From NCBI GenBank assembly GCA_017442825.1, contig JAFRYZ010000037.1, positions 40,585 through 104,584 of the forward strand: DNA of 64,000 bases, read 5' to 3'. The stretch comes from Prevotella sp. Its GTDB lineage: Bacteria > Bacteroidota > Bacteroidia > Bacteroidales > Bacteroidaceae. Below are positions 1 to 64,000 of this stretch, one piece after another. The notes under the pieces are model-generated. The model did not search any database, had not been told where the DNA came from, and worked only from the letters and a program-made list of their open reading frames with translations. Each line of letters starts with the position of its first letter. Position 1 is the first letter of the stretch. A program made the translations under genes and the position numbers.

Positions 1-780
1 GAGCGTGCTCAGTTTGGTGAGAAGATCATCAACTTCCCAGCTGTCTATGACATGCTCTCACGCATGAAGGCTAAACTCGATGCTGGTCGTTCTCTGCTCT
101 ATCAGACCGCATGCTATGTTGACATCTACAAGGCTCTCGAGGATATCGCCCGCGACCGCTCACTCACACCTGAGGAGCGTCAGGAGATGAAGAAGTACCA
201 GCGTCTGGCTGATGCCTTCACACCGATGGCAAAGGGGATGAACTCGGAGTATGCCAACCAGAATGCCTACGACGCCATCTCGGTTCACGGTGGTTCAGGC
301 TTCATCATGGAGTACAAGAGCCAGCGCCTGTTCCGCGACGCACGTATCTTCTCCATCTACGAGGGTACTACACAGCTGCAGGTGGTTGCCGCCATACGCT
401 ACATCAGCAACGGCACCATGCTCAACAACATCAAGGATATGATTGCCGAACTGCCTGAGAATGCCGACGCAGCTCTGAAGGCACGTGTAGAGAAGCTCAT
501 CCCTGTATACGAGGAGGCACTCAACGCTGCCAAAGCTCTCGACAACCAGGATGCATTCGACTTCCTCGCCCGTCGTCTGTACGACATGACTTGCGAGATC
601 GTGATGTCCCTGCTCATCATCCGCGATGCTGCCAAGGCTCCTGAGCTCTTCCAGAAGTCTGCCAACGTATATGTTCGCATGACCGAAGAGGACGTTCTCG
701 GCAAGGCTGCCTATATCAAGAACTTCCAGGTAGAAGATCTAGAGAGTTTTAAGGCTGCTGAACCAGAAACCGAGGAATAA
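1..780 (+). CDS. Acyl-CoA dehydrogenase, C-terminal part (5' end outside window)
   Basis: The frame is open from base 1 and ends at TAA 778-780, giving 259 residues of a longer protein. Acyl-CoA dehydrogenases oxidise acyl-CoA thioesters to enoyl-CoA with FAD and pass electrons to electron-transfer flavoprotein. Seen here: RAQFGEKI at the left edge, a glycine-rich segment SVHGGSGFIMEY, and RDARIFSIYEGTTQLQ, which matches the family's C-terminal RDAxIxxIYEGTxxIQ signature. About 130 residues follow that signature, so this belongs to the long, C-terminally extended type rather than the 380-residue type. Substrate cannot be told from this fragment. Etf genes would be expected outside the window. 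A hairpin terminator follows 64 bases downstream. Confidence 0.9.
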   Translation, partial: ERAQFGEKIINFPAVYDMLSRMKAKLDAGRSLLYQTACYVDIYKALEDIARDRSLTPEERQEMKKYQRLADAFTPMAKGMNSEYANQNAYDAISVHGGSGFIMEYKSQRLFRDARIFSIYEGTTQLQVVAAIRYISNGTMLNNIKDMIAELPENADAALKARVEKLIPVYEEALNAAKALDNQDAFDFLARRLYDMTCEIVMSLLIIRDAAKAPELFQKSANVYVRMTEEDVLGKAAYIKNFQVEDLESFKAAEPETEE

Positions 781-843
781 AACGACCATGAAACCGCGAT
801 GTGCATAACAGCAGCACTTCGGTGAAAAGAAAGATAGAAAAAA

Positions 844-875
844 GAGAGCATCCCAGTGTGGATGCTCTCTTTTTC
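844..875. terminator. Bidirectional hairpin terminator
   Basis: A 10-bp perfect stem (GAGAGCATCC at 844-853 with GGATGCTCTC at 860-869) has a 6-base loop and a T run after it. An A run precedes it, so it can also serve the opposite strand. It separates the convergent acyl-CoA dehydrogenase and guanine deaminase genes. Confidence 0.85.
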
Positions 876-889
876 ATTGATGCCAACCT

Positions 890-2164
890 TCAAATCTCTT
901 TAGGTTCCTTCACTTCTACGCCACGACAGAATCGATGGACAATCTGTCGATCGTCACCAACATATATAAAGCGTTCCAAACGATGGAGCAAGGAATATTC
1001 AGAGGGATGCAAAACGCTGTCATCGATAACCAGGGCATCAAACTCGTAGCCAGGCTCAAAGCTACCCACCTTGCCGAAGAAGCTACCAGCCGATTTGGTG
1101 GCAATCCAGAAAATTTCAGACAGTGTGAGGAAAGCTTTGCTATGGTCTTGTTGGTATTGCATCTTACTCACCTGGATGGCATAGACCAACATACGGAACA
1201 TATTTAAATCATGACCACCACTGATGTCACTACCTAATCCTACGCGCAATCCCTCTTCAAGAAACATACGGATGGGTGCCATGCCCGAAGCGATATTGAA
1301 GTTCGATGTAGGACAATGGGCTACCATGACGCCATTGCGTTTCATCAATTCCAGTTCGCTGCCATGCGTCCAAACACAATGCGCCATGATGGTCGGTGTC
1401 TGTCCGAAGAGTCCATAACGGTTATAGGCATCACCATAATTCTGACTCTCAGGTTCTAGTTCAGCCACCCACGCAATTTCCGACGTATTCTCTGACAGGT
1501 GCGACTGCACGGGCAGTTGGTATTGGGCTGCCAGCTTACCACAAGCTTTCAGTAATTCCGGTGTACAAGACGGCACGAAACGCGGTGTAATAATAGGACG
1601 CACCAATGCGTTAGGTTGATTGAACTCTGCAATCAACTGTTCGTTACCGGCAATGGCAGCATCCACGTCTTCGCTGAGATTTTCTGGACAATGGCGGTTC
1701 ATGGCTACCTTACCTACAAAGGCTCCCATGCCAGCCTCCTGATACAAATTCATCAACAAGCGGGTACTTTCCGTATGAATGGTGCCAAAGACAACACTTC
1801 GCATGGTACCGAACAGCCATTGAGTATGCAAGAATCGTCGGTACATACGCTCGGCATAATGAATGTCAGCAAACTTAGCCTCTTCAGGGAAAGTATAGCT
1901 CTGCAACCATGGCAGCAGTTCCAAGTCCATTGCTACAGCTTGGTTGTGCACCTGCGGCGCATGCACATGCATATCGTTCATTGCAGGAATGAGCAGACAA
2001 TTACCGAAGTCTATCACCTCGGCATTCTGACCATCCAAATCTGCCAAGTTGGTTGACACACCGGTAACGCAACCATTCTCTACAGCGACATAGCCATTCT
2101 CCAGGACCTCAAAATGGCTCCGTTCTTTCGTAAAGAGTATATGCGCCTTATAAATCTTTTTCAT
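890..2164 (-). CDS. guaD: Guanine deaminase-like amidohydrolase
   Basis: This is a 424-residue metal-dependent hydrolase of the amidohydrolase superfamily, probably converting guanine to xanthine and ammonia. Seen: the metal-binding start of the TIM barrel MNDMHVHAPQ (guanine deaminases carry a DxHxHAPQ form), the following LELLPWLQSYTFPEE (close to the guanine deaminase LxWLxxYTFPxE), QSHLSE with a metal His, MAHCVWTH, and GLGSDISGG with the conserved metal Asp. The start at 2164 (MKKIYKAH) is preferred because a possible start 36 bases upstream adds only a non-homologous segment. It is a single gene with its own terminator and diverges from the SemiSWEET gene. Another purine or pterin deaminase activity cannot be excluded. 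Confidence 0.85.
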   Translation of the reverse strand: MKKIYKAHILFTKERSHFEVLENGYVAVENGCVTGVSTNLADLDGQNAEVIDFGNCLLIPAMNDMHVHAPQVHNQAVAMDLELLPWLQSYTFPEEAKFADIHYAERMYRRFLHTQWLFGTMRSVVFGTIHTESTRLLMNLYQEAGMGAFVGKVAMNRHCPENLSEDVDAAIAGNEQLIAEFNQPNALVRPIITPRFVPSCTPELLKACGKLAAQYQLPVQSHLSENTSEIAWVAELEPESQNYGDAYNRYGLFGQTPTIMAHCVWTHGSELELMKRNGVMVAHCPTSNFNIASGMAPIRMFLEEGLRVGLGSDISGGHDLNMFRMLVYAIQVSKMQYQQDHSKAFLTLSEIFWIATKSAGSFFGKVGSFEPGYEFDALVIDDSVLHPSEYSLLHRLERFIYVGDDRQIVHRFCRGVEVKEPKEI

Positions 2165-2248
2165 GATATATAGTTTTAGATTTTTAGCTATCGTCTGCAA
2201 AGATAGCTATTTTCACAAACTTTCAAAGAATAAAGGTGGAATAAAGTG

Positions 2249-2278
2249 TTGGATATTTCTTTTTTTCTTTAACTTTGC
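2249..2278 (+). promoter_or_regulatory. Bacteroidota-type promoter of the SemiSWEET gene
   Basis: TAACTTTGC at 2270-2278 matches the -7 box TAnnTTTG, with a weak TTG at 2249-2251 at about the -33 position. It lies downstream of or over the earliest possible start (2275), which supports the later ATG at 2311. Confidence 0.65.
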
Positions 2279-2310
2279 AGTCCAGACACATTATCAATAA
2301 TCATTATACC

Positions 2311-2595
2311 ATGGAACAAGGACTTATTTATGAAATCTGCGGTTGGGGAGCTACTATTGGCATGATATTAGGCTATCTGCCACAAGCCATAGAAACCATC
2401 AAGACACGCAATACTGAAGGTATCGCCCTGCCCACCTTCCTGATGATGGGTATTGGCGGAGTTTGCTTCATGCTCCAAGGGCTCTTGCATAAACCTGAAA
2501 TTCTGTGGCCTCTCTTCCTGACAAACTTAGTGACGACAAGCTGTAGCCTCATCGTCTTCGGCATCAAAATCTATAACGATTACTTTAAAAAGTGA
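2311..2595 (+). CDS. SemiSWEET / PQ-loop sugar transporter
   Basis: This 94-residue membrane protein has three predicted helices, the size of a bacterial SemiSWEET, which works as a dimer to move sugars down a gradient. The first helix carries the PQ-loop signature GYLPQAIETIKTRNTEGI, and the following ALPTFLMMGIGG and the helix LFLTNLVTTSCSLIVFGIKI complete the three-helix bundle. The ATG at 2311 is chosen because the promoter lies at 2270-2278. It is monocistronic, diverging from guaD and converging with purN. Which sugar it carries cannot be seen. Confidence 0.82.
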   Translation: MEQGLIYEICGWGATIGMILGYLPQAIETIKTRNTEGIALPTFLMMGIGGVCFMLQGLLHKPEILWPLFLTNLVTTSCSLIVFGIKIYNDYFKK

Positions 2596-2658
<63 letters not shown>

Positions 2659-2664
2659 ATGTTG

Positions 2665-3246
2665 TTAGGATCGGAGGAGGACCTCCTCTACCACCTTCGG
2701 GAAGAATTCCATTTCCAACTGATGCTCCTTTTCAGCAATATCGTCAACAGTATCATTGGGAGAAAGCGCAGTTCTGTATTGGGCGATAATCTCTCCACCA
2801 TCACAAACGGGTGTGACATAATGAACAGTCATACCTGTTTCTTTTTCTCCTGCTGCTTTCACAGCCTCATGCACATGGTGTCCCCACATTCCTTTTCCGC
2901 CAAACTTGGGCAACAAGGCAGGATGCAGATTGATGATGCGTCGTGGATAAGCATCAATCAAGTAATCAGGAACCAATGGAAGGAAACCTGCCAAAACAAT
3001 AAACTGGATGTCATATCGTTGCATGAGTGGCATCATCACGTCAGGGTTGTTTAATTCTGCCTTGGGCACCACCGTTGTCGGAATGTCAAAACGCTCTGCA
3101 CGCACCAAAGCGTATGCATCAGCTTTATTACTGACTACCAAAGCTATATTTACGGTTTCCGAATGTTGGAAATATCGGATAAGATTTTCACAGTTCGTTC
3201 CACCACCGGAAACAAAAACTGCCACATTTACCTTTTCTTTTTTCAT
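2665..3246 (-). CDS. purN: Phosphoribosylglycinamide formyltransferase
   Basis: This 193-residue enzyme transfers formyl from 10-formyltetrahydrofolate to glycinamide ribonucleotide, the third step of purine synthesis. Seen: the N-terminal VAVFVSGGGTN phosphate-binding loop, the catalytic signature NLHPALLPKFGGKGMWG holding the Asn and His of the active site, and VHYVTPVCDGGEIIAQ with the conserved Asp region. The length is normal for the family. It stands alone, divergent from iorA across a 124-base gap. Confidence 0.95.
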   Translation of the reverse strand: MKKEKVNVAVFVSGGGTNCENLIRYFQHSETVNIALVVSNKADAYALVRAERFDIPTTVVPKAELNNPDVMMPLMQRYDIQFIVLAGFLPLVPDYLIDAYPRRIINLHPALLPKFGGKGMWGHHVHEAVKAAGEKETGMTVHYVTPVCDGGEIIAQYRTALSPNDTVDDIAEKEHQLEMEFFPKVVEEVLLRS

Positions 3247-3318
3247 GATTTGTTACGAATCTCACCGCAAAGGTAAGCATTTTCATACATAATACGTCAT
3301 TTTTAGAAAAGAAAGCAC

Positions 3319-3327
3319 TACCTTTGC
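3319..3327 (+). promoter_or_regulatory. -7 box upstream of iorA
   Basis: TACCTTTGC matches TAnnTTTG. It lies 44 bases before the ATG at 3371 and directs the iorAB-aminotransferase run. The possible GTG start at 3344 also lies downstream, so the promoter does not by itself decide the start. Confidence 0.65.
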
Positions 3328-3370
3328 ATGCAATTATTACATAGTGGAGCAACAAAACTATACATACAAA

Positions 3371-5026
3371 ATGACTGAAAAGAAATTATTATTAGGTGAC
3401 GAGGCGATAGCATTAGGTGCCATCCACGCTGGTCTTTCAGGCGTTTATGCCTATCCTGGCACCCCGTCAACTGAGATTACCGAGTTTATTCAGGGCAATG
3501 CCATCGCCCACGAACGAGGCATCCACAGCCGTTGGTCAACCAACGAGAAGACTGCCATGGAAGCAGCTTTGGGAATGTCGTTCATGGGTAAGCGCGCCTT
3601 GGTGTGCATGAAGCACGTAGGCATGAACGTCTGTGCCGACCCGTTCGTCAACTCCGGCATGACAGGTGTTAACGGCGGCGTTGTTGTCTTGGCTGCCGAC
3701 GACCCCTCCATGCACTCTTCTCAGGACGAGCAGGACAGCCGTTTCTACGGTAAGTTTGCCATGATTCCCACCTTCGAGCCCAGTTCTCAGCAGGAGGCTT
3801 ACGACATGATGGCAGCAGCCTTCGATTACTCCGAACAGCAGAAGTTGCCGGTACTGATGCGTGTCACCACCCGTATGGCGCACTCCCGTGCGGTTGTAGA
3901 GGTAAAGACAGAAGCTCGCACCGAGAACGAGATGAACTACAATGCCGTAGCAGCCAACTGGGTGTTGCTTCCTGCCAACGCACGCAAGCGCAACGATGCC
4001 GTTACGGCTCAACAAGCAACCCTTGAAGACGATGCGGCAAACTCTACCTATAACAGCCTCACCCCCAGCTCCTCTCCAAAGGGAGAGGGCAGCAAGTCGC
4101 CTTTAGGCATCATCGCCAGTGGTATTGCATACAACTACGTTAACGAGTGTTTCCCTGAGGGCTGTCCCTATCCCATTTTGAAGATTTCTCAATACCCATT
4201 GCCCAAGAAACTGGTTCGCCAGATGCTGACCACATGCGAGAAGGTGATGATTATAGAAGAAGGACAGCCGTTCATCGAAGATATCGTTCGCGGAGTATCT
4301 GATTATCATCAGCCATCAACACCCGACACACCACAAATATTGGGTCGTCTCACGGGTGAACTGCCAAGAACGGGCGAACTGAACCCCGATATCGTCAAGA
4401 AGGCTTTGGGCATGGAGACTGGACAGAACTACGCCCCTTGCGAGGACGTCGCACCACGTCCGCCAGCACTTTGTCAGGGTTGCGGTCATCGTGATGTCTA
4501 TACAGCCCTCAACGAAGTATTGAAAGAGTATGAAAATCCACGTGTCTTCGGCGACATTGGCTGCTATACCCTTGGTTTCCTGCCCCCCTACAGAGCCATC
4601 CACTCTTGTGTAGATATGGGTGCCAGCATCACCATGGCAAAAGGTGCCGCCGATGCCGGGCAGTGGCCAGCCGTAGCCATCATCGGCGACTCCACCTTTA
4701 CCCACAGCGGCATGACGGGTTTGCTCGATGCCGTCAACGAAAACGCCAACATCACGGTCATCATCAGTGATAACCTGACGACCGGCATGACCGGCGGACA
4801 AGATTCTGCTGGAACCAATAAGTTTGAAGCCATCTGCCGTGGTTTGGGCGTTCCCGAAGGACACCTGCATGTTGTTGTTCCTCTGCCGAAGAATATGCCG
4901 AAAATCACCCGCATCCTCCGCGAAGAAATCAACTACAAAGGCACGAGTGTTATCATTCCTAGAAGAGAGTGCATCCAGACACTCAGAAGACATCTGAAAC
5001 AGCAAAAAGCACAGGAGAAGAAGTAA
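3371..5026 (+). CDS. iorA: Indolepyruvate:ferredoxin oxidoreductase, alpha subunit
   Basis: This is the thiamine-diphosphate subunit of the enzyme that decarboxylates aryl pyruvates to arylacetyl-CoA with ferredoxin, or runs in reverse. From ATG 3371 (MTEKKLLLGDEAI) it has 551 residues. Seen: YPGTPSTEI at the N-terminus, CQGCGHRD, and the TPP/Mg segment GDSTFTHSGMTG with ISDNLTTGMTGGQ. It ends soon after VIIPRREC, so the C-terminal two-[4Fe-4S] ferredoxin domain of archaeal IorA is absent. A GTG at 3344 would add nine residues. About 230 residues in, a stretch SLTPSSSPKGEGSKSPLG is encoded by a palindromic repeat (4057-4092) sitting between the two halves of the protein. The stop overlaps the iorB start by one base. 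Confidence 0.93.
   Translation: MTEKKLLLGDEAIALGAIHAGLSGVYAYPGTPSTEITEFIQGNAIAHERGIHSRWSTNEKTAMEAALGMSFMGKRALVCMKHVGMNVCADPFVNSGMTGVNGGVVVLAADDPSMHSSQDEQDSRFYGKFAMIPTFEPSSQQEAYDMMAAAFDYSEQQKLPVLMRVTTRMAHSRAVVEVKTEARTENEMNYNAVAANWVLLPANARKRNDAVTAQQATLEDDAANSTYNSLTPSSSPKGEGSKSPLGIIASGIAYNYVNECFPEGCPYPILKISQYPLPKKLVRQMLTTCEKVMIIEEGQPFIEDIVRGVSDYHQPSTPDTPQILGRLTGELPRTGELNPDIVKKALGMETGQNYAPCEDVAPRPPALCQGCGHRDVYTALNEVLKEYENPRVFGDIGCYTLGFLPPYRAIHSCVDMGASITMAKGAADAGQWPAVAIIGDSTFTHSGMTGLLDAVNENANITVIISDNLTTGMTGGQDSAGTNKFEAICRGLGVPEGHLHVVVPLPKNMPKITRILREEINYKGTSVIIPRRECIQTLRRHLKQQKAQEKK
4057..4092. repeat. Palindromic G/C-rich element translated inside iorA
   Basis: CCTCACCCCCAGCTCCTCTC, AAA and a mirrored GGGAGAGGG form a hairpin (CTCTCC/GGGAGAG type). 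It resembles the intergenic palindromes at 12619, 31919, 54611 and 57831 in composition, and is read through in frame. Confidence 0.7.
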
Positions 5027-5589
5027 TGAAGACAGATATTATCTTATGTGGTGTAGGAGGACAGGGCATCCTCTCCATCGCAACCATCATTGGCGAGGCA
5101 GCCATGAACGAAAACCTTTACATCAAGCAAGCCGAAGTTCATGGCATGAGCCAACGCGGCGGTGATGTGCAGTCTAATCTCCGTATCTCATCGGAACCCA
5201 TCCATAGCGACCTCATCGCCTTGGGCAGTGCCGACGTCATCATCTCCATGGAACCCATGGAAGCACTGCGCTATCTGCCCTATCTGAATAAGAACGGATG
5301 GATCATCACCTCCAGTGCTCCCTTTGTCAACATTCCGAATTATCCCGACCAGGAGGTCATCATGGCAGATTTGCAGAAACTTCAGAATGTGATTGTCATA
5401 GACATTGAGAAGCTGGCGAAAGAGAACAACATTCCGCGCTCAGCCAATGTCATCCTCTTGGGAGCAGCACAAAAAGCCCTTGGCATTGAATACCATAAGT
5501 TGGAAGATGCCATCCGCCGCGTCTTCGGTCGCAAAGGCGAGGCAGTTGTCGAAGCCAACATCAAAGCGTTAGCATTAGGAAGAGGATAA
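5026..5589 (+). CDS. iorB: Indolepyruvate:ferredoxin oxidoreductase, beta subunit
   Basis: This 187-residue protein is the gamma/CoA-binding-type small subunit that pairs with IorA. Seen: LCGVGGQGILSIATIIGEAA with the family's GxGGQG loop, and AEVHGMSQRGGDVQSNLRIS, a hallmark of IorB. The start at 5026 shares the final A of the iorA stop codon (TAATG), indicating translational coupling. A longer reading from 4969 would overlap iorA by 58 bases and is not needed. Partner, reaction and transcript are those of iorA. Confidence 0.93.
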   Translation: MKTDIILCGVGGQGILSIATIIGEAAMNENLYIKQAEVHGMSQRGGDVQSNLRISSEPIHSDLIALGSADVIISMEPMEALRYLPYLNKNGWIITSSAPFVNIPNYPDQEVIMADLQKLQNVIVIDIEKLAKENNIPRSANVILLGAAQKALGIEYHKLEDAIRRVFGRKGEAVVEANIKALALGRG

Positions 5590-5590
5590 T

Positions 5591-5651
5591 TTTTCCGAAT
5601 AATGAAATAACGGAAATGCCGGATTTTCCGGACTCTCCAGAAACTCCGGAA
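5591..5651. repeat. 9-bp-period array (NNTCCGGAN)
   Basis: Units ATGCCGGAT, TTTCCGGAC, TCTCCAGAA and ACTCCGGAA run 5616-5651, with more degenerate units before them. It fills most of the iorB-aminotransferase gap. The same unit type follows the aminotransferase and paaK-2 genes. Confidence 0.85.
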
Positions 5652-5670
5652 ATAACCAAAAGAAAAAAAC

Positions 5671-6981
5671 ATGCAAACCCCAATCAACAAAGAGTTAATT
5701 GACAGCTTGATTGCCAAGTTCGGCATCCAAGACTTTGCCAAAGCAACTATCCGCGAGGTAAAGCAAGTTGCTGCCTTCGCAGAAAAAGAATCGGGTGTGG
5801 AATTCATCAAGATGGAGATGGGCATACCCGGACTTCCTGCTGCCAAGGTAGGTGTCGAAGCACAAATGAAAGCTTTGCACGACGGTATAGCCAACCTTTA
5901 TCCAGACATTCAAGGTCTTCCTGAGCTGAAACAACAGGCTTCACGCTTTGTCAAAGCCTTTATCAATGTCGATATCGCTCCCGAAGGATGCGTACCCGTA
6001 TGTGGAAGTATGCAGGGAACGTTTGCTTCTTTCCTGACCTGCTCACAGGCAAACAAGAAGAAAGACACTGTGTTGTTCATCGACCCGGGGTTCCCCGTTC
6101 AGAAAATGCAGTTACAGGTACAAGGCGTCAAGTACGAGACTTTTGATGTCTATGACTATCGCGGCGACAAACTACGCAGCAAGTTGGAGAGCTATCTGAA
6201 AGGCGGAAACATCTGCGCTATCGTCTATAGCAACCCCAACAACCCGGCATGGATCTGCATGACCGATGAAGAACTGCGCACGATAGGAGATTTGGCAAAC
6301 CAGTATGACGTCATCGTCATGGAAGACCTTGCTTATTTCGCCATGGATTTCCGCCAAGACCTGAGCACGCCGTTTGAGGCACCCTATCAGCCCAGTGTCG
6401 CCCACTACACCGATAACTACATCCTGCTCATCAGCGGTTCGAAAGCTTTCAGCTATGCCGGCGAACGCATCGGCGTAACCTGTATCAGCAACAAACTCTT
6501 CCACCGCCATTACGACGACCTGTCAGCACGCTACGAAGGACTGCCCTTCGGACTGGTCTTCTCTACCCGCATGCTCTATGCCCTTTCTTCAGGAACCAGC
6601 CACAGTGCACAGTATGCCATGGCAGCCCTGTTGAAGTCAGCCTGCGACGGAGAATACAACTTCCGCGACGACATCATCGTCTATGGAAAGCGTGCACATA
6701 AGTTGAAGGAGATTTTCCTGCGCCACAACTTCTATATCGTCTATGACAAAGACCAAGACCGTCCCATCGCCGATGGTTTCTATTTCACCATCGGCTATCC
6801 AGGCATGACGAGTGGCGAATTGGCAAAGGAACTGATGTATTACGGTGTTTCAGCCATTTGCCTCATCACAACGGGCAGTCACCAAGAAGGTTTGCGTGTC
6901 TGCACCTCTTTCATTCAGGACCATCAATACGACCAGTTGGAAGAGCGCATGAAGATTTTTGAAGGAAACAATCCGGTTTAA
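5671..6981 (+). CDS. PLP-dependent class I/II aminotransferase, probably aromatic
   Basis: This 436-residue fold-type I aminotransferase has YSNPNNPAWICM (the family NPxNP loop), VMEDLAYFAMDF with the pyridine-nitrogen Asp, and SGSKAFSYAGERIGV with the Schiff-base Lys and phosphate-binding residues. Lying directly after iorAB and before acyl-CoA-forming genes, it most likely interconverts aromatic amino acids and aryl pyruvates, supplying or consuming the IOR substrate. That specificity is inferred from context. The C-terminal residues NNPV are encoded by sequence that already looks like the 9-bp array that follows, so the array may have reshaped the C-terminus. Confidence 0.85.
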   Translation: MQTPINKELIDSLIAKFGIQDFAKATIREVKQVAAFAEKESGVEFIKMEMGIPGLPAAKVGVEAQMKALHDGIANLYPDIQGLPELKQQASRFVKAFINVDIAPEGCVPVCGSMQGTFASFLTCSQANKKKDTVLFIDPGFPVQKMQLQVQGVKYETFDVYDYRGDKLRSKLESYLKGGNICAIVYSNPNNPAWICMTDEELRTIGDLANQYDVIVMEDLAYFAMDFRQDLSTPFEAPYQPSVAHYTDNYILLISGSKAFSYAGERIGVTCISNKLFHRHYDDLSARYEGLPFGLVFSTRMLYALSSGTSHSAQYAMAALLKSACDGEYNFRDDIIVYGKRAHKLKEIFLRHNFYIVYDKDQDRPIADGFYFTIGYPGMTSGELAKELMYYGVSAICLITTGSHQEGLRVCTSFIQDHQYDQLEERMKIFEGNNPV

Positions 6982-6984
6982 AAT

Positions 6985-7047
6985 AATCCGGAAACTCTGG
7001 ACTCTCCGAAAATTCCGGACTCTCTGGAAACTCCGGATATTCCGGAA
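6985..7047. repeat. 9-bp-period array, seven units (NNTCCGGAN)
   Basis: AATCCGGAA, ACTCTGGAC, TCTCCGAAA, ATTCCGGAC, TCTCTGGAA, ACTCCGGAT and ATTCCGGAA follow one another without gaps, starting three bases after the aminotransferase stop. Imperfect TCCGGA palindromes recur in every unit. Confidence 0.92.
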
Positions 7048-7086
7048 CAACAAACACCAACGAAGGTTGCACGTGCAACCTTCGTT

Positions 7087-9210
7087 TCATTTCTCCACCC
7101 TGATGCGGGCATCAACAGCAATGACATCATTTTCATCGGCAAGCAACGGATTGATGTCCATCTCTTTGATTTCCGTTGCAAAACGAAGCAATGTTGACAG
7201 TCGCACGATAATCTCGGCATATTTCCGTTTATTGATACCCTTCATTCCGCGCGTACCTTTTATAATCTTATATCCACGCAAGGAATTGATCATGCTGTAT
7301 GCCTCTTCATAGCTCAACGGTGCCAGACCCGACGACACATCCTTGAGCACTTCGACAAAGATGCCGCCCAGTCCGCAGAGGACCACATGTCCGAAGCGTT
7401 CCTCGTACTTAGCCCCAATAAAAAGCTCCGTACCTTTTATCATTTTCTGCACCATCACCGAAGTAGCACCGTAAATCTTCATCAATCGGTCGAACTCTGC
7501 TGCCAGCACCTCTCGGCTACGAATGTTCAGCGCCACACCGCCGACATCACTCTTATGCACAGGTCCCACCACTTTTGCCACTACAGGATAGCCACACTTG
7601 TCGGCAAAGTCCAAGACCTCCTCCTTCACCTCACTGACAAACTCCGGCACGGTAGGTATTCCTGCACATTCAAGGAGTTCGCGAACCACATGTGGAGGCA
7701 GGTAACCATCGTCTTTACTGTCTTTGGTGTCATTAGGGTCTTTAAGGTCCTTAGAGTCCTTAGGGTCCTTAGGGTCCTTCAAGCTGTCTATAATCCTCCT
7801 GATGCGCGGCACGTCAACCCCGTGTATATCCACCTGCTGGTCTGCCGGTGCCGGTGTTTTCATCACCTGTGTCAGTGCTGTTGCCAGCGTCACCTCATCG
7901 GCAAAGTTCACATGACCTTTCTTCAAGAACTCCTGCACCTCCGGTCCGGCCGTATTCACACTCGGCAAGATGGGGAAGATAGGTTTCTTGCACTCCAAAA
8001 TTTTCTGGTGCAACACGGCATAGGCATCATACAGCCGCACCAAACCCGGTGAACCGAAGATCACCATGATGGCATCGATGTTGTCGAAGTGCTGCTCACA
8101 ATAGTCGATGGCGATACCCAAATGTTCGGGCGTACCCGTTGCCAACACATCAATGGGGTTGCTGACGGCAGCACCAGGCAGCAACTTCGACTTCAGTTCC
8201 TCTGCTCTCTCACCGCTCAGAAGGGGTACCTCCATGCCTCCTTTCGACAAGGCATCGGTCAGCATCACACCAGGACCACCGGCATGGGTGACGATAGCAA
8301 AGTTCTTACCCGTGAACTTAGGCAAGGTAAAGATGCAACCCACTGTCGTCAGTTCCTCACGCGAGAAGCAACGAACGATGCCTGCCTTACGGAAGAGCGC
8401 TTCCACGGCAGAGTCACTGGATGCCAGAGCTCCCGTATGGCTCGATGCAGCCCGGCTTCCACTCTGTGATGTTCCGGCTTTAATGGCAGCAATACGACAT
8501 CCCTTCCGTATCAGCGACGTGGCATGATACAGCAGTTTGTCAGGGTCGGCAATGTTTTCGATATAGAGCAGTTTCACCAGCGAATCCTTCTCAACATCGA
8601 AATGCTCGTCCATATACTCCAGTACGGTCTCAATACCAATCTGTTTGCCGTTGCCTATCGACCACACCGAATTGAACGGTAACCCTTTCGACACGGCACT
8701 CTCCAAGATAAAAACCGCCGTAGCCCCAGAACCAGAGATAAAATCGACCCCTTTCGGATTCAAGTTCGGTATAGGCTTCGTAAACACCGAATGGTGCCAG
8801 CGTGTCAGCAAACCGATACAGTTCGGTCCTATCAAGGCACAGCCATATTTGTCACAGGTTTCTATAATCTGTTGTTCCAACAAGGCACCCTCGTGCGTTT
8901 CCTCACTGAAACCAGCCGAGATAATAATAAATGCACGCACCTGCTTTTCCTTTGCCAGGAATTCCACGTACTCCGGACAGAAACGTGCTGCCACCACCAG
9001 GATGGCAAGATCAGTTGTCGGCAGTTGCTTCACATCATGGAAAACCTTGATACCTTGAATCTCATCCTCCTTCGGATTCACCACACGCAGGACACCTTGA
9101 TATCCTCCATTCAAGATATTGCGGATTACCGCACCGCCAGGCTTATGAACATTATTAGAACCACCGATAACAACAATACTTTCAGGCTGTAGTAACTGTT
9201 GGTTAATCAT
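7087..9210 (-). CDS. ADP-forming acetate/arylacetate-CoA ligase (fused alpha-beta)
   Basis: This 707-residue enzyme is of the acyl-CoA synthetase (NDP-forming) family, which turns acyl-CoA plus ADP and phosphate into acid plus ATP. Seen: an N-terminal CoA-binding domain (SIVVIGGSNNVHKPGGAVI), a middle succinyl-CoA-ligase-like domain with VDFISGSGA and the phosphohistidine segment SRAASSHTGALA, and a C-terminal ATP-grasp domain (GYPVVAKVVGPVHKSDVGGV, MDINPLL). The start at 9210 has GGAG seven bases upstream and a good promoter 32 bases beyond. Opposite iorAB but in the same block, it probably harvests ATP from arylacetyl-CoA. A 24-residue KDP/KDS/KDL tripeptide repeat, encoded by a 9-bp array, lies in the linker before the ATP-grasp domain. 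Confidence 0.88.
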   Translation of the reverse strand: MINQQLLQPESIVVIGGSNNVHKPGGAVIRNILNGGYQGVLRVVNPKEDEIQGIKVFHDVKQLPTTDLAILVVAARFCPEYVEFLAKEKQVRAFIIISAGFSEETHEGALLEQQIIETCDKYGCALIGPNCIGLLTRWHHSVFTKPIPNLNPKGVDFISGSGATAVFILESAVSKGLPFNSVWSIGNGKQIGIETVLEYMDEHFDVEKDSLVKLLYIENIADPDKLLYHATSLIRKGCRIAAIKAGTSQSGSRAASSHTGALASSDSAVEALFRKAGIVRCFSREELTTVGCIFTLPKFTGKNFAIVTHAGGPGVMLTDALSKGGMEVPLLSGERAEELKSKLLPGAAVSNPIDVLATGTPEHLGIAIDYCEQHFDNIDAIMVIFGSPGLVRLYDAYAVLHQKILECKKPIFPILPSVNTAGPEVQEFLKKGHVNFADEVTLATALTQVMKTPAPADQQVDIHGVDVPRIRRIIDSLKDPKDPKDSKDLKDPNDTKDSKDDGYLPPHVVRELLECAGIPTVPEFVSEVKEEVLDFADKCGYPVVAKVVGPVHKSDVGGVALNIRSREVLAAEFDRLMKIYGATSVMVQKMIKGTELFIGAKYEERFGHVVLCGLGGIFVEVLKDVSSGLAPLSYEEAYSMINSLRGYKIIKGTRGMKGINKRKYAEIIVRLSTLLRFATEIKEMDINPLLADENDVIAVDARIRVEK
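7711..7782. repeat. 9-bp-period array, eight units, in frame inside the acyl-CoA ligase
   Basis: On the plus strand the units are GTCTTTACT, GTCTTTGGT, GTCATTAGG, GTCTTTAAG, GTCCTTAGA, GTCCTTAGG (twice) and GTCCTTCAA. On the coding strand they read AAGGACCCT-type codons (Lys-Asp-x). The unit AAGGACCCT also occurs in the intergenic array at 10701-10754. Confidence 0.93.
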
Positions 9211-9241
9211 AATATCTCCGTTTAAAATATGTATAGTGATA

Positions 9242-9272
9242 CAAAAATAGTGCAAATTCTGCATATTGCAAA
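9242..9272 (-). promoter_or_regulatory. Consensus Bacteroidota promoter of the acyl-CoA ligase
   Basis: On the minus strand TTTG (9272-9269), 19 bases, then TATTTTTG (9249-9242) match TTTG-N19-TAnnTTTG. It sits 31 bases before the ATG at 9210 and rules out upstream starts. Confidence 0.8.
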
Positions 9273-9288
9273 AGTTTTTCCAGGAAGA

Positions 9289-9322
9289 TTTGACCAAAAG
9301 CCATTTTTTTGTTGTATTTTTG
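9289..9322 (+). promoter_or_regulatory. Promoter of paaK-1
   Basis: TATTTTTG at 9315-9322 matches the -7 box, with TTTG at 9289-9292 (22-base spacing, slightly long). It is back to back with the promoter of the acyl-CoA ligase, so the two directions of the pathway share one short control region. Confidence 0.65.
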
Positions 9323-9387
9323 TGGGGCTAAAATCTACGGCATGCAATAACCAAACACGAAATAAAACAAATTAAAACCAAGAAACA

Positions 9388-10695
9388 ATGATTTGGAATC
9401 CAAACAAAGAATGCATGAGTCGCGATGAGATGAGTGCATTACAAGGCAAACGACTGCACAAGATTGTAGCGTATGTCTATCACAATGTACCCTTCTATCG
9501 TAACAAGATGCAGGAAATGGACATCCGCCCCGATGATATTCAGACCATCGAGGATATTAACAAACTGCCTTTTACCACCAAGAAAGACCTGCGCGACAAT
9601 TATCCGTTCGGACTGCAGGCAGCCCCACAGAGCGAAATCATTCGTGTTCATGCTTCGTCAGGAACAACCGGCAACCCCACCATCGTCGGCTATACCCGCA
9701 AAGACATCGGCGTATGGAGCGAATGTATGGCACGTTGTCTGACCTCCTATGGTATCACTCGCAACGACACCTTTTCCGTTGCCTATGGCTACGGGCTCTT
9801 CACCGGTGGACTGGGTGCCCACTATGGCGTAGAGCACCTCGGAGCCTCCGTTATCCCCGCCAGCACGGGTAATACTGAGAAACACCTGAAACTCATTCGC
9901 GACCTCGGCATCACCGGTATTGCCTGCACACCTTCCTACGCCCTCTATCTGGCAGAGACGATGGACAAGATGGGAATTACTAAAGACCAAATTAAACTGC
10001 GTGTCGGTGCCTTCGGTGCAGAGCCGTGGACCGAGAGCATGCGCAAAGAGATAGAAGAGCGCTTGGGTCTGAAAGGCTACAACCTTTACGGACTTTCCGA
10101 AATCATGGGTCCCAGCGTCAGCTACGAATGTCAGATGCAACATGGCAGTCACATTTGCGAAGACCACTTCTATCCCGAAATCATCAACCCTGTCACATTA
10201 GAAAAACTACCTAACGGACAAACGGGCGAACTGGTCTTCACTACCCTCACCAAGGAAGGAATGCCCGTGTTGCGCTATCGCACCCGCGACCTTTGTATGC
10301 TCATGGACGGACAGTGCGACTGCGGCCGTACCAGCATCCGTATGGGACGTATCGAGGGACGTTCCGACGACATGCTCATCATCCGCGGTATCAACGTCTT
10401 CCCGTCACAGGTAGAGAGCGTTGTCCTCAGCATGAAAGAGTTTGCTCCCCGCTACATGCTTGTTGTTGACCGCGTCAACAACCTCGACACCCTGCAAGTA
10501 CAAGTGGAAATCCGTCAGGAGTACTTTACCAGCACCTTCGACACGCCAGCCGCCGTCGATACATTGGAGAAGAAACTCGCCTCCAAGCTCAAGAGCGTCC
10601 TCAGCATCAGTGCCAAGGTACAACTTAAGGCACCGAACACTATTGAGCGCAGCCAAGGCAAGAGTGCGCACGTTATTGACAAACGCAAATTATAA
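9388..10695 (+). CDS. paaK: Phenylacetate-CoA ligase (paralog 1)
   Basis: This 435-residue AMP-forming ligase of the PaaK family activates phenylacetate or related arylacetates to CoA thioesters. Seen: the phosphate-binding loop HASSGTTGNPTIVGYT, YGLSEIMGPSVSYEC (adenine and acyl pocket), RYRTRDL with the conserved hinge region, and GRSDDMLIIRGINVFPSQVE leading into the C-terminal PaaK domain. Length is typical. It starts the rightward group paaK-1, paaK-2, ACT. No PaaABCE epoxidase genes are present, so aerobic phenylacetate breakdown is unlikely. Together with IOR it could feed arylacetates into aromatic amino acid synthesis. Confidence 0.92.
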   Translation: MIWNPNKECMSRDEMSALQGKRLHKIVAYVYHNVPFYRNKMQEMDIRPDDIQTIEDINKLPFTTKKDLRDNYPFGLQAAPQSEIIRVHASSGTTGNPTIVGYTRKDIGVWSECMARCLTSYGITRNDTFSVAYGYGLFTGGLGAHYGVEHLGASVIPASTGNTEKHLKLIRDLGITGIACTPSYALYLAETMDKMGITKDQIKLRVGAFGAEPWTESMRKEIEERLGLKGYNLYGLSEIMGPSVSYECQMQHGSHICEDHFYPEIINPVTLEKLPNGQTGELVFTTLTKEGMPVLRYRTRDLCMLMDGQCDCGRTSIRMGRIEGRSDDMLIIRGINVFPSQVESVVLSMKEFAPRYMLVVDRVNNLDTLQVQVEIRQEYFTSTFDTPAAVDTLEKKLASKLKSVLSISAKVQLKAPNTIERSQGKSAHVIDKRKL

Positions 10696-10700
10696 TTTTT

Positions 10701-10754
10701 AAAGACCTTAAAGTCCTTAAAGTCCTTAAAGTCCTTAAGGACCTTAAGGACCCT
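10701..10754. repeat. 9-bp-period array, six units (AAAGTCCTT)
   Basis: Units AAAGACCTT, AAAGTCCTT (three times), AAGGACCTT and AAGGACCCT fill the gap between the two paaK genes. The last unit is identical to the coding unit of the array inside the acyl-CoA ligase. Confidence 0.93.
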
Positions 10755-10773
10755 AATATAACCTAAATAAGAA

Positions 10774-12087
10774 ATGAATTATAGCAATTATTTCAATCCA
10801 GAACTGGAAACGATGTCACGCAGTGAACTGGAGGCACTCCAGTTGGAACGCCTGCAGAAGACGGTCAACCACTGCATGAACTCGCCGTTCTATCAGAACA
10901 AATTCAAGGAATTAGGCATCACTCCCGACGACATCAAGACTCTTGACGATGTCCGTAAGTTACCCTTCACCACCAAGGAAGACCTGCGCGAGAACTATCC
11001 GTTCGGCATCTGTTGCGTACCGATGAAAGACTGCGTGCGACTGCACTCCTCCAGCGGAACGACCGGCAACCCCACCGTTGTGCTCCATTCTCAGAAAGAC
11101 CTTGACGAATGGGCAAATGCTGTTGCCCGTTGTCTGTGGATGGTAGGCAGCCGCCCAGAAGATGTCTTCCAGAACTCAGCAGGCTATGGCATGTTCACTG
11201 CCGGTCTGGGGTTCCAGTATGGTGCAGAGAAAGTGGGAATGCTCACCGTTCCAGCCGCTGCCGGTAACACCACCCGACAAATCAAGTTCATCAAGGATTT
11301 CGGCACCAGCGTCCTCCATGCCATCCCCTCTTATGCCTCACGCATCTATGAAGTCATGAAAGAGGAAGGTTGCGACCCGCGCAAGGACACCAAGTTGCGT
11401 GTACTCTGCATCGGTGCCGAGCCGCATAGCGAGGAACAGCGCAAGCGCATCGAAGACAACCTCGGTGTGAAAGCCTACAACTCGTATGGCATCTCCGAGA
11501 TGATGGGACCAGGTGTCGCTTTCGAATGTCAGGAACAGAATGGCCTTCACATCTGGGAAGATTACTTTATTGTCGAGATTATCGACCCCGTGACCCTCGA
11601 ACCCCTCCCCGACGGAGAATTAGGCGAGCTCGTGCTGACCACTATCAACCGCGAAGCCATGCCATTGCTGCGCTATCGCACCCGCGACCTGACACGCATC
11701 CTGCCAGGCGACTGTCCCTGCGGACGCCACCACAAGCGCTTGGCTCGTCTGCAAGGGCGTAGCGACGACATGATGATACTCAAGGGCGTCAACATTTTCC
11801 CGATACAGATTGAGAAGATCCTGTTGAAGTTCAAGGAACTCTCTACCGATTATCTCATCACCTTAGAAACGAAAGAGAACGGCGACACGATGACCATCGA
11901 TGTCGAACTGAGCCAGCTCTTCACCGATGACTATACCCGTCTGCAGCGATTGGAGAAAGACATCACCCGCCTGCTGAAAGACGAGATTCTCATCACCCCC
12001 AAAGTGCGCCTTGTCCCCAAGGGAACCCTTGCCGTTTCCGACGAGAAGAAAGCCGTGCGCGTGAAAGACCTAAGGAAATTGTTCTAA
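10774..12087 (+). CDS. paaK: Phenylacetate-CoA ligase (paralog 2)
   Basis: This 437-residue second PaaK-family ligase has the same architecture as its upstream neighbour: HSSSGTTGNPTVVLHSQ, YGISEMMGPGVAFEC, RYRTRDLTR and GRSDDMMILKGVNIFPIQIE. The two copies are clearly homologous throughout but differ in the acyl-pocket region (SEIMGPSVSYEC versus SEMMGPGVAFEC), so they may prefer different arylacetates, for example phenyl- and indoleacetate. That split is a guess. It is separated from paaK-1 by an array-bearing gap and lies 102 bases before the ACT gene, probably in one transcript. Confidence 0.92.
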   Translation: MNYSNYFNPELETMSRSELEALQLERLQKTVNHCMNSPFYQNKFKELGITPDDIKTLDDVRKLPFTTKEDLRENYPFGICCVPMKDCVRLHSSSGTTGNPTVVLHSQKDLDEWANAVARCLWMVGSRPEDVFQNSAGYGMFTAGLGFQYGAEKVGMLTVPAAAGNTTRQIKFIKDFGTSVLHAIPSYASRIYEVMKEEGCDPRKDTKLRVLCIGAEPHSEEQRKRIEDNLGVKAYNSYGISEMMGPGVAFECQEQNGLHIWEDYFIVEIIDPVTLEPLPDGELGELVLTTINREAMPLLRYRTRDLTRILPGDCPCGRHHKRLARLQGRSDDMMILKGVNIFPIQIEKILLKFKELSTDYLITLETKENGDTMTIDVELSQLFTDDYTRLQRLEKDITRLLKDEILITPKVRLVPKGTLAVSDEKKAVRVKDLRKLF

Positions 12088-12101
12088 AGAGAAAAGCGGA
12101 A

Positions 12102-12146
12102 ATGCCGGACGCTCCGGATAATCCGGAAAATCCGGAGAATCCGAAA
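12102..12146. repeat. 9-bp-period array, five units (NNTCCGGAN)
   Basis: ATGCCGGAC, GCTCCGGAT, AATCCGGAA, AATCCGGAG and AATCCGAAA lie in the gap between paaK-2 and the ACT gene. The unit consensus matches the arrays on both sides of the aminotransferase gene. Confidence 0.92.
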
Positions 12147-12189
12147 TCCCGAACAACAACAACATCACAACAAAAAAAATAAAGCAACC

Positions 12190-12618
12190 ATGACAATCAA
12201 CCAAATTTCCATCTTCATTGAGAACCGTTCAGGTACACTGGTAAAGGTTCTCGAGCTGTTGAAGCAATCAAACATTCAGATTATTGCCTCAACCATTGCC
12301 GACACGGCAGAATATGGCATCTACCGCCTCATCTGCAGTGAGCCGGCACGAGCCTATCAAGAGTTGAAAGCTGCCGGCGTAGCCGTAGCCATCTCCGATG
12401 TTTTTGCCTTGGAACTCGACAACGAGCCAGGACGTGCAGCCGAAGCCGTTAAAATCTTCAGCGATGCCAACATCAGCATCACCTACATGTACAGCTTCCT
12501 TCTCAATGGCAAGGGAATCCTCATCTTCCGCACCGACAACACGGAAGAGGCACGCGAGGTCATCATTCTGAATAACCTCAAGTTCATCGCTGAGAAAGAC
12601 CTTACAGCATTGGCATAA
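12190..12618 (+). CDS. Tandem ACT-domain protein
   Basis: This 142-residue protein consists of two ACT domains: residues 3-68 (ISIFIENRSGTLVKVLELL) and about 72-140 (LDNEPGRAAEAVKIFSDANISITYMY). ACT domains bind amino acids and regulate metabolic enzymes. There is no catalytic domain, so it is probably a ligand-binding regulator of the neighbouring phenylacetate-CoA ligases or IOR. ACT proteins next to paaK are common in anaerobic Bacteroidota. The ligand is most plausibly an aromatic amino acid, inferred from context only. It ends one base before a large inverted repeat that also supplies the end of mutY. Confidence 0.88.
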   Translation: MTINQISIFIENRSGTLVKVLELLKQSNIQIIASTIADTAEYGIYRLICSEPARAYQELKAAGVAVAISDVFALELDNEPGRAAEAVKIFSDANISITYMYSFLLNGKGILIFRTDNTEEAREVIILNNLKFIAEKDLTALA

Positions 12619-12716
12619 AGAAAGACCCTCCCCAGCCCTCCCTGTTTAGGGAGGGGGCCTCACGCTTCTGCGGTTACTACTCCCTCCCTAAACAGGGAGG
12701 GCTGGGGAGGGTCTTT
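12619..12716. repeat. Nested palindrome: two inverted G/C-rich hairpin units
   Basis: The left arm (about 12619-12655) and right arm (12680-12716) are reverse complements of each other over about 36 bases. Each arm also contains its own hairpin CCCTCCC-TGTTTA-GGGAGGG. A 24-base spacer separates them. It lies between the converging ACT and mutY genes and could act as a two-way terminator. The mutY stop codon (12677-12679) is in the spacer, so the last codons of mutY (KTLPSPPCLGRE) are encoded by the right arm. Confidence 0.92.
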
Positions 12717-13990
12717 AGTAATATCTCTATCAGTCTCGGAACAGCATAGTTGTCTATCTCCTCCTCCTTTATCCATATATAATCATCTGGCAGCACCGGC
12801 TTCTCCTCCACCTCCCACAAGTAGAAGTCAGCCCAAATAACCCTGTGCGTCAGCACATGCTTAAGGTTGCGTCGCAACAATTGACAATTGACAATTGACA
12901 ATTGACAATTATCATCCCTCCTATGGTCATTACCTATTGGAAACGGTAAATTCTCTATTGCCAATTTTGCAATCGACGAAGTCGCTTCGCTTGTCGAAGT
13001 AATCGCGCAGCGCTTGCAGAGCGAAGCGGCGCAAGAATTGTCAATTATCCGCTCGGCTTTGCCGCTCCTTCGAGCAACAGCGAGTCTGGAGAATTGTAAA
13101 TTGTCAATTGAATATGGTTCCCACAGCCCTTGCCAGATATCGCCGGCACCCCGTCTATGAATAGCCGTCTCGCCGTTGCAGCGGATATATACATACGTCA
13201 TCCGCCGTTCCTTCACCTGCAGTTTCTTCTCTTTCACGGGCAGTTGTTCCACCCTACCCGTTCGAAACGCGTCACACGTCTCCATCAGCGGGCAGTCGCC
13301 ACATTTCGGAGACTTCGGCGTACATTGCAACGCACCGAAGTCCATGATGGCTTGGTTGTAAGTAGCACCTATTGAAGGTTCCGAGTAATCAGAGTAATCA
13401 GAATAATCGGATTGATCAGAGTAATCGGAATATTCGGAGTAATCAGAGTTTTCCGAATCATCTGAACAGACGTTCGGCAACATTTCTTGAGCCAACGCAG
13501 CAAACACCTTCTTGCCTTCCGTAGTATTGATGGGGGTATCTATGCCGAAGTATCTGCTCAGCACACGATATACATTCCCGTCGACAACAGCTGCAGGGAT
13601 GCCAAAGGCGAAGCTGGCGATGGCTGCCGCTGTATAGTCTCCTACCCCTTTCAGCTTTCTTATCTCCTCCAGCGTCTGTGGGAAACCGCCAAGCGCTACA
13701 ATCTGTCGTGCTGCCGCATGCAGGTTCCGCGCCCTACTGTAATAACCCAGCCCTTGCCATTCGCGCAACACCTCATCCTCCGTTGCTGCTGCCAAAGCCT
13801 CCACCGTCTGCCATCGCTGCATAAAACGCTCCCAGTATGCCCATCCCTGCTGGATGCGCGTCTGTTGCAGGATAATCTCACTGAGCCATATTGCATACGG
13901 GTCTTTCGTCTCGCGCCACGGCAGATTCCTGCCATGCTCCTTGTACCAATGTAGCAATGAAGTTGTGAAAAAACTATTCACTATAGTCAT
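12677..13990 (-). CDS. mutY: A/G-specific adenine DNA glycosylase with two repeat-derived insertions
   Basis: MutY removes adenine mispaired with 8-oxoguanine. Seen: SEIILQQTRIQQGWAYWERF, the helix-hairpin-helix LKGVGDYTAAAIASFAFG with VVDGNVYRV (catalytic Asp), and the [4Fe-4S] pattern C-x6-C-x2-C-x5-C. LTHRVIWADFYLWE of the C-terminal NUDIX-like domain is also present. The start at 13990 lies 24 bases after a consensus -7 box; an upstream reading to 14068 begins before the promoter. At 437 residues it is about 80-100 longer than usual. One insertion (SDYSDYSDQ type, a 9-bp array) precedes the Fe-S loop. A second, about 78 residues from a MITE-like element, splits the C-terminal domain. The last 12 residues come from a palindrome. 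Whether the protein still works is uncertain, but the frame is intact. Confidence 0.9.
   Translation of the reverse strand: MTIVNSFFTTSLLHWYKEHGRNLPWRETKDPYAIWLSEIILQQTRIQQGWAYWERFMQRWQTVEALAAATEDEVLREWQGLGYYSRARNLHAAARQIVALGGFPQTLEEIRKLKGVGDYTAAAIASFAFGIPAAVVDGNVYRVLSRYFGIDTPINTTEGKKVFAALAQEMLPNVCSDDSENSDYSEYSDYSDQSDYSDYSDYSEPSIGATYNQAIMDFGALQCTPKSPKCGDCPLMETCDAFRTGRVEQLPVKEKKLQVKERRMTYVYIRCNGETAIHRRGAGDIWQGLWEPYSIDNLQFSRLAVARRSGKAERIIDNSCAASLCKRCAITSTSEATSSIAKLAIENLPFPIGNDHRRDDNCQLSIVNCQLLRRNLKHVLTHRVIWADFYLWEVEEKPVLPDDYIWIKEEEIDNYAVPRLIEILLKTLPSPPCLGRE
12878..13110. repeat. MITE-like element with CAATTGACAATT ends, translated inside mutY
   Basis: The left end is a run of four to five ACAATTG heptamers and the right end carries AATTGTCAATTG, the exact inverse of CAATTGACAATT. 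In between lie short palindromes such as GCTCGGCTTTGCCGCTCC and GAAGTCGCTTCGCTTGTCGA. The whole length is read through in the mutY frame. Confidence 0.8.
13379..13468. repeat. 9-bp-period array, ten units (ATCAGAGTA), in frame inside mutY
   Basis: TTCCGAGTA, ATCAGAGTA, ATCAGAATA, ATCGGATTG, ATCAGAGTA, ATCGGAATA, TTCGGAGTA, ATCAGAGTT, TTCCGAATC and ATCTGAACA run without gaps. On the coding strand they give Ser-Asp/Glu-Tyr tripeptides. Confidence 0.94.
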
Positions 13991-14013
13991 CGTGGTTGTC
14001 GGAATTATGCCTG

Positions 14014-14045
14014 CAAAGATATTGCAATTCCTCGACTCTACCAAA
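14014..14045 (-). promoter_or_regulatory. Consensus promoter of mutY
   Basis: On the minus strand TTTG (14045-14042), 20 bases and TATCTTTG (14021-14014) match TTTG-N20-TAnnTTTG. It decides for the mutY start at 13990. Confidence 0.8.
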
Positions 14046-14145
14046 TTACATTCTCGATTAATGAACATAACAAAACGATGCCGCCCTCACGTCTCCGTGA
14101 CAGGGCGGCATCGCCTTTCGCTTTTCATATAGAGGTCTGTACCTT

Positions 14146-14346
14146 CTATTCCCAGAGATTGGATGAATGAAACCACATGCTCTCTTCTTCTTCACTTTCA
14201 TTCCAAGAGGAGTGGTGACGAGCCCAATTATCGTCAGTATTTCCTTCTTCTGTACCTCCTTGAGGGTCTGACCATTCAGATTCCATTACTCGATATGGAA
14301 CTACGATAACTTCTGTTTCTGGTTGTATATAGTGCTTTTTTTCCAT
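14146..14346 (-). CDS. Small hypothetical protein (66 aa) coupled to the giant protein
   Basis: I do not recognise a function. The start MEKKHYIQPETEVIVVPYRV resembles a type of very short Bacteroidota protein beginning M-K-K-x-Y-I-x-P-x-x-x-V. The rest is rich in Glu, Trp, Ser and His (ARHHSSWNESEEEESMWFHS) and has no membrane segment or signal peptide. GGAGG lies nine bases before the ATG. It begins 17 bases after the stop of the giant gene, so the two are almost certainly co-transcribed. It could be a secreted or modified peptide, a chaperone-like companion or a regulator of its neighbour; the sequence does not decide. Confidence 0.7.
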   Translation of the reverse strand: MEKKHYIQPETEVIVVPYRVMESEWSDPQGGTEEGNTDDNWARHHSSWNESEEEESMWFHSSNLWE

Positions 14347-14363
14347 TGCTACTTTCCTCCATC

Positions 14364-17300
14364 CTACTTAATGACAACTTTCTTACCATTGATGATATAG
14401 ATACCCTTCAGCAGATGACGGTTCGACAAAGCTGACTCGTAGTCATCAGCTACCTTGCGCCCTTGCAGGTCGTAAACTGCACCGTCAGAATACTGATGAC
14501 TGTGAACACCTGTACCAACATCAGAAACACCCGTTGCGATATCTGGCGTTTCCTCAAAGACAAATGCTGCGCCACGACTACCCTGTGTCTCATTATAGAA
14601 TGGACTGATATAGAACACACGGTTCGGATTAAGCACCTTAGATAAAGCTGATGTACTACGCTTGAAGAATCCGACACGACCTGTGTACTTACCATCTATC
14701 GTCTCGCCTGTATAACCTTCATAAACGTTTTCGCGACCGAACGTGTACAACTCAGGACGAGAGTCAAATATCGACAGGTAGATTCCTGATATCTTGTTCA
14801 CTCGCTCTGAATTCACGTCTAAGTCTCCGCGAAGCTTTGCGTCCGGATGGGGAGCATTGTTCAGTACCTTGAAGGAAATCTCTGCTGCGGCATCGTCGGA
14901 CTTAATGACAACTGGCGTTGCAGCAGGAATTATTTTCTCGCCATAATCCGGGTTTATATAGTCCAGAGTGCGACAGAATAACGTGTATTTATCATCAGCC
15001 TTGGGATTAGCCGAATAGTTATGATCTTCCACTCCATAGAACGGCTTGGCATCAATATCTGCAGGTATCTCCACATCGAAAGGAACATACAGCGAGGCAT
15101 AGCTCTTTCCGAATGCTGCATTCAGCTTCAGTTTGAAGCTCAGTTCGTTACCACCCTCGCCGACCTTCTGCATGTAGAAGCGGGTTTTGTACTGTCCTGC
15201 CTGCTCATCGAAGCATTGGTCGGTGCTTGTCTCGGTGGCGGTTGAAGTACAACTCAGGTAATCGTGTGGCATATCGCCGGTGAGGCTGGCAATCTTAATC
15301 TGCGCGATGGCACCACCAAGGTTCTCGTAGCGACACTTGTAATCGCTCTCAGCATCGATGGAGTTCAAACCAGTGTGGTCCAGACTGAGTCCCTGTGTCT
15401 TGATGAAGTAGCGAGGATAGCCGTTCTCGGTACCGTCACTTGTAGTACCCTCGAACCAGAAGATGGTGGAAGGATCGTATTCTGCAGCAGTCTGTGTTTC
15501 CACCTTCAGGTTTCTGTTATATCCGCCAGAGCCTGTACGTTCCCTGTCATCAAGATAGCCACGAATGTACTTGTGCTCGTCGCTACCGTCTTCCTGCGTA
15601 TATGGCACGATGCGGTAGTAACCCTGCGTCATCTGTACGATGTTCACCGGGTCGTCAACGAGTTCACGGACGGCAGCCTTGTCTTCATCGCTAAGGTCAC
15701 CGTCGGCAGCATCCGCACGCATGGCATCCGTCACCTTGTCATACTTCAGGCCGCCTACGAATCCGGCATACTTCACATACTCCGCCAGTGTGGCATCCGA
15801 CTGGATTTCCAAGCGGAAGTTAGCAGGATTACCTTGGCCGGTTTGTTGCAGTTGGTAGGAAGTTTTCTTCTCGTCGGGAATGATGCTGGCACTGCCGTTA
15901 AAGTTCTGTCCGACATAGCTGTAGCTGTCAGTAGCATATTCCGCCAGATAGTCTGCCGCATAGACGGGGTGCATCCAGAAGTTATAACTATGAAGTCCCG
16001 GCATCATCTCGAAGACGTTCTGCGTGTCGGTGCTGTTCTGTTCCAACTGCAAGCCCTCGTTATTGTTGTCGCGATAATCCATCACGCGGATGTACTCGTC
16101 GTAACGCTGGTCGGGATCGTAACGGTTGAGCATCTTGAAGCCGTATGGGTCACCAATGACGCACCATTCGAAGTAGTTCAGATAAAGTTCACTCTGCGTC
16201 AGTGGCTTGCTGACACGCAGGTGCGGGTCATTGGTACGGAAGACCATCTTGCCCAATTCGCCGTTCGGACAGTGGTTGTTCACCATGTAATACCAGTGCT
16301 TGCCTGTGTAGTCTTTGGTCGCGGTACTCCAATCGAACGGGCTGTTTACCTCGTAGTCTATAGTAATGGCAATCGGGTCGGAGCTGTCTGCCATCGCATC
16401 GGTAACGGTAGTTACAGCCGTTCCGTTCCACTTATAGGTGTAGTCGCAGAAAGCGCGTCTCCATGTTTCCGGCATAACGCCCAGCAGGCTCTTGCCCACC
16501 GACTGATAGCCCAGCGTTGTAGTCAGTGCAGTCTTATCGGGTCGCAGTGAACTGCTACCGAAATTGAGTGTGAGTGTCAGTCCAGAGATACCTCTTGTAG
16601 AGAGGAACTCGGTGCTGCCGTTAGCATAGTTGCCCGCATTCACGGCTGGTGTTTGGCTGGCAAAGACGCGCACGTCGCCATCCTGGTAGCTTATGGCCGC
16701 CATATCGGCAGTGTTGCCATCCAGCAGGTCGAGCGTCGAGCCTTGGGCGGTGAGTGTCAGTGCGGTTCCCGTCGTTGTGCCGGGGAAGGTGAAGTATGTC
16801 TGTGTGCTCTTGTTGTAGAGTTTCACGCCGTAAGGCGTACCCACCAGTCGCCAGTGGAACTGTGTGTTGTCACGGTCAGTCTGCGTGACGTTCGGTTCAT
16901 ACTTGCTGTTGATACCTCCCTCGTTATTTGCATACAGGATGTTGTTGCCAGTATGTATCATGTACCACTTGTCGCTTGATGAAGTACCTGCGGCATCATA
17001 GAACGTCGGAGCATCGTCGGTATATTCCGCTTTCACGTAGATGTTCACTCCAGTGTCATCATCCGAGACTGCATATTCCGGAATGGTGTAGCTGCCTGCG
17101 GTACCGTCACATGTACTTTCAAGATAGATACCTGTATAGCTCAGGTAGTGGCGGCGGAGCGACTCAGGCATATTGTCAATCGTCAGCTCTACGCCTTCTG
17201 AAACGCGCGGCTTACTGAACGTTGCCACGTTCGTGCCGCCGAGCATGACGTTCCACGTCAGCGGATGTTGCAGCACGGCAGTAGTCAAGTCAATTGGCTG

Positions 17301-20300
17301 TGCACCATTGGTATAGACAAAAGGCGATTGAAGCATGCCACCATAAAAGTCGATACCTGTCGTATAGCGTGTGGAAACACTTTCATTGGGCAGCAGGTAG
17401 AAGGCGACATGCCATGTTGTCTCGCCTGCCACATCCAATGACGGGTCGGCAGTCTCTATCACCTCGAATACAGAGTTGACAACGTCGTTGCTCAGCCTCA
17501 GCTTGTTCTCATCAGCTTGAGCATAGCCGATGACATCATCGCCCAGCGGTGTTCCCTCCATGCTCAGGTTCGTAATCTGCAAGTTGTATGGGTCACCTGT
17601 CAGCTGCCAGCGGTAAATCTTGTCTCCGTTGTTCCTTGCCATCTGCTTCAAGGCTGTGGCATCGGTACCATTTTCAGAAGCCATGAAATTGCTACTGTTC
17701 TTGTAATAGAAATAGGTGGTACCACTCTTGGATGCACTCATCAGGTAAGCCAACCTAAAGTCTTCCTCGTTGACGGTGTAGGTCGCCCAGATTCCTCTCT
17801 TCTGCTGTCCGGCACCGCCGAAGAAACTGATACCCTCTGCCGGGACGATCTCGGTCAGAGCATCGTCGCTATAGAGCGTGTAGTCGCAGAAGGCATGCTT
17901 ATAGATGCGGTTGCCATAGCTGCCCGATGTCAGCATGCTCGCCGTCAGCTTGGTCTCGTCGGTAGCGGGATAGTTGAACATGTAACCGAGAGAATCCACG
18001 CGCTCGATGCCATCCTCCTTATAGACCTGCAGCGGAATAATGATGTTATTCAGAGTCTTGCTGTTGACCGTGGTACCTATGGCGGTGGCACTGCTCCATT
18101 TCAGGCTGTTGTCTGCCTTGCAGCTGAAGCTCATCTGGTTGGCATTGTCGCCCATGTCGGTCAGTTCCCAATCCGTAGCCTCGGCAGCATCTCCCGTCAG
18201 CGAGACGGCAGCATTCGAAGCTAAACTTGCCGCCTTGAGATACTTCTTGGCTCCACGGTTGTAGATCTTCAGTCCGTAGGGTGTGCCGATGAAAGACCAG
18301 TGCAAGCCTGCCGTAGTGACACCTTCCTGATTTGGGTTCACTCCACTATTGGTATATTTAATTTCATCGTTGCTGTCTACCCATATCCAATACTGTCCGA
18401 GCATCGTGTAGAACTGTGCGTTGTCAACATCTGTACTGAATACGGGAGCATCGTCGGTGTAGCCTGTCCACTTCACATAGATGTCCGTTGCGTCCTGGTC
18501 CACCTCCGTCACTTTGTGTTCCTCGGCAAAGTCGCTGCTGGTGTAGAACTCGTAGGTACAGAACTTGCGAACGAGGTTAGGCTGAGCCGACTGGAATGCC
18601 GCCAGCATGCCGGTGCCAGCCGACAACTGCTCTGCCTCTCCGCTGAGCGACATGCTGTTGCCGTCGCTGTTGTAGAGGTGGAAGTTGATGTCGGTGCCGT
18701 TGGTATGCTTCAGGTACGTCCACTGTATCTGGCTGCCGCCGTTCTGGCTGGAGCCTTCCGACAGTTTTCCGTTGTCGTTGAGGTAGAGCAGCGGCGACTC
18801 GCCGCTGAGACCGTTCTGCAAGCGCAGGAACGGTTCGGTAGAGCCTGTCCTGTTCAGTCCCTGCACCATCTCCCACGTGCTGATGACATTGGTAGCCGAT
18901 GCGCCGACCATCTTAATCTGTGAGTTGTTGGCAGCCGTGGCATCGGTGCCGAGATACTTGCCCTTGGAACCCATGTTTAACAGCTTCAGACTGTATGGAC
19001 TGCCCACGAAAGCCCAGAGCTTCAGCTTGTCATCATTAGTTATACTGCTGGTCTCGGTCTCTTCGGTCACGCTGGGGGCAACGTTGGTCTTCGCCAGGTT
19101 TCCGCTGTTGTTGATATACAGATAGTTTGTAGCGCCGTTCGCAAAGTTCACCCGGTGCCAGTAGCCTGCACCTGCACTGGCCGACGTGCGTAGCAGATAT
19201 TCGAAGTTATCACCGTCGGTGGCTTCAGGTATCTTCCATCCGCTGTCGAGCGTGTAGCCCAGATAGATGTCCTTCACGCCGTCGCTGTCGCCATCGGTGA
19301 GACTGGCATAAACTACTTGGTCGGTACCTGCCGTAATGGCATTGGTAGCAGCGGCAGCGTCTGCTTTTGAATAATAGAGTGTCTGCCCGCTGGTGTAGGA
19401 GCGTTGCAGGAAGAGGGGCACGATGGTTGTCAGCGTCTTGCCGCTGTTGTATTCGTTGTAATAGGTCTGCATGACACTCTCCACCTCACCGTTACGTGGA
19501 TTCACAACATTCATGTTCACCTGTTCCGGTGTACGCAGATAGATTTGTCCTTCGCTTCTCTTGGTGTCCTGCAGTCGCCATGAACCGCCATCAGCTCCCG
19601 TGTTCATATAGAGATAGGAGTTATAGTCTCTGTTGTAGAAGGCATAGTAGCTGCTGTTTTCAACAGTGTAGTACAGGATACAATAGCTTGACGCATCCGT
19701 AGTTACCATGTTGGCACGATAACCTGCGTTCTTGTTGTTCTCCTGTTTTGCATACCATCCGGAAAGTTTGTTCTTCAACTTCATGTTGTACGGATCGCCC
19801 TCGAAGAACCAAAGGTGAGAGTTGTCCAAGAATGGGAAGGTCTCGGCATCAACAGCGCCGGTAGCACCTACATAGTCTAGGCTTTGGTTGCGCAGAGACC
19901 AACGGTTAGATACGGAGTGGTTGTCAGCAGGATTATACAGGGCGCGCATGTAGCGTTTTCCGCCTCGCAGCGTGTAGCCCGTAGCTCCAGTAAAGTCGAG
20001 TCCGCCTTCCTCCACGGTCTTCACGTCGTAGCCCACATAGACACGCTGGTCTATCTTGGCGGTCAGGTCAGCCACTGTGTTCTCGCCGCTGTTGTTCTGT
20101 GCGTCCGTGGCATTGTCGTAATATTTGAAGTTCTTGGCAAACGGGCTGCGCAACTCTGCTGAGAGCGGGTCGCCAGAAGCTGCGGTGACCTGGGCCGCGG
20201 TGAAGCCCTCTGTCAGTGCTTCGCCACCCGACTTGTCGATGATGACCAGTTCTACCAGCATGCCGTCCTCAAAGGTGAAGTGTGCCGCATTGGTATTCTT

Positions 20301-23300
20301 CCAGTTGAGGCCGTTGTTGCCGTTGGCTTGTACGTAGAGCAACGGAGCCTCGTTGCTGATGGCTCCCTGTGGCAGGAAGACGGGCTTTGTGTCCAGTGCT
20401 GCTGAAATATTGTTGAAGTTGATGAGGCGCAGCTCCCAGTCGAAGACGTAATCACCTTCGTTATATACCATCAGGTTGGTCGTTGATGAGGCGGCATCGG
20501 CGGCGACACCTATATGATATCCTTCGTTGGCCCGGTTCTCTATGCGCAGGGCATATGGTGTTCCCGACAACGCCCACTTAGCGGTGTTGTCAGTCACCGT
20601 GGCAGAGCCTTTCACATTCTTGTCGGTGTCGGTGTATATTCTCTGGCTGCTGTTGCCGCTTGTCAGGAAGTACCAGTGCTTGTTCTCACCGTTGCTGACC
20701 TGGAATAGGTTGGAGGAATTCCAGTTGCTGTCAAGCTCATAGCGCACGTAGATGTTGTACTTGCCTTCGGTTATATTGCTTTCCAGCGTCTCTGCCGCTG
20801 GCACCGTGCCGGCTGTTATGACGTTCTCAGATGCTGCTGCGCCGGCAAGCGTATAATAATAGGTGTGGCTGTTGACGTAGGCACGCTGCAGGAAGTAGGG
20901 TGTAGCATTGGATGCCGGCAGCGTAGCTCCTGCAACATAGCGACCGCTCAGGGTGTATTCTACCGCTCCGGCAGCGTTCACCACATTGACATTCATCTCT
21001 GGCAGTTCCGCTATGACAAACTTGGTTCCCTCGGCACTGCCAGAGGTGTCCTGTTGCCAGCGGTAATTACTTTGGTGCACGTTGCTGGTGATGTAGCGTT
21101 GTGCGGTCTCGCCCGTGAAGGTCTCTGTCGCATTGGACGGATCGACAAACCGGAAACTGCAATATGGACTGGTAGTGTCGCCGTTCCAGTAGAGCAGACA
21201 GTAGGTTGATGCCGATGCAGCATCGGTAAACTCAGCCTTGTAGCCATTGTTGCTGTCGCTGCTGTTCTGCTTCAAGTATTTATAGTCATTCACACCGTAG
21301 TTGGACAGCACAACGCGGTAGGGGTCATCGCCCATCGACCACAGATAGGTGTTGTCAACAAACGGCAGGTTGCCCGTATTGACCGTATTGGCATCAGTCA
21401 CAGTCGGTAGCTTTACATCGTAGCTTTGGTACTCCAGCGTGTAGTGCTGCGACTGTTGGCTGCCCGTCTGTACAGGCTGGAACACGGCATGCATGTAGAG
21501 GTTGGAAGAAGCATTGCTGATAGCATACTTCTTTGCTGCAGCCATCTTCGTGGCATCCACCGTGTAGCTGACATAGACATCTTCCTGTGCTACGGTGAGG
21601 TCGCCAGTGGCACGGGTCTCGGCAGCAGAGGCATGAGCCTGCGTAGAGTGGAACTGGTATTCCGATACCATCGGGCTCTTCAGTGCATCGGGCACGCTGA
21701 GACCGATGCCGCTGGTAACAGTCATCTGCAGGGCATCGTTGCCGCTGTTGTCAATGATATGGTAGGTGACGGGGGTCGTCAGCTGCGTGGTCTGCGCATT
21801 GGTGGCATCGTAGGCACTGAGCGTGGCCGGGTCTGCCAGCGTAGCGAAGTTGTCAACTACCTGCTCGTGCTGGAAGCGCGGCATCAGTCGCATGTTGCCA
21901 TACTGGTCCTGCACCGCCATGAAGGTGGCGTTGGTGACGGCAAGTGTCTTGCTGTCGCTTCCGGTCGGGCTGATGCGCGTGGCGATAGTCTGCAAATTCA
22001 GCGCAGAGCCGTTGCCACTCCAGGCACCGGCATCGAGCGTTGCAGTTGATGCATTGGTGGTGAAATAGGTGCTGGTGGTTGCGTTCTGTATCTGCAGGTT
22101 GTACGGGTCGAAGCCGTTCCGGCTGTCCGTGCCACCGTTATAATATAGTGTTTCAAGCGCTGTCTGTGTGAGTTCATTGTCGTAGCTGTTGCCAGAGCCT
22201 TGGTAGCAATAGCCCATCTCGGCATCGATGTTGAAGTTGGGCTTCAGCTTCCAGTGGTCGGCTGTGGAGGCATCACTCGTGCTTTCAATGGCGGTACCGT
22301 TAGCCTTGGCGTAGCTGCTGCCCTGCTTCAGCAGGAAGTTGGAGGCGGAGGTTGCCGCCTCGGTGGCTGCTCCTGTATAGCTGTTGGCATATTCGTCCTT
22401 CACTTCGTAAGTGACATAGAGGTCGGTCAGTGCACCGCCGCTGGTATGAGGCTCGTAGTCGGCAAGCGAAGTAATGGTCTTGTCCTTGTCTACTCGGTCT
22501 GCCGCATCGGTAAGCGGAGTCGTAGGTGTGACAGTATCTGTTTGTCTGTTGATGTCATACTTATGATAGCCTGCCACCTTGTGCTTCACGTTACGGGTGG
22601 AATAGAACTTGTACTGCTTCACCATCGGGCTGTCGTACTTGCGCAGAGCTGCCTTCACTGTCTCATAGTCGGGGTCGTCTTTCGCCACGATGGGCTTACG
22701 CATAATCTCCCAGCCGTGGTTGTCCAAGAGCACGAGCACACCGTCGATATTGGCTTCCACAATGTCAAGCGAACCGTCGCCTAAGGAGATGGTCTGGAAC
22801 CAGTGATTGTCGTTCAGGTATTTCTTTGTCTTTCCGTTATCATAATTGCTTCCGTCCCACTTTGCCGCATTCACGTAGGCACTGTAGTTTTTCCAGCCGA
22901 AGCTTTCCAGCGTTGCGTTGTCAGTAGCTACGACTGTCACGTTCTTCTCTCCGCCCGACTCTAACTGTGCTGTCGGGTTGTTGCGCCAGTACTGCTCTAT
23001 TGAGGTCACCGTGCGGCGTTCCGTCGTCGTTCCGTCGCTGATGGCGGCTACCGTAGTCAGTTTGTAGTTCAAACCGTCGGTGCCGCTACCGCGCAAGATC
23101 ATGTAGTCGGTTGGCAGAATCTGGTTGCTGCTGCCGTCCAAGGTGCTCGGGTCGTCGGTAACGTTGTTGGTGACGACTGTTCCGGTGGTACTATTATAAT
23201 AGGTACGCAAGTAAGAATAGTAGTTGGTGCTCACGTCCTTGTTGTTTGCATCCTTGCCGGTTACTGTGGCATGCGCATTCTGCCAAGAGGTCACATAGAC

Positions 23301-26300
23301 GTGGTAGGGGTCGCCGTTGGGACTGACCAAGAACCACGGCCAGCGGGTACGGGTAGACGCACCGTCATCCTTCTGTTTCTGATAGCGGGCATCGTCATAG
23401 ACATATATCGGACCGTCGCCGTTGGTGTAGGGGTATACAAACGAACCGCTCGGTGTAGGATTGCTTTCTCGCCTGTCGCTACCGTTCTCGGAGTAATAGT
23501 CGGCATTGGTCTTGAACTTCAGCAGATACATCTTGCCAAACTTCGAGGCATCACGCACCAGCGTACTCTCAGAAGCCGAACGCGCCTTGCGCATCTGCAT
23601 CAGCGAGCTGGCATCATCGTTCAGACTACTGAACTTGCCACCGTTCAGGTCGATGGCATCGCTGACCTCATAACCAACGTAGACGGTGGTGCCTGTGTAG
23701 GTGTTCCAGTCCACCTGGTTGTCAACGTCGGCAGCCTCTGCGCTTGCCTTACCCGCTACTGTTCCCTCGTAATATTTGTACAGCGTCACCAACGGACTGC
23801 GGTAGGCATTGTCAAACGGGTCTCCGTTGCGGTTGGTGAGACTGTTCACGTTGGTGATACGGCTTGCCGGAACACTGGTTTCGGTCAGCAGTTCGTTGCC
23901 GCCCTTGTCGATAAGTGTCAGCGTATAGCTGCTGTTCTTCGGCTCCAATTGCTTCACGGTGGCAATAATCTCCACCACGTCACCGTCGCCACCTGCCGTT
24001 GTCTCAGCAGTAGAATACTGGTCTTCGTTGTCAACAACTGCATGGGCACGGAAGTTGAATGTTCCTTCGGCTGTCGGTGTGAAGTCGTAGGTTACTGTGA
24101 CGGTCTTGGTCGTAGCATCCTTTTCGGCAACACCGGCTACGTCAGAGCCTGCGTATGCCGTACCGACTGGTGTCCATACTCCTTCCACCTCCTGCTCAAT
24201 CACGAGGCTGCTCACGCGGTCGGTACCCGGTGGCGAAGGCATTGCTGTAGCTGTCAACGTTATAGCCTCATCTACATAATATGGAGCAGCATCTGCTGTT
24301 AGCGATACTTTCGTGATGTCGGTGGTGGTCTTCTCGGTGAGTCCTATTGACTGGTTTCCTCCTGCCACTTTTGCCAGGTTGGCATTGTTGGGCGTGGAGG
24401 AATTATAGCTGATGTAAAGCGGATTGGCAGAAGATGTATTCTCGCCGTTATATGATGCTCGCAGTCTGAAGAAGGGATACATATTATTTTGACTCAAACC
24501 ATCCGTCATCTCCCACGTTACATTATTGTCTTCAGTGTCAGGCAAGAGGTAAGTTTGGGCATCAATGTCGGTAGCCGTCTTTGATACTCCCAGATAATAG
24601 CCGTCACCATGATGCATATTGATGATTTTCAGGTTGTAGGGTGTTCCCTTGAAAGCCCAGTAGTACTCTTTATGACTGGAATCATAGTCACTTGTGGCAA
24701 GATTAGTTCCATTACAGTTTTGCAATGGCTGGTTTATATCCGAATTAGCCTTGAGGAACCACGAGTAGCTGCTATTCGCAGGATTCAACCTTACGGAGTA
24801 CCAATAGACGGTTCCTCCGTTGGAAGGATATAGGTGGAAGGGCTGTTTGGTATCGCTGAACGTACCAGAACCCCAAACCTCATCGAGGGTGTAGGTGACG
24901 TAGATATTACCGCCATTGTTTTCTATCTTTGTGGCATCTGGAGCAGAGCCAGAGCTGACGGCATCGGTGGTAGCGGCATCGTACCACCACTTATGCTTGC
25001 TGGTGTAGGAGCGATAGAGATTGAAGGGGGTATAGTAGCTGGTTCCATTGTCTGTTCCGTCGCTTGGCATGGTTGCTTCGCTCTTGAAGTACCCCTGAAG
25101 CGTACACTCCACTTCTTTGGCGTCATTCAGAATGTTGATGTTGATGGCGGGTAATTCCTTAATATAGAGTTTGCCATATGTGTTCCAGTTGTTATCATTG
25201 TTGATACGCCAGTAGTTGTTCCATTGGTACATCGTTCGCTTATTGGCAACGCCGTCGTCTGTCAAGTCGGTCTTGTACATCAGACGATAGTAGTCAGCAG
25301 AGGTATCAACGTTTCCACCGTTTTTGTCTGCCCAATATAGCAGACAATAAGTCTCAGCAGATGCTTCCTCGTCCACATCGTACAATATTTGATTATTGTA
25401 TGCATTAGAACTTTGATAGAAGCCGTAAGCCTTGTTTTTCAGTTTGATATTGTAGGGGTCAGTACCTAACTCCCACATATAACTGTTGTCAAGGAAAGGC
25501 AGCGTAGTGGGCGTTATGTTGTTGTGTTGTACGTAGGGACCGGTGGAATAACCTATTCGTGTGGCATCGGTTCCCTCAACATCATATTGTTGATTTTGGA
25601 CGCTATAGGCATTATGCCAAGATTTTTGGGTGTTGTGTGATTTACCTGCGTTCTGTATCACATGCATATACCTGCCGTTCGCCCAGATGGCATGCACCTT
25701 GCCTTCCGCCATCTTTGTGGCATCGACATCGTAGCCGACATAGACTGTTGACTGAATCCAGTCATCGGTAGTGGCGAAGGCGGAGCCGCTGTTGGCTTGT
25801 GCCTCGGCAATGGTGTTGTAGTATTTGTAGTTCTGAGCAAACGGGCTGCGGTAAGCATCGGGCAGCGGGTCGGTGGTGAGACTTGCGGCTGCCACAGTGG
25901 TGGTCAGGGCTATGCTGCCGCTCTTGTCGATGATTTTGAGCGTGTAGGTGTCAATATTATCGACAACGGTGACGGTGATGACTTCTGACGTGCCATCGTT
26001 TAGGGTCGCGTCGTTGGCCACTGCCTTGAAATAATAGGTGCCGGCAGTACTTGGGGTGAAGGTATAGGAAACCGTCTCGGTATTGGATGTTGCCAAAGCA
26101 TCACCACTGACGGTTCCTGCGTCATCGTTGCACTGGTAGATCTTTATGCCGGTGTAGTTGCTGCCACCATGCTGAGTGGCGTTGGCCGTAATGGTAATGC
26201 TGTTGCCTGTCTTGATGGATGCCGTGGTGCCTGCCGATGCGGCGATGGCTGCCGTTGGTGGCTGTGGCTCCAAGGTTCCCGTCTGCACGAAGTAGATGTA

Positions 26301-28346
26301 GTCTATCCAGCGTGAGCCGGCATTGGTGTTGTCTGTGGTCAGGGTGATGGGCAGATTGTTGACGGTTACTTCGAACTCTGCCGTAGTCAACTCAGTGACG
26401 GCATTGTTGACGGCACTGCTGCTGCTGACGGTGGCAGCCTGCACGCCATCGACCAGCAGGTTGTAGTTGTAGGTGCCTTGACTCTTATAGGTTTCGCCAT
26501 AACCTATCACAGCCTTGTACTTGCCGCGAGGCAGGGCTGAGGTTACGGTGGCGGTGGTGCCGCTCACCAGATTGCCTGCCATGCCGCCAGAACCGAGTGC
26601 CATAGCCCAGTAGCGGCCGTGACTGGTCTGCGGCAAGTCGAGGTCGGCACCGAGGATGGTCATGCCAGCCATGTCCTCGCCTTCCACCAAGAGTGTGGCC
26701 TTCGGGGTGTAGTCGTCTACCTGCAAGGAAGAGAGGTTCTGTTCGCTATAGCTGATGTTACTGGGTGTGCTGGTGGTGGTGATAGTCTGCGCGTAGTTGG
26801 GGCGCTCGCTGTTGGCTGCCACCTCGTAGAGTTTGTCGCCGCTGACAATGTAGCGGGGTACGGCAAACGACTTGTCGCCGTCGGTGTCGGTTTTGACGGT
26901 GGCAAGGGTGGTGCCGAGACTCGACTGCACGGTGAGGTCGTGAACCGGCGCTGCGTTCAGCTGAGCGGTATAAGCAGAACCGTCCCACAGCTGGCTGATG
27001 AGGTACTGGATGTCGCGCTTGACGAACTCGTTGGTCTGGTCGTCACGGTAGATGGCGAGCAAATCCTCAATGTGGTTGTTGATGCTGGCCTCCAGTCCGA
27101 TGTTCATGGTGTAGCCGATACCGCTGCCGCCGTCGGCATAATAACCGCCGGTGACGGGCACGGTCTTACCGCTTGCCGTGGAGAAGGTCGGCGCTCCCGT
27201 TGCGGTGAGTCCGGGGATGTTGAGCGTCAGCTCACGGTACTGGTTCTTGTTGTAGGTGGGCACCTTCACGTCGAAGGTGAGGTTGCCGTCAGCGTAGTTG
27301 ACGTTCTCTATCTGCAGGTTGTTGTAGATGTGGTAGTATTCCCATATCTCGTCGGCTGAGCCTACCCATGCGTTGTTGGTCACGTTGGATGCGGAACGAA
27401 GATGGCTCTTTATCTCGTCGCCCAGTCCGTGGGTACCGCCGATAATCATTCTGGTGCCGTCGGCAGCATCGACATTCGTCTTCCATGAACTCTCGTTACC
27501 TTGGAAAAAACTGCGGATATAGCCGCCCGTAGGCTTGTTGCTGAAGGTAGTGGGCATAGTTCCGTTAGTCCAGTCAACGATGGTTTTGCTGTTGTCAGGA
27601 TATGTGCTGGTGCTGTTCTGGAAGATGTTCCAGCACACACCACTATTCTGATTTCCGGCTTCAAGATAGTTGTGGTTGCCGTTGGGCTCTACCATCACCT
27701 TCAGACCGATGCCTACTTTGTTTGCCCACTGGGTGCTGTTGGCGGTCATCGCCGTAGAGATGTTTGCTACGGAACTGATGTCGTCAACGTCGTGCTGGGC
27801 GAAGCTCCAACCTGTGCGCAGCATCAGCTTGGCGTCGTTGGCATCAATGTGCGAGTAGTCGCTGCTGCCGTCCGACTTCAGCAGATACGGCATGATGGCT
27901 GAGGTCATGCGGTAGCGCTGCGTCTTGCCTACGTTGTCGGTATAGGTCATGGGCTGATAGTCGGCTGGATCGCTGCTCTCGCCCTGCATGTAGTACTTCT
28001 TGTACGGAACTGCGAGGAACTTTGTTCCGCCAGGCTGAATGCCTAAGTCCACGTTGGCGTTGATGTTGGGGTAGCCGTTCACCTCTGCCCAGTTGTTGGT
28101 CAGCTCGGTCTTACCCATGTCGTCGCTGGTGATAACGAGGGGGAAGGTCTTGTTGTACTTCACCCGTGCCATCTGGGGCGCGCCCTTGCCGGTACCCCCT
28201 TCGTCGGCATTGTATGCCGTTGCGGGTATCGTAACGGTGACGGTCTCGTAGCCTGTAACATCAGCCTGTGCAGTCATGGGAGTTCTCCCAAACAGGATGA
28301 TGCCGAGAAGCATCAATAGTTTCTGCATTACATTCTTCATATTCAT
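14364..28346 (-). CDS. Giant (4,660 aa) secreted multidomain repeat protein with type IX-like C-terminus
   Basis: A signal peptide (residues 1-28, hydrophobic LLMLLGIILFG) is followed by a possible polysaccharide-deacetylase-like domain at about 50-460 (VITSDDMG, WSFAQHDVDD, WVGSADEIWEYY). Next come a CBM6/35-like domain at 552-690 (LLVEGEDMAGM, WIDYIYFVQTG) and an Ig/FN3-like domain at 697-795. From about residue 800 to 4350 are repeated modules with IDKSGxxAL, YRSPFAxxYKYY, VYVGYDV and a G-x-PY-x-x-K-x-x-N motif found 12 times, 230-440 residues apart. A second Ig-like domain interrupts them near 1420-1530. The C-terminus has a beta-rich region and ends VYDLQGRKV...GIYIINGKKVVIK, like type IX sorting domains. 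Probably a cell-surface glycan-binding or glycan-modifying protein exported through SprA. Enzymatic activity is unproven. It follows the yhcG gene by 24 bases, with no clear promoter between. Confidence 0.85.
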   Translation of the reverse strand: MNMKNVMQKLLMLLGIILFGRTPMTAQADVTGYETVTVTIPATAYNADEGGTGKGAPQMARVKYNKTFPLVITSDDMGKTELTNNWAEVNGYPNINANVDLGIQPGGTKFLAVPYKKYYMQGESSDPADYQPMTYTDNVGKTQRYRMTSAIMPYLLKSDGSSDYSHIDANDAKLMLRTGWSFAQHDVDDISSVANISTAMTANSTQWANKVGIGLKVMVEPNGNHNYLEAGNQNSGVCWNIFQNSTSTYPDNSKTIVDWTNGTMPTTFSNKPTGGYIRSFFQGNESSWKTNVDAADGTRMIIGGTHGLGDEIKSHLRSASNVTNNAWVGSADEIWEYYHIYNNLQIENVNYADGNLTFDVKVPTYNKNQYRELTLNIPGLTATGAPTFSTASGKTVPVTGGYYADGGSGIGYTMNIGLEASINNHIEDLLAIYRDDQTNEFVKRDIQYLISQLWDGSAYTAQLNAAPVHDLTVQSSLGTTLATVKTDTDGDKSFAVPRYIVSGDKLYEVAANSERPNYAQTITTTSTPSNISYSEQNLSSLQVDDYTPKATLLVEGEDMAGMTILGADLDLPQTSHGRYWAMALGSGGMAGNLVSGTTATVTSALPRGKYKAVIGYGETYKSQGTYNYNLLVDGVQAATVSSSSAVNNAVTELTTAEFEVTVNNLPITLTTDNTNAGSRWIDYIYFVQTGTLEPQPPTAAIAASAGTTASIKTGNSITITANATQHGGSNYTGIKIYQCNDDAGTVSGDALATSNTETVSYTFTPSTAGTYYFKAVANDATLNDGTSEVITVTVVDNIDTYTLKIIDKSGSIALTTTVAAASLTTDPLPDAYRSPFAQNYKYYNTIAEAQANSGSAFATTDDWIQSTVYVGYDVDATKMAEGKVHAIWANGRYMHVIQNAGKSHNTQKSWHNAYSVQNQQYDVEGTDATRIGYSTGPYVQHNNITPTTLPFLDNSYMWELGTDPYNIKLKNKAYGFYQSSNAYNNQILYDVDEEASAETYCLLYWADKNGGNVDTSADYYRLMYKTDLTDDGVANKRTMYQWNNYWRINNDNNWNTYGKLYIKELPAININILNDAKEVECTLQGYFKSEATMPSDGTDNGTSYYTPFNLYRSYTSKHKWWYDAATTDAVSSGSAPDATKIENNGGNIYVTYTLDEVWGSGTFSDTKQPFHLYPSNGGTVYWYSVRLNPANSSYSWFLKANSDINQPLQNCNGTNLATSDYDSSHKEYYWAFKGTPYNLKIINMHHGDGYYLGVSKTATDIDAQTYLLPDTEDNNVTWEMTDGLSQNNMYPFFRLRASYNGENTSSANPLYISYNSSTPNNANLAKVAGGNQSIGLTEKTTTDITKVSLTADAAPYYVDEAITLTATAMPSPPGTDRVSSLVIEQEVEGVWTPVGTAYAGSDVAGVAEKDATTKTVTVTYDFTPTAEGTFNFRAHAVVDNEDQYSTAETTAGGDGDVVEIIATVKQLEPKNSSYTLTLIDKGGNELLTETSVPASRITNVNSLTNRNGDPFDNAYRSPLVTLYKYYEGTVAGKASAEAADVDNQVDWNTYTGTTVYVGYEVSDAIDLNGGKFSSLNDDASSLMQMRKARSASESTLVRDASKFGKMYLLKFKTNADYYSENGSDRRESNPTPSGSFVYPYTNGDGPIYVYDDARYQKQKDDGASTRTRWPWFLVSPNGDPYHVYVTSWQNAHATVTGKDANNKDVSTNYYSYLRTYYNSTTGTVVTNNVTDDPSTLDGSSNQILPTDYMILRGSGTDGLNYKLTTVAAISDGTTTERRTVTSIEQYWRNNPTAQLESGGEKNVTVVATDNATLESFGWKNYSAYVNAAKWDGSNYDNGKTKKYLNDNHWFQTISLGDGSLDIVEANIDGVLVLLDNHGWEIMRKPIVAKDDPDYETVKAALRKYDSPMVKQYKFYSTRNVKHKVAGYHKYDINRQTDTVTPTTPLTDAADRVDKDKTITSLADYEPHTSGGALTDLYVTYEVKDEYANSYTGAATEAATSASNFLLKQGSSYAKANGTAIESTSDASTADHWKLKPNFNIDAEMGYCYQGSGNSYDNELTQTALETLYYNGGTDSRNGFDPYNLQIQNATTSTYFTTNASTATLDAGAWSGNGSALNLQTIATRISPTGSDSKTLAVTNATFMAVQDQYGNMRLMPRFQHEQVVDNFATLADPATLSAYDATNAQTTQLTTPVTYHIIDNSGNDALQMTVTSGIGLSVPDALKSPMVSEYQFHSTQAHASAAETRATGDLTVAQEDVYVSYTVDATKMAAAKKYAISNASSNLYMHAVFQPVQTGSQQSQHYTLEYQSYDVKLPTVTDANTVNTGNLPFVDNTYLWSMGDDPYRVVLSNYGVNDYKYLKQNSSDSNNGYKAEFTDAASASTYCLLYWNGDTTSPYCSFRFVDPSNATETFTGETAQRYITSNVHQSNYRWQQDTSGSAEGTKFVIAELPEMNVNVVNAAGAVEYTLSGRYVAGATLPASNATPYFLQRAYVNSHTYYYTLAGAAASENVITAGTVPAAETLESNITEGKYNIYVRYELDSNWNSSNLFQVSNGENKHWYFLTSGNSSQRIYTDTDKNVKGSATVTDNTAKWALSGTPYALRIENRANEGYHIGVAADAASSTTNLMVYNEGDYVFDWELRLINFNNISAALDTKPVFLPQGAISNEAPLLYVQANGNNGLNWKNTNAAHFTFEDGMLVELVIIDKSGGEALTEGFTAAQVTAASGDPLSAELRSPFAKNFKYYDNATDAQNNSGENTVADLTAKIDQRVYVGYDVKTVEEGGLDFTGATGYTLRGGKRYMRALYNPADNHSVSNRWSLRNQSLDYVGATGAVDAETFPFLDNSHLWFFEGDPYNMKLKNKLSGWYAKQENNKNAGYRANMVTTDASSYCILYYTVENSSYYAFYNRDYNSYLYMNTGADGGSWRLQDTKRSEGQIYLRTPEQVNMNVVNPRNGEVESVMQTYYNEYNSGKTLTTIVPLFLQRSYTSGQTLYYSKADAAAATNAITAGTDQVVYASLTDGDSDGVKDIYLGYTLDSGWKIPEATDGDNFEYLLRTSASAGAGYWHRVNFANGATNYLYINNSGNLAKTNVAPSVTEETETSSITNDDKLKLWAFVGSPYSLKLLNMGSKGKYLGTDATAANNSQIKMVGASATNVISTWEMVQGLNRTGSTEPFLRLQNGLSGESPLLYLNDNGKLSEGSSQNGGSQIQWTYLKHTNGTDINFHLYNSDGNSMSLSGEAEQLSAGTGMLAAFQSAQPNLVRKFCTYEFYTSSDFAEEHKVTEVDQDATDIYVKWTGYTDDAPVFSTDVDNAQFYTMLGQYWIWVDSNDEIKYTNSGVNPNQEGVTTAGLHWSFIGTPYGLKIYNRGAKKYLKAASLASNAAVSLTGDAAEATDWELTDMGDNANQMSFSCKADNSLKWSSATAIGTTVNSKTLNNIIIPLQVYKEDGIERVDSLGYMFNYPATDETKLTASMLTSGSYGNRIYKHAFCDYTLYSDDALTEIVPAEGISFFGGAGQQKRGIWATYTVNEEDFRLAYLMSASKSGTTYFYYKNSSNFMASENGTDATALKQMARNNGDKIYRWQLTGDPYNLQITNLSMEGTPLGDDVIGYAQADENKLRLSNDVVNSVFEVIETADPSLDVAGETTWHVAFYLLPNESVSTRYTTGIDFYGGMLQSPFVYTNGAQPIDLTTAVLQHPLTWNVMLGGTNVATFSKPRVSEGVELTIDNMPESLRRHYLSYTGIYLESTCDGTAGSYTIPEYAVSDDDTGVNIYVKAEYTDDAPTFYDAAGTSSSDKWYMIHTGNNILYANNEGGINSKYEPNVTQTDRDNTQFHWRLVGTPYGVKLYNKSTQTYFTFPGTTTGTALTLTAQGSTLDLLDGNTADMAAISYQDGDVRVFASQTPAVNAGNYANGSTEFLSTRGISGLTLTLNFGSSSLRPDKTALTTTLGYQSVGKSLLGVMPETWRRAFCDYTYKWNGTAVTTVTDAMADSSDPIAITIDYEVNSPFDWSTATKDYTGKHWYYMVNNHCPNGELGKMVFRTNDPHLRVSKPLTQSELYLNYFEWCVIGDPYGFKMLNRYDPDQRYDEYIRVMDYRDNNNEGLQLEQNSTDTQNVFEMMPGLHSYNFWMHPVYAADYLAEYATDSYSYVGQNFNGSASIIPDEKKTSYQLQQTGQGNPANFRLEIQSDATLAEYVKYAGFVGGLKYDKVTDAMRADAADGDLSDEDKAAVRELVDDPVNIVQMTQGYYRIVPYTQEDGSDEHKYIRGYLDDRERTGSGGYNRNLKVETQTAAEYDPSTIFWFEGTTSDGTENGYPRYFIKTQGLSLDHTGLNSIDAESDYKCRYENLGGAIAQIKIASLTGDMPHDYLSCTSTATETSTDQCFDEQAGQYKTRFYMQKVGEGGNELSFKLKLNAAFGKSYASLYVPFDVEIPADIDAKPFYGVEDHNYSANPKADDKYTLFCRTLDYINPDYGEKIIPAATPVVIKSDDAAAEISFKVLNNAPHPDAKLRGDLDVNSERVNKISGIYLSIFDSRPELYTFGRENVYEGYTGETIDGKYTGRVGFFKRSTSALSKVLNPNRVFYISPFYNETQGSRGAAFVFEETPDIATGVSDVGTGVHSHQYSDGAVYDLQGRKVADDYESALSNRHLLKGIYIINGKKVVIK
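14367..14590 (-). other. Type IX secretion-like C-terminal sorting domain of the giant protein
   Basis: The last 75 residues carry the pattern V-Y-D-L-Q-G-R-K-V, then L-L-K-G-I-Y-I-I-N-G-K-K-V-V-I-K. This is the Por-secretion-tail-like ending common in Prevotella proteins. It points to export by the type IX system, whose translocon gene sprA is in this window. Confidence 0.7.
15296..25949 (-). repeat. Internal protein repeats of the giant gene (12 PY-motif modules)
   Basis: The G-x-PY-x-x-K-x-x-N motif is encoded near 25448, 24633, 23303, 22103, 21318, 20550, 19780, 18990, 18274, 17587, 16828 and 16142. Most units are 690-820 bp apart; two early ones are 1.2-1.3 kb apart. The DNA copies are diverged, so the duplication is old and recombination between copies is not obvious. 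Confidence 0.85.
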
Positions 28347-28370
28347 TTCGTTTTTATTTATTATTTTCGA

Positions 28371-29522
28371 CTATTTATTGTTTTCTACGTCAAACTCAGC
28401 TTCAATTTCTTCAATACTTGGCAAACTGGAACGTAAGTCTTTAGGTAAAGCTTGCCCCAGTTCATATTCAGATATACCAATTGGCTTACTGATGTCTCTG
28501 AGAGCATATTCAGCCTTGACCTTATCTTTCGTCTTGCAAAGCAACAACCCGACAGTCCTGTTGTCACCTTCACGGCATAGCACATCGTCAACTGCCGAAC
28601 AATAAAAATTGAGTTTTCCTATATATTCAGGTACAAATTCCGTATTCTTCAATTCGACAACCATATAGCGATGCAAGAATGTATTATACATGAGCAAGTC
28701 GATATAATAATCGGAACCGGAAACGGAAATATGATACTGCCTCCCCATGAAAGCGAAGCCTGCCCCCATTTCTAACAGGAATTGCTGCACATGTTCTACC
28801 AATCCTATTTCAATATCGCGCTCATTATATTCATCAGTAAAGGTAAGCATGTCGAAAATATAGGGATCCTTGAGCAAGGAACTTATACTTTTTGCTTCCA
28901 CAGCAGGCAACGTGGCTTCAAAGTTGTTTGCCAATGCCCCATGTTTACCATAGTAATCCAACTTGATGGCTTCAGTCAGAAAATCCTTACTCCAATGAGA
29001 GGATATGCACTGCATCATGTACCAATATCGGGCTTTTAGGTCTTTTACACGCTGCATAAGAATGACGTTATGCGTCCAATGCAGATGTCGGATGGGCAAT
29101 GAGAAGTTGTATTCTGGCAATTGCGCAACCGACGGCTGCGTAATTGTATAATTATGCAGTTCCGCTTTTTCTGTATGCAATTGTGCAACCGGCGGTTGCG
29201 CAATTGTTGAGACAGATTTGACCATTGTCAACTCCTGATTATATTCTTCATAGAACTGAACCATGCACTGGAGGTTTCTGACAGAAAAGCCTTTTTCCTT
29301 TGGATACTCGTTTTTCATATCTTCCGATAACCTCGAAAGAACTTTCTTTCCCCATCCATCACGCTTTTGGCAGTCGCTAATGATTCTGCCAATATCCCAA
29401 TACATCCTGAGAAGCTCTTCGTTTGCAGCATATACAGCACGACACTGAGCCGTTGCCACACGCTGTTTCACAAAACGCAGCAACGCAGGATAATTCTCTA
29501 TGCCTGTACTGTTAGCTTTCAT
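28371..29522 (-). CDS. YhcG/DUF1016-type PDDEXK nuclease-domain protein
   Basis: This 383-residue protein has the DUF1016 N-terminal helical domain (YWDIGRIISDCQKRDGWGKKVLSRLSEDM) and the C-terminal nuclease-like domain (FMGRQYHISVSGSDYYIDLLMYN, YMVVELKN). The last two contain the D and E-x-K of a PD-(D/E)xK active site. Members are found in restriction and mobile contexts, but their role is unknown. Between the domains lies a repeat-derived linker (STIAQPPVAQL, then TITQPSVAQL) encoded by two 29-bp palindromes. A -7-like TAATTTTG (29534-29527) sits only four bases before the ATG, so the mRNA may be nearly leaderless or start further upstream. The giant gene follows after 24 bases. Confidence 0.88.
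   Translation of the reverse strand: MKANSTGIENYPALLRFVKQRVATAQCRAVYAANEELLRMYWDIGRIISDCQKRDGWGKKVLSRLSEDMKNEYPKEKGFSVRNLQCMVQFYEEYNQELTMVKSVSTIAQPPVAQLHTEKAELHNYTITQPSVAQLPEYNFSLPIRHLHWTHNVILMQRVKDLKARYWYMMQCISSHWSKDFLTEAIKLDYYGKHGALANNFEATLPAVEAKSISSLLKDPYIFDMLTFTDEYNERDIEIGLVEHVQQFLLEMGAGFAFMGRQYHISVSGSDYYIDLLMYNTFLHRYMVVELKNTEFVPEYIGKLNFYCSAVDDVLCREGDNRTVGLLLCKTKDKVKAEYALRDISKPIGISEYELGQALPKDLRSSLPSIEEIEAEFDVENNK
29118..29206. repeat. Two 29-bp palindromes translated inside yhcG
   Basis: Copies at 29118-29146 and 29178-29206, exactly 60 bp apart, each read CAATTG-x-GCAACCG-x-CGGTTGC-x-CAATTG with a few changes. The 60-bp period keeps the frame. Confidence 0.88.
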
Positions 29523-29534
29523 ATCTCAAAATTA

Positions 29535-29925
29535 TTTTCTTCTTTGCCCTTGTTAACAACTTATTGCTCAAAACACTCCTAAACGCTCGGCACTACCCCC
29601 TCTCAGCCTGTAGGCTTGCGGAGGTCGGCGGTCTACACCTGTCAGAGTATGTGCTGTATATGTTGTGTCATGGCCTTCAGTTTGAGCTTTTATCTTATTT
29701 TCAACTCCAATTCTACGAAAGAAAGTAGCCGAGTACAGTGAAAAAAGTATGACATACGACCTTTGCGTCCGTATAACAATGCTTCTTAGTACCTTAGGCT
29801 AACCCATTTAAAAGTTTTCTTTATCCTTAGTTCTCATGCACTTCCGCCACCCGTTTACCGCTGCTTTGAGCCACAAATAACCTCAAGCAACAAGGAATGA
29901 CTTCAGAATGCACAGACTAACACGG
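29535..29925 (-). ncRNA. Candidate structured non-coding RNA or long 5' leader
   Basis: A consensus promoter (29928-29959) fires toward yhcG, but no reading frame starts until 29522. The stretch contains a composite hairpin: TAGCC-GA-GTAC (29726-29736) pairs with GTAC-CTTA-GGCTA (29789-29801). Inside it ATACGAC (29754-29760) pairs with GTCCGTAT (29767-29774). Nearer the 3' end are AGCCTGTAGGCT (29605-29616), and ACCCCC (29595-29600) facing GGAGGT (29620-29625). It is not recognisable as RNase P, tmRNA or SRP RNA. It could be a 6S-like RNA or a structured leader of yhcG. Confidence 0.35.
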
Positions 29926-29927
29926 TG

Positions 29928-29959
29928 CAAAAATAAACAATAATTCTCTATCCTACAAA
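29928..29959 (-). promoter_or_regulatory. Consensus promoter facing a 400-base non-coding stretch
   Basis: On the minus strand TTTG (29959-29956), 20 bases and TATTTTTG (29935-29928) give TTTG-N20-TAnnTTTG. The nearest gene start is about 400 bases downstream. Confidence 0.7.
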
Positions 29960-30020
29960 CTTTTTAACAAAAAAGTAAGGAAAACATTTAAATAAGGTGA
30001 TGAAAGGGGGGGGTAGCAGG

Positions 30021-30152
30021 GATACCATCGCATGGTAAACACGATACCAAGTGACGGTATCAACGATACCATACACTGGTACTGACAATACCAAGTGCTG
30101 GTACTCGCACTACCAACGTCTGGTACTCGCAGTACCAAATGTTGGTATCGGT
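30021..30152. repeat. 22-bp tandem hairpin array, six units
   Basis: Six gapless 22-bp units start at 30021, 30043, 30065, 30087, 30109 and 30131, followed by a partial unit. Each has TACCA, six variable bases, then GGTA (mostly TGGTA), so each unit is a small hairpin. The loop and linker bases vary while the arms are kept. Confidence 0.93.
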
Positions 30153-30462
30153 TTGGTATTGAGAAATCATGTGGCAGCATCATCGAAATCCGCTTGTTTA
30201 CGTTCATATCTAAGAGTATTAAAAAGTGCTGCAACATCTGCCACATCTGCAACACTTCCTCATTATCAAGCGGTTACGCGTGGCAGAAAGGTGGCAGATG
30301 TGGCAGAAAAGCCGTCAATTAACACTTAATTAACATCTTCTTAACAGATTTTATACGATTTTTTTGGGGAAAAACGGCAAAAAAAATGGTGAAAGCGAGT
30401 TTTTTAAAGAAAGAAGTGTGTTCCGTTGTTAAAAGGCGAAAGTAAAAATTAAAGGAGGGAGG

Positions 30463-31830
30463 CTATCTGCACAGCAAGGCACAGACACGATCCTGGAAGT
30501 CACGCCCGACCTTTGCCTTGGGGATGCCCATGTTGATGATGGAGAAGCACAGACGGTGACCATTGGCGGCGGTGCAATAGCCGGCAAGGGCACTGACTCC
30601 CGTCACGGTGCCGGTCTTCGCCTGCACGTTACCTTGTGCCTTTGTACCTTTCATGCGACTCTTCAGTGTTCCATCGACACCAGCAACAGGGAGTGACGGC
30701 AGTAATTTCTCGATGATTTCGGGCTTTTTTGCAGCATAACGCAATAATTGCACCTCCATGTCGGGCGTCACATAGTTGTATAAGGACAGGCCGCTGCCGT
30801 CTGCAACATGGATGAGTTTCTGGTCAGCACCGGCACGGGTGACGAGTCGGTCGATATAACTGCGGGCTGGTTTTACGCCGGCACCACGTCCTCCCTGCTG
30901 GTGGGCAATCTGATAGAACAACGACTCGGCATACCAGTTATCGCTGCGCTTCATCATCGGCACGAGGACATCGGCAAGGTCATGGGTACGGGTAGCGACA
31001 AGGGTGGTGGCAGCAGGTGCCGCCGACTGACCGATGCCACCAAGGACGGTGATGCCGACAGCGTTCAAAGCTGACAGCAGACGGGAAGCAGCCTCATCCT
31101 TACCACCGACGAGCAGCGGCGACAGGTTGGGGTTGTCGTCGTCCCAGCACCAGCCTTCGCCCCACTTGTCGGCATCACGGAAGGTACGGTCTTCGTAGAT
31201 GCTGCCTGTAATGGTGTCGATGCCCAACACCTTCACCGCATCGGCAAAGGCACGGATGTCAGCATCGCTGAACAAAGGGTCCATGCCACCAACGAGGTAG
31301 AGGGAGCCGGATAGGGTTGAAGGTTGAGGGTTGAGGGCTGAAAGTTGAAAGTTGAGGGAGGATTTGTCGGACGAGTCGGACGGGGCGGAGTTGTCAGACT
31401 GGTCGGACAATGCTGGTGGGGGGACGATGGTGCCGGAGTAGCGGAGGGCGGTCTTAAACAGATAGTTGCCACCGAGGAGATCAAGGGCAGCAATGGCGGT
31501 GACGACCTTCTGCGTAGAAGCAGGACGCATGCGCCAACACTCGTTGTGACGGAACAGACAGCTGTCGGCATCGAGGTCCCAGACCTCCATGCCCACCTGC
31601 GTGGTCTCAAAGAGCTTTTCCTGCACCATTATGGTCAACTGATAACGCACCGCCTCATCCCAAGGCAACTCCTGCGGCACGGAGCCGATGGCAAACGTGT
31701 CGGCGAATATCGTATCGGCAACGATGGTGTCGGCAGATGCTATAGAGGTCGTGGAGAACACAGCTTGTGCTTGCAAAGAAAGAAGGCAGGCTACAAGACT
31801 GGGGACGGCAATAAGATGGGGAGTTTTCAT
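30463..31830 (-). CDS. dacB: D-alanyl-D-alanine carboxypeptidase/endopeptidase (PBP4 type)
   Basis: This 455-residue class C-type penicillin-binding protein trims or opens peptidoglycan cross-links in the periplasm. Seen: a signal peptide (residues 1-24), the active-site ASTQK (SxxK), SDN in MKRSDNWYAESL (SxN) and KTGTVTGVSALAGY (KTG). Length is close to the family norm. Just after the SxxK region lies a low-complexity stretch, SDQSDNSAPSDSSDKSS then LNFQLSALNPQPSTLS. It is encoded by a 9-bp array followed directly by a 7-bp array. It sits 123 bases downstream (minus direction) of nadB, with a palindrome and another 9-bp array between. Confidence 0.93.
   Translation of the reverse strand: MKTPHLIAVPSLVACLLSLQAQAVFSTTSIASADTIVADTIFADTFAIGSVPQELPWDEAVRYQLTIMVQEKLFETTQVGMEVWDLDADSCLFRHNECWRMRPASTQKVVTAIAALDLLGGNYLFKTALRYSGTIVPPPALSDQSDNSAPSDSSDKSSLNFQLSALNPQPSTLSGSLYLVGGMDPLFSDADIRAFADAVKVLGIDTITGSIYEDRTFRDADKWGEGWCWDDDNPNLSPLLVGGKDEAASRLLSALNAVGITVLGGIGQSAAPAATTLVATRTHDLADVLVPMMKRSDNWYAESLFYQIAHQQGGRGAGVKPARSYIDRLVTRAGADQKLIHVADGSGLSLYNYVTPDMEVQLLRYAAKKPEIIEKLLPSLPVAGVDGTLKSRMKGTKAQGNVQAKTGTVTGVSALAGYCTAANGHRLCFSIINMGIPKAKVGRDFQDRVCALLCR
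31314..31362. repeat. 7-bp tandem array, seven units, inside dacB
   Basis: GGGTTGA, AGGTTGA, GGGTTGA, GGGCTGA, AAGTTGA (twice) and GGGAGGA. It joins the 9-bp array at 31363 without a gap. Read on the coding strand it gives the LNFQLSALNPQPSTL segment. Confidence 0.92.
31363..31407. repeat. 9-bp-period array, five units (NNNGTCGGA), inside dacB
   Basis: TTTGTCGGA, CGAGTCGGA, CGGGGCGGA, GTTGTCAGA and CTGGTCGGA. Coding strand gives SDQ-SDN-SAP-SDS-SDK. It directly abuts the heptamer array. Confidence 0.92.
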
Positions 31831-31856
31831 TATTTGTGATGGGGGTATGGGGGTAT

Positions 31857-31901
31857 GGGCTAGATAGGATAGATTTACTAGAGAAACTAGAGGGACTAGA
31901 A
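31857..31901. repeat. 9-bp-period array, five units (NNACTAGAG)
   Basis: GGGCTAGAT, AGGATAGAT, TTACTAGAG, AAACTAGAG and GGACTAGAA lie in the nadB-dacB gap. Immediately before it is a GGGGGTAT repeat. The period equals that of the other arrays but the sequence differs. Confidence 0.85.
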
Positions 31902-31918
31902 AGTATATCAGGGTTAAT

Positions 31919-31957
31919 CTCCCTCCCTAAACAGGGAGGGTTTGAGGAGGGTCTTAG
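31919..31957. repeat. G/C-rich palindrome at the nadB 3' end
   Basis: CTCCCTCCCTAAACAGGGAG is identical to the start of the right arm of the mutY-end palindrome (12680 onwards), and the shared GAGGGTCTT follows. The hairpin CCCTCCC-TAAACA-GGGAGGG could end nadB transcription. The nadB stop codon lies within the element. Confidence 0.88.
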
Positions 31958-33537
31958 TCGTAGGCATGGAGGGGGTAGTCGGTAGTGAAGTGGAGGCAAC
32001 GGCACTCCTTACGTTCTATCGCCCAGCGGGTGATGAGGTAGCCGACGTTGATGATGTTACGCAACTCGCAGATGTCCTTGCTTGCCTTGACACGCTTGAA
32101 GAGGGCTTCCGTCTCCTCATAGATGAGGTCGAGACGGTCCCAGGCACGCTTCAGGCGGAGGTCGGAACGGACGATGCCCACGTAGTTTGCCATGATCTCG
32201 TTGACTTCCTTGACGCTCTGTGTGATGAGCACACGCTCCTCGTTGGTCATCGTCCCCTCGTCATTCCACTCCGGAATGTCGGTGTTAAAGGTATATTCAT
32301 CGATATGTTCGAGAGAATGGCGTGCCGCCGTCTCCGCATAGACCACCGCCTCGATGAGCGAGTTGGAGGCTAAGCGGTTGCCACCATGCAGTCCTGTGCA
32401 GGAACATTCGCCGATGGCATAGAGGCGGTTGATACTGCTACAGCCGTCTAAGTCTACCTTGATGCCGCCACACATATAATGGGCAGCGGGGCGAACGGGG
32501 ATGTATTCCTTCGTAATGTCGATACCGATGGAGATGCACTTATGGTAGATATTGGGAAAATGGCGCTTGGTTTCTGCCGCATCTTTGTGGGTGACATCGA
32601 GACATACATGGTCGATGCCGTGCACCTTCATCTCCTTGTCGATGGCGCGGGCTACGATGTCGCGCGGTGCAAGGGAGAGACGCTCGTCATACTTCTCCAT
32701 GAACGACTCGCCGGTAGGGAGCCGGAGGATGCCGCCATAGCCGCGCATAGCCTCTGTAATCAAGAAGGCAGGATGCGTCTCACCGACATGGTGAAGAACG
32801 GTGGGATGGAACTGCACGAACTCCATGTCGGCAACGGTTCCTTTGGCACGATAGACCATAGCGATGCCGTCGCCAGTGGCAATGACAGGATTGGAAGTGG
32901 TTTGATAGACTGCCCCTACTCCACCCGTACACATCACGGTGACCTTAGCCAGATAGGTGTCCACCTTCTGCGTCTTCGGGTTCAGCACGTATGCACCATA
33001 GCACTCGATGTCGGGCGTGCGTCGCGTCACCTCCATGCCGAGGTGGTGCTGGGTGATGATCTCGACGGCAAAATGGTCTTCACGGATGTCGATGTCGGGA
33101 TGGTCTTTGACGGCTTCCATGAGTCCACGCTGAATTTCTGCTCCCGTGTCGTCGGCATGGTGGAGGATGCGGAACTCCGAATGGCCGCCCTCACGGTGCA
33201 GGTCGAACTCACCATTGCTCTGTTTGTCGAAATTGACTCCCCAGTGGACCAGTTCGGTGATTTGCTCAGGTGCCATACGCACCACTTGTTCTACGGCAGC
33301 GCGGTCGGAAATGTAGTCACCCGCTATCATCGTGTCTTCGATGTGCTTGTCGAAATTGTCAACTTTCAGGTTGGTCACACTGGCAACACCGCCTTGCGCA
33401 AAGGAGGTGTTCGCCTCATCGAGGGCTGTCTTGCAAATGAGGCAAATCTTACCTTTATGGGCACGTGCCACCTTCAGAGCGTAACTCATACCGGCGATGC
33501 CAGCACCAATGATGAGGAAGTCGTACTTGTAGGTCAT
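31954..33537 (-). CDS. nadB: L-aspartate oxidase
   Basis: This 527-residue FAD enzyme oxidises L-aspartate to iminoaspartate, the first step of de novo NAD synthesis. Seen: the dinucleotide-binding IIGAGIAGMSYALKVA, SFAQGGVASV, the active-site region EFVQFHPTVLHH, RGYGGILRLP, and the FAD-binding end GECSCTGLHGGNRLASNSLIE. Length is normal. No nadA or nadC is in the window. It is downstream of sprA on the same strand across a 99-base gap holding a 9-bp-type array. The stop is inside a palindromic repeat. Confidence 0.96.
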   Translation of the reverse strand: MTYKYDFLIIGAGIAGMSYALKVARAHKGKICLICKTALDEANTSFAQGGVASVTNLKVDNFDKHIEDTMIAGDYISDRAAVEQVVRMAPEQITELVHWGVNFDKQSNGEFDLHREGGHSEFRILHHADDTGAEIQRGLMEAVKDHPDIDIREDHFAVEIITQHHLGMEVTRRTPDIECYGAYVLNPKTQKVDTYLAKVTVMCTGGVGAVYQTTSNPVIATGDGIAMVYRAKGTVADMEFVQFHPTVLHHVGETHPAFLITEAMRGYGGILRLPTGESFMEKYDERLSLAPRDIVARAIDKEMKVHGIDHVCLDVTHKDAAETKRHFPNIYHKCISIGIDITKEYIPVRPAAHYMCGGIKVDLDGCSSINRLYAIGECSCTGLHGGNRLASNSLIEAVVYAETAARHSLEHIDEYTFNTDIPEWNDEGTMTNEERVLITQSVKEVNEIMANYVGIVRSDLRLKRAWDRLDLIYEETEALFKRVKASKDICELRNIINVGYLITRWAIERKECRCLHFTTDYPLHAYD

Positions 33538-33549
33538 AGGGGTTGTATT

Positions 33550-33620
33550 TTTTCGTTATTACGGTATTTCGGTATGACGGGATGTTGTTATTTCGGGATG
33601 GCGGTATATCGTTATGACGT
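33550..33620. repeat. Degenerate 9-bp-period array between sprA and nadB
   Basis: Units such as ACGGTATTT, CGGTATGAC, GGGATGTTG, TTATTTCGG, GATGGCGGT and ATATCGTTA fit a 9-bp period with strong divergence. It occupies most of the 99-base gap. Confidence 0.7.
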
Positions 33621-33636
33621 TTGGGAGTGGAAAGCG

Positions 33637-36600
33637 TCATCGCGTGAGCGAGAGCTTGAGATTGAGACCAAAGTCGTGGGTGGTCGTGGGATAACTGTTG
33701 GCAGCGAGGAGCGGTTTATTCATCTGCATGTCGTAGAAGAAACTCATGGAGACAAGCCTACTCAACGTGTAGTCTGCTGAGAACGACAGCTTATAGGCTG
33801 TGTTGCCGCTGCTGGCAGCGCTCTCCAACGATGCAATGTCGCGACTGAGTGCCGCCTGACGGCGATAGCTGAAGTCGAGACGCAAGTTCATATCATGGTT
33901 CAGTCCACGAGTATTGGACTTGTTTGTGTTGCTGTCGTCAGCTTTTTTCTTGCTCTTCACCCTACGATGGTTGCCACCACCAAAGAGGTTGAAGTTGCTG
34001 ATCTTATAACCGAGTCCTACAACCCAGTCTTTGCTCAGTGCCTCGTTCAGCTGGATGCTCGTCATAGACAGAGAGAGTACGCGCGTGGTACGGTATTCGA
34101 GTTTGCAGGTCAGGTTGTTCTGCATGGTCAGATCGATACCGAGCAGCGGCGAGAACGCCTCGTTGATGGTCACCTGGGGAATGTTATACATGCTACTGGG
34201 AACGAGGTTGCCAGAGGTTGCTTCGGTGACGAAACCGAGTCCATCGCGCCACTCCTGCCAGGTGCTGTAGCTCTGATAGGAGCCGATGGAATAGACGCTC
34301 TTATAGGAGTGGTTGATATTGATGCTCTTGAAGATCTCGCTGAACCACGGCAGCTGCGCAAGACCGCTGTAGCGGACGGTCCAGTTGGGCAAGAGGCTCT
34401 TCAGTTTGGGGAAGAGATTGAGTCCGCTACCTCCCATGCTGGTGTAAGCATCGAGGAAGGCTGGTATCATGACATCGGCGGAATACTTGTTGACGCTACC
34501 GAGAGAGGGGTCATAGGTGCCTCCACCTGGATATTTAGCGCCGGCATACTGTGCCTCTACCCGCTCGCGATAGGTGTCGAGCGAGTTGACGAACTTCTTG
34601 AACGTGGAAGAGTGATAGCCGTTAGTAGCATCGCCCATGGGTTCAAAGGCAGAGGCAATAGAGATGGTGGTCATAGTGAGGTTACCACTCTGCGAAGTAG
34701 GATTGCCTGCGTTCATATACTGGATGCGTTTTGCCGTTGTCTCATTACGGCTTGCAATGAGGTCTATCTTCAGATTCTTCACGGGTTCGAGCGTCACTTT
34801 CAGTTGCAGGTCTTCCGTGCGACTGGTCGTGGCAGGGGTTGAGGCTGTACTGTTGGTCAACAGCCAACCGCGTTCCTTTGCCTTGTCAATATAGTTATCG
34901 TCAATCAGACCAAAGGCAAAATCGAGGCCTGGTGTCAGCACACCATCGTTGCGGTTCTGTCCGAAGGCATCACCAACGGTGGGCATAAAGCCTGGCAAGC
35001 CCATCTGGTACTGGTTGCGGTAAGAGCCGCTGATATTGCGTACCATCATCAATACGCGGGCTATACACTGTGCCGTCTTGTACCACCCCTTGTTTTCCAA
35101 GGGTTCTTTCGGGGTGACGGTGAGTTTCAACTTGATGGCGGAGTCGGTCTTGTTGAAGAGTTTGATTTTGTTGTCATCGACCTTGCGCCACTTCAGGCTG
35201 ACGGTCTTCCCCTTGTCGTCTTTGGCAGAGACGATGAGACGACGCGTCTTCTTGCCGTGACTGATGACGATAGAGGTATCGGCCTGGATGGTGACCTCCT
35301 TCTCAAAGCTGCGCTTGTTCTTGGGAAGTTCCTTCTTGGCTTTTTCTTCTTTGTCGGATTTGTCTGACTTATCGTTCTTTTTAGGTTTCTTGGGTTTCGC
35401 CGTCTTGGATTTACGGCTCGGAGTCTTGTTGAACCGGTCATTGGTTTTCTTCAGGAATGGAATCTGATTGTACAGTTTTTCCATGTTCAACGTCGTATTG
35501 ACGGCAAGGGTCCTGTTCAAGGTGATGGTGTTGCCTGCCGTAGTGCCGTCGGCCAGCGTCGTACCACGCACCCATGTGTAGTTGGCATCGTAACGGGCAT
35601 CAGCATTCAGCCAACTGAAGATTGGAATGAGATTCAACGGCAACTGATAGGAAGCCGTAAACGTCTGCCTGTAGTCAATGGGCGTTCCAAAGTGTTTGAT
35701 GCTCTGCCATACAGAATCTTTCCATGCTTGGTAAGCATCGGGATAGCGGTCTTTATTGATAGGCGTATAGGGTTCTTCTATCTCTGCATGCGTTGCACTT
35801 TGGAAGTTCATATGCAGATTTTTAGTAAGGTCCCAACGCAGGGTGAACTCGCGGTTCCACAAGAACTGCTCATCGAACCTCAACGGCAGTTCACTACCTC
35901 CGAGATCTTCCATGTCACGGTCTTGTATCTCATAATAGTTACGGCTGATGATGGTATTGAAACCAACATTCTGTGGCAACCAATTGAAACCGAACCGTTT
36001 GAGGATATCGAGCCATTTCGACTTACTCTTGATTTTCTTGAAAGGTTCCCAGGCTTTATACACCGGTGTCCACGAATAGTTCATGGCACCACGCCACTCA
36101 TCGCGTTTCTCATAGACGGTGGCCTGTCCGGAGTTGTGCCGATGGGCATGACTATAGGAGAAGGAGAAGTTGGCTGGGTCGTAGGGCATAGGGTGTCCCT
36201 TTGTGGCAATACCCACACGGACATTCGACAACGAGAAGTTTCGGTTGAACGTACGGGTGACGGCGATAGACTCGATGGAATCGCGTTCACGGGCCTCCAT
36301 GGCATCCAAAGCATCCTTGAGTTCCATATCGGTATCCAAAGGATTATACTTCGGGCGGCTCTCCTCTTCGCCGATACTGAAATAGAGAGGGGCTGATACT
36401 TTCGCCTTGTCGGGGAAGAATTTACCTAATTCGAGATTGACGGTGGCCTTGTAACTCTTCACGTCTTCCTTGGAACGCTGGGCTACTCCATCTTCCAGTC
36501 CGCCGAAGCCATTCGTCATGTATCTACCCTCCAAATCCAACTTACCGAAGTCGGACATATCGACATGCAGGTTTGCCTGGGCTGCCCAACCGCCTTCATT

Positions 36601-39600
36601 AGTGTATTCGAGCAGTCGTAACTCGTTGACCCAGACCTCACCACTCTTCTGTTCACCGGCAAGGTTGCGCACACCAATCATCATTGTCTTTACCTCGCCC
36701 AAAGAAGGATTACCGAGAATGGTCACCTTATTCTTCTGATTGTTTGTATCATAGATACTGAACTCACGGTTGTAGGATGCCGTACCGGCTATCTTGGCTT
36801 GGTTGCGCTGTTTCTTCAACGAGGTGAAGATGCTCAACGGGATGTTCAGCATGTTCTCTTCAGGCCAAACTGCCTTACAAGCGGCTTCGGAATAACGGTC
36901 GTACATGCCAGGTGCCGTTAGTTTCAGCGGAATCTCATACTCGTAATAGTTGTTTTTGTAGTCACTACCCAAGCGGATGAAAACTGCCAACTGGTTGTCT
37001 CGAAGGCTGGTGACATCGTGCTCCATGGCATTGGCATGGATAAACATCTGCAACCGTTTATACTGACGTAAGTCGATCGTGGTATTCTTATATACCGCAC
37101 GTGACTCCTGCTGGCCGAAGTTGGTCACGGTCATTGCCAACGCTTGTTCGTTGGCTTCGACAAGCTGGGGTTGTGTCGGATCTTGCTCACGACGGATGCC
37201 CGGCGGCAATACGTAGTTGACAGGTGTCTTGTCGTTGTTCTCCTCAATGTTCACGGCACTGACCGCCATCTTGCCACTATTGACAGCCGACGGATTCAGT
37301 TCCTGTTCATAGACGCGCCACTCACCGCGTACCAGGTCGAAGGTTCCGAAACGAAGGACGATGGGTTTTTCGAAATTGGTGAGGAACATACGCATGAAAC
37401 GGATGCTGTTGAAATCGGTGATGCCGCCCACATTGTCTTCATAATCACGAAGCGGAATGCGGAACTGGTACCATGTTACTTCTTCCTTGTTGCCATTGCG
37501 CAACTTAGGTGCCGTGACGCGCTTGTCAACGATGAAGTTCTTGCCAACCTCCATATCTTCAGGACGAATAGAGACATGGTATTGATAATACTTCTCATAT
37601 TCGTTCAGGGTATAGTCTTGATTGATATCCTCAACATCGGGCATCGTCTTGTAGCTGGTGTCGTAGCTCTCACTACGAGAATCGCTGTCGGGAGAGTTGC
37701 CCTGCGGGTTGTTAATGCGCTTGTAACGCAACAGGATAGGTGCCTGTATCTGATCCCAGTCGGAACCACGGAAGTAATGATAGTTGTCGTTGGCTGGGTC
37801 TGCCCAGATGGAATCGAAGACAGCCTGGTTGACCTTACCCTGAATCTGGGTGAGGAAGTCTTGGTAGTACTCATACTTCTGCTCCTCTTGGTCGTTCAAG
37901 CCATTGAAACCGACATCCTGCAGGCGACGACTGCCATTGGTGGTAGCAAAAGCATAGGTCACGGTTGCCTGTGTCGGTATCTTACCCCATTGGGTATATT
38001 GGAAATTGCTGGTTCCATCGACCGGCATACCGCTCTCATAGAATTTCTTGCCATCGCGAAGCACATCTTCGCTGACTTCACCGAGATTGATATAGAAGTC
38101 GCCACCATACTTAGAAGCCTCACTCGTCTTAGAAGAATAGATGAACGGATCGAGCATCCAGAACTCGATATACTCGATGTTGGCGGTTTCAAAATCATTG
38201 GTATCAAGCTTGCGCATCATACCACCCCAGCCACGTTTAGGCTGCAAGACGTGACCGTCGGCATCGAGGTTGGGATTGAAGTTATAGGGTCCGCGTTCCT
38301 GCGGATAATAGGCAAGGTTGAGAATGGGAAGCGTATAGGTGGCACCATTGTAACTGCTCTGGTCGCGGTTGGGGAAGAGTTCATTGGTATAGACCTCACG
38401 CACATAATGGTTGGAGAGTTGTTCAAGATCGCTCTTGATGTGTGCCGGAGTCAGCGAAGAAGTACGCTGTGTAAACAGCTTATCGATATAATACCATGCC
38501 AAAAGACTGCGATTGAAGCCACTCTGCAACGAGGTCTTGTCTGATGATTCCGAGAACATGGAAGGAACAGAAGAGATGATCCATGAGGTAGGCGTTGAGA
38601 CATCAATGGTGCTCTTTGTATTCTCAAAGTCATCAAGATAGGAAGCATTGTCCTGGGTATTACTGTTGTGGCCGGCTATCAAATGTGCAAACTCGGCATT
38701 AAACGTAATCTGTGAAGGCTGGGTAACATGCAAGAACGGTATCTTGTCCAACATATTGGTCAGCCACTGGCTTTCTTTCTTCCAATGCAAGCCGACACCC
38801 CACAACGTATTCTTCAGCGGTTCAGACCCCATTGCAACCTTGGTGGTCAGTGCTTGCTCTGAGAGGTGTTGGAAAGTACCCGTCAACTGGAAGTTCTTGG
38901 AGAAATTATACTCCAAGTTAAGTCCAAACATCGTCTTGCGCGCTTGTGCGTAGTCGGTATTCGACTCCAGAGAAACGCTGACAGGGGTACCGGCATCGAT
39001 GATGCTCTGGTTGAGGATGGTAACCTCGCCAGCACTGTAATCGACGGAGTAATCGACACCTTCCTTCAAATCCACACCACCTGCTTTAACAACAACGGAG
39101 CCCTGCGGCACATTGTAGGCACCGAGCGAGATGACATTGGCGGACGTTCCACGATATTGACCGGTAATGATATACTTGTTTTTCTCTGCTATCTGCTTGG
39201 CTGAAGTCTTCGTTTGACTATACAGTTCGTTAAAAACATACTTGTCGGCGGTGGCTGCACTGACACCGTTGTTGACAAGATAGTTCCTCAGATATTGGCC
39301 AAACGGTTCTGCTGCGGGGAAGAATACACGTCCGTTGCTCACGGTATAGCCTTCTACAAAGTCGAAATAGCCATTGGAATGTGCACGTCCGTTGTTATCC
39401 AACCGGTCGGCGCCCAAGTCGTAAATAATAGAATGGTCCTTTACCTGCGGCTCCGGTATATAGGACAGATATACACCTGCCGTGTCACTTTGGAATTTCA
39501 CGTCAAGACGGAACTTGTCCTTCTCTACTGAGGATGCCAGATAATAGACATTCTTCATCATCAAGTCCCAGTTCGACTGATTCGGATTGTTGCTGGTATT

Positions 39601-41166
39601 CTTCAGCGCCTTCACAATCAGCGCGGAATTGACATCGGTGAGGTCTGAGGCAAACTCTCCCACCTGATAAGAAACGCCGTTGTAGGTATATTCGTAGGCT
39701 ATGGCAAGAACCTGATCGGTCTGCAATGCCGTTTTCAAGGAGATATAGCCCAGTGCCTTGTTCAAGGTATATTCGGAAGGAGTCAGCAAACGGGCATTGG
39801 ACAGTTTCTCAAAATCGGAACCACCGCTATAACCAGCGCCTTCCAAAGCGGTTGTGGCAGCATCAATATCACGAATATTGGGCAGACTCTTCACCTTCTG
39901 ATAGACACCGTTGGCATTGTTATACGGAATGCCTGATGCTCCTTCGGCGAGGTCGGCCATGGCTATGATGTTACGCGTGTTTGTTGTCGTACCCGTCTTA
40001 TTGGTCACCCACACTTCCACACGGTTGATATCGACAGAAGTCATCACGTTAGGCAACATGCTCATCGCTCCATCATAACCGTTACGGAAATACCTGCCCA
40101 TGAAGAAGTGGCGGTTTTCTTCGTAGTTAGAGACATCCATCTCGAAAGGAGTCAACTGGACACCGCCTGACGAAGCAACGTTCTTGCTGGTGGACTTCTT
40201 CTGCGACAGGACAGTCTGCAACGTCAGTTTACCAAACTGCATATCGGTACGAATACCAAACAGCGAGCTGGCACCACGTACCAAGGAGTTATTGGACGGG
40301 AAGGAGACATTACCACCCTCGACAAGCTTGATGATTTCGTCTTCCTTGCCTTCATATTTCAACTTCATGTTCTGTGCATCGAAATCGAACGTGGCATCGG
40401 TGTTGTAGTTGAGATTCATGTTCACCTTGTCACCCACCTTACCATTGACGCTGAGGTTGATTTTCTCATCGAAGTTCATCACCGTGGTCTTACGGTTACG
40501 AATAGGTAACGACGGGTTGTCGATACTCTTCAAGGTTGCACCAAACTTCAGTTCTGCCGTTCCCTGTGTCTTGATGCGAACACCCCCAGGACCAAAGATT
40601 TTCTCTGCTGGTCCCAAGTCGAAATGCATATCGGTGAAATCGAATTTCTCCTTTCCTTCTTTTTGCAGTATTTCCTGATTCTTTGACCGATAATAATCAG
40701 CCCATGACTGACGCTCACTCCACTTCATGTACTCCGCAGGCGTCATCATGACTGGCGCATTGACATAAGTGCCACCGACTTTATATCCGATGACATAACG
40801 ATCCAGGGAATCGTTGTACTCTACCGTCTGCTTCATGTTCTCCGGACGTTGCAAGTCGTAAGAGCCCTGCGAAAGGTCATCGTCCGTCAAAGGGATGGTG
40901 CGCTGTACTGGCCAGCGAGGGTGTAAGAGTGAATCTGGTATTTCCTCTTCATCGATGACGACATCGGGCATCACCACCTTCTTCTGCTTGGCTGTGTCTG
41001 CGGAAGAATTTGAGGAAGAATTAGGCTTACGCGGCGTAGGTGGCGGATTGAAGAGATAAGAAAGCGGAGAATGGTGGAAATCCAACAAACCTGTACTTGC
41101 CATAGCCAGCAGGCTACAGCTCAGCAAGGTCATTGCCACAATGAATATGTGCTTTCTATCTTTCAA
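33637..41166 (-). CDS. sprA: Type IX secretion outer-membrane translocon SprA (Sov)
   Basis: This 2,509-residue protein has the size and features of SprA/Sov, the giant outer-membrane beta-barrel through which type IX cargo leaves the cell. It has a signal peptide (residues 1-23) and long stretches of alternating beta-strand sequence typical of this family, including repeated YLDDFENTKSTIDVSTPTSW-type segments. It ends in an aromatic/hydrophobic strand (FGLNLKLSLTR) expected of a barrel protein. The adjacent ruvA-sprA order is widespread in Bacteroidota. The start appears to be TTG at 41166, giving a basic n-region KDRKH; the first ATG (41133) would remove it. A lysine-rich loop (KPKKPKKNDKSDKSDKEE) lies near residue 1925-1945. 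Confidence 0.93.
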   Translation of the reverse strand: MKDRKHIFIVAMTLLSCSLLAMASTGLLDFHHSPLSYLFNPPPTPRKPNSSSNSSADTAKQKKVVMPDVVIDEEEIPDSLLHPRWPVQRTIPLTDDDLSQGSYDLQRPENMKQTVEYNDSLDRYVIGYKVGGTYVNAPVMMTPAEYMKWSERQSWADYYRSKNQEILQKEGKEKFDFTDMHFDLGPAEKIFGPGGVRIKTQGTAELKFGATLKSIDNPSLPIRNRKTTVMNFDEKINLSVNGKVGDKVNMNLNYNTDATFDFDAQNMKLKYEGKEDEIIKLVEGGNVSFPSNNSLVRGASSLFGIRTDMQFGKLTLQTVLSQKKSTSKNVASSGGVQLTPFEMDVSNYEENRHFFMGRYFRNGYDGAMSMLPNVMTSVDINRVEVWVTNKTGTTTNTRNIIAMADLAEGASGIPYNNANGVYQKVKSLPNIRDIDAATTALEGAGYSGGSDFEKLSNARLLTPSEYTLNKALGYISLKTALQTDQVLAIAYEYTYNGVSYQVGEFASDLTDVNSALIVKALKNTSNNPNQSNWDLMMKNVYYLASSVEKDKFRLDVKFQSDTAGVYLSYIPEPQVKDHSIIYDLGADRLDNNGRAHSNGYFDFVEGYTVSNGRVFFPAAEPFGQYLRNYLVNNGVSAATADKYVFNELYSQTKTSAKQIAEKNKYIITGQYRGTSANVISLGAYNVPQGSVVVKAGGVDLKEGVDYSVDYSAGEVTILNQSIIDAGTPVSVSLESNTDYAQARKTMFGLNLEYNFSKNFQLTGTFQHLSEQALTTKVAMGSEPLKNTLWGVGLHWKKESQWLTNMLDKIPFLHVTQPSQITFNAEFAHLIAGHNSNTQDNASYLDDFENTKSTIDVSTPTSWIISSVPSMFSESSDKTSLQSGFNRSLLAWYYIDKLFTQRTSSLTPAHIKSDLEQLSNHYVREVYTNELFPNRDQSSYNGATYTLPILNLAYYPQERGPYNFNPNLDADGHVLQPKRGWGGMMRKLDTNDFETANIEYIEFWMLDPFIYSSKTSEASKYGGDFYINLGEVSEDVLRDGKKFYESGMPVDGTSNFQYTQWGKIPTQATVTYAFATTNGSRRLQDVGFNGLNDQEEQKYEYYQDFLTQIQGKVNQAVFDSIWADPANDNYHYFRGSDWDQIQAPILLRYKRINNPQGNSPDSDSRSESYDTSYKTMPDVEDINQDYTLNEYEKYYQYHVSIRPEDMEVGKNFIVDKRVTAPKLRNGNKEEVTWYQFRIPLRDYEDNVGGITDFNSIRFMRMFLTNFEKPIVLRFGTFDLVRGEWRVYEQELNPSAVNSGKMAVSAVNIEENNDKTPVNYVLPPGIRREQDPTQPQLVEANEQALAMTVTNFGQQESRAVYKNTTIDLRQYKRLQMFIHANAMEHDVTSLRDNQLAVFIRLGSDYKNNYYEYEIPLKLTAPGMYDRYSEAACKAVWPEENMLNIPLSIFTSLKKQRNQAKIAGTASYNREFSIYDTNNQKNKVTILGNPSLGEVKTMMIGVRNLAGEQKSGEVWVNELRLLEYTNEGGWAAQANLHVDMSDFGKLDLEGRYMTNGFGGLEDGVAQRSKEDVKSYKATVNLELGKFFPDKAKVSAPLYFSIGEEESRPKYNPLDTDMELKDALDAMEARERDSIESIAVTRTFNRNFSLSNVRVGIATKGHPMPYDPANFSFSYSHAHRHNSGQATVYEKRDEWRGAMNYSWTPVYKAWEPFKKIKSKSKWLDILKRFGFNWLPQNVGFNTIISRNYYEIQDRDMEDLGGSELPLRFDEQFLWNREFTLRWDLTKNLHMNFQSATHAEIEEPYTPINKDRYPDAYQAWKDSVWQSIKHFGTPIDYRQTFTASYQLPLNLIPIFSWLNADARYDANYTWVRGTTLADGTTAGNTITLNRTLAVNTTLNMEKLYNQIPFLKKTNDRFNKTPSRKSKTAKPKKPKKNDKSDKSDKEEKAKKELPKNKRSFEKEVTIQADTSIVISHGKKTRRLIVSAKDDKGKTVSLKWRKVDDNKIKLFNKTDSAIKLKLTVTPKEPLENKGWYKTAQCIARVLMMVRNISGSYRNQYQMGLPGFMPTVGDAFGQNRNDGVLTPGLDFAFGLIDDNYIDKAKERGWLLTNSTASTPATTSRTEDLQLKVTLEPVKNLKIDLIASRNETTAKRIQYMNAGNPTSQSGNLTMTTISIASAFEPMGDATNGYHSSTFKKFVNSLDTYRERVEAQYAGAKYPGGGTYDPSLGSVNKYSADVMIPAFLDAYTSMGGSGLNLFPKLKSLLPNWTVRYSGLAQLPWFSEIFKSININHSYKSVYSIGSYQSYSTWQEWRDGLGFVTEATSGNLVPSSMYNIPQVTINEAFSPLLGIDLTMQNNLTCKLEYRTTRVLSLSMTSIQLNEALSKDWVVGLGYKISNFNLFGGGNHRRVKSKKKADDSNTNKSNTRGLNHDMNLRLDFSYRRQAALSRDIASLESAASSGNTAYKLSFSADYTLSRLVSMSFFYDMQMNKPLLAANSYPTTTHDFGLNLKLSLTR

Positions 41167-41204
41167 ACCTACACCTTATTATATATTAGTCACAAACACA
41201 ACAA

Positions 41205-41822
41205 TTATTTAATCTGTTTCAATGCCAGTTTCACCACCTGTTCAACAGGTAGGTCAGGCTGCTCTGTCAAAATGGCCATAACAACCTTTGCCGATGGCGC
41301 TGGTGAGAAACCGAGCATGGTAAGGGCACTGACAGCCTCATCTTTCACTCCGGTATTGACAACTGTAGCGCCTGCTGCTTTGCCGACATGGAGTTCTTCG
41401 GCAATACCCAACGACACTATCTTGTCTTTCAAGTCAACAATGATACGCTGTGCCGTCTTGAGCCCGATGCCCTTGACGCCCTTCAGCATCCTTTCATCAC
41501 CATTGGCAATCACATTGCATAGTTCTGCCGGTGTCAGCGACGAAAGAATCATACGTGCAGTATTTGCACCCACACCACTCACGGTGATGAGTTGCCGGTA
41601 AAGTTCTCGCTCCTGTTTATTGTAGAAGCCAAAAAGGGTGAACGAGTCGTCGCGACCACCTGTCACCAACGCCTCATGCACATAGAGTTTCACCTCCTTT
41701 TTGCCTTGTACGGCAGCATACGTGTTGAGCGAAATGTTCAAGGCATAACCTACTCCGGCTGTTTCAACAACCGCAAGCGCAGGCGTCAACTCTGTCAGTT
41801 CGCCTTTGATATATTCTATCAT
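41205..41822 (-). CDS. ruvA: Holliday junction branch migration protein RuvA
   Basis: This 205-residue RuvA binds Holliday junctions and loads RuvB. Seen: the N-terminal OB-fold start [31 protein letters not shown], the tandem helix-hairpin-helix [13 protein letters not shown] and [19 protein letters not shown], and the flexible C-terminal domain [13 protein letters not shown] that contacts RuvB. The start at 41822 matches the family; an upstream reading to 41894 adds 24 residues with no family resemblance. It precedes sprA by 38 bases and is probably co-transcribed with it. Confidence 0.95.
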
Positions 41823-42019
41823 AATCCTAAAAATATGCCCCCATGTCCTCCACGGGGATTGTATATATACGTTTAAACTAACGTTCGCTTCCACGTGTTT
41901 ATTGCATCAGCAGACATTTTTTCGTCATTCCGCACTGTGGCGTCAGACATAAAATACCTATTTTTGACTATTTTGCATAAAAATATGCACAAAATGATAG
42001 CAGTTTTGTGAAAAAGATG

Positions 42020-42028
42020 TAATTTTGC
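42020..42028 (+). promoter_or_regulatory. -7 box of ddh
   Basis: TAATTTTGC matches TAnnTTTG and lies 40 bases before the ddh ATG. No good -33 box is visible. Confidence 0.6.
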
Positions 42029-42068
42029 AACCGAATTAGACAAATCAACAACTAAATATCATTAGAAG

Positions 42069-42968
42069 ATGAAGAAAATCAGAGCAGCCGTAGTAGGCTA
42101 CGGCAACATCGGAAAGTACACTATCCAAGCATTAGAAGCCGCTCCCGACTTTGAGATTGCCGGCGTAGTACGTCGCAACGGAGCCGAAAACAAACCGGCA
42201 GAACTCGCTGATTATGAGGTTGTCAAGGACATCAAGGAACTGAAAGACGTTGATGTAGCAATCCTTGCCACCCCCACCCGCTCATGTGAGGAATATGCCA
42301 AGCAGATTTTACCGCTCGGCATCAATACTGTTGACAGCTTCGACATCCATACCAATATTCTGGACTACCGTGCCACACTGGCTCCTATCAACCAAAAGAC
42401 CAACACCGTCAGCGTGATTGCAGCAGGTTGGGATCCAGGTTCGGACTCTATCGTGCGCACACTGATGCAGAGTTTAGCACCGAAAGGACTGAGCTACACC
42501 AATTTCGGACCAGGTATGTCCATGGGACACAGTGTTTGCGTACGTTCAAAGAAAGGTGTCAAGAACGCGTTGTCTATGACGATTCCTCTCGGAGAAGGCA
42601 TCCATCGCCGTATGGTCTATGTGGAGTTGGAAGAGGGTGCGAAACTGGAAGATGTAACCAAAGACATCAAGGCCGACCCCTACTTTGCCAGTGATGAGAC
42701 CCACGTCTTTGGCGTTGATAGCGTTGATGACGTTCGCGATATGGGACATGGTGTCAACCTCGTACGTAAAGGGGTAAGCGGTCAGACGCAGAACCAACGC
42801 CTGGAGTTCAACATGAGTATCAACAACCCTGCGCTGACAGGTCAGGTACTGGTCAACGTGGCACGTGCTTCCCTGCGACAACAGCCAGGTTGCTATACAA
42901 TGATAGAGATTCCCGTCATCGACATGCTGCCAGGAAACCGGGAAGATTTAATCAAGCATTTGGTATAA
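42069..42968 (+). CDS. ddh: meso-Diaminopimelate D-dehydrogenase
   Basis: This 299-residue NADPH enzyme makes meso-diaminopimelate from tetrahydrodipicolinate in one step, for lysine and peptidoglycan. Seen: the Rossmann start IRAAVVGYGNIGKYTIQAL, ATPTRSCEEYA, the substrate-binding DSFDIH and AAGWDPGSDS, FGPGMSMGHSV, and the C-terminal NPALTGQVLVNVARA. The length equals the family norm. It is a single gene between a -7 box and a strong terminator. Its presence indicates the short dehydrogenase route to diaminopimelate. Confidence 0.96.
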   Translation: MKKIRAAVVGYGNIGKYTIQALEAAPDFEIAGVVRRNGAENKPAELADYEVVKDIKELKDVDVAILATPTRSCEEYAKQILPLGINTVDSFDIHTNILDYRATLAPINQKTNTVSVIAAGWDPGSDSIVRTLMQSLAPKGLSYTNFGPGMSMGHSVCVRSKKGVKNALSMTIPLGEGIHRRMVYVELEEGAKLEDVTKDIKADPYFASDETHVFGVDSVDDVRDMGHGVNLVRKGVSGQTQNQRLEFNMSINNPALTGQVLVNVARASLRQQPGCYTMIEIPVIDMLPGNREDLIKHLV

Positions 42969-42980
42969 TGGAAGAGGACA

Positions 42981-43021
42981 AAAACACAGGGGAGCAGGCT
43001 TGGCCTGCTCCCCTGTGTTTT
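42981..43021. terminator. Strong bidirectional terminator (19-bp stem)
   Basis: Arms 42981-42999 and 43003-43021 are perfect complements (AAAACACAGGGGAGCAGGC type) with a 3-base loop and T/A-rich ends. It serves both ddh and the converging peptidase gene, whose stop codon (43021-43023) is at its edge. Confidence 0.92.
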
Positions 43022-44427
43022 TATTCTTCATGCTGGAACAACGGGTCTTCGGGCGGAAGCATTACTGGTTTCATTTGTTCTATCTGCAAGATATTCTGCG
43101 GAACATACTTCTTGTCCACTACCAACCGGAACATATATTCGTTGAACCATTTGTTGGTCATAATGACACACCCGTTCTGACCGCTATCGCTGCCCCATGA
43201 ATTCTCCACTTTCCACTTCAATGGCTTACCATCGGCATCCAGGTCAACGGCGGTAAGTGTCATTGCATGGGTGGAACCGCTGTCGAACGTAGCTATACGA
43301 TCGGCCTTGTTCATGGGGAAAGATGTTCCAAAGAGAGTGCCGTAGTCGTAGTTGTCTATGTCTAGATAGCCGCGTTTGCGGTCAAACTGCTTGCCTACAT
43401 CATAACTGGTGTAGAGTTTTGTGCTATCTTTGAGCGATGCTATTGCCATGTTGGCAATGTCCTCCATCGGCAAGTTGATGTATTTCCAGTTGTGACCATC
43501 GTAGGTATGACGGTCGTACTCCACCTCGTATGTCTTATAATAGGGGTGACGTGGGTCGTTCATGGCCATGATGAATGTACCGTTGAGCGCTTCTCCCACT
43601 GTTGCTTTGAAGAACTGTTGAGGCGTATAGGTCTTCACGGGAGTAACAGTCTTTCCTTTCTCATTCTTGAAAGCATATTGGAATGATTTCACGGGCTCGC
43701 CCAAGGTCATCGTCAAGATGCGATAGACCGTTTTCAACATCTCTACTTTTCTGACCTGTATGGCTTTTGCAGACTTACCGTCAGCCACCATTCGACGGAG
43801 TTCCAGACCGTATTCGCGCAGTTTGGAGGACAGAATCTTCGCCATGCGAGAGGTGTTGTCAGCAGAATAGGTTTCTGGTTGAACGCTCATCGGCACCAAA
43901 CCATATTTCTCTGCCAAGTCGGCTACACCACAGAACGTTCCACCGTCGTTGATGGGATGGCGGAAGAAAAACTGTACCCGCATGTCGTCGATAGGTTTCT
44001 TTGCCGTCTCTATCACACCTTGCAGGAAGAGATTAGACTTCTCCAACTGGTCATAGAAAAAGAGGTAATCGTGAGAGAACTCAACGCGGAGTGAGTCCTT
44101 GTGCCGAAGGGCAAATTTAGAACGTAGAACATTGAGTCCGGAGAACATCCAACAACGACCGGAATGTTTTTGGTTGTGGATGCTTTGTGCGGGTGTCTCC
44201 ACATTGAAGTAGGTGTCAACAGCACCTTGTTTCCTATGGTTTTTCGCCAATTCATCGATGGAATTGACAGCAATGGCATTGCTCAAGGCCTTATCCGACG
44301 TTGTGAAAGCCTGGGTTTCTTCCAATATACGCAACACATCAGCGGATATACCTCCTTCTTTGGGTTGTGCCCCAACGGCTGTCGATGACAACAGGAAAAG
44401 GGCAATCGTGGTTTTTCTGATATTCAT
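43021..44427 (-). CDS. pepC: Exported C1B cysteine peptidase (aminopeptidase C / bleomycin hydrolase family)
   Basis: This 468-residue papain-fold peptidase of the PepC/bleomycin-hydrolase type has the active-site Cys in HSGRCWMFSG, His in STHAMTLTAV and Asn in VENSWGSDSGQNG. Unlike cytoplasmic PepC it has a signal peptide (residues 1-20, cleaved near AVGAQ), so it acts in the periplasm or outside. The start at 44427 (MNIRKTT) fits a signal peptide, and the promoter at 44447-44477 excludes the longest reading. An ATG at 44436 is an alternative. It probably trims peptides for uptake. Confidence 0.88.
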   Translation of the reverse strand: MNIRKTTIALFLLSSTAVGAQPKEGGISADVLRILEETQAFTTSDKALSNAIAVNSIDELAKNHRKQGAVDTYFNVETPAQSIHNQKHSGRCWMFSGLNVLRSKFALRHKDSLRVEFSHDYLFFYDQLEKSNLFLQGVIETAKKPIDDMRVQFFFRHPINDGGTFCGVADLAEKYGLVPMSVQPETYSADNTSRMAKILSSKLREYGLELRRMVADGKSAKAIQVRKVEMLKTVYRILTMTLGEPVKSFQYAFKNEKGKTVTPVKTYTPQQFFKATVGEALNGTFIMAMNDPRHPYYKTYEVEYDRHTYDGHNWKYINLPMEDIANMAIASLKDSTKLYTSYDVGKQFDRKRGYLDIDNYDYGTLFGTSFPMNKADRIATFDSGSTHAMTLTAVDLDADGKPLKWKVENSWGSDSGQNGCVIMTNKWFNEYMFRLVVDKKYVPQNILQIEQMKPVMLPPEDPLFQHEE

Positions 44428-44446
44428 ATTATACATGTTTGGGGTA

Positions 44447-44477
44447 CAAAGATACGGTTTAACCATCATAAAACAAA
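44447..44477 (-). promoter_or_regulatory. Consensus promoter of the C1 peptidase
   Basis: On the minus strand TTTG (44477-44474), 19 bases and TATCTTTG (44454-44447) match TTTG-N19-TAnnTTTG. It overlaps the first copy of the hairpin-promoter repeat on the other strand. Confidence 0.78.
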
Positions 44478-44638
44478 AGAACTTGTTCTTTTTCTTTTGC
44501 TTTGTCCTTGCTTAATCTTACCCTTACATGACGTACAGGTACTACCTTTGGCCTTCGGTCGAAGGTACTCACGCTCGACAAAACAAAGAAAAACAAGTTT
44601 TCCTTTTGCTTTGTCCTCGCTTAATCGTACCTTTGCAA
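44473..44638 (+). repeat. Tandem pair of hairpin-plus-promoter repeats upstream of dxs
   Basis: Copy 1 (about 44473-44526) and copy 2 (about 44575-44638) share CTTTTGCTTTGTCCTnGCTT and the following AATCnTACC. Each has an A-rich arm before it that pairs with the T-rich arm. In copy 2 the end is a perfect -7 box TACCTTTGC (44628-44636) serving dxs. In copy 1 the equivalent is TTACCCTTA, a decayed box. The same element precedes the gene at 55800. Confidence 0.85.
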
Positions 44639-44658
44639 CCGAATAGACGTGAAAACGT

Positions 44659-46566
44659 ATGGCTGAACAAGAGCATTATAGTCTGTTAAGCAAGATCAAT
44701 ACGCCAGAAGACTTGCGGCAATTAGATATTGACCAACTGCCACAAGTATGCAAGGAACTACGGGAAGACATTGTAGAAGAAGTTGCTGTCAACCCTGGAC
44801 ATCTGGCATCCAGTCTCGGTGTAACTGAAATCACCGTTGCCGTGCATTATGTCTTCAACACCCCCGACGACAAACTGGTTTGGGACGTAGGACACCAAGC
44901 TTACGGACACAAAATATTGACAGGACGCCGTGAACGCTTCTGTACCAACCGGAAATTAGGCGGTCTGATGCCGTTCCCCTCTCCTTTAGAAAGTGAATAT
45001 GACTCTTTTACCTGCGGACATGCTTCGAACAGCATCTCTGCCGCTTTGGGTATGGCTGTAGCTGAGCGAATCAAGGGGCAAGAAGAAGGAGAAAAGGGAC
45101 AAGGGCCCCATCATGTTGTGGCCATTATCGGTGACGGTGCCATGAGCGGAGGACTTGCTTTTGAGGGGCTGAACAATGCCTCGTCAAGTCCTAATGATTT
45201 ACTCATTATCCTCAACGACAATGATATGTCAATAGACCGTGCCGTGGGTGGCATGGAGAAATACCTGTTGAAACTCGATACGAACGAGACCTACAACCGT
45301 TTGCGTTTCAAGACCTCACAATGGTTGCACAACAGAGGTTTTCTAAGCGAGAACCGCAAGAAAGGAATCTTGCGGTTCAACAATGCCGTCAAGTCTGCAC
45401 TTGCCGGTCAGCAGAATATCTTTGAAGGTATGAACATCCGTTATTTCGGGCCTTACGACGGACATAACGTGAAGGAACTGGTACAGATTCTGCGACAAAT
45501 CAAGAACATGAAGGGACCGAAACTGCTCCACCTACATACGGTGAAAGGAAAAGGTTACAAACCTGCGGAAGAAAGTGCCACCGTCTGGCATGCCCCAGGA
45601 AAGTTTGATCCTGAAACCGGTGAGCGCTTGAAAGAGACGACCGTCAACCAACCCCCTAAATTTCAAGAAGTCTTCGGCAAGACGCTTTTGGAATTGGCAC
45701 AACAAAACCCACGCATCGTCGGTGTCACGCCTGCCATGCCAACAGGCTGCTCGATGAGCATCATGATGCAGGAGATGCCCGACCGTACCTTTGATGTCGG
45801 TATTGCCGAGGGACATGCCGTCACTTTCTCTGCCGGTATGGCGAAAGAAGGGCTCATCCCCTTCTGCAACATATACAGTGCCTTTGCACAACGTGCTTAC
45901 GACAACATCATCCACGATGCTGCCATCCTCAACCTGCCTGTCGTCATCTGCCTCGACAGAGCCGGACTGGTAGGACAGGACGGAGCCACGCATCATGGAG
46001 CATTCGATATGGCTGCCTTGAGGCCTATCCCTAACCTCACTATTGCCTCGCCGATGGACGAACACGAATTGCGCAACCTCATGTTTACGGCACAAACCGA
46101 AGGTAAGGGTACGTTTGTCATCCGCTATCCACGAGGTCGCGGACAATTGACAGACTGGCTATGTCCGATGCAGGAGCTACCCGTCGGCAAAGGGCGTAAG
46201 CTGCACGACGGAAAAGATGTTGCCGTGCTGTCTATCGGACCGATAGGAAACAACGTGACAGAGGCCCTTCAACATTCAACGGCAAGCATTGCCCACTACG
46301 ACATGCGGTTCTTAAAACCCCTTGACGAGGATATTCTTGAAGAAGTAGCACACCAGTTCACGCGCATCATCACCGTGGAAGATGGTGTGCGCAACGGAGG
46401 ACTCGGTACAGCCGTCATGGAGTGGATGAACGACCACGGATACCATCCCGCCATCACCCGCCTGGGACTGCCCAACACATTCGTGGAGCACGGCACCGTA
46501 GCCGAGCTCCAGCATATCGTGGGCATCGATGCGGAGAGTATCGCCAAGACATTAGATAATTCATAA
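44659..46566 (+). CDS. dxs: 1-Deoxy-D-xylulose-5-phosphate synthase
   Basis: This 635-residue TPP enzyme joins pyruvate and glyceraldehyde 3-phosphate, the entry step of the MEP isoprenoid pathway. Seen: [11 protein letters not shown] and [17 protein letters not shown] at the N-terminus, the TPP motif [17 protein letters not shown]...ILNDNDMSI, the transketolase-type [32 protein letters not shown], and the C-terminal domain [13 protein letters not shown]. Length is typical. It begins a run dxs-trkA-trkH, with trkA one base after the stop. Its -7 box is provided by a repeat element. Confidence 0.97.
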
Positions 46567-46567
46567 T

Positions 46568-47911
46568 ATGAAAATCATCATTGCTGGCGCTTATGCCATC
46601 GGAACCTACCTCGCCCAGCTGCTGTCGCGCAATCGTTACGACATCACGCTGATAGACGATAACGAGGAGAACCTTGAGAAGTTAGGTCGTGACTACGACT
46701 TACTGACGATGACAGCATCGCCCACCAGCATCCGTGCCATGCGCGAAGCTGGTGTAGATCATGCCGACCTGTTCATTGCCGTCACCTTAGATGAGAACAA
46801 GAACATATTAGCATGCACGCTGGCACGCCAACTGGGTGCCAAACGTACGGTTGCTAAGGTGGACACCTACGAACATGTGTCGGAAGAAAGTACCGAGCTC
46901 TTCAAACAACTGGGAATCAGTTCGCTCATCTATCCTGAGGGGTTGGCAGCCAAAGACATCATCAACGGACTGAAGATGTCGTGGGTGCGCCAGCGTTGGG
47001 ACGTCCATGATGGAGCCCTGGTCATGTTGGGCATTAAACTGCGTGAAGGTTGTGAGATTCTAGACAAGCCTCTTCGGGAAATCAGTGGTCCCGACGATCC
47101 TTTCCATGTCGTTGCCATCAAGCGGGACATAGAGACCATCATCCCAGGAGGAAACGACGAGCTGAAGCTGAACGACCTCGCCTACTTCATGACGCAGAAG
47201 AATTATATTCCCTATATCCGCAAGATTGTGGGTAAGGAACACTATGTTGACGTGAAGAATGTCATGGTGATGGGCGGTGGCACTACTGCCGTCCGTGTCA
47301 TCAACACCATGCCGGAATACATGAACACCAAACTTATCGAGAAGAGCGAACAACGGTGTGAGGTACTCAACGACTTGTTTGATTCAGAAGACGTATTGGT
47401 GATCAACGGTGACGGACGCGACTTGTCGCTGTTGGCGGAAGAAGGTATTCGTAGTACTCAGGCTTTCGTGGCACTGACCGACAATACTGAAACGAACATC
47501 CTTGCCTGTCTTTCAGCTAAGCGCATGGGGGTGCGCAAGACCGTTGCAATGGTCGAGAATATTGACTATGCCAGTATGGCAGAAAGTTTGGATATCGGCA
47601 CCATTGTCAACAAGAAAGTAATCGCTGCTTCGCACATCTACCAGATGATGCTCGATGCGAATGTCCACAACGTGAAATTCCTGATGACAGCCAATGCCGA
47701 TATTGCCGAATTCATCCCTGTGCAAGGCTCGAAGGTCACGCAAAAACCCGTCAAAGACCTGAACATCCCACGTGGCATGACCATCGGAGGTATCGTTCGT
47801 GGCAATGAGGGCTTTCTCGTTTCCGGTAACACTCAAATTGAAGCTGGCGACAGCGTTGTCGTCTTCTGCCACAACGTAGATATGAAAAAGATAGAGAAAC
47901 TATTTAATTAA
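46568..47911 (+). CDS. trkA: Trk potassium uptake NAD-binding protein TrkA
   Basis: This 447-residue cytoplasmic regulator gates the TrkH potassium channel. It has two tandem RCK-N/RCK-C units: the first starts KIIIAGAYAIGTYLAQLLS (the usual G-x-G-x-x-G is G-A-Y-A-I-G), the second at VMVMGGGTTAVRVINTM. Each is followed by an RCK-C domain (for example EGCEILDKPLREISGP, GSKVTQKPVKDLNIP). It sits one base after dxs and 49 bases before trkH, consistent with one transcript. Confidence 0.94.
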   Translation: MKIIIAGAYAIGTYLAQLLSRNRYDITLIDDNEENLEKLGRDYDLLTMTASPTSIRAMREAGVDHADLFIAVTLDENKNILACTLARQLGAKRTVAKVDTYEHVSEESTELFKQLGISSLIYPEGLAAKDIINGLKMSWVRQRWDVHDGALVMLGIKLREGCEILDKPLREISGPDDPFHVVAIKRDIETIIPGGNDELKLNDLAYFMTQKNYIPYIRKIVGKEHYVDVKNVMVMGGGTTAVRVINTMPEYMNTKLIEKSEQRCEVLNDLFDSEDVLVINGDGRDLSLLAEEGIRSTQAFVALTDNTETNILACLSAKRMGVRKTVAMVENIDYASMAESLDIGTIVNKKVIAASHIYQMMLDANVHNVKFLMTANADIAEFIPVQGSKVTQKPVKDLNIPRGMTIGGIVRGNEGFLVSGNTQIEAGDSVVVFCHNVDMKKIEKLFN

Positions 47912-47960
47912 TGCCTACGCCACCCCTCAAAATGGTGGAAGGACGAAATCAAGAAACATT

Positions 47961-49451
47961 GTGTTGAACCTCAAACTCATATCCAAAATTTTCGGTTCGT
48001 TGCTTTATCTGGAAGCAACGCTGTTAGGATTGTGCCTGCTTATTGCTGTCTATTTCAATGGAACCGACATTGCCTCCTTCGGACTGACCGCCATCATCAC
48101 TGCCATTTGCGGATTGGTATTCAGACAGTTGGGACGTAATGCCGACAACAACATGAGTCGCCGCGATGCCTACTTCGTAGTCACCATGGCATGGGTGATG
48201 TTCTCGTTGTTTGGCATGATTCCTTTCATCATCCCCAATTTCTCCTTCACGGACATCAGCCACAGCACGATGCAAAGTTTTTCGTTCACCGATGCCTTTT
48301 TCGAGACCATGTCGGGCTTCACGACGACCGGTGCCACCATCATCGACGATGTCGAGGCACTACCAAAAGCCCTACTCTTCTGGCGTTCGCTGACACAATG
48401 GATAGGCGGTTTGGGAATTGTGTTCTTCACCATAGCTGTGCTACCCTCTATGGTTGGTGGAAGCGTGAAAGTATTCTCTGCCGAAGCCACTGGTCCCATC
48501 CGTAGTAAGCTGCATCCACGTCTGCATACTGGAGCCAAGTGGATCTGGGCTGTCTATCTGTTTCTCACTATTGCCTGCATGTTCAGTTACATGGCATGTG
48601 GTATGGATTGGTTCAATGCCATCAACTACTCCATGACGAGCACAGCTACTGGAGGTTTTGCCACTACTAATGGCAGCCTCACCTCTTTCCGCTCGCCAGC
48701 CGAAGAATACGTCTGCACCTTCTTTTGCTTCCTTGCCGGCATCAACTTCCTGTTGCTCTATGCCAGTGTAGCCAAACTGCAACTGCGCAACCTGCTACGC
48801 AACAGCGAGTTTCGATTTTATGTCTCTGCTATCATCATTGCCACCATCTTCATCATTGCCGAGCTGATGATGCGCAACCACTACGACTTCGAACATGCTT
48901 TCCGCAGTTCCATCTTCCAGGTGGTATCGTTCATGACATCAACAGGACTCTACAACGATGATGCTGGTCAGTGGCCTCACGTCACGTGGATAGTCCTTGC
49001 CGGACTGATGGTTATCGGTGCTTGTTCGGGTAGCACCAGTGGAGGTATCAAGAGCATCCGTGCTGTCATGATCTTGAAGTCCATGCGTAACGAGTTCCGT
49101 CAGTTGTTGCACCCCAATGCTATTCTTCCGATGAAAATCGATGGTGTCAACGTACCTATGTCGAAGCGAGTTACCCTGCTCTCCTTCGTTTCCCTCTATC
49201 TGTTGCTGGCAGCCCTCTGCACCTTTGTCATGACAGCAGCAGGCGTCGATCATACCAACGCCGTTACCATTACCCTAAGTTGTTTAGGCAATGTAGGACC
49301 TACGCTAGGATTAGAGATAGGACCTACCATGTCGTGGAGTGTTCTCCCCGTTTTTGCAAAATGGATGTGTGCCTTCCTGATGCTTGTCGGCCGTTTGGAA
49401 CTGTTTACAGTCCTCGTCCTCTTCACCCCAGCCTTCTGGAAGAGCAATTAA
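47961..49451 (+). CDS. trkH: Trk potassium uptake protein TrkH
   Basis: This 496-residue inner-membrane potassium transporter works with TrkA. Seen: many hydrophobic helices and the repeated selectivity-filter-like loops TMSGFTTTGATI, TSTATGGFATTNG and SGSTSGGIKSIRAV, each of the glycine-containing SKT family type. The start is GTG at 47961 (reads MLNLKLISKIFG), with no in-frame ATG nearby. A TTG at 47964 is the alternative. It ends 24 bases from the converging DUF4435 gene, with no obvious terminator hairpin between. Confidence 0.94.
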   Translation: MLNLKLISKIFGSLLYLEATLLGLCLLIAVYFNGTDIASFGLTAIITAICGLVFRQLGRNADNNMSRRDAYFVVTMAWVMFSLFGMIPFIIPNFSFTDISHSTMQSFSFTDAFFETMSGFTTTGATIIDDVEALPKALLFWRSLTQWIGGLGIVFFTIAVLPSMVGGSVKVFSAEATGPIRSKLHPRLHTGAKWIWAVYLFLTIACMFSYMACGMDWFNAINYSMTSTATGGFATTNGSLTSFRSPAEEYVCTFFCFLAGINFLLLYASVAKLQLRNLLRNSEFRFYVSAIIIATIFIIAELMMRNHYDFEHAFRSSIFQVVSFMTSTGLYNDDAGQWPHVTWIVLAGLMVIGACSGSTSGGIKSIRAVMILKSMRNEFRQLLHPNAILPMKIDGVNVPMSKRVTLLSFVSLYLLLAALCTFVMTAAGVDHTNAVTITLSCLGNVGPTLGLEIGPTMSWSVLPVFAKWMCAFLMLVGRLELFTVLVLFTPAFWKSN

Positions 49452-49475
49452 GGGAAATGGAAGTTACTGGATCAT

Positions 49476-50474
49476 CTATACCGTAGTAGCAAAAAAGTTC
49501 TTCAAGTCGTTGAAAAGGTGCTGATAGCAGTCTGATGCGAAGAAGGCAGTATTGCGGCGTAGCATCAGGGTGATGTCTGCCTTGCTGTGCGTATATCCCG
49601 ACCATTCGTTGCGCATCTGCGTATGGTGCACAGCATTACGATAGATTTCGCGTTCTCGTTCATGAATCAGTCGGTCGCACACCTTCTTCAACACAGGTAC
49701 GATGATGTTGTCGAAAAGGTGATGCCCCTGGATGAACAGATACGTCTGTTGTGGCGCTACACCCAACTGCTTCAGTTCCTCCTTCAGCGCCAGATAACTC
49801 TCCTTGGCATCGGGATGTCGTTGTTGCAACTGTCGAATCTTCGTTCCTACCTTCCGTCGCACGTTGCGAATGCTGTTTTCAGGATTCTCCAACGTAAAGC
49901 CCCCCAGTTCTATCACTCGGTTGAAGTCAGTGATAGTAAACTCACCGTAGATATTGCGACGATAGTGCCAGATGTTCCAGACAAAGAGCGGGAAGATGGC
50001 TTCGGAATACTGACGCATGAAATCGGTGAAGTCGAACCTGACATGATCGTTGAGTGTCACGGCGACACACACATTATGCAGACTGGGAGCATAGCACTGC
50101 ATATTCTCAATGGCATAGGCATAGGTGTGGAAGACATATTTGCTGTTGCAGACCTCGCGAGACATCTCTGTTGAACCTTGCAACAGAAAATCGTAATCGG
50201 CATCAACACAAGCGATCATGTTTTCACCCATGCGCTTGCGCACCATATTCATCAGCACAGACTTCTTGCCTCGTACCAAACTCTTCTTCGACGGCAGCAT
50301 TACCTCGAAGAATCGTTGTTCATCTTCAAACTGCGACAGAATGGTTCGCCAGAAGAAGATGTCGTCGTAACTCTCCACATAAGCCACGATACGCTGTCGT
50401 GCTGCCTTCGGCCTCAACCTGTTGGCAGCTTGTATATAGTTGGATCCTACATTGTCAGTCAGCCGTTGTGCCAT
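49476..50474 (-). CDS. DUF4435 (TOPRIM-like) protein, AriB-like partner of the upstream ATPase
   Basis: This 332-residue protein has RIVAYVESYDDIFFWRTIL near the N-terminus and MIACVDADYDFLL after it. These are the E and D-x-D arrangement of TOPRIM-type DUF4435 proteins, as in the AriB effector of the PARIS anti-phage system and OLD nucleases. The start at 50474 is chosen because AAGGAGT lies 10 bases before it, and it follows the ATPase stop by eight bases, so the two are translated together. An upstream reading to 50528 would overlap the ATPase gene by 46 bases. Function here is inferred from the pair and not established. It may be a chromosomal housekeeping relative rather than a defence system. 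Confidence 0.8.
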   Translation of the reverse strand: MAQRLTDNVGSNYIQAANRLRPKAARQRIVAYVESYDDIFFWRTILSQFEDEQRFFEVMLPSKKSLVRGKKSVLMNMVRKRMGENMIACVDADYDFLLQGSTEMSREVCNSKYVFHTYAYAIENMQCYAPSLHNVCVAVTLNDHVRFDFTDFMRQYSEAIFPLFVWNIWHYRRNIYGEFTITDFNRVIELGGFTLENPENSIRNVRRKVGTKIRQLQQRHPDAKESYLALKEELKQLGVAPQQTYLFIQGHHLFDNIIVPVLKKVCDRLIHEREREIYRNAVHHTQMRNEWSGYTHSKADITLMLRRNTAFFASDCYQHLFNDLKNFFATTV

Positions 50475-50482
50475 ACAACTCC

Positions 50483-51298
50483 TTATTCCTTTGTAATATC
50501 CGAAACTTCGGTAACGCTGTCCATCCATCCGTTCATGATGACCGCTGGCGAATGTGTCGTCAGTATAATCTGAACGTAGGGATTCAGTTCCACTATCAAG
50601 TCGATGAGCCGTTTCTGCCAGTCAATGTGCAGACTCGACTCTGGTTCATCCATAAAGAGCACATACGGCTGTTGGTCTTCCACCAGCACCGTCAGTAAGA
50701 TGGCAAGCATCTGCTTCTCACCGCTTGATAGCTGATAGGGCACCAATGTCTCACCGATTTGCGAGAACCTGATTTCGTTCTCTGTCCTCACAATCTTCTT
50801 CCCGGTCTCGTGAAAGAGGTCGTCAATCATGTCTTGGAAGCGTTGTTTGGGTTTCGACATGTCTTGTGCCCGTTGAGCGGCATCTTGCTCGCCACTTTGC
50901 AGACAGGCGATGATACGGTTGCCTATATTAACCTGATAATCCAAGTACTTGCGCTGCAGATGGTAGAGTTGGAAGTCCAACGCCGACGAAATGCGCGTAT
51001 CGACATGCGCCATCGTGCTGAGATCCAACACCGGACTATCCAGTGTCCGTATCACATCGTAGCGAATCCACTTTGCATCCTCCGGCTGCACCTTCAAGCG
51101 CACCCCTTTCAGCATGTGGCTGGGAAACTCGCCGCCTTGTGTTAGTCCCCTTACTACCTTGTTCAAGATAGTACTCTTACCCACACCGTTGATACCACTC
51201 AGGATATTCACCTGGCGGTTCAGATTCCATACAATGTGTTTCTTGCCACTCCAAAGAGAGTCAATCTCAATTTGTTCAATATAGTCTGCGTACTTCAT
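50483..51298 (-). CDS. AAA/ABC-type ATPase, AriA-like
   Basis: This 271-residue ATPase has a Walker A GINGVGKST (residues 35-43), an ABC-like signature LSSGEKQML, Walker B and catalytic Glu in YVLFMDEPESSLHIDWQ, and the switch His in ILTTHSPAVI. This is the OLD/AAA_21-type fold, found with TOPRIM partners. It is shorter than classical AriA. The start at 51298 (MKYADYIEQ) follows a -7 box (51326-51319) by 20 bases; readings further upstream run through the promoter. The DUF4435 gene follows eight bases after the stop. It diverges from the EamA permease. Confidence 0.85.
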   Translation of the reverse strand: MKYADYIEQIEIDSLWSGKKHIVWNLNRQVNILSGINGVGKSTILNKVVRGLTQGGEFPSHMLKGVRLKVQPEDAKWIRYDVIRTLDSPVLDLSTMAHVDTRISSALDFQLYHLQRKYLDYQVNIGNRIIACLQSGEQDAAQRAQDMSKPKQRFQDMIDDLFHETGKKIVRTENEIRFSQIGETLVPYQLSSGEKQMLAILLTVLVEDQQPYVLFMDEPESSLHIDWQKRLIDLIVELNPYVQIILTTHSPAVIMNGWMDSVTEVSDITKE

Positions 51299-51318
51299 AG
51301 TGCTTGTTTTCCTCTCTG

Positions 51319-51326
51319 CAAAAATA
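51319..51326 (-). promoter_or_regulatory. -7 box of the ATPase-DUF4435 pair
   Basis: TATTTTTG on the minus strand, 20 bases before the ATPase ATG. It sets the start of the pair at 51298. Confidence 0.65.
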
Positions 51327-51369
51327 CAAAAAAAACGACAAACACCCACCATAAACGGTAAACTTTTTA

Positions 51370-51377
51370 TACTTTTG
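51370..51377 (+). promoter_or_regulatory. -7 box of the EamA-regulator pair
   Basis: TACTTTTG matches TAnnTTTG, 52 bases before the EamA ATG and about 45 bases from the opposing ATPase promoter. Confidence 0.6.
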
Positions 51378-51429
51378 CAGCGCAAAACGTGCTTTTTCGG
51401 CACACACTTCAATAGTAGAACCGGGTAAA

Positions 51430-52368
51430 ATGGATAGGAACAAGCCTCTCTTTGCTCATCTTTGCATGTTTACCGCCTGTGCCATTTGGGGACTAATGGC
51501 ACCTGTGGGCAAGGATGCCATGAATCATGGTATCGACGGCATCTCTATGGTGTCTTTCCGCGTAGGTGGCGGTGCCCTGCTCTTTTGGCTTGCTTCACTT
51601 TTTAGTCCCCATTCCTCGCAACATGTTCCTTGGCGCGACAAACTGACGTTTGCTGCCGCTGCCGTCTTTGGATTGGTGTGCAACCAATGCTGTTTCACCA
51701 TCGGACTCAGCATGACATCGCCTGTCAATGCCAGCATCGTAACCACGTCGATGCCCATCTTCGCCATGCTGTTGTCGTTTGTCATTCTACGTGAACCTTT
51801 GACATTGAAGAAAGTCGGCGGTGTGGCAATCGGTTGCATCGGTGCTGTCACGCTGATTCTGACGAGTGCTGTAGCTGCCAATGCCAAGGTCGGCAACATC
51901 CGTGGCGACCTCATGGTGCTGGGAGCACAGTTCTCCTACGCCCTCTTTCTCTCACTCTTCAACAAGTTTATCAAGAAATACGACGTCATCACCGTCAACA
52001 AGTGGATGTTCCTTTGGGCAACCGTCTTAATATGGCCTTTCTCTTTCAACCACGTGTCGCAGATTCCTTTTACCGACATTGCCTGGCAGACCTGGGTAGA
52101 GACAGCCTACGTTGTTGTCTTCGGAACCTTCATCGGCTACATTCTCATCGTCAACGCACAGAAAATACTACGCCCGACGGTCGTCTCTATATATAATAAT
52201 GTGCAACCGATTGTTTCCGTTGGCGTCAGCGTAGCTCTCGGCATCGCCATACTCAAACCCACTCAAGGTCTCGCCGTACTGCTCATCTTCTGCGGTGTGT
52301 GGCTAGTGACCAAAAGTAAGTCACGAAGAGACATAGAAAATCAACACCAACACCATCAACACAAATAA
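51430..52368 (+). CDS. EamA/DMT-family transporter
   Basis: This 312-residue permease has ten predicted helices arranged as two EamA repeats, about residues 12-140 and 155-295. Seen: AIWGLMAPVGKDAM near the start, ITSPVNASIVTTSMPIF-type segments ending repeat one, and RPTVVSIYNNVQPIVSVGVS in repeat two. DMT permeases export or import small metabolites such as amino acids; the substrate is not predictable. It is followed after two bases by a LuxR-type regulator gene, which suggests joint expression. Confidence 0.92.
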   Translation: MDRNKPLFAHLCMFTACAIWGLMAPVGKDAMNHGIDGISMVSFRVGGGALLFWLASLFSPHSSQHVPWRDKLTFAAAAVFGLVCNQCCFTIGLSMTSPVNASIVTTSMPIFAMLLSFVILREPLTLKKVGGVAIGCIGAVTLILTSAVAANAKVGNIRGDLMVLGAQFSYALFLSLFNKFIKKYDVITVNKWMFLWATVLIWPFSFNHVSQIPFTDIAWQTWVETAYVVVFGTFIGYILIVNAQKILRPTVVSIYNNVQPIVSVGVSVALGIAILKPTQGLAVLLIFCGVWLVTKSKSRRDIENQHQHHQHK

Positions 52369-52370
52369 CT

Positions 52371-53012
52371 ATGTTCGTCAGTCTAGCAGATTTACAAGAC
52401 ATAACTCGCGCAGGAATGATGTATGTATTGTCCTCCATGCCCGATATAGAATATCGGCAGGCTGTTGACAAGACGGAGATGATGCTCCATCTGAAACAAC
52501 ATCCCGACAGCATTGTCGTACTTGACTATACGCTCTTCGACCTCAACGACATCGAAGAGTTGCAAGTGTTCAGCCTACGCTTTCCACTCGTCAGGTGGAT
52601 TTTGTTTAGCGTCGAACTGTCGCTCGACTTCGTACGCCAGCTCATAGGTTCTGGCACTCAGTACTCCATTCTACTCAAAGATTCGTCGCTGCGCGAGGTT
52701 AAGGAATGTCTGACCTATGCCCTGCGCGGTCAACGCTACATCTGTCAGCATATGACAGAGCAGCTGCTCACCCCTGAGGTCACCGCTGCGAAAGAAGAAG
52801 CCAAACTCACTCCTACCGAAACCGAAATTCTGAAAGACATCGCCATGGGCATGACGACAAAGGAGATTGCCGAAAAACGCTTCTCCAGTTTCCACACGGT
52901 AAACACGCACCGCAAGAACATCTTCCACAAGCTGGGCGTCAACAACGTGCACGAAGCTACACGTTACGCCTTGCGTTCCGGACTTGTCGATGCCGCCGAA
53001 TACTATATATAA
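52371..53012 (+). CDS. NarL/LuxR-type response regulator
   Basis: This 213-residue regulator has an N-terminal receiver domain (phospho-acceptor Asp in SIVVLDYTLFDL, Lys in ILLKDSSL). The C-terminal LuxR helix-turn-helix runs LTPTETEILKDIAMGMTTKEIAEK and VNTHRKNIFHKLGV. No histidine kinase gene is adjacent, so it is an orphan regulator in this window. The receiver start is short (MFVSLADLQDITRAGM), lacking the usual N-terminal acidic pair, so phosphorylation control may be unusual. It starts two bases after the EamA stop. Confidence 0.9.
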   Translation: MFVSLADLQDITRAGMMYVLSSMPDIEYRQAVDKTEMMLHLKQHPDSIVVLDYTLFDLNDIEELQVFSLRFPLVRWILFSVELSLDFVRQLIGSGTQYSILLKDSSLREVKECLTYALRGQRYICQHMTEQLLTPEVTAAKEEAKLTPTETEILKDIAMGMTTKEIAEKRFSSFHTVNTHRKNIFHKLGVNNVHEATRYALRSGLVDAAEYYI

Positions 53013-53115
53013 AGGAGTTAAGAATCCGCAATTATTTCCTCATTTTCGCAATATACCACAATCGTGGTATGCAATATCCCCCTTTCGGGCTATTTCCGGG
53101 TAACCAGAACCGCCG

Positions 53116-53124
53116 TACCTTTGC
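53116..53124 (+). promoter_or_regulatory. -7 box of metY
   Basis: TACCTTTGC, 101 bases before the metY ATG at 53226. It excludes the in-frame start at 53064 and defines a leader of about 95 bases. Confidence 0.7.
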
Positions 53125-53152
53125 ACCCAGAAAGTTTTAGTAATATCAATAA

Positions 53153-53233
53153 ATGTATTCATCACTGCAACCGCGACCTCTCATCAGGGTCTTCGGGAAG
53201 CAAAAAAAAGAAAGGGAAAAAAGTTATGAGTAA
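53153..53233 (+). CDS. Candidate 26-codon leader peptide overlapping the metY start
   Basis: An ATG about 25 bases after the predicted transcription start opens a frame MYSSLQPRPLIRVFG followed by a Lys/Glu-rich tail. Its TAA at 53231-53233 lies just inside metY, whose ATG is at 53226-53228. The layout fits a leader peptide that couples or attenuates metY translation. There is no run of Met or Cys codons in this frame, so classic attenuation by those amino acids is not supported. Coding is unproven. Confidence 0.4.
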   Translation: MYSSLQPRPLIRVFGKQKKEREKSYE

Positions 53234-54515
53234 GAAGAATTACCGTTTTGAGACATTGCAACTCCATGTAGGACAAGAACAGGCCGATCCGGCTACCGAC
53301 GCACGCGCCGTGCCTATCTACCAGACCACATCCTACGTTTTCAGGAACTCACAGCACGCAGCTGACCGCTTCGGACTTCGCGATGCTGGTAACATCTACG
53401 GTCGTCTGACCAACTCCACCCAGGGTGTCTTCGAAGACCGTGTGGCTGCTCTCGAAGGAGGTGTGGCAGGATTGGCTGTAGCCTCTGGCGCTGCCGCCAT
53501 CACCTATGCGCTACAGAATGTGGCACAGAACGGAGACCACATCATCGCAGCCAACAACCTTTATGGCGGTACCTATAACCTCGTTGCCCACACCCTCACC
53601 ACTCAGGGTGTAGAAGTCAGCATCGTAGATCCCGCCAACTTCAATGAGGTAGATGCTGCCTTCAAAGCCAACACAAAAGCTATTATCATTGAAACCTTCG
53701 GCAATCCCAACTCCAGCGTCACCGACATCGACCGCATTGCAGAGATTGCCCACCGTCACAACACCATCGTCATCGTAGATAACACCTTCGGAACACCCTA
53801 TCTCATCCGACCGCTGGAGCATGGTGCCGACGTAGTGGTACACTCTGCTACGAAGTTCATCGGCGGTCACGGCTCAAGCCTCGGCGGTGTCATCGTCGAT
53901 GGTGGTAAGTTCGACTGGAAAGCCAATGCCGACAAGTATCCGACTCTGGCTAAACCCGACCCCAGCTACCACGGAGCCGTCTTTGCCGATGTTGCCGGTG
54001 CTGCCGCCTTCGTCACCCGTATCCGTGCCGTCATCCTCCGCGACACCGGAGCTGCCATCAGCCCCTTCAACGCATGGATATTGCTGCAAGGACTCGAGAC
54101 GCTGAGCTTGCGCGTTGAACGTCATGCCTACAACACACAGAAAGTAGTCCAATTCCTTGCCAATCACCCGAAAGTGGCTCGCGTCAACCACCCGTCGCTG
54201 CCCAGCCATCCCGACCATGAGCTCTATTCGAAGCTATTCCCACAGGGCGGCGGCAGCATCTTCACCATCGAGATAAAAGGTGGCGAGAAAGAAGCATGGA
54301 CCTTCATCGACCAGCTTCAGATCTTCTCTCTGCTGGCAAACGTTGCCGACGTGAAGTCGCTCGTTATCCATCCGGCAACAACTACCCACTCACAACTCTC
54401 ACCAGAAGAACTGGAAGAGCAACACATCTATCCCTCCACCATCCGCCTCTCCATCGGCACTGAACATATCGACGACATCATCGAAGACTTGGAACAGGCA
54501 CTGCAGGCAATATAG
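53226..54515 (+). CDS. metY: O-acetylhomoserine sulfhydrylase
   Basis: This 429-residue PLP enzyme of the Cys/Met metabolism family makes homocysteine from O-acetylhomoserine and sulfide. Seen: FETLQLHVGQEQADPATDARAVPIYQTTSYVF, typical of MetY, NLYGGTYNLVAHT, VIVDNTFGTPYLIRPLEHGADVVVHSATKFIGGHG with the PLP Lys in SATKFIGG, and HPATTTHSQL. Length is that of MetY rather than MetB. The start at 53226 lies in the promoter's transcript; the longer reading begins before the promoter. cysK follows in the same direction. Confidence 0.95.
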   Translation: MSKKNYRFETLQLHVGQEQADPATDARAVPIYQTTSYVFRNSQHAADRFGLRDAGNIYGRLTNSTQGVFEDRVAALEGGVAGLAVASGAAAITYALQNVAQNGDHIIAANNLYGGTYNLVAHTLTTQGVEVSIVDPANFNEVDAAFKANTKAIIIETFGNPNSSVTDIDRIAEIAHRHNTIVIVDNTFGTPYLIRPLEHGADVVVHSATKFIGGHGSSLGGVIVDGGKFDWKANADKYPTLAKPDPSYHGAVFADVAGAAAFVTRIRAVILRDTGAAISPFNAWILLQGLETLSLRVERHAYNTQKVVQFLANHPKVARVNHPSLPSHPDHELYSKLFPQGGGSIFTIEIKGGEKEAWTFIDQLQIFSLLANVADVKSLVIHPATTTHSQLSPEELEEQHIYPSTIRLSIGTEHIDDIIEDLEQALQAI

Positions 54516-54652
54516 CCCTCCAAAAGAGAGGAAGGGAGAAAGGGAGAAAGAGAGGAAGGGAGAACAAATAAATCCATCAAAAAAAAACAATAGACCCGAT
54601 GCCCTCGTATGGTCTCCCCCTTTTAGGGGGGAATGAGGGGGGCTTCAATAAT
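54516..54652. repeat. Purine 8-bp array and hairpin repeat between metY and cysK
   Basis: About 54523-54565 holds AAGGGAGA-type units with an 8-bp period. An A tract follows. At 54611-54645 is GGTCTCCCCCTTTTAGGGGG then AATGAGGGGGGC, a G/C-rich hairpin (CCCCCTTTTAGGGGG) resembling the other palindromes. It would lie in the cysK leader. Confidence 0.8.
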
Positions 54653-55600
54653 ATGGCTAAAATTGCAAAACAACTGACAGCGCTCATCGGCAACACTCCG
54701 TTGCTTGAGCTCAACAAATTCTCACAAGAGAAAGGTATTGAAACACCGATTATTGCAAAGGTAGAGTATTTCAACCCTGGTGGCAGCGTAAAAGACCGTA
54801 TCGCTTTAGCGATGATTGAAGATGCTGAGCAGAAAGGCATCCTGAAACCTGGAGCCACCATCATCGAGCCCACTAGCGGCAACACAGGAGTCGGACTCGC
54901 CCTCGTTTCTGCCGTCAAAGGCTACAAACTCATCCTCACCATGCCCGAGACCATGAGCATCGAGCGTCGCAACCTCGTTAAGGCTTATGGTGCTACCGTC
55001 AAACTCACTAGTGGCAAAGACGGCATGCCTGGCGCCATTCGAGCTGCCGAAGAACTGCGCGACAGCATCCCCGGCTCCGTCATCCTCCAGCAGTTTGAAA
55101 ATGCTGCCAACCCCGCCAAGCACTATGCTACCACCGGCGATGAGATTTGGCGCGACACCGATGGCAAGATAGACATCTTCGTTGCCGGCGTAGGAACTGG
55201 AGGAACCATCTCAGGTGTCGGCAAGCGACTGAAGGAACTCAACCCCAATGTGAAGATTGTCGCCGTAGAACCAGCCTCATCACCCGTCCTCAACGGTGGT
55301 TCCAGCGGTCCGCATAAGATCCAAGGTATTGGTGCCGGCTTCGTTCCAAAGACCTACGATGCAGCTGTCATCGACGAAGTCTTCGATGTAGAGAACGACG
55401 ATGCCATCCGCACCGGACGCGAACTAGCAGCACAAGACGGACTCCTCGTCGGCATCTCTTCCGGAGCAGCAGCCTTCGCCGCCTCAGAGATTGCCAAGCG
55501 TCCAGAGAACAAAGGCAAGACCATCGTTGCCTTGCTCCCCGATACTGGCGAGCGCTATCTCTCCACTGTGCTTTATGCATTTGAGGAATATCCTCTGTAG
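54653..55600 (+). CDS. cysK: Cysteine synthase A
   Basis: This 315-residue PLP enzyme makes cysteine from O-acetylserine and sulfide. Seen: LIGNTPLLELNKF, NPGGSVKDRIAL with the PLP Lys, the substrate loop EPTSGNTGVGLALV, VAGVGTGGTISGVG binding the cofactor phosphate, and GISSGAA. The ATG at 54653 is the family start; the upstream ATG at 54599 would translate a hairpin repeat into LPLLGGNEGG and is unlikely. It is 137 bases after metY, so both sulfide-assimilating enzymes are together. Confidence 0.96.
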   Translation: MAKIAKQLTALIGNTPLLELNKFSQEKGIETPIIAKVEYFNPGGSVKDRIALAMIEDAEQKGILKPGATIIEPTSGNTGVGLALVSAVKGYKLILTMPETMSIERRNLVKAYGATVKLTSGKDGMPGAIRAAEELRDSIPGSVILQQFENAANPAKHYATTGDEIWRDTDGKIDIFVAGVGTGGTISGVGKRLKELNPNVKIVAVEPASSPVLNGGSSGPHKIQGIGAGFVPKTYDAAVIDEVFDVENDDAIRTGRELAAQDGLLVGISSGAAAFAASEIAKRPENKGKTIVALLPDTGERYLSTVLYAFEEYPL

Positions 55601-55654
55601 AGAAAGACGATGCTGCCCACCATAGGCGAGAGCATCAACAACACATACCGGCAC

Positions 55655-55796
55655 GCGGAAAAAGCGAAGAATTTCTATATTTGTCTTTGCTTTTTCCGCG
55701 CTTCTTTGTACCTTTAAATAAGATACTCTCGTTCGACAAAGCAAAAGAAAAATCATATTTTCTTTTGCTTTGTTCTTACTTAATCGTACCTTTGCA
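55655..55796 (+). repeat. Tandem pair of hairpin-plus-promoter repeats upstream of the 55.8 kb gene
   Basis: Copy 1 has a 16-bp stem (55655-55670 with 55684-55699) followed by a TACCTTTAA end. Copy 2 has a perfect 15-bp stem (55737-55751 with 55758-55772), then ACTTAATCGTACCTTTGCAA. The core from TTTGCTTTG to TTTGCAAC matches the dxs copy with three changes. The second copy ends in the -7 box TACCTTTGC (55787-55795). Confidence 0.88.
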
Positions 55797-55799
55797 ACA

Positions 55800-56399
55800 A
55801 TGAACGGATACGAAAATGTTATCATCGCTGATGCGGACTATTTAGACAAGGTGGCGTTCGACCTCATTGTCAACTTTGAACGCATGCTGATGAGACGCAT
55901 ACCGCCTGCCGACATCGCAAGGTGGATAGATTGTGTGGCGCTGGACGGAGGAATACGCCCCGCAGAGGGAGACCAACTGCCACAGACACACGTCGTATTG
56001 GTTCACAGCAAGGAAACGACGGCTATGGAGAACTTCACACCGGCAGTGTTCGACAGCGAGCTGAACGGCAAAGCCTTTAAAGACAATCTGGGCGAGTTCA
56101 CCATCAGTGCGCTGCCGGTAGAGTCGATGGTAGGGAAAGACGACTTCCTGCTCGACATCATCACTACCGTATGCCAAGAGAAGGAAGTGCGACGAGTGAT
56201 GATAGTAACGGATGCAGACAACGAAGAAGAATACAACAGACTGCGCGAAGCGCTGCGCCACATCGACGACGACAACAAGCGCATCACCGTCTTCGCTATG
56301 CAACCCTTGCCAGGCGGCAACTTCCGACAGGAGATATTGGGCTATTCGCTCATGAATGCTCTCGGCATCAGTGCCGATGAAATTAACAGACACCCCTAA
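55800..56399 (+). CDS. Conserved hypothetical protein (possibly DUF6621 family)
   Basis: This 199-residue soluble protein starts MNGYENVIIADADYLDKVAFDLIVNFERML and contains DIARWIDCVALDGG, a central VMIVTDADNEEEYNRL and ends MNALGISADEI. No catalytic motif is obvious. The alternating hydrophobic strands and two D-A-D motifs suggest a Rossmann- or TOPRIM-like alpha/beta fold, but this is only an impression. It reads like a conserved Bacteroidales family. The ATG is only five bases after the -7 box, so the mRNA would be leaderless or nearly so. It precedes the carboxynorspermidine dehydrogenase gene in the same direction. Confidence 0.75.
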   Translation: MNGYENVIIADADYLDKVAFDLIVNFERMLMRRIPPADIARWIDCVALDGGIRPAEGDQLPQTHVVLVHSKETTAMENFTPAVFDSELNGKAFKDNLGEFTISALPVESMVGKDDFLLDIITTVCQEKEVRRVMIVTDADNEEEYNRLREALRHIDDDNKRITVFAMQPLPGGNFRQEILGYSLMNALGISADEINRHP

Positions 56400-56562
56400 C
56401 GTTCAACATAAAAAAATGGCAAAATTCTACCGCTTACCCCGCAATCGCTTCGACATCATAGCCGAAGGGAAAGAAGGCGAACATTCTGACGGCATGCGCG
56501 ACTTCTGGTTTAAAGTGGACAAGAAAAGCATTAACAGAATCATACAAGAAGAAAAAAGAAAT

Positions 56563-57831
56563 ATGAGCAGAGTACTAATGATTGGCGCCGGTGGCGTCGC
56601 TACAGTAGCAGCATTCAAGATAGCACAGAATGCAGATGTCTTTCACGAGTTGATGATAGCCAGCCGCCGCAAAGAGAAATGCGACAAGATTGTTGAAGCC
56701 ATCACCAAGAAGTGGCAGCAAGCTCCTGACACCTTCAACCTTCATCCTTCACACATCAAGACGGCACAGGTAGATGCCGACGACGTAGAGCAGCTGAAGG
56801 CGCTGTTCAACGACTACAAGCCGGAACTAGTCATCAACCTCGCCCTGCCCTCTCAAGACCTGACCATCATGGATGCTTGTCTGGCTTGCGGCTGCAGTTA
56901 TCTGGACACCGCCAACTACGAACCGAAGGACGAAGCTCACTTCGAATACTCTTGGCAATGGGCTTATCGTGAGCGCTTCGAGAAAGCCGGGCTGACCGCC
57001 ATTCTCGGTTGTGGTTTCGACCCAGGCGTGACGAGCATCTTTACCGCCTATGCTGCCAAGCACCACTTCAACGAAATGCAGTATCTCGACATCGTGGACT
57101 GCAATGCAGGCGACCATCACAAGGCTTTCGCCACCAACTTCAATCCGGAAATCAACATCCGCGAGATTACGCAGAAGGGACTCTACTGGGAGAACGGCAA
57201 GTGGGTGGAGACCGAACCCCTGGAGATTCACAAAGACTTGACCTATCCGAATATTGGACCGCGCGACAGTTACCTGCTGCACCACGAAGAGATAGAGTCG
57301 CTGGTCATCAACTACCCCACCATTAAGCGGGCTCGCTTCTGGATGACCTTCGGACAGCAATACCTGAAACACCTGGAGGTGATTCAGAACATCGGCATGA
57401 GCCGCATCGACGAGGTAGAATACGAAGCACCGCTGGCTGACGGCTCAGGCAAGACCGTGAAAGTGAATATTGTGCCGCTACAGTTCCTCAAAGCCGTATT
57501 GCCCAATCCGCAAGACCTAGGCGAGAACTACGAAGGCGAGACAAGCATCGGATGCCGCATCCGAGGCATCGGTAAAGACAACAAGGAGCATACCTATTAT
57601 ATATATAACAACTGCAAGCATCAGGATGCCTATCAGGAAACGGGTATGCAGGGAGTCAGCTACACCACCGGCGTGCCGGCAATGATTGGCGCCATGATGT
57701 TCTGCAAAGGACTGTGGAAGAAACCTGGCGTTTTCAACGTGGAAGAGTTCGACCCCGACCCCTTCATGGATCAACTGAACCAACAAGGACTCCCTTGGCA
57801 CGAGATTCACGATGGTGACCTGGAGTTATAA
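56563..57831 (+). CDS. Carboxynorspermidine dehydrogenase (saccharopine dehydrogenase-like)
   Basis: This 422-residue NADPH enzyme of the saccharopine dehydrogenase family probably condenses a diamine with aspartate semialdehyde, giving carboxy(nor)spermidine for polyamine synthesis. Seen: the Rossmann start MSRVLMIGAGGVATVAAFKIAQN, VINLALPSQDLTIMDACLACG, YLDTANYEP, the region GCGFDPGVTSIFTAYAAKH and YTTGVPAMIGAMMFC. The chosen ATG (56563) follows a purine-rich stretch and fits family starts. The same frame stays open upstream: an ATG at 56416 would add 49 residues (MAKFYRLPRNRFD...) that I cannot place. The decarboxylase partner (nspC) is not in the window. Confidence 0.88.
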   Translation: MSRVLMIGAGGVATVAAFKIAQNADVFHELMIASRRKEKCDKIVEAITKKWQQAPDTFNLHPSHIKTAQVDADDVEQLKALFNDYKPELVINLALPSQDLTIMDACLACGCSYLDTANYEPKDEAHFEYSWQWAYRERFEKAGLTAILGCGFDPGVTSIFTAYAAKHHFNEMQYLDIVDCNAGDHHKAFATNFNPEINIREITQKGLYWENGKWVETEPLEIHKDLTYPNIGPRDSYLLHHEEIESLVINYPTIKRARFWMTFGQQYLKHLEVIQNIGMSRIDEVEYEAPLADGSGKTVKVNIVPLQFLKAVLPNPQDLGENYEGETSIGCRIRGIGKDNKEHTYYIYNNCKHQDAYQETGMQGVSYTTGVPAMIGAMMFCKGLWKKPGVFNVEEFDPDPFMDQLNQQGLPWHEIHDGDLEL

Positions 57832-57875
57832 GACTCTCCCCATTCCCTCCCTGGAGGGAGGGGAGTAGTTAGGGA
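57831..57875. repeat. G/C-rich palindrome after the carboxynorspermidine dehydrogenase gene
   Basis: AGACTCTCCCCATTCCCTCC then CTGGAGGGAGGGGAG matches the left arm of the mutY-end palindrome (AGACCCTCCCCAGCCCTCCC) with few changes. The hairpin CCCTCCCT-GG-AGGGAGGG can act as a terminator before recA. Confidence 0.82.
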
Positions 57876-57932
57876 AATAATTGTAGAATAATTAAAATAG
57901 AACCATAAATTGTCAAAAAGAAAATACAAATC

Positions 57933-58961
57933 ATGGCAAAGAAAGACGAAACACAAGAGGTCATGAGCGTACAAGAAGGTAAGCTCAAGGCACTGCAGGC
58001 TGCGATGTCAAAGATAGAGAAAGACTTCGGCAAAGGCAGCATCATGCGCATGGGAGACGAAAAGACAGAGAATGTCGATGTGATACCTACCGGCAGCATC
58101 GGATTAAACGTAGCATTGGGCGTTGGCGGTTATCCCAAAGGACGCATCATCGAAATCTACGGTCCGGAGTCGTCAGGTAAGACAACATTGGCTATTCACG
58201 CTATTGCCGAAGCACAGAAGCAAGGTGGTATTGCCGCTTTCATCGATGCAGAACATGCCTTCGACCGCTTCTATGCAGAAAAACTGGGCGTTGACATTGA
58301 AAACCTGTGGATATCGCAGCCCGACAATGGTGAACAAGCTTTGGAGATTGCCGACCAGCTCATCCGTTCGTCAGCCATCGACATCATCGTCATCGACTCT
58401 GTGGCAGCCCTGACCCCGAAAAAGGAGATTGAAGGCGACATGGGCGACTCGGCAGTAGGTCTGCATGCCCGACTCATGAGTCAGGCGCTGCGCAAACTCA
58501 CCTCGACCATTGCCAAGACCAATACCACCTGCATCTTCATCAACCAGTTGCGCGAGAAGATTGGCATCATGTTTGGCAATCCCGAGACCACAACCGGCGG
58601 TAACGCCCTGAAGTTCTATGCCAGCGTGCGCCTCGACATCCGTCGTGTCAGCAGCATCAAGGATGGTGACCAGGTTATCGGCAACCAGGTTCGTGTGAAA
58701 GTCGTCAAGAACAAGGTGGCTCCTCCCTTCCGCAAAGCAGAGTTCGAGATTACCTTCGGCGAAGGCATCAGCAAGGTGGGCGAACTCTTAGACCTCGGTG
58801 TAGAATACGGCATCATCCAGAAGAGCGGTTCGTGGTTCAGCTACGATGGTTCCAAGCTGGCACAAGGGCGCGATGCCACCAAGCAACTGCTGAAGGACAA
58901 CCCCGAGCTCTGCGACGAACTGCAGGAGAAGATTATGCAGACGCTTGCTGACAAGCAATAA
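57933..58961 (+). CDS. recA: Recombinase RecA
   Basis: This 342-residue RecA drives homologous strand exchange and the SOS response. Seen: [22 protein letters not shown], Walker [10 protein letters not shown], the L1/L2 area including [35 protein letters not shown] with Walker B, and [13 protein letters not shown]. Length is normal and it lacks any intein or extended C-terminus. A strong terminator follows. Confidence 0.98.
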
Positions 58962-59004
58962 AGTCCAGTTGTGGAAGATGAGATTTTAGCAGATTGTACA
59001 CCAT

Positions 59005-59037
59005 AAAAAAAGGCGGAGAGTTCTCCGCCTTTTTTTT
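59005..59037. terminator. Bidirectional terminator after recA
   Basis: A run of A, GGCGGAGA, a two-base loop, TCTCCGCC and a run of T make a perfect stem of about 15 bp. It serves recA and the converging lipoprotein gene. Confidence 0.92.
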
Positions 59038-59054
59038 ATTGATTATGTTTTCAA

Positions 59055-59468
59055 CTATTTCTTAGAATCAATCTTCCACTGCTGGTTAGCATCCTTGCGG
59101 AGTTTCACGTCCATAGTGTCTTTCTGATCCTTCGTAGTGAGCACTTCAATCTTGATGTTAGCTACAGAATCCTTGATGTCCTCTTCCATAACCTTGTACT
59201 CCTTGATGTCACCCTTCTTCTCAGACTTCTGCTTGAAGTTCTTCTCCAAAGTGCTAGCATAGCTTTCTTTCTTAGCCTTCAGCTTGGTTGAGTCACTTGT
59301 GATGGAGTCTGCAAAGTAAACAAGTTCAGCATAGCCTTTGTAATCCTTGTTCTTCAACAGTTCCATAGACTGCAGTGCAACGTCAGTCGGACTTACTTCA
59401 CTCTTCTTGCAGCTATCAAAAGCAAAAATTGCTGCCATAGCTACGACAAAAAACAAAATTTTCTTCAT
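59055..59468 (-). CDS. Small lipoprotein, DUF4878-like
   Basis: This 137-residue protein has a lipoprotein signal (MKKILFFVVAMAAIFAFDSCKK, lipid Cys 20). The rest is one domain of about 115 residues with alternating helices and strands (TDVALQSMELLKNKDYKGYAELV, YKVMEEDIKDSVANIKIEV, QQWKIDSKK), as in NTF2-like/DUF4878 lipoproteins. Its function is unknown. It begins 20 bases after the stop of the YiiX-like gene and has no clear promoter of its own, so the two form an operon. Confidence 0.82.
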   Translation of the reverse strand: MKKILFFVVAMAAIFAFDSCKKSEVSPTDVALQSMELLKNKDYKGYAELVYFADSITSDSTKLKAKKESYASTLEKNFKQKSEKKGDIKEYKVMEEDIKDSVANIKIEVLTTKDQKDTMDVKLRKDANQQWKIDSKK

Positions 59469-59488
59469 TTCTTTGTACTTTTAAAGGT

Positions 59489-60124
59489 TTAAAATATAGA
59501 TATTGGTCTCAAATGCTTTGAATGATATATGGTCGAAGGCAGATAGACTTCCGCATCTACTAAAGGCAGCACCACATGTTCCGGTTCGCCTGTAACCAGT
59601 TTGACACCTGCCGACTGATATACAAACTGCACCAGCTCCGTGCAATACATCGTCGTAGAGTCCTCAAAGTTATAATCCCCGTCGAAGAGGACACCGCGTC
59701 TGAACACCTCCAGCGCCTTTTGTGAAGCCCTTTTGGCAACGATGCTGTCGTCCATTCTCATCACAGCGCCTTGAATAGCCAGCACCGAGGAGAAGAATTT
59801 TCCTATCGAGTCCAACTTCACTCGGTCGGGATCACCTTCAAAATCTGGTTCTCCAGGAACAGCATGAACAATCATCTTCTGCCCCATCGTGTCCACCACG
59901 ATGCCGACATGCGAATATTCGCCGTCGCGATCAAGCGCTAATACAGCATGACTCTCTAGTCCGCCACCTTGTCTGAACACCACGTCACCAACTCGCAGTT
60001 CAACACTATCCGGAAGGATGCAACGGTTTTCTTGCGGTCGCCGACAACTACTGACAGACAGGAAAAACAGGCTTATCGTCGTCAAGACGACTCCCCATGC
60101 CCATAGTGTCATCAAATGTTTCAC
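59489..60124 (-). CDS. YiiX/YebB-like permuted papain-fold lipoprotein
   Basis: This 211-residue protein has a lipoprotein signal ending SSCRRP and a permuted NlpC/P60-type fold. Seen: LRVGDVVFRQGGG, the His in GEYSHVGIVV, and the Cys in TTMYCTELVQFVYQSAG. The family is thought to hydrolyse amide or ester bonds in peptidoglycan or lipids. The first codon here is GTG (60124), five bases after a -7 box TATCTTTG (60136-60129). The ATG at 60112 (MTLWAWG) is therefore a plausible alternative. Confidence 0.85.
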   Translation of the reverse strand: MKHLMTLWAWGVVLTTISLFFLSVSSCRRPQENRCILPDSVELRVGDVVFRQGGGLESHAVLALDRDGEYSHVGIVVDTMGQKMIVHAVPGEPDFEGDPDRVKLDSIGKFFSSVLAIQGAVMRMDDSIVAKRASQKALEVFRRGVLFDGDYNFEDSTTMYCTELVQFVYQSAGVKLVTGEPEHVVLPLVDAEVYLPSTIYHSKHLRPISIF

Positions 60125-60128
60125 TCTG

Positions 60129-60136
60129 CAAAGATA
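60129..60136 (-). promoter_or_regulatory. -7 box of the YiiX-like operon
   Basis: TATCTTTG on the minus strand, immediately before the gene start, giving a leaderless or very short-leader mRNA. Confidence 0.65.
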
Positions 60137-60257
60137 TATAAAAATCTATAATCAATGACATTTTTTTGCCATTTCTTTTGAAAAAATTCGTTCTTTGTCC
60201 ATAAATGAGTGCCAACTTGTCAGCATTGCACCCGTTTTATGGCAGTAATTTCGTTTT

Positions 60258-60273
60258 TGGCACATGGTTTGTT
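60258..60273 (+). promoter_or_regulatory. Sigma-54-like promoter upstream of dnaK
   Basis: TGGCACATGGTTTGTT matches the sigma-54 consensus TGGCACGNNNNTTGCW at all but two of the fixed positions, including the -24 GG. No TAnnTTTG box is seen upstream of dnaK. The start would be about 50 bases before the ATG. Confidence 0.5.
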
Positions 60274-60335
60274 TTTGTCATATCGGACACACATGTCCAT
60301 CCAAACGCATATTAATAACAAAAAAAATAAGAATT

Positions 60336-62243
60336 ATGGGAAAGATTATTGGAATTGACTTAGGTACAACCAACAGCTGTGTTGCCGTTTTCGAAGGTAA
60401 CGAGCCTGTTGTCATTGCAAACAGCGAAGGAAAGCGTACCACTCCTTCAGTTATCGGTTTCGTCGAAGGTGGCGAGCGCAAGGTGGGCGATCCTGCCAAG
60501 CGTCAGGCCATCACCAATCCGAAGAACACCGTTTACTCAATCAAGCGCTTCATGGGTGAAACCTACGCACAGTCGCAGAAAGAGGCTGAGCGCGTACCGT
60601 TCACCGTTGTCAACGAAGGCGGCTATCCGCGTGTTGACATCGACGGGCGCAAATACACTCCGCAGGAAATCTCCGCTATGGTGCTGCAGAAGATGAAGAA
60701 GACCGCCGAGGACTATCTCGGACAAGAGGTGACCGACGCCGTCATCACCGTACCAGCCTACTTCTCCGACTCACAGCGCCAGGCTACGAAGGAAGCAGGA
60801 CAGATTGCCGGCCTCAACGTTCAGCGTATCGTCAACGAGCCTACAGCTGCCGCTTTGGCATACGGTGTTGATAAAGCCAACAAAGACATGAAGATTGCCG
60901 TCTTCGACCTGGGTGGCGGTACCTTCGATATCTCTATCCTCGAGTTTGGCGGTGGCGTCTTCGAAGTACTCTCTACCAATGGTGACACCCACCTCGGTGG
61001 TGACGACTTCGACCAGGTTATCATCGACTGGCTCGTCAACGACTTCAAGAGCGCCGAAGGCATCGACCTCTCCAAAGACCCGATGGCTATGCAGCGACTG
61101 AAGGAAGCCGCCGAGAAAGCAAAAATCGAGCTGTCCAGCACCACATCAACCGAAATCAACCTGCCGTATATCACAGCAGAAGGCGGAGTGCCCAAGCACT
61201 TGGTAAAGACTTTGACCTGTGCTCAGTTCGAGCAGTTGGCTCACGACCTCATCCAGGCATGTCTCGTACCTTGCCAGAACGCTATCCGCGATGCAAAACT
61301 TTCTACAAGCGACATCGACGAAGTCATCCTCGTTGGTGGTTCCAGCCGTATTCCCGCCGTTCAGACCCTCGTCAAGAACTACTTCGGCAAAGAACCTTCA
61401 AAGGGAGTCAACCCCGATGAAGTCGTAGCCGTAGGAGCATCCATCCAGGGAGCCATCCTGAACAAGGAAGGCGGCGTAGGCGACATCGTACTTCTCGACG
61501 TCACCCCGCTGACCCTCGGTATCGAGACCCTCGGTGGCGTGATGACAAAGCTCATCGAAGCCAACACCACCATCCCCTGCAAGAAGAGCGAGACCTTCTC
61601 TACTGCAGCCGACAACCAGACAGAAGTGACCATCCACGTGCTGCAAGGCGAGCGCCCGATGGCAGCCCAGAACAAGTCCATCGGACAGTTCAACCTTACT
61701 GGTATTGCCCCAGCCCGTCGCGGTGTGCCACAGATTGAAGTAACCTTCGACATCGACGCCAACGGAATCCTCAACGTCAGCGCTAAGGACAAAGCCACAG
61801 GTAAAGAGCAGAGCATCCGCATCGAAGCTTCCAGCGGTCTGAGCGAAGACGAGATCAACCGCATGAAGGCAGAGGCAGAGCAGAATGCCGAGAATGACAA
61901 GAAAGAGCGTGAGCGCATCGACAAGCTCAACCAAGCCGACTCGATGATCTTTACCACCGAGAACTTCCTCAAGGACAACGGCGACAAGATTCCTGCCGAC
62001 CAGAAGCCAGGCATCGAGAGCGCCCTCCAGACCTTAAAGGATGCTCACAAGAGCGGCGACGTAGCAGCTATCGACAATGCTATCAACAACCTCAACCAAG
62101 TCATGCAGGCAGCCAGCCAGCAGATGTACCAGCAGGCAGGTCCCCAGCCCGGTCCCGACATGAATGCCGGACAGCAGGCACAGCAAGAAAGCCCGAAGCA
62201 GGACGACACCATCCAGGATGCCGACTTCGAGGAGGTTAAATAA
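60336..62243 (+). CDS. dnaK: Chaperone DnaK (Hsp70)
   Basis: This 635-residue ATP-dependent chaperone has the family signatures [15 protein letters not shown] (phosphate 1), IFDISIL-type [15 protein letters not shown] (phosphate 2) and [14 protein letters not shown], followed by the substrate-binding domain and a helical lid. The C-terminus ends with the DnaK-typical Gln-rich tail and [12 protein letters not shown]. The start at 60336 (MGKIIGID) is canonical; an upstream reading from 60264 is not supported. No grpE or dnaJ is adjacent. Confidence 0.98.
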
Positions 62244-62273
62244 AGTACATCAATTAGTACATCATCAAATACG

Positions 62274-62310
62274 AAACAGCGTGTAACTTTTGTTACACGC
62301 TGTTTTTAGT
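62274..62310 (+). terminator. dnaK terminator
   Basis: A 14-bp stem AAACAGCGTGTAAC / GTTACACGCTGTTT with a TTTT loop and a T run. Confidence 0.9.
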
Positions 62311-62409
62311 ATTCTATCCATTCTTATCTTCTTTTTGCTAGTTGTTGCGCCAAAAAGTTCGGGGACATCCATACAATAGAGAACAAGCGAAAAACATAGA
62401 ATTTTACGA

Positions 62410-62454
62410 TTTAAGTGCGATTTTTGCGAGAAGGTAGCAAAAATCGCACTTAAA
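62410..62454. repeat. 18-bp perfect inverted repeat
   Basis: TTTAAGTGCGATTTTTGC (62410-62427), a 9-base spacer and its exact reverse complement (62437-62454). It lacks a T tail and comes after a terminator, so it is probably a repeat element or protein-binding site, not a terminator. Confidence 0.9.
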
Positions 62455-62679
62455 ACATGGCTAGAACTCGATTTGAACATTTTCTCCTTGGTCAACAACA
62501 GAAAATAAAAGCATGGATTATAAAAGTGTCAACATTGGCAGAAATTTAATGTAGGAGTGATATTACTTGTCAATACGAGTAATATCAGTAATATGAGTAA
62601 TAAACATAAAAAATTGCTTAAAACGCAAATAAAGAAATAGAAAACAATAAAAATATGTGATTATTTCAGAGAAAAGCTG

Positions 62680-62688
62680 TACCTTTGC
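62680..62688 (+). promoter_or_regulatory. -7 box of the Xre-AlbA_2 pair
   Basis: TACCTTTGC, 28 bases before the Xre ATG. Confidence 0.7.
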
Positions 62689-62715
62689 ATCATAAACAAC
62701 GATAGAAAGAAATAA

Positions 62716-62925
62716 ATGGCACAGGACATCAATCGGCTGAAGGTTGTTTTAGCCGAACAAAAGAGAACCAATAAATGGTTGGCCGAGGAGTTGGGGAAAG
62801 ACCCTGCATCAGTGAGTAAGTGGTGCACCAATGCATCTCAGCCTAGCTTGGAAACACTGGTGGAAATCGCCAGGAGTCTCAATGTGGATGTGAAGGATTT
62901 GCTTTGGTCAACGAAAGAGCGATAA
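62716..62925 (+). CDS. Small Xre/Cro-family DNA-binding protein
   Basis: This 69-residue protein is one helix-turn-helix domain: NRLKVVLAEQKRTNKWLAEELGKDPASVSKWCTNASQPSLETLVEIARSLNVDVKDLL. It has no other domain. Proteins of this type sit before restriction or AlbA_2-type genes in Bacteroidota and probably repress their own operon. The AlbA_2 gene follows 16 bases downstream. Confidence 0.9.
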   Translation: MAQDINRLKVVLAEQKRTNKWLAEELGKDPASVSKWCTNASQPSLETLVEIARSLNVDVKDLLWSTKER

Positions 62926-62941
62926 ATAAACAACCGGGAAT

Positions 62942-64000
62942 ATGAGACTACCAATCAACATAGAAGAACTTCTGAGCGGACGAGCTGTAGAAGGTGACCG
63001 CATAGAATACAAGACTGGCTGGAACCCTGATGCCATCTACCGCACCATTTGTGCATTCGCCAATGACTTCGACGAAACTGGCGGCGGTTATATCGTGGTG
63101 GGAGTTAAGGAAGAGAACGGCCACGCCATTAGACCTGTTACAGGTATTGATCCCAACCAGATAGAACCTATCGAGAAGGATATGGTAGGGTATAACAACC
63201 TGATGCGTCCGTACTATCAGCCCCGATTGTATATAGAGGAGGTAGATGGAAAGACGGTTCTTGTTATAAAGGTTTCTCCAGGTGAACGCAGGCCATACAA
63301 AGTGCCTGACCAAATAACGGCGAAACAGAAGACATACAACTACTACATCCGCTACAATAGTAGCAGTATCGTTCCGAAAGACGAATACGAGCGAGAATTG
63401 ATAAACCTCGCAAATCGTATGCCTTTTGATGACCGTGGAAACGACGACATTAAACTGACGGATATATCGCCACTGCTCTTGCATGATTATCTCGTGAAGG
63501 TTAAGAGCAGCCTTGCTGACATTTCGTTGACAGACCACATGGAGGATGTGCTGAAGCAGATGGACTTATTAGAGGCTGTGCCAGAAGGATGGCGCATCAA
63601 AAATGTCGCAGCGATGATGTTTTCCGAACGGCCTGACCGTTTCTTCCGTCAAGCTCAGATTGAAATAGTTCTTTTCCCTGAAGGTAGAGAAAAGAATCCC
63701 AATAACCTGATTGAAGTGGAACCCATTAGGGGCAGTGTGCCGCAGATGATAGAGAAGGCGTTGAGTTATCTGAACACCAATGTCATCAAGAAACAGATTA
63801 TTAAGCCCAAGGACAGGGCGCAATCCATAACATTCTTCAACTACCCCTATCAGGCTCTGGAAGAAGCTGTTGTCAATAGTCTGTATCATAGAGATTGGAC
63901 GATTCGGGAACCTGTTGAAATCACCATAGAACCTGAACGCATATCCATTCTCAGTTTCTCTGGCCCCAACCATACCATTCCGATGGAGGCTGTCCAGAAA
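62942..64000 (+). CDS. AlbA_2 (Schlafen-like) DNA-binding/ATPase-type protein, 3' end outside window
   Basis: The frame opens at ATG 62942 and is still open at 64000 (353 codons). The N-terminus (RLPINIEELLSGRAVEGDRIEYKTGW, then AFANDFDETGGGYIVVGVKEE) is the AlbA_2 domain, with the E-Y-K and G-G-G-Y-I-V-x-G-V pattern. From about residue 215 it becomes an HATPase_c_4-type region (NYPYQALEEAVVNSLYHRDW). Such proteins are often annotated as transcriptional regulators or ATP-binding proteins, sometimes near restriction genes. With the Xre gene it forms a small operon. Any further genes lie outside the window. Confidence 0.88.
   Translation, partial: MRLPINIEELLSGRAVEGDRIEYKTGWNPDAIYRTICAFANDFDETGGGYIVVGVKEENGHAIRPVTGIDPNQIEPIEKDMVGYNNLMRPYYQPRLYIEEVDGKTVLVIKVSPGERRPYKVPDQITAKQKTYNYYIRYNSSSIVPKDEYERELINLANRMPFDDRGNDDIKLTDISPLLLHDYLVKVKSSLADISLTDHMEDVLKQMDLLEAVPEGWRIKNVAAMMFSERPDRFFRQAQIEIVLFPEGREKNPNNLIEVEPIRGSVPQMIEKALSYLNTNVIKKQIIKPKDRAQSITFFNYPYQALEEAVVNSLYHRDWTIREPVEITIEPERISILSFSGPNHTIPMEAVQK

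Follow-up and report, generated by a model that had tools for sequence, protein, structure and literature searches.

Tandem arrays in the window

The stretch of DNA analyzed here (64 kb, hereafter the window) belongs to a 69-contig draft MAG of rumen-type Prevotella (G000; 79% complete). It carries genes for an IorB-like protein, an aminotransferase, an acyl-CoA synthetase (ADP-forming)-like protein, two PaaK-like proteins, MutY and a PBP4-like protein, as well as a small gene which we take to be ACT-like and for which an NCBIfam search gave no match. Short tandem arrays are found both in the gaps between these genes and within genes (Table 1).

Table 1. Tandem arrays and a related module in the window
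Positions	Strand	Feature	Location and remarks	Detection
2602..2659	+	7-bp array GAGAGTT		TRF + lag scan
5609..5650	+	degenerate 9-bp array, TCCGGANNN type	intergenic, IorB-like gene / aminotransferase gene	
6987..7047	+	9-bp array TCCGGANNN; periods called: 18 and 27 bp	intergenic, follows aminotransferase gene	
7711..7779	-	9-bp array, in-frame	inside acyl-CoA synthetase (ADP-forming)-like gene; (K-D-x)n in linker	
10699..10756	+	9-bp array, TTAAAGTCC type	gap separating the PaaK-like gene pair	
12095..12145	+	9-bp array TCCGGANNN	between second PaaK-like gene and small gene	
12877..12910	+	7-bp array ACAATTG	inside mutY	TRF + lag scan
13011..13035	-	GC-rich module M1, partial copy	inside mutY; 7-bp repeat sequence on one side	
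13383..13449	-	9-bp array, in-frame	inside mutY; (S-D/E-Y)n	
30076..30147		22-bp array		TRF
31315..31355	+	7-bp array GGTTGAA	inside PBP4-like gene	TRF + lag scan
31356..31408	-	weak 9-bp array, in-frame	inside PBP4-like gene; S-D-x; adjoins 7-bp array	TRF: 27 bp x 2.0, 9 bp x 2.4
31839..31859		short 8-bp array		TRF
31877..31900	+	borderline 9-bp array ACTAGAGAA, 2.7 units	upstream of PBP4-like gene	TRF score 34
33551..33615	-	degenerate 8-bp (not 9-bp) array, ATANCGNN type read on minus strand		TRF: period 8, 8.1 copies, 64% matches
54523..54564	+	8-bp array AAAGGGAG		TRF + lag scan

At least nine arrays of 9-bp period had been reported from this sequence in an earlier note. Eight of the nine have that period, three of them being weak or degenerate, and the one at 33550 has a period of 8 bp; repeats of its ATANCGNN kind are also present in gaps of relatives. 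TRF called 9-bp units (or their 18- and 27-bp multiples) at 6987-7047, 7711-7779, 10699-10756, 12113-12143, and 13383-13449, and a lag-match scan of the window recovered four of these five arrays at lag 9 and the 6987 array at lags 18 and 27. The array at 5609..5650 is too degenerate for either method and was detected by neither. The claim that such arrays exceed chance held, since five dinucleotide shuffles of the window gave zero arrays at lags 9, 18, and 27 in the same scan. Higher-order periods of 14, 18, 21, and 27 bp are present in the arrays and fit multi-unit duplications. TRF also revealed several further arrays with periods of 7, 8, and 22 bp that the earlier note had overlooked.

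Period spectrum

A short tandem excess is evident in the sampled genomes, in which 7-bp arrays are the most common, followed by 8-, 9-, and 11-bp arrays. Our own sample, 464 kb of the genome containing the window, contained 28 arrays of 7 bp, 15 of 9 bp, six each of 8 and 11 bp, three of 10 bp, and one each of 6 and 12 bp, so that heptanucleotides made up 28 of the 60 arrays of 6-12 bp. Period 9 forms a genuine second peak in this sample, behind period 7. Similarly, 80 syntenic loci of relatives contained 89 arrays of 7 bp (among 140 of 6-12 bp), 28 of 8 bp, and 13 of 9 bp. The counts show an additional peak at 22 bp. The excess extends to 20 stretches from 12 other genomes of the genus; 7 bp does not lead in G170 (one of 14 arrays) or in the 9-bp-rich stretches. 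Array density is uneven across the genus, the single-contig genomes G044 and G024 having 105 arrays of 6-12 bp and 15 arrays per Mb, respectively; densities in the order-level samples and in those of G035 and G039 are biased, as these samples were taken from pattern-matching contigs. By comparison, 100 kb of Escherichia coli sequence contained zero arrays of 6-12 bp.

Unit families

The earlier note argued that the units differ in sequence and therefore are not copies. Array units group into dispersed families above a shuffled-unit null, with a few families per sampled genome, which contradicts this argument. The difference itself was partly upheld: the arrays at 7711 and 10699, although they look alike, fall into separate families, whereas those at 5616, 6985, 12102, 13379, and 31363 have in common, by eye, a core of TC(N)GA or TCCGGA.

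A whole-genome search of G000 with the spaced TCCGGANNN pattern (at most two mismatches) gave 13 matches per strand versus zero for the reversed control. By our own tally, 23 of 60 genus genomes had matches (reversed control, 15 of 60), with the highest counts in G035 (84), G039 (60), G058 (28), G009 (14), G000 (13), and G015 and G030 (8 each), compared with a control maximum of 6; low counts of spaced patterns carry no information. Of 119 order genomes, 14 had matches to the ATAACGNN pattern, G170 and G000 having the most; many order genomes also matched its control, which reached 25 per strand in G106. The AAGTCCTTA family was present in 4 of 81 family genomes from scattered genera, including seven contigs of G193.

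Adjacent NNN triplets in TCCGGANNN chains were identical in 27 of 140 pairs versus 4.2% expected. Exact TCCGGA pairs at most 40 bp apart were always spaced by a multiple of 9 in the G035 and G039 stretches, which were selected for this motif; spacings of 17, 22, and 26 bp also occurred, once each, in our own sample. We considered whether a conserved core plus variable NNN might act as a signal at the DNA level and rejected this idea: none of 79 arrays found by periodicity showed column-concentrated substitutions at p < 0.05 (power per array is low), and the core-plus-NNN impression is therefore largely an ascertainment effect.

Arrays inside genes and turnover between relatives

Arrays inside genes keep the reading frame and encode tripeptides, as had been proposed, the translations giving hydrophilic (K/S)-D/E-x repeats. 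They sit in frame in loops of housekeeping proteins: those in the acyl-CoA synthetase, MutY, and PBP4 genes are in-frame loop insertions absent from the relatives examined. The PBP4-like insert was missing in all 29 aligned relatives, whose identity of ~49-56% over the best segment bounds its age only loosely, and the MutY loop is 41 aa long in the window, whereas 18 of 30 relatives have a loop of 9 aa. Arrays lying wholly inside ORFs numbered 24 of 47 for 9-bp, 6 of 49 for 8-bp, 1 of 16 for 11-bp, and 55 of 148 for 7-bp units, as counted with a crude ORF caller that may pick spurious ORFs.

Matching sites show gain, loss, or replacement of arrays and, in one case, resizing by whole units. Six 9-bp arrays could be compared with the closest syntenic relative (L007), of which one is shared and five sites have other content. 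In the gap between the two PaaK-like genes the flanks match, and the gap measures 81 bp in the window versus 54 bp in L007; the 27 bp correspond to three units, by which the L007 array is shorter. This is the one unit-number change observed; the ACAATTG array in mutY has equal unit numbers in the two. More generally, the same loop or gap carries different inserts in different species (mis-anchored rows were left out of these comparisons). Array turnover is thus fast, and the view that the arrays look young or active agrees with the three-unit difference and with the absence of the gene-internal arrays from relatives.

Origin of the arrays

We consider it probable (roughly 60%) that the arrays are long simple-sequence repeats (LSSRs; units of 5-11 nt), abundant in this Prevotella lineage, grown by slippage and tolerated in gaps and loops. 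Growth would proceed by slipped-strand replication, with one or several units changed per event. Operon gaps and exposed loops may retain arrays because such sites are little constrained, and 9-bp arrays could survive in genes because a change of unit number leaves the frame intact.

Slippage alone does not account for how one unit comes to recur across many loci within a genome or, as with the AAGTCCTTA family, in scattered genera, nor for GC-rich modules beside two different 7-bp families. It is conceivable, if unlikely, that rumen Prevotella hold a dispersal process placing kits of short modules in permissive loops (in frame) and operon gaps. Such kits might comprise 7-11-bp arrays, GC-rich hairpin modules, and CCCTCCC palindromes, with 9-bp arrays as one module, and kits at one site could thus differ between related species.

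An unlikely alternative is that the arrays are parts of small composite non-autonomous mobile elements inserted in trans by a transposase, with the GC-rich modules, CCCTCCC palindromes, and inverted array arms as components and the arrays as variable ends or targets. The GC-rich modules M1 and M2 recur in our own sample (blastn-short, E ≤ 1; 35 matches versus 11 for reversed modules, weak matches being uncounted), and by our reading eight of the nine best matches (E ≤ 1e-8) adjoin 7-bp repeat sequence of two families on at least one side. However, both modules were chosen from array flanks; their link to arrays is therefore partly ascertainment, for which reason we give this alternative less weight. 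In relatives, 17 of 18 pairs of same-family arrays at most 400 bp apart have inverted orientation, and many fold as long hairpins; the differing inserts at one loop or gap would also suit insertion. BrickBuilt, a published MITE of Porphyromonas, contains a 23-nt minisatellite (PMC4596501). Inverted pairing was nevertheless discarded as a general rule, as neither of the two near pairs in our own sample is inverted. A transposase search of G000 (79% complete) with the Y1_Tnp profile gave no match.

Selection for the units, whether they serve as hairpin-forming spacers or supply proteins with (S/K)-D/E-x linkers, appears improbable. Several window arrays fold well (no shuffle control was made), the palindromicity of 8-, 9-, and 11-bp units matches the highest value among 200 shuffled-unit nulls (the families are not independent), and the encoded tripeptides are hydrophilic; however, 7-bp units show no unusual palindromicity, the PBP4 and MutY inserts are missing in aligned relatives, the frame in which TCCGGANNN lies differs from one long ORF to another, and column-concentrated substitutions were not detected in the 79 arrays mentioned above.

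A process that specifically makes or keeps 9-bp repeats, as the earlier note proposed, is very improbable. Period 9 does exceed periods 6, 8, 10, 11, and 12 in our own sample, and 9-bp arrays are mildly clustered in the window (5 in 64 kb versus 10 in 400 kb; Poisson P ~0.02, calculated after the fact), but 7-bp arrays outnumber them in both our own sample and relatives, units of 8 and 11 bp are present as well, 8-bp arrays are more numerous than 9-bp arrays in relatives, and 22 bp forms a further peak. Templated, telomerase-like synthesis by a reverse transcriptase might yield mixed units of 7-11 bp with few below 7 bp, as observed, but is hardly credible given the many unit families per genome, and no RVT_1 match was found at E ≤ 0.001 in G000 (79% complete). 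Chance or assembly artefact can practically be dismissed despite the draft state of the genome: shuffled sequence yields zero arrays, the window and L007, which are separate records, have one array and its flanks in common, and of the two genomes of the genus that consist of a single contig, G044 is array-rich (G024 is poor), which rules out assembly error as the cause.

In this Prevotella lineage, 7-11-bp repeats can be traced at matching sites as they arise, grow, and disappear, including in loops of housekeeping enzymes such as MutY and PBP4, and length-variable low-complexity inserts in these proteins can be repeat insertions rather than conserved domains. Should the spread of unit families exceed what slippage can explain, a small-repeat process not yet described would be indicated in Bacteroidales.

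Comparison with known repeat systems

A literature search for tandem or heptamer repeats in Prevotella or Bacteroidetes found nothing, which is no proof of absence from print. Heptanucleotide repeats of cyanobacteria are known as STRRs, with gene-internal cases included. The Prevotella arrays resemble them in their dispersed heptamer families and differ in belonging to another phylum and in having 8-, 9-, 11-, and 22-bp units as well. Tandem heptanucleotides are described in Calothrix (PMC4692102).

The TAACTGA direct repeats, reported from Beggiatoaceae, Cyanobacteria, and five Bacteroidetes, are likewise short intergenic tandem arrays of patchy distribution, with 7-nt-step indels between two close Cyanothece strains (PMC4679880). 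As described there, they consist of one unit and, in the type genome, are found mainly a short distance upstream of start codons, whereas the Prevotella arrays have many units and occupy operon gaps and genes. The BrickBuilt MITE of Porphyromonas gingivalis, from the same order, also contains a tandem repeat in a small repeated element, and is characterized by a 23-nt unit and by a leader and tail with inverted ends (PMC4596501).

The closest likeness is to the LSSRs of Mrazek et al. (2007), which contradicts the statement that no described system matches. As summarized in PMC4679880 and PMC4692102, LSSRs have 5-11-nt units with heptanucleotides most frequent, those with units in multiples of three lie mostly in coding regions, and polymerase slippage has been proposed as their origin. 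In a repeat survey, the Bacteroidetes medians were 0.75 for 7n3 and 0.00 for 9n2 (PMC4060949, Table 2), and a 9-bp peak is therefore unexpected from that table. The window arrays share the unit range of LSSRs and their heptanucleotide lead. Head-to-tail units of 5-11 nt occur beyond chance as judged against shuffled sequence, many arrays being imperfect, and heptanucleotides are the most common in our own sample and the syntenic loci, though not in G170. The Prevotella arrays differ from LSSRs as summarized in these sources in that several unit lengths and families share a single genome and housekeeping genes contain in-frame insertions. The arrays of rumen Prevotella are a rich case of a known bacterial repeat kind, not a separate 9-base system.

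Period counts

By the sampled counts, period 9 is not special. The earlier note had described nine arrays with a 9-bp period and proposed a process that creates or keeps them; eight of the nine do have this period, while the ninth has period 8, and three of the eight are weak or degenerate (see the table). Further arrays in the window comprise three with 7-bp units, others with 8-bp units and one with 22-bp units, whose unit contains a palindrome. Nothing appeared at the array lags in five dinucleotide shuffles of the window.

Using a single caller and a single threshold, we counted 28 arrays with 7-bp units, 6 with 8-bp, 15 with 9-bp, 3 with 10-bp, 6 with 11-bp and 11 with 22-bp units, plus one each of 6 and 12 bp, in 464 kb of the window's own genome (the window plus 400 kb). 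The corresponding numbers for 7, 8, 9, 10, 11 and 22 bp were 89, 28, 13, 1, 6 and 33 in 80 syntenic loci anchored on the PaaK-like protein (1.18 Mb; most are MAGs with Prevotella, Prevotellaceae, Bacteroidaceae or Bacteroidales in their titles, and many come from ruminant stomachs), and 16, 7, 5, 0, 1 and 8 in 20 stretches (400 kb) from 12 other genomes of the genus. Because 7-bp arrays outnumber 9-bp arrays in both the own sample and the syntenic loci, the proposed period-9-specific process is not upheld. One shuffle of the own sequence contained zero arrays, and 100 kb of E. coli K-12 contained zero arrays of 6-12 bp. Hexamer spacing in the own and related sequences was in excess at 7, 8, 9, 14 and 22, with a smaller excess at 11; at multiples of 3 it partly reflects codon periodicity, as in E. 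coli. Local enrichment of 9-bp arrays in the window is mild (5 in 64 kb versus 10 in 400 kb; P ~0.02, post hoc).

Arrays of 6-12 bp were also found in samples of six other genomes of the order (92 per Mb) and of G170, another compared genome (87.5 per Mb), both from contigs pre-chosen by pattern match, indicating that the trait is wider than the genus. Abundance differs inside the genus: samples of the single-contig genomes G044 and G024 (C1 of each; L299-L318) differ about sevenfold, with 105 arrays of 6-12 bp per Mb in the former (7-bp units in 12 of 21) and 15 per Mb in the latter (n=3, no 7-bp unit).

Turnover at matching sites and within genes

Gene families matched near the arrays include IorA/IorB-like subunits, an aminotransferase, ADP-forming acyl-CoA synthetase, PaaK, MutY, PBP4 and NadB, the IorA and PaaK matches scoring under NCBIfam cut-offs. 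In L007 (Prevotella sp. UBA2746; PaaK1 94% identical), the closest of the syntenic relatives compared, the array between the neighboring genes PaaK1 and PaaK2 is present with matching flanks and is 27 bp (three units) shorter. The other five comparable 9-bp sites have different content in L007: two of the gaps and the acyl-CoA synthetase linker contain CCC-rich inverted sequence, the gap that follows contains a 7-bp array, and MutY has a purine-rich insert. Among gaps <330 bp in the 80 loci, arrays were present 3' of PaaK2 in 16/53 loci (10 of 7 bp, 5 of 8 bp, the remainder of longer periods) and between PaaK1 and PaaK2 in 5/48, and absent before PaaK1 (0/22), between IorB and the aminotransferase (0/23) and after the aminotransferase (0/6); none of the arrays in these gaps was of 9 bp. 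Within L097, two places with similar flanks carry an identical 11-bp array of different length.

Adjoining 7-bp and 9-bp arrays constitute an insert in PBP4 (~residues 135-169) that is missing from all 29 relatives aligned out of 46 other matching genomes (identity of the 29 only ~49-56%), the site having 2-4 residues in 28 and 11 residues in one. The MutY loop, 41 residues in the window, was compared in 30 relatives (L007 and 29 loci from the 55 other genomes with a match): it has 9 residues in 18, 11-15 in 5 and 18-62 in 7, and its S-D/E-Y repeat was seen in none of the 30. In L271 the loop site is occupied by inverted 7-bp arrays. The acyl-CoA synthetase linker has 33 residues in the window versus 12 in six cleanly anchored relatives. 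According to a crude ORF caller that called 90% of bases coding, 24/47 9-bp arrays (three of the 24 being a conserved GNPINP stretch, not true repeats), 6/49 8-bp, 1/16 11-bp and 55/148 7-bp arrays lie within ORFs.

Unit families and composite structures

In the own sample, 32 7-bp arrays fall into 5 families, 11 8-bp into 7, 19 9-bp into 12 and 7 11-bp into 1. Similar unit pairs numbered 109, 5, 8 and 14, respectively, versus means of 21.7, 0.2, 0.5 and 0.1 when letters were shuffled within units. Five sites in the own genome carry the AAGTCCTTA type. It is also present on seven G193 contigs, at three sites in G254 and at a single site in G195, and these three genomes belong to other genera; with up to three mismatches allowed, the remaining 77 of the 81 genomes of the family had no match.

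In relatives, 17 of the 18 pairs of same-family arrays lying within 400 bp of each other have inverted orientation, and many are predicted to form long hairpins; in the own sample this orientation was seen in 0 of 2 pairs. Composite structures at four loci (see the table) combine inverted 7-bp arms with a common TTTGCTNCCGC core and fold into long hairpins. Sequence resembling the CCCTCCC element at the mutY end occurs in 10/48 PaaK1-PaaK2 gaps, in 4/53 PaaK2 gaps and within some acyl-CoA synthetase linkers of relatives. GC-rich modules recur next to 7-bp arrays of two families; 8 of 9 best matches have repeat sequence directly at one or both ends (read by eye), an association inflated by the choice of modules from array flanks. 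It is the strongest hint of something beyond slippage.

Coordinates of arrays, elements and other features
Feature	Location	Strand	Remarks
Array	window 5609-5650		9 bp, weak or degenerate
CCCTCCC...GGGAGGG inverted element	window 12619-12717		mutY 3' end; encodes final codons of MutY frame
Very large ORF	window 14364-28346	minus	4660 aa
Array	window 30076-30147		22 bp
Array	window 31356-31408		9 bp, weak or degenerate
Array	window 31877-31900		9 bp, weak or degenerate
Second CCCTCCC/GGGAGGG element	window 31920-31957		nadB end, upstream of PBP4-like gene
Array	window 33551-33615		8 bp
Very large ORF	window 33637-41166	minus	2509 aa
Composite structure	L044 10635-10826
Composite structure	L012 6876-6972
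Composite structure	L020 4075-4171
Composite structure	L009 122-317
Array pair	L097 7512-7623 and 10493-10561		11 bp

Mechanism and relation to known repeats

Adjacent variable triplets within arrays were identical in 27 of 140 pairs versus 4.2% expected. This likeness, together with the whole-unit length difference and the multi-unit periods, suggests that the arrays grow by slippage. Neither a reverse transcriptase nor a Y1 transposase had a match in the own assembly (2.31 Mb, 69 contigs, 79% complete; the window is C66:40585-104584).

In published accounts, heptanucleotides are the most frequent among long simple-sequence repeats with 5-11-nt units, genes favour units in multiples of three, and polymerase slippage is suggested (PMC4679880, PMC4692102); a survey reports that in Bacteroidetes 7-nt repeats are in slight excess and 9-nt repeats are not (PMC4060949). 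On these grounds we file the arrays as a variant of the known long simple-sequence repeats. In the own sample 9-bp arrays rank second to 7-bp arrays (15 versus 28), a peak that the survey would not predict.
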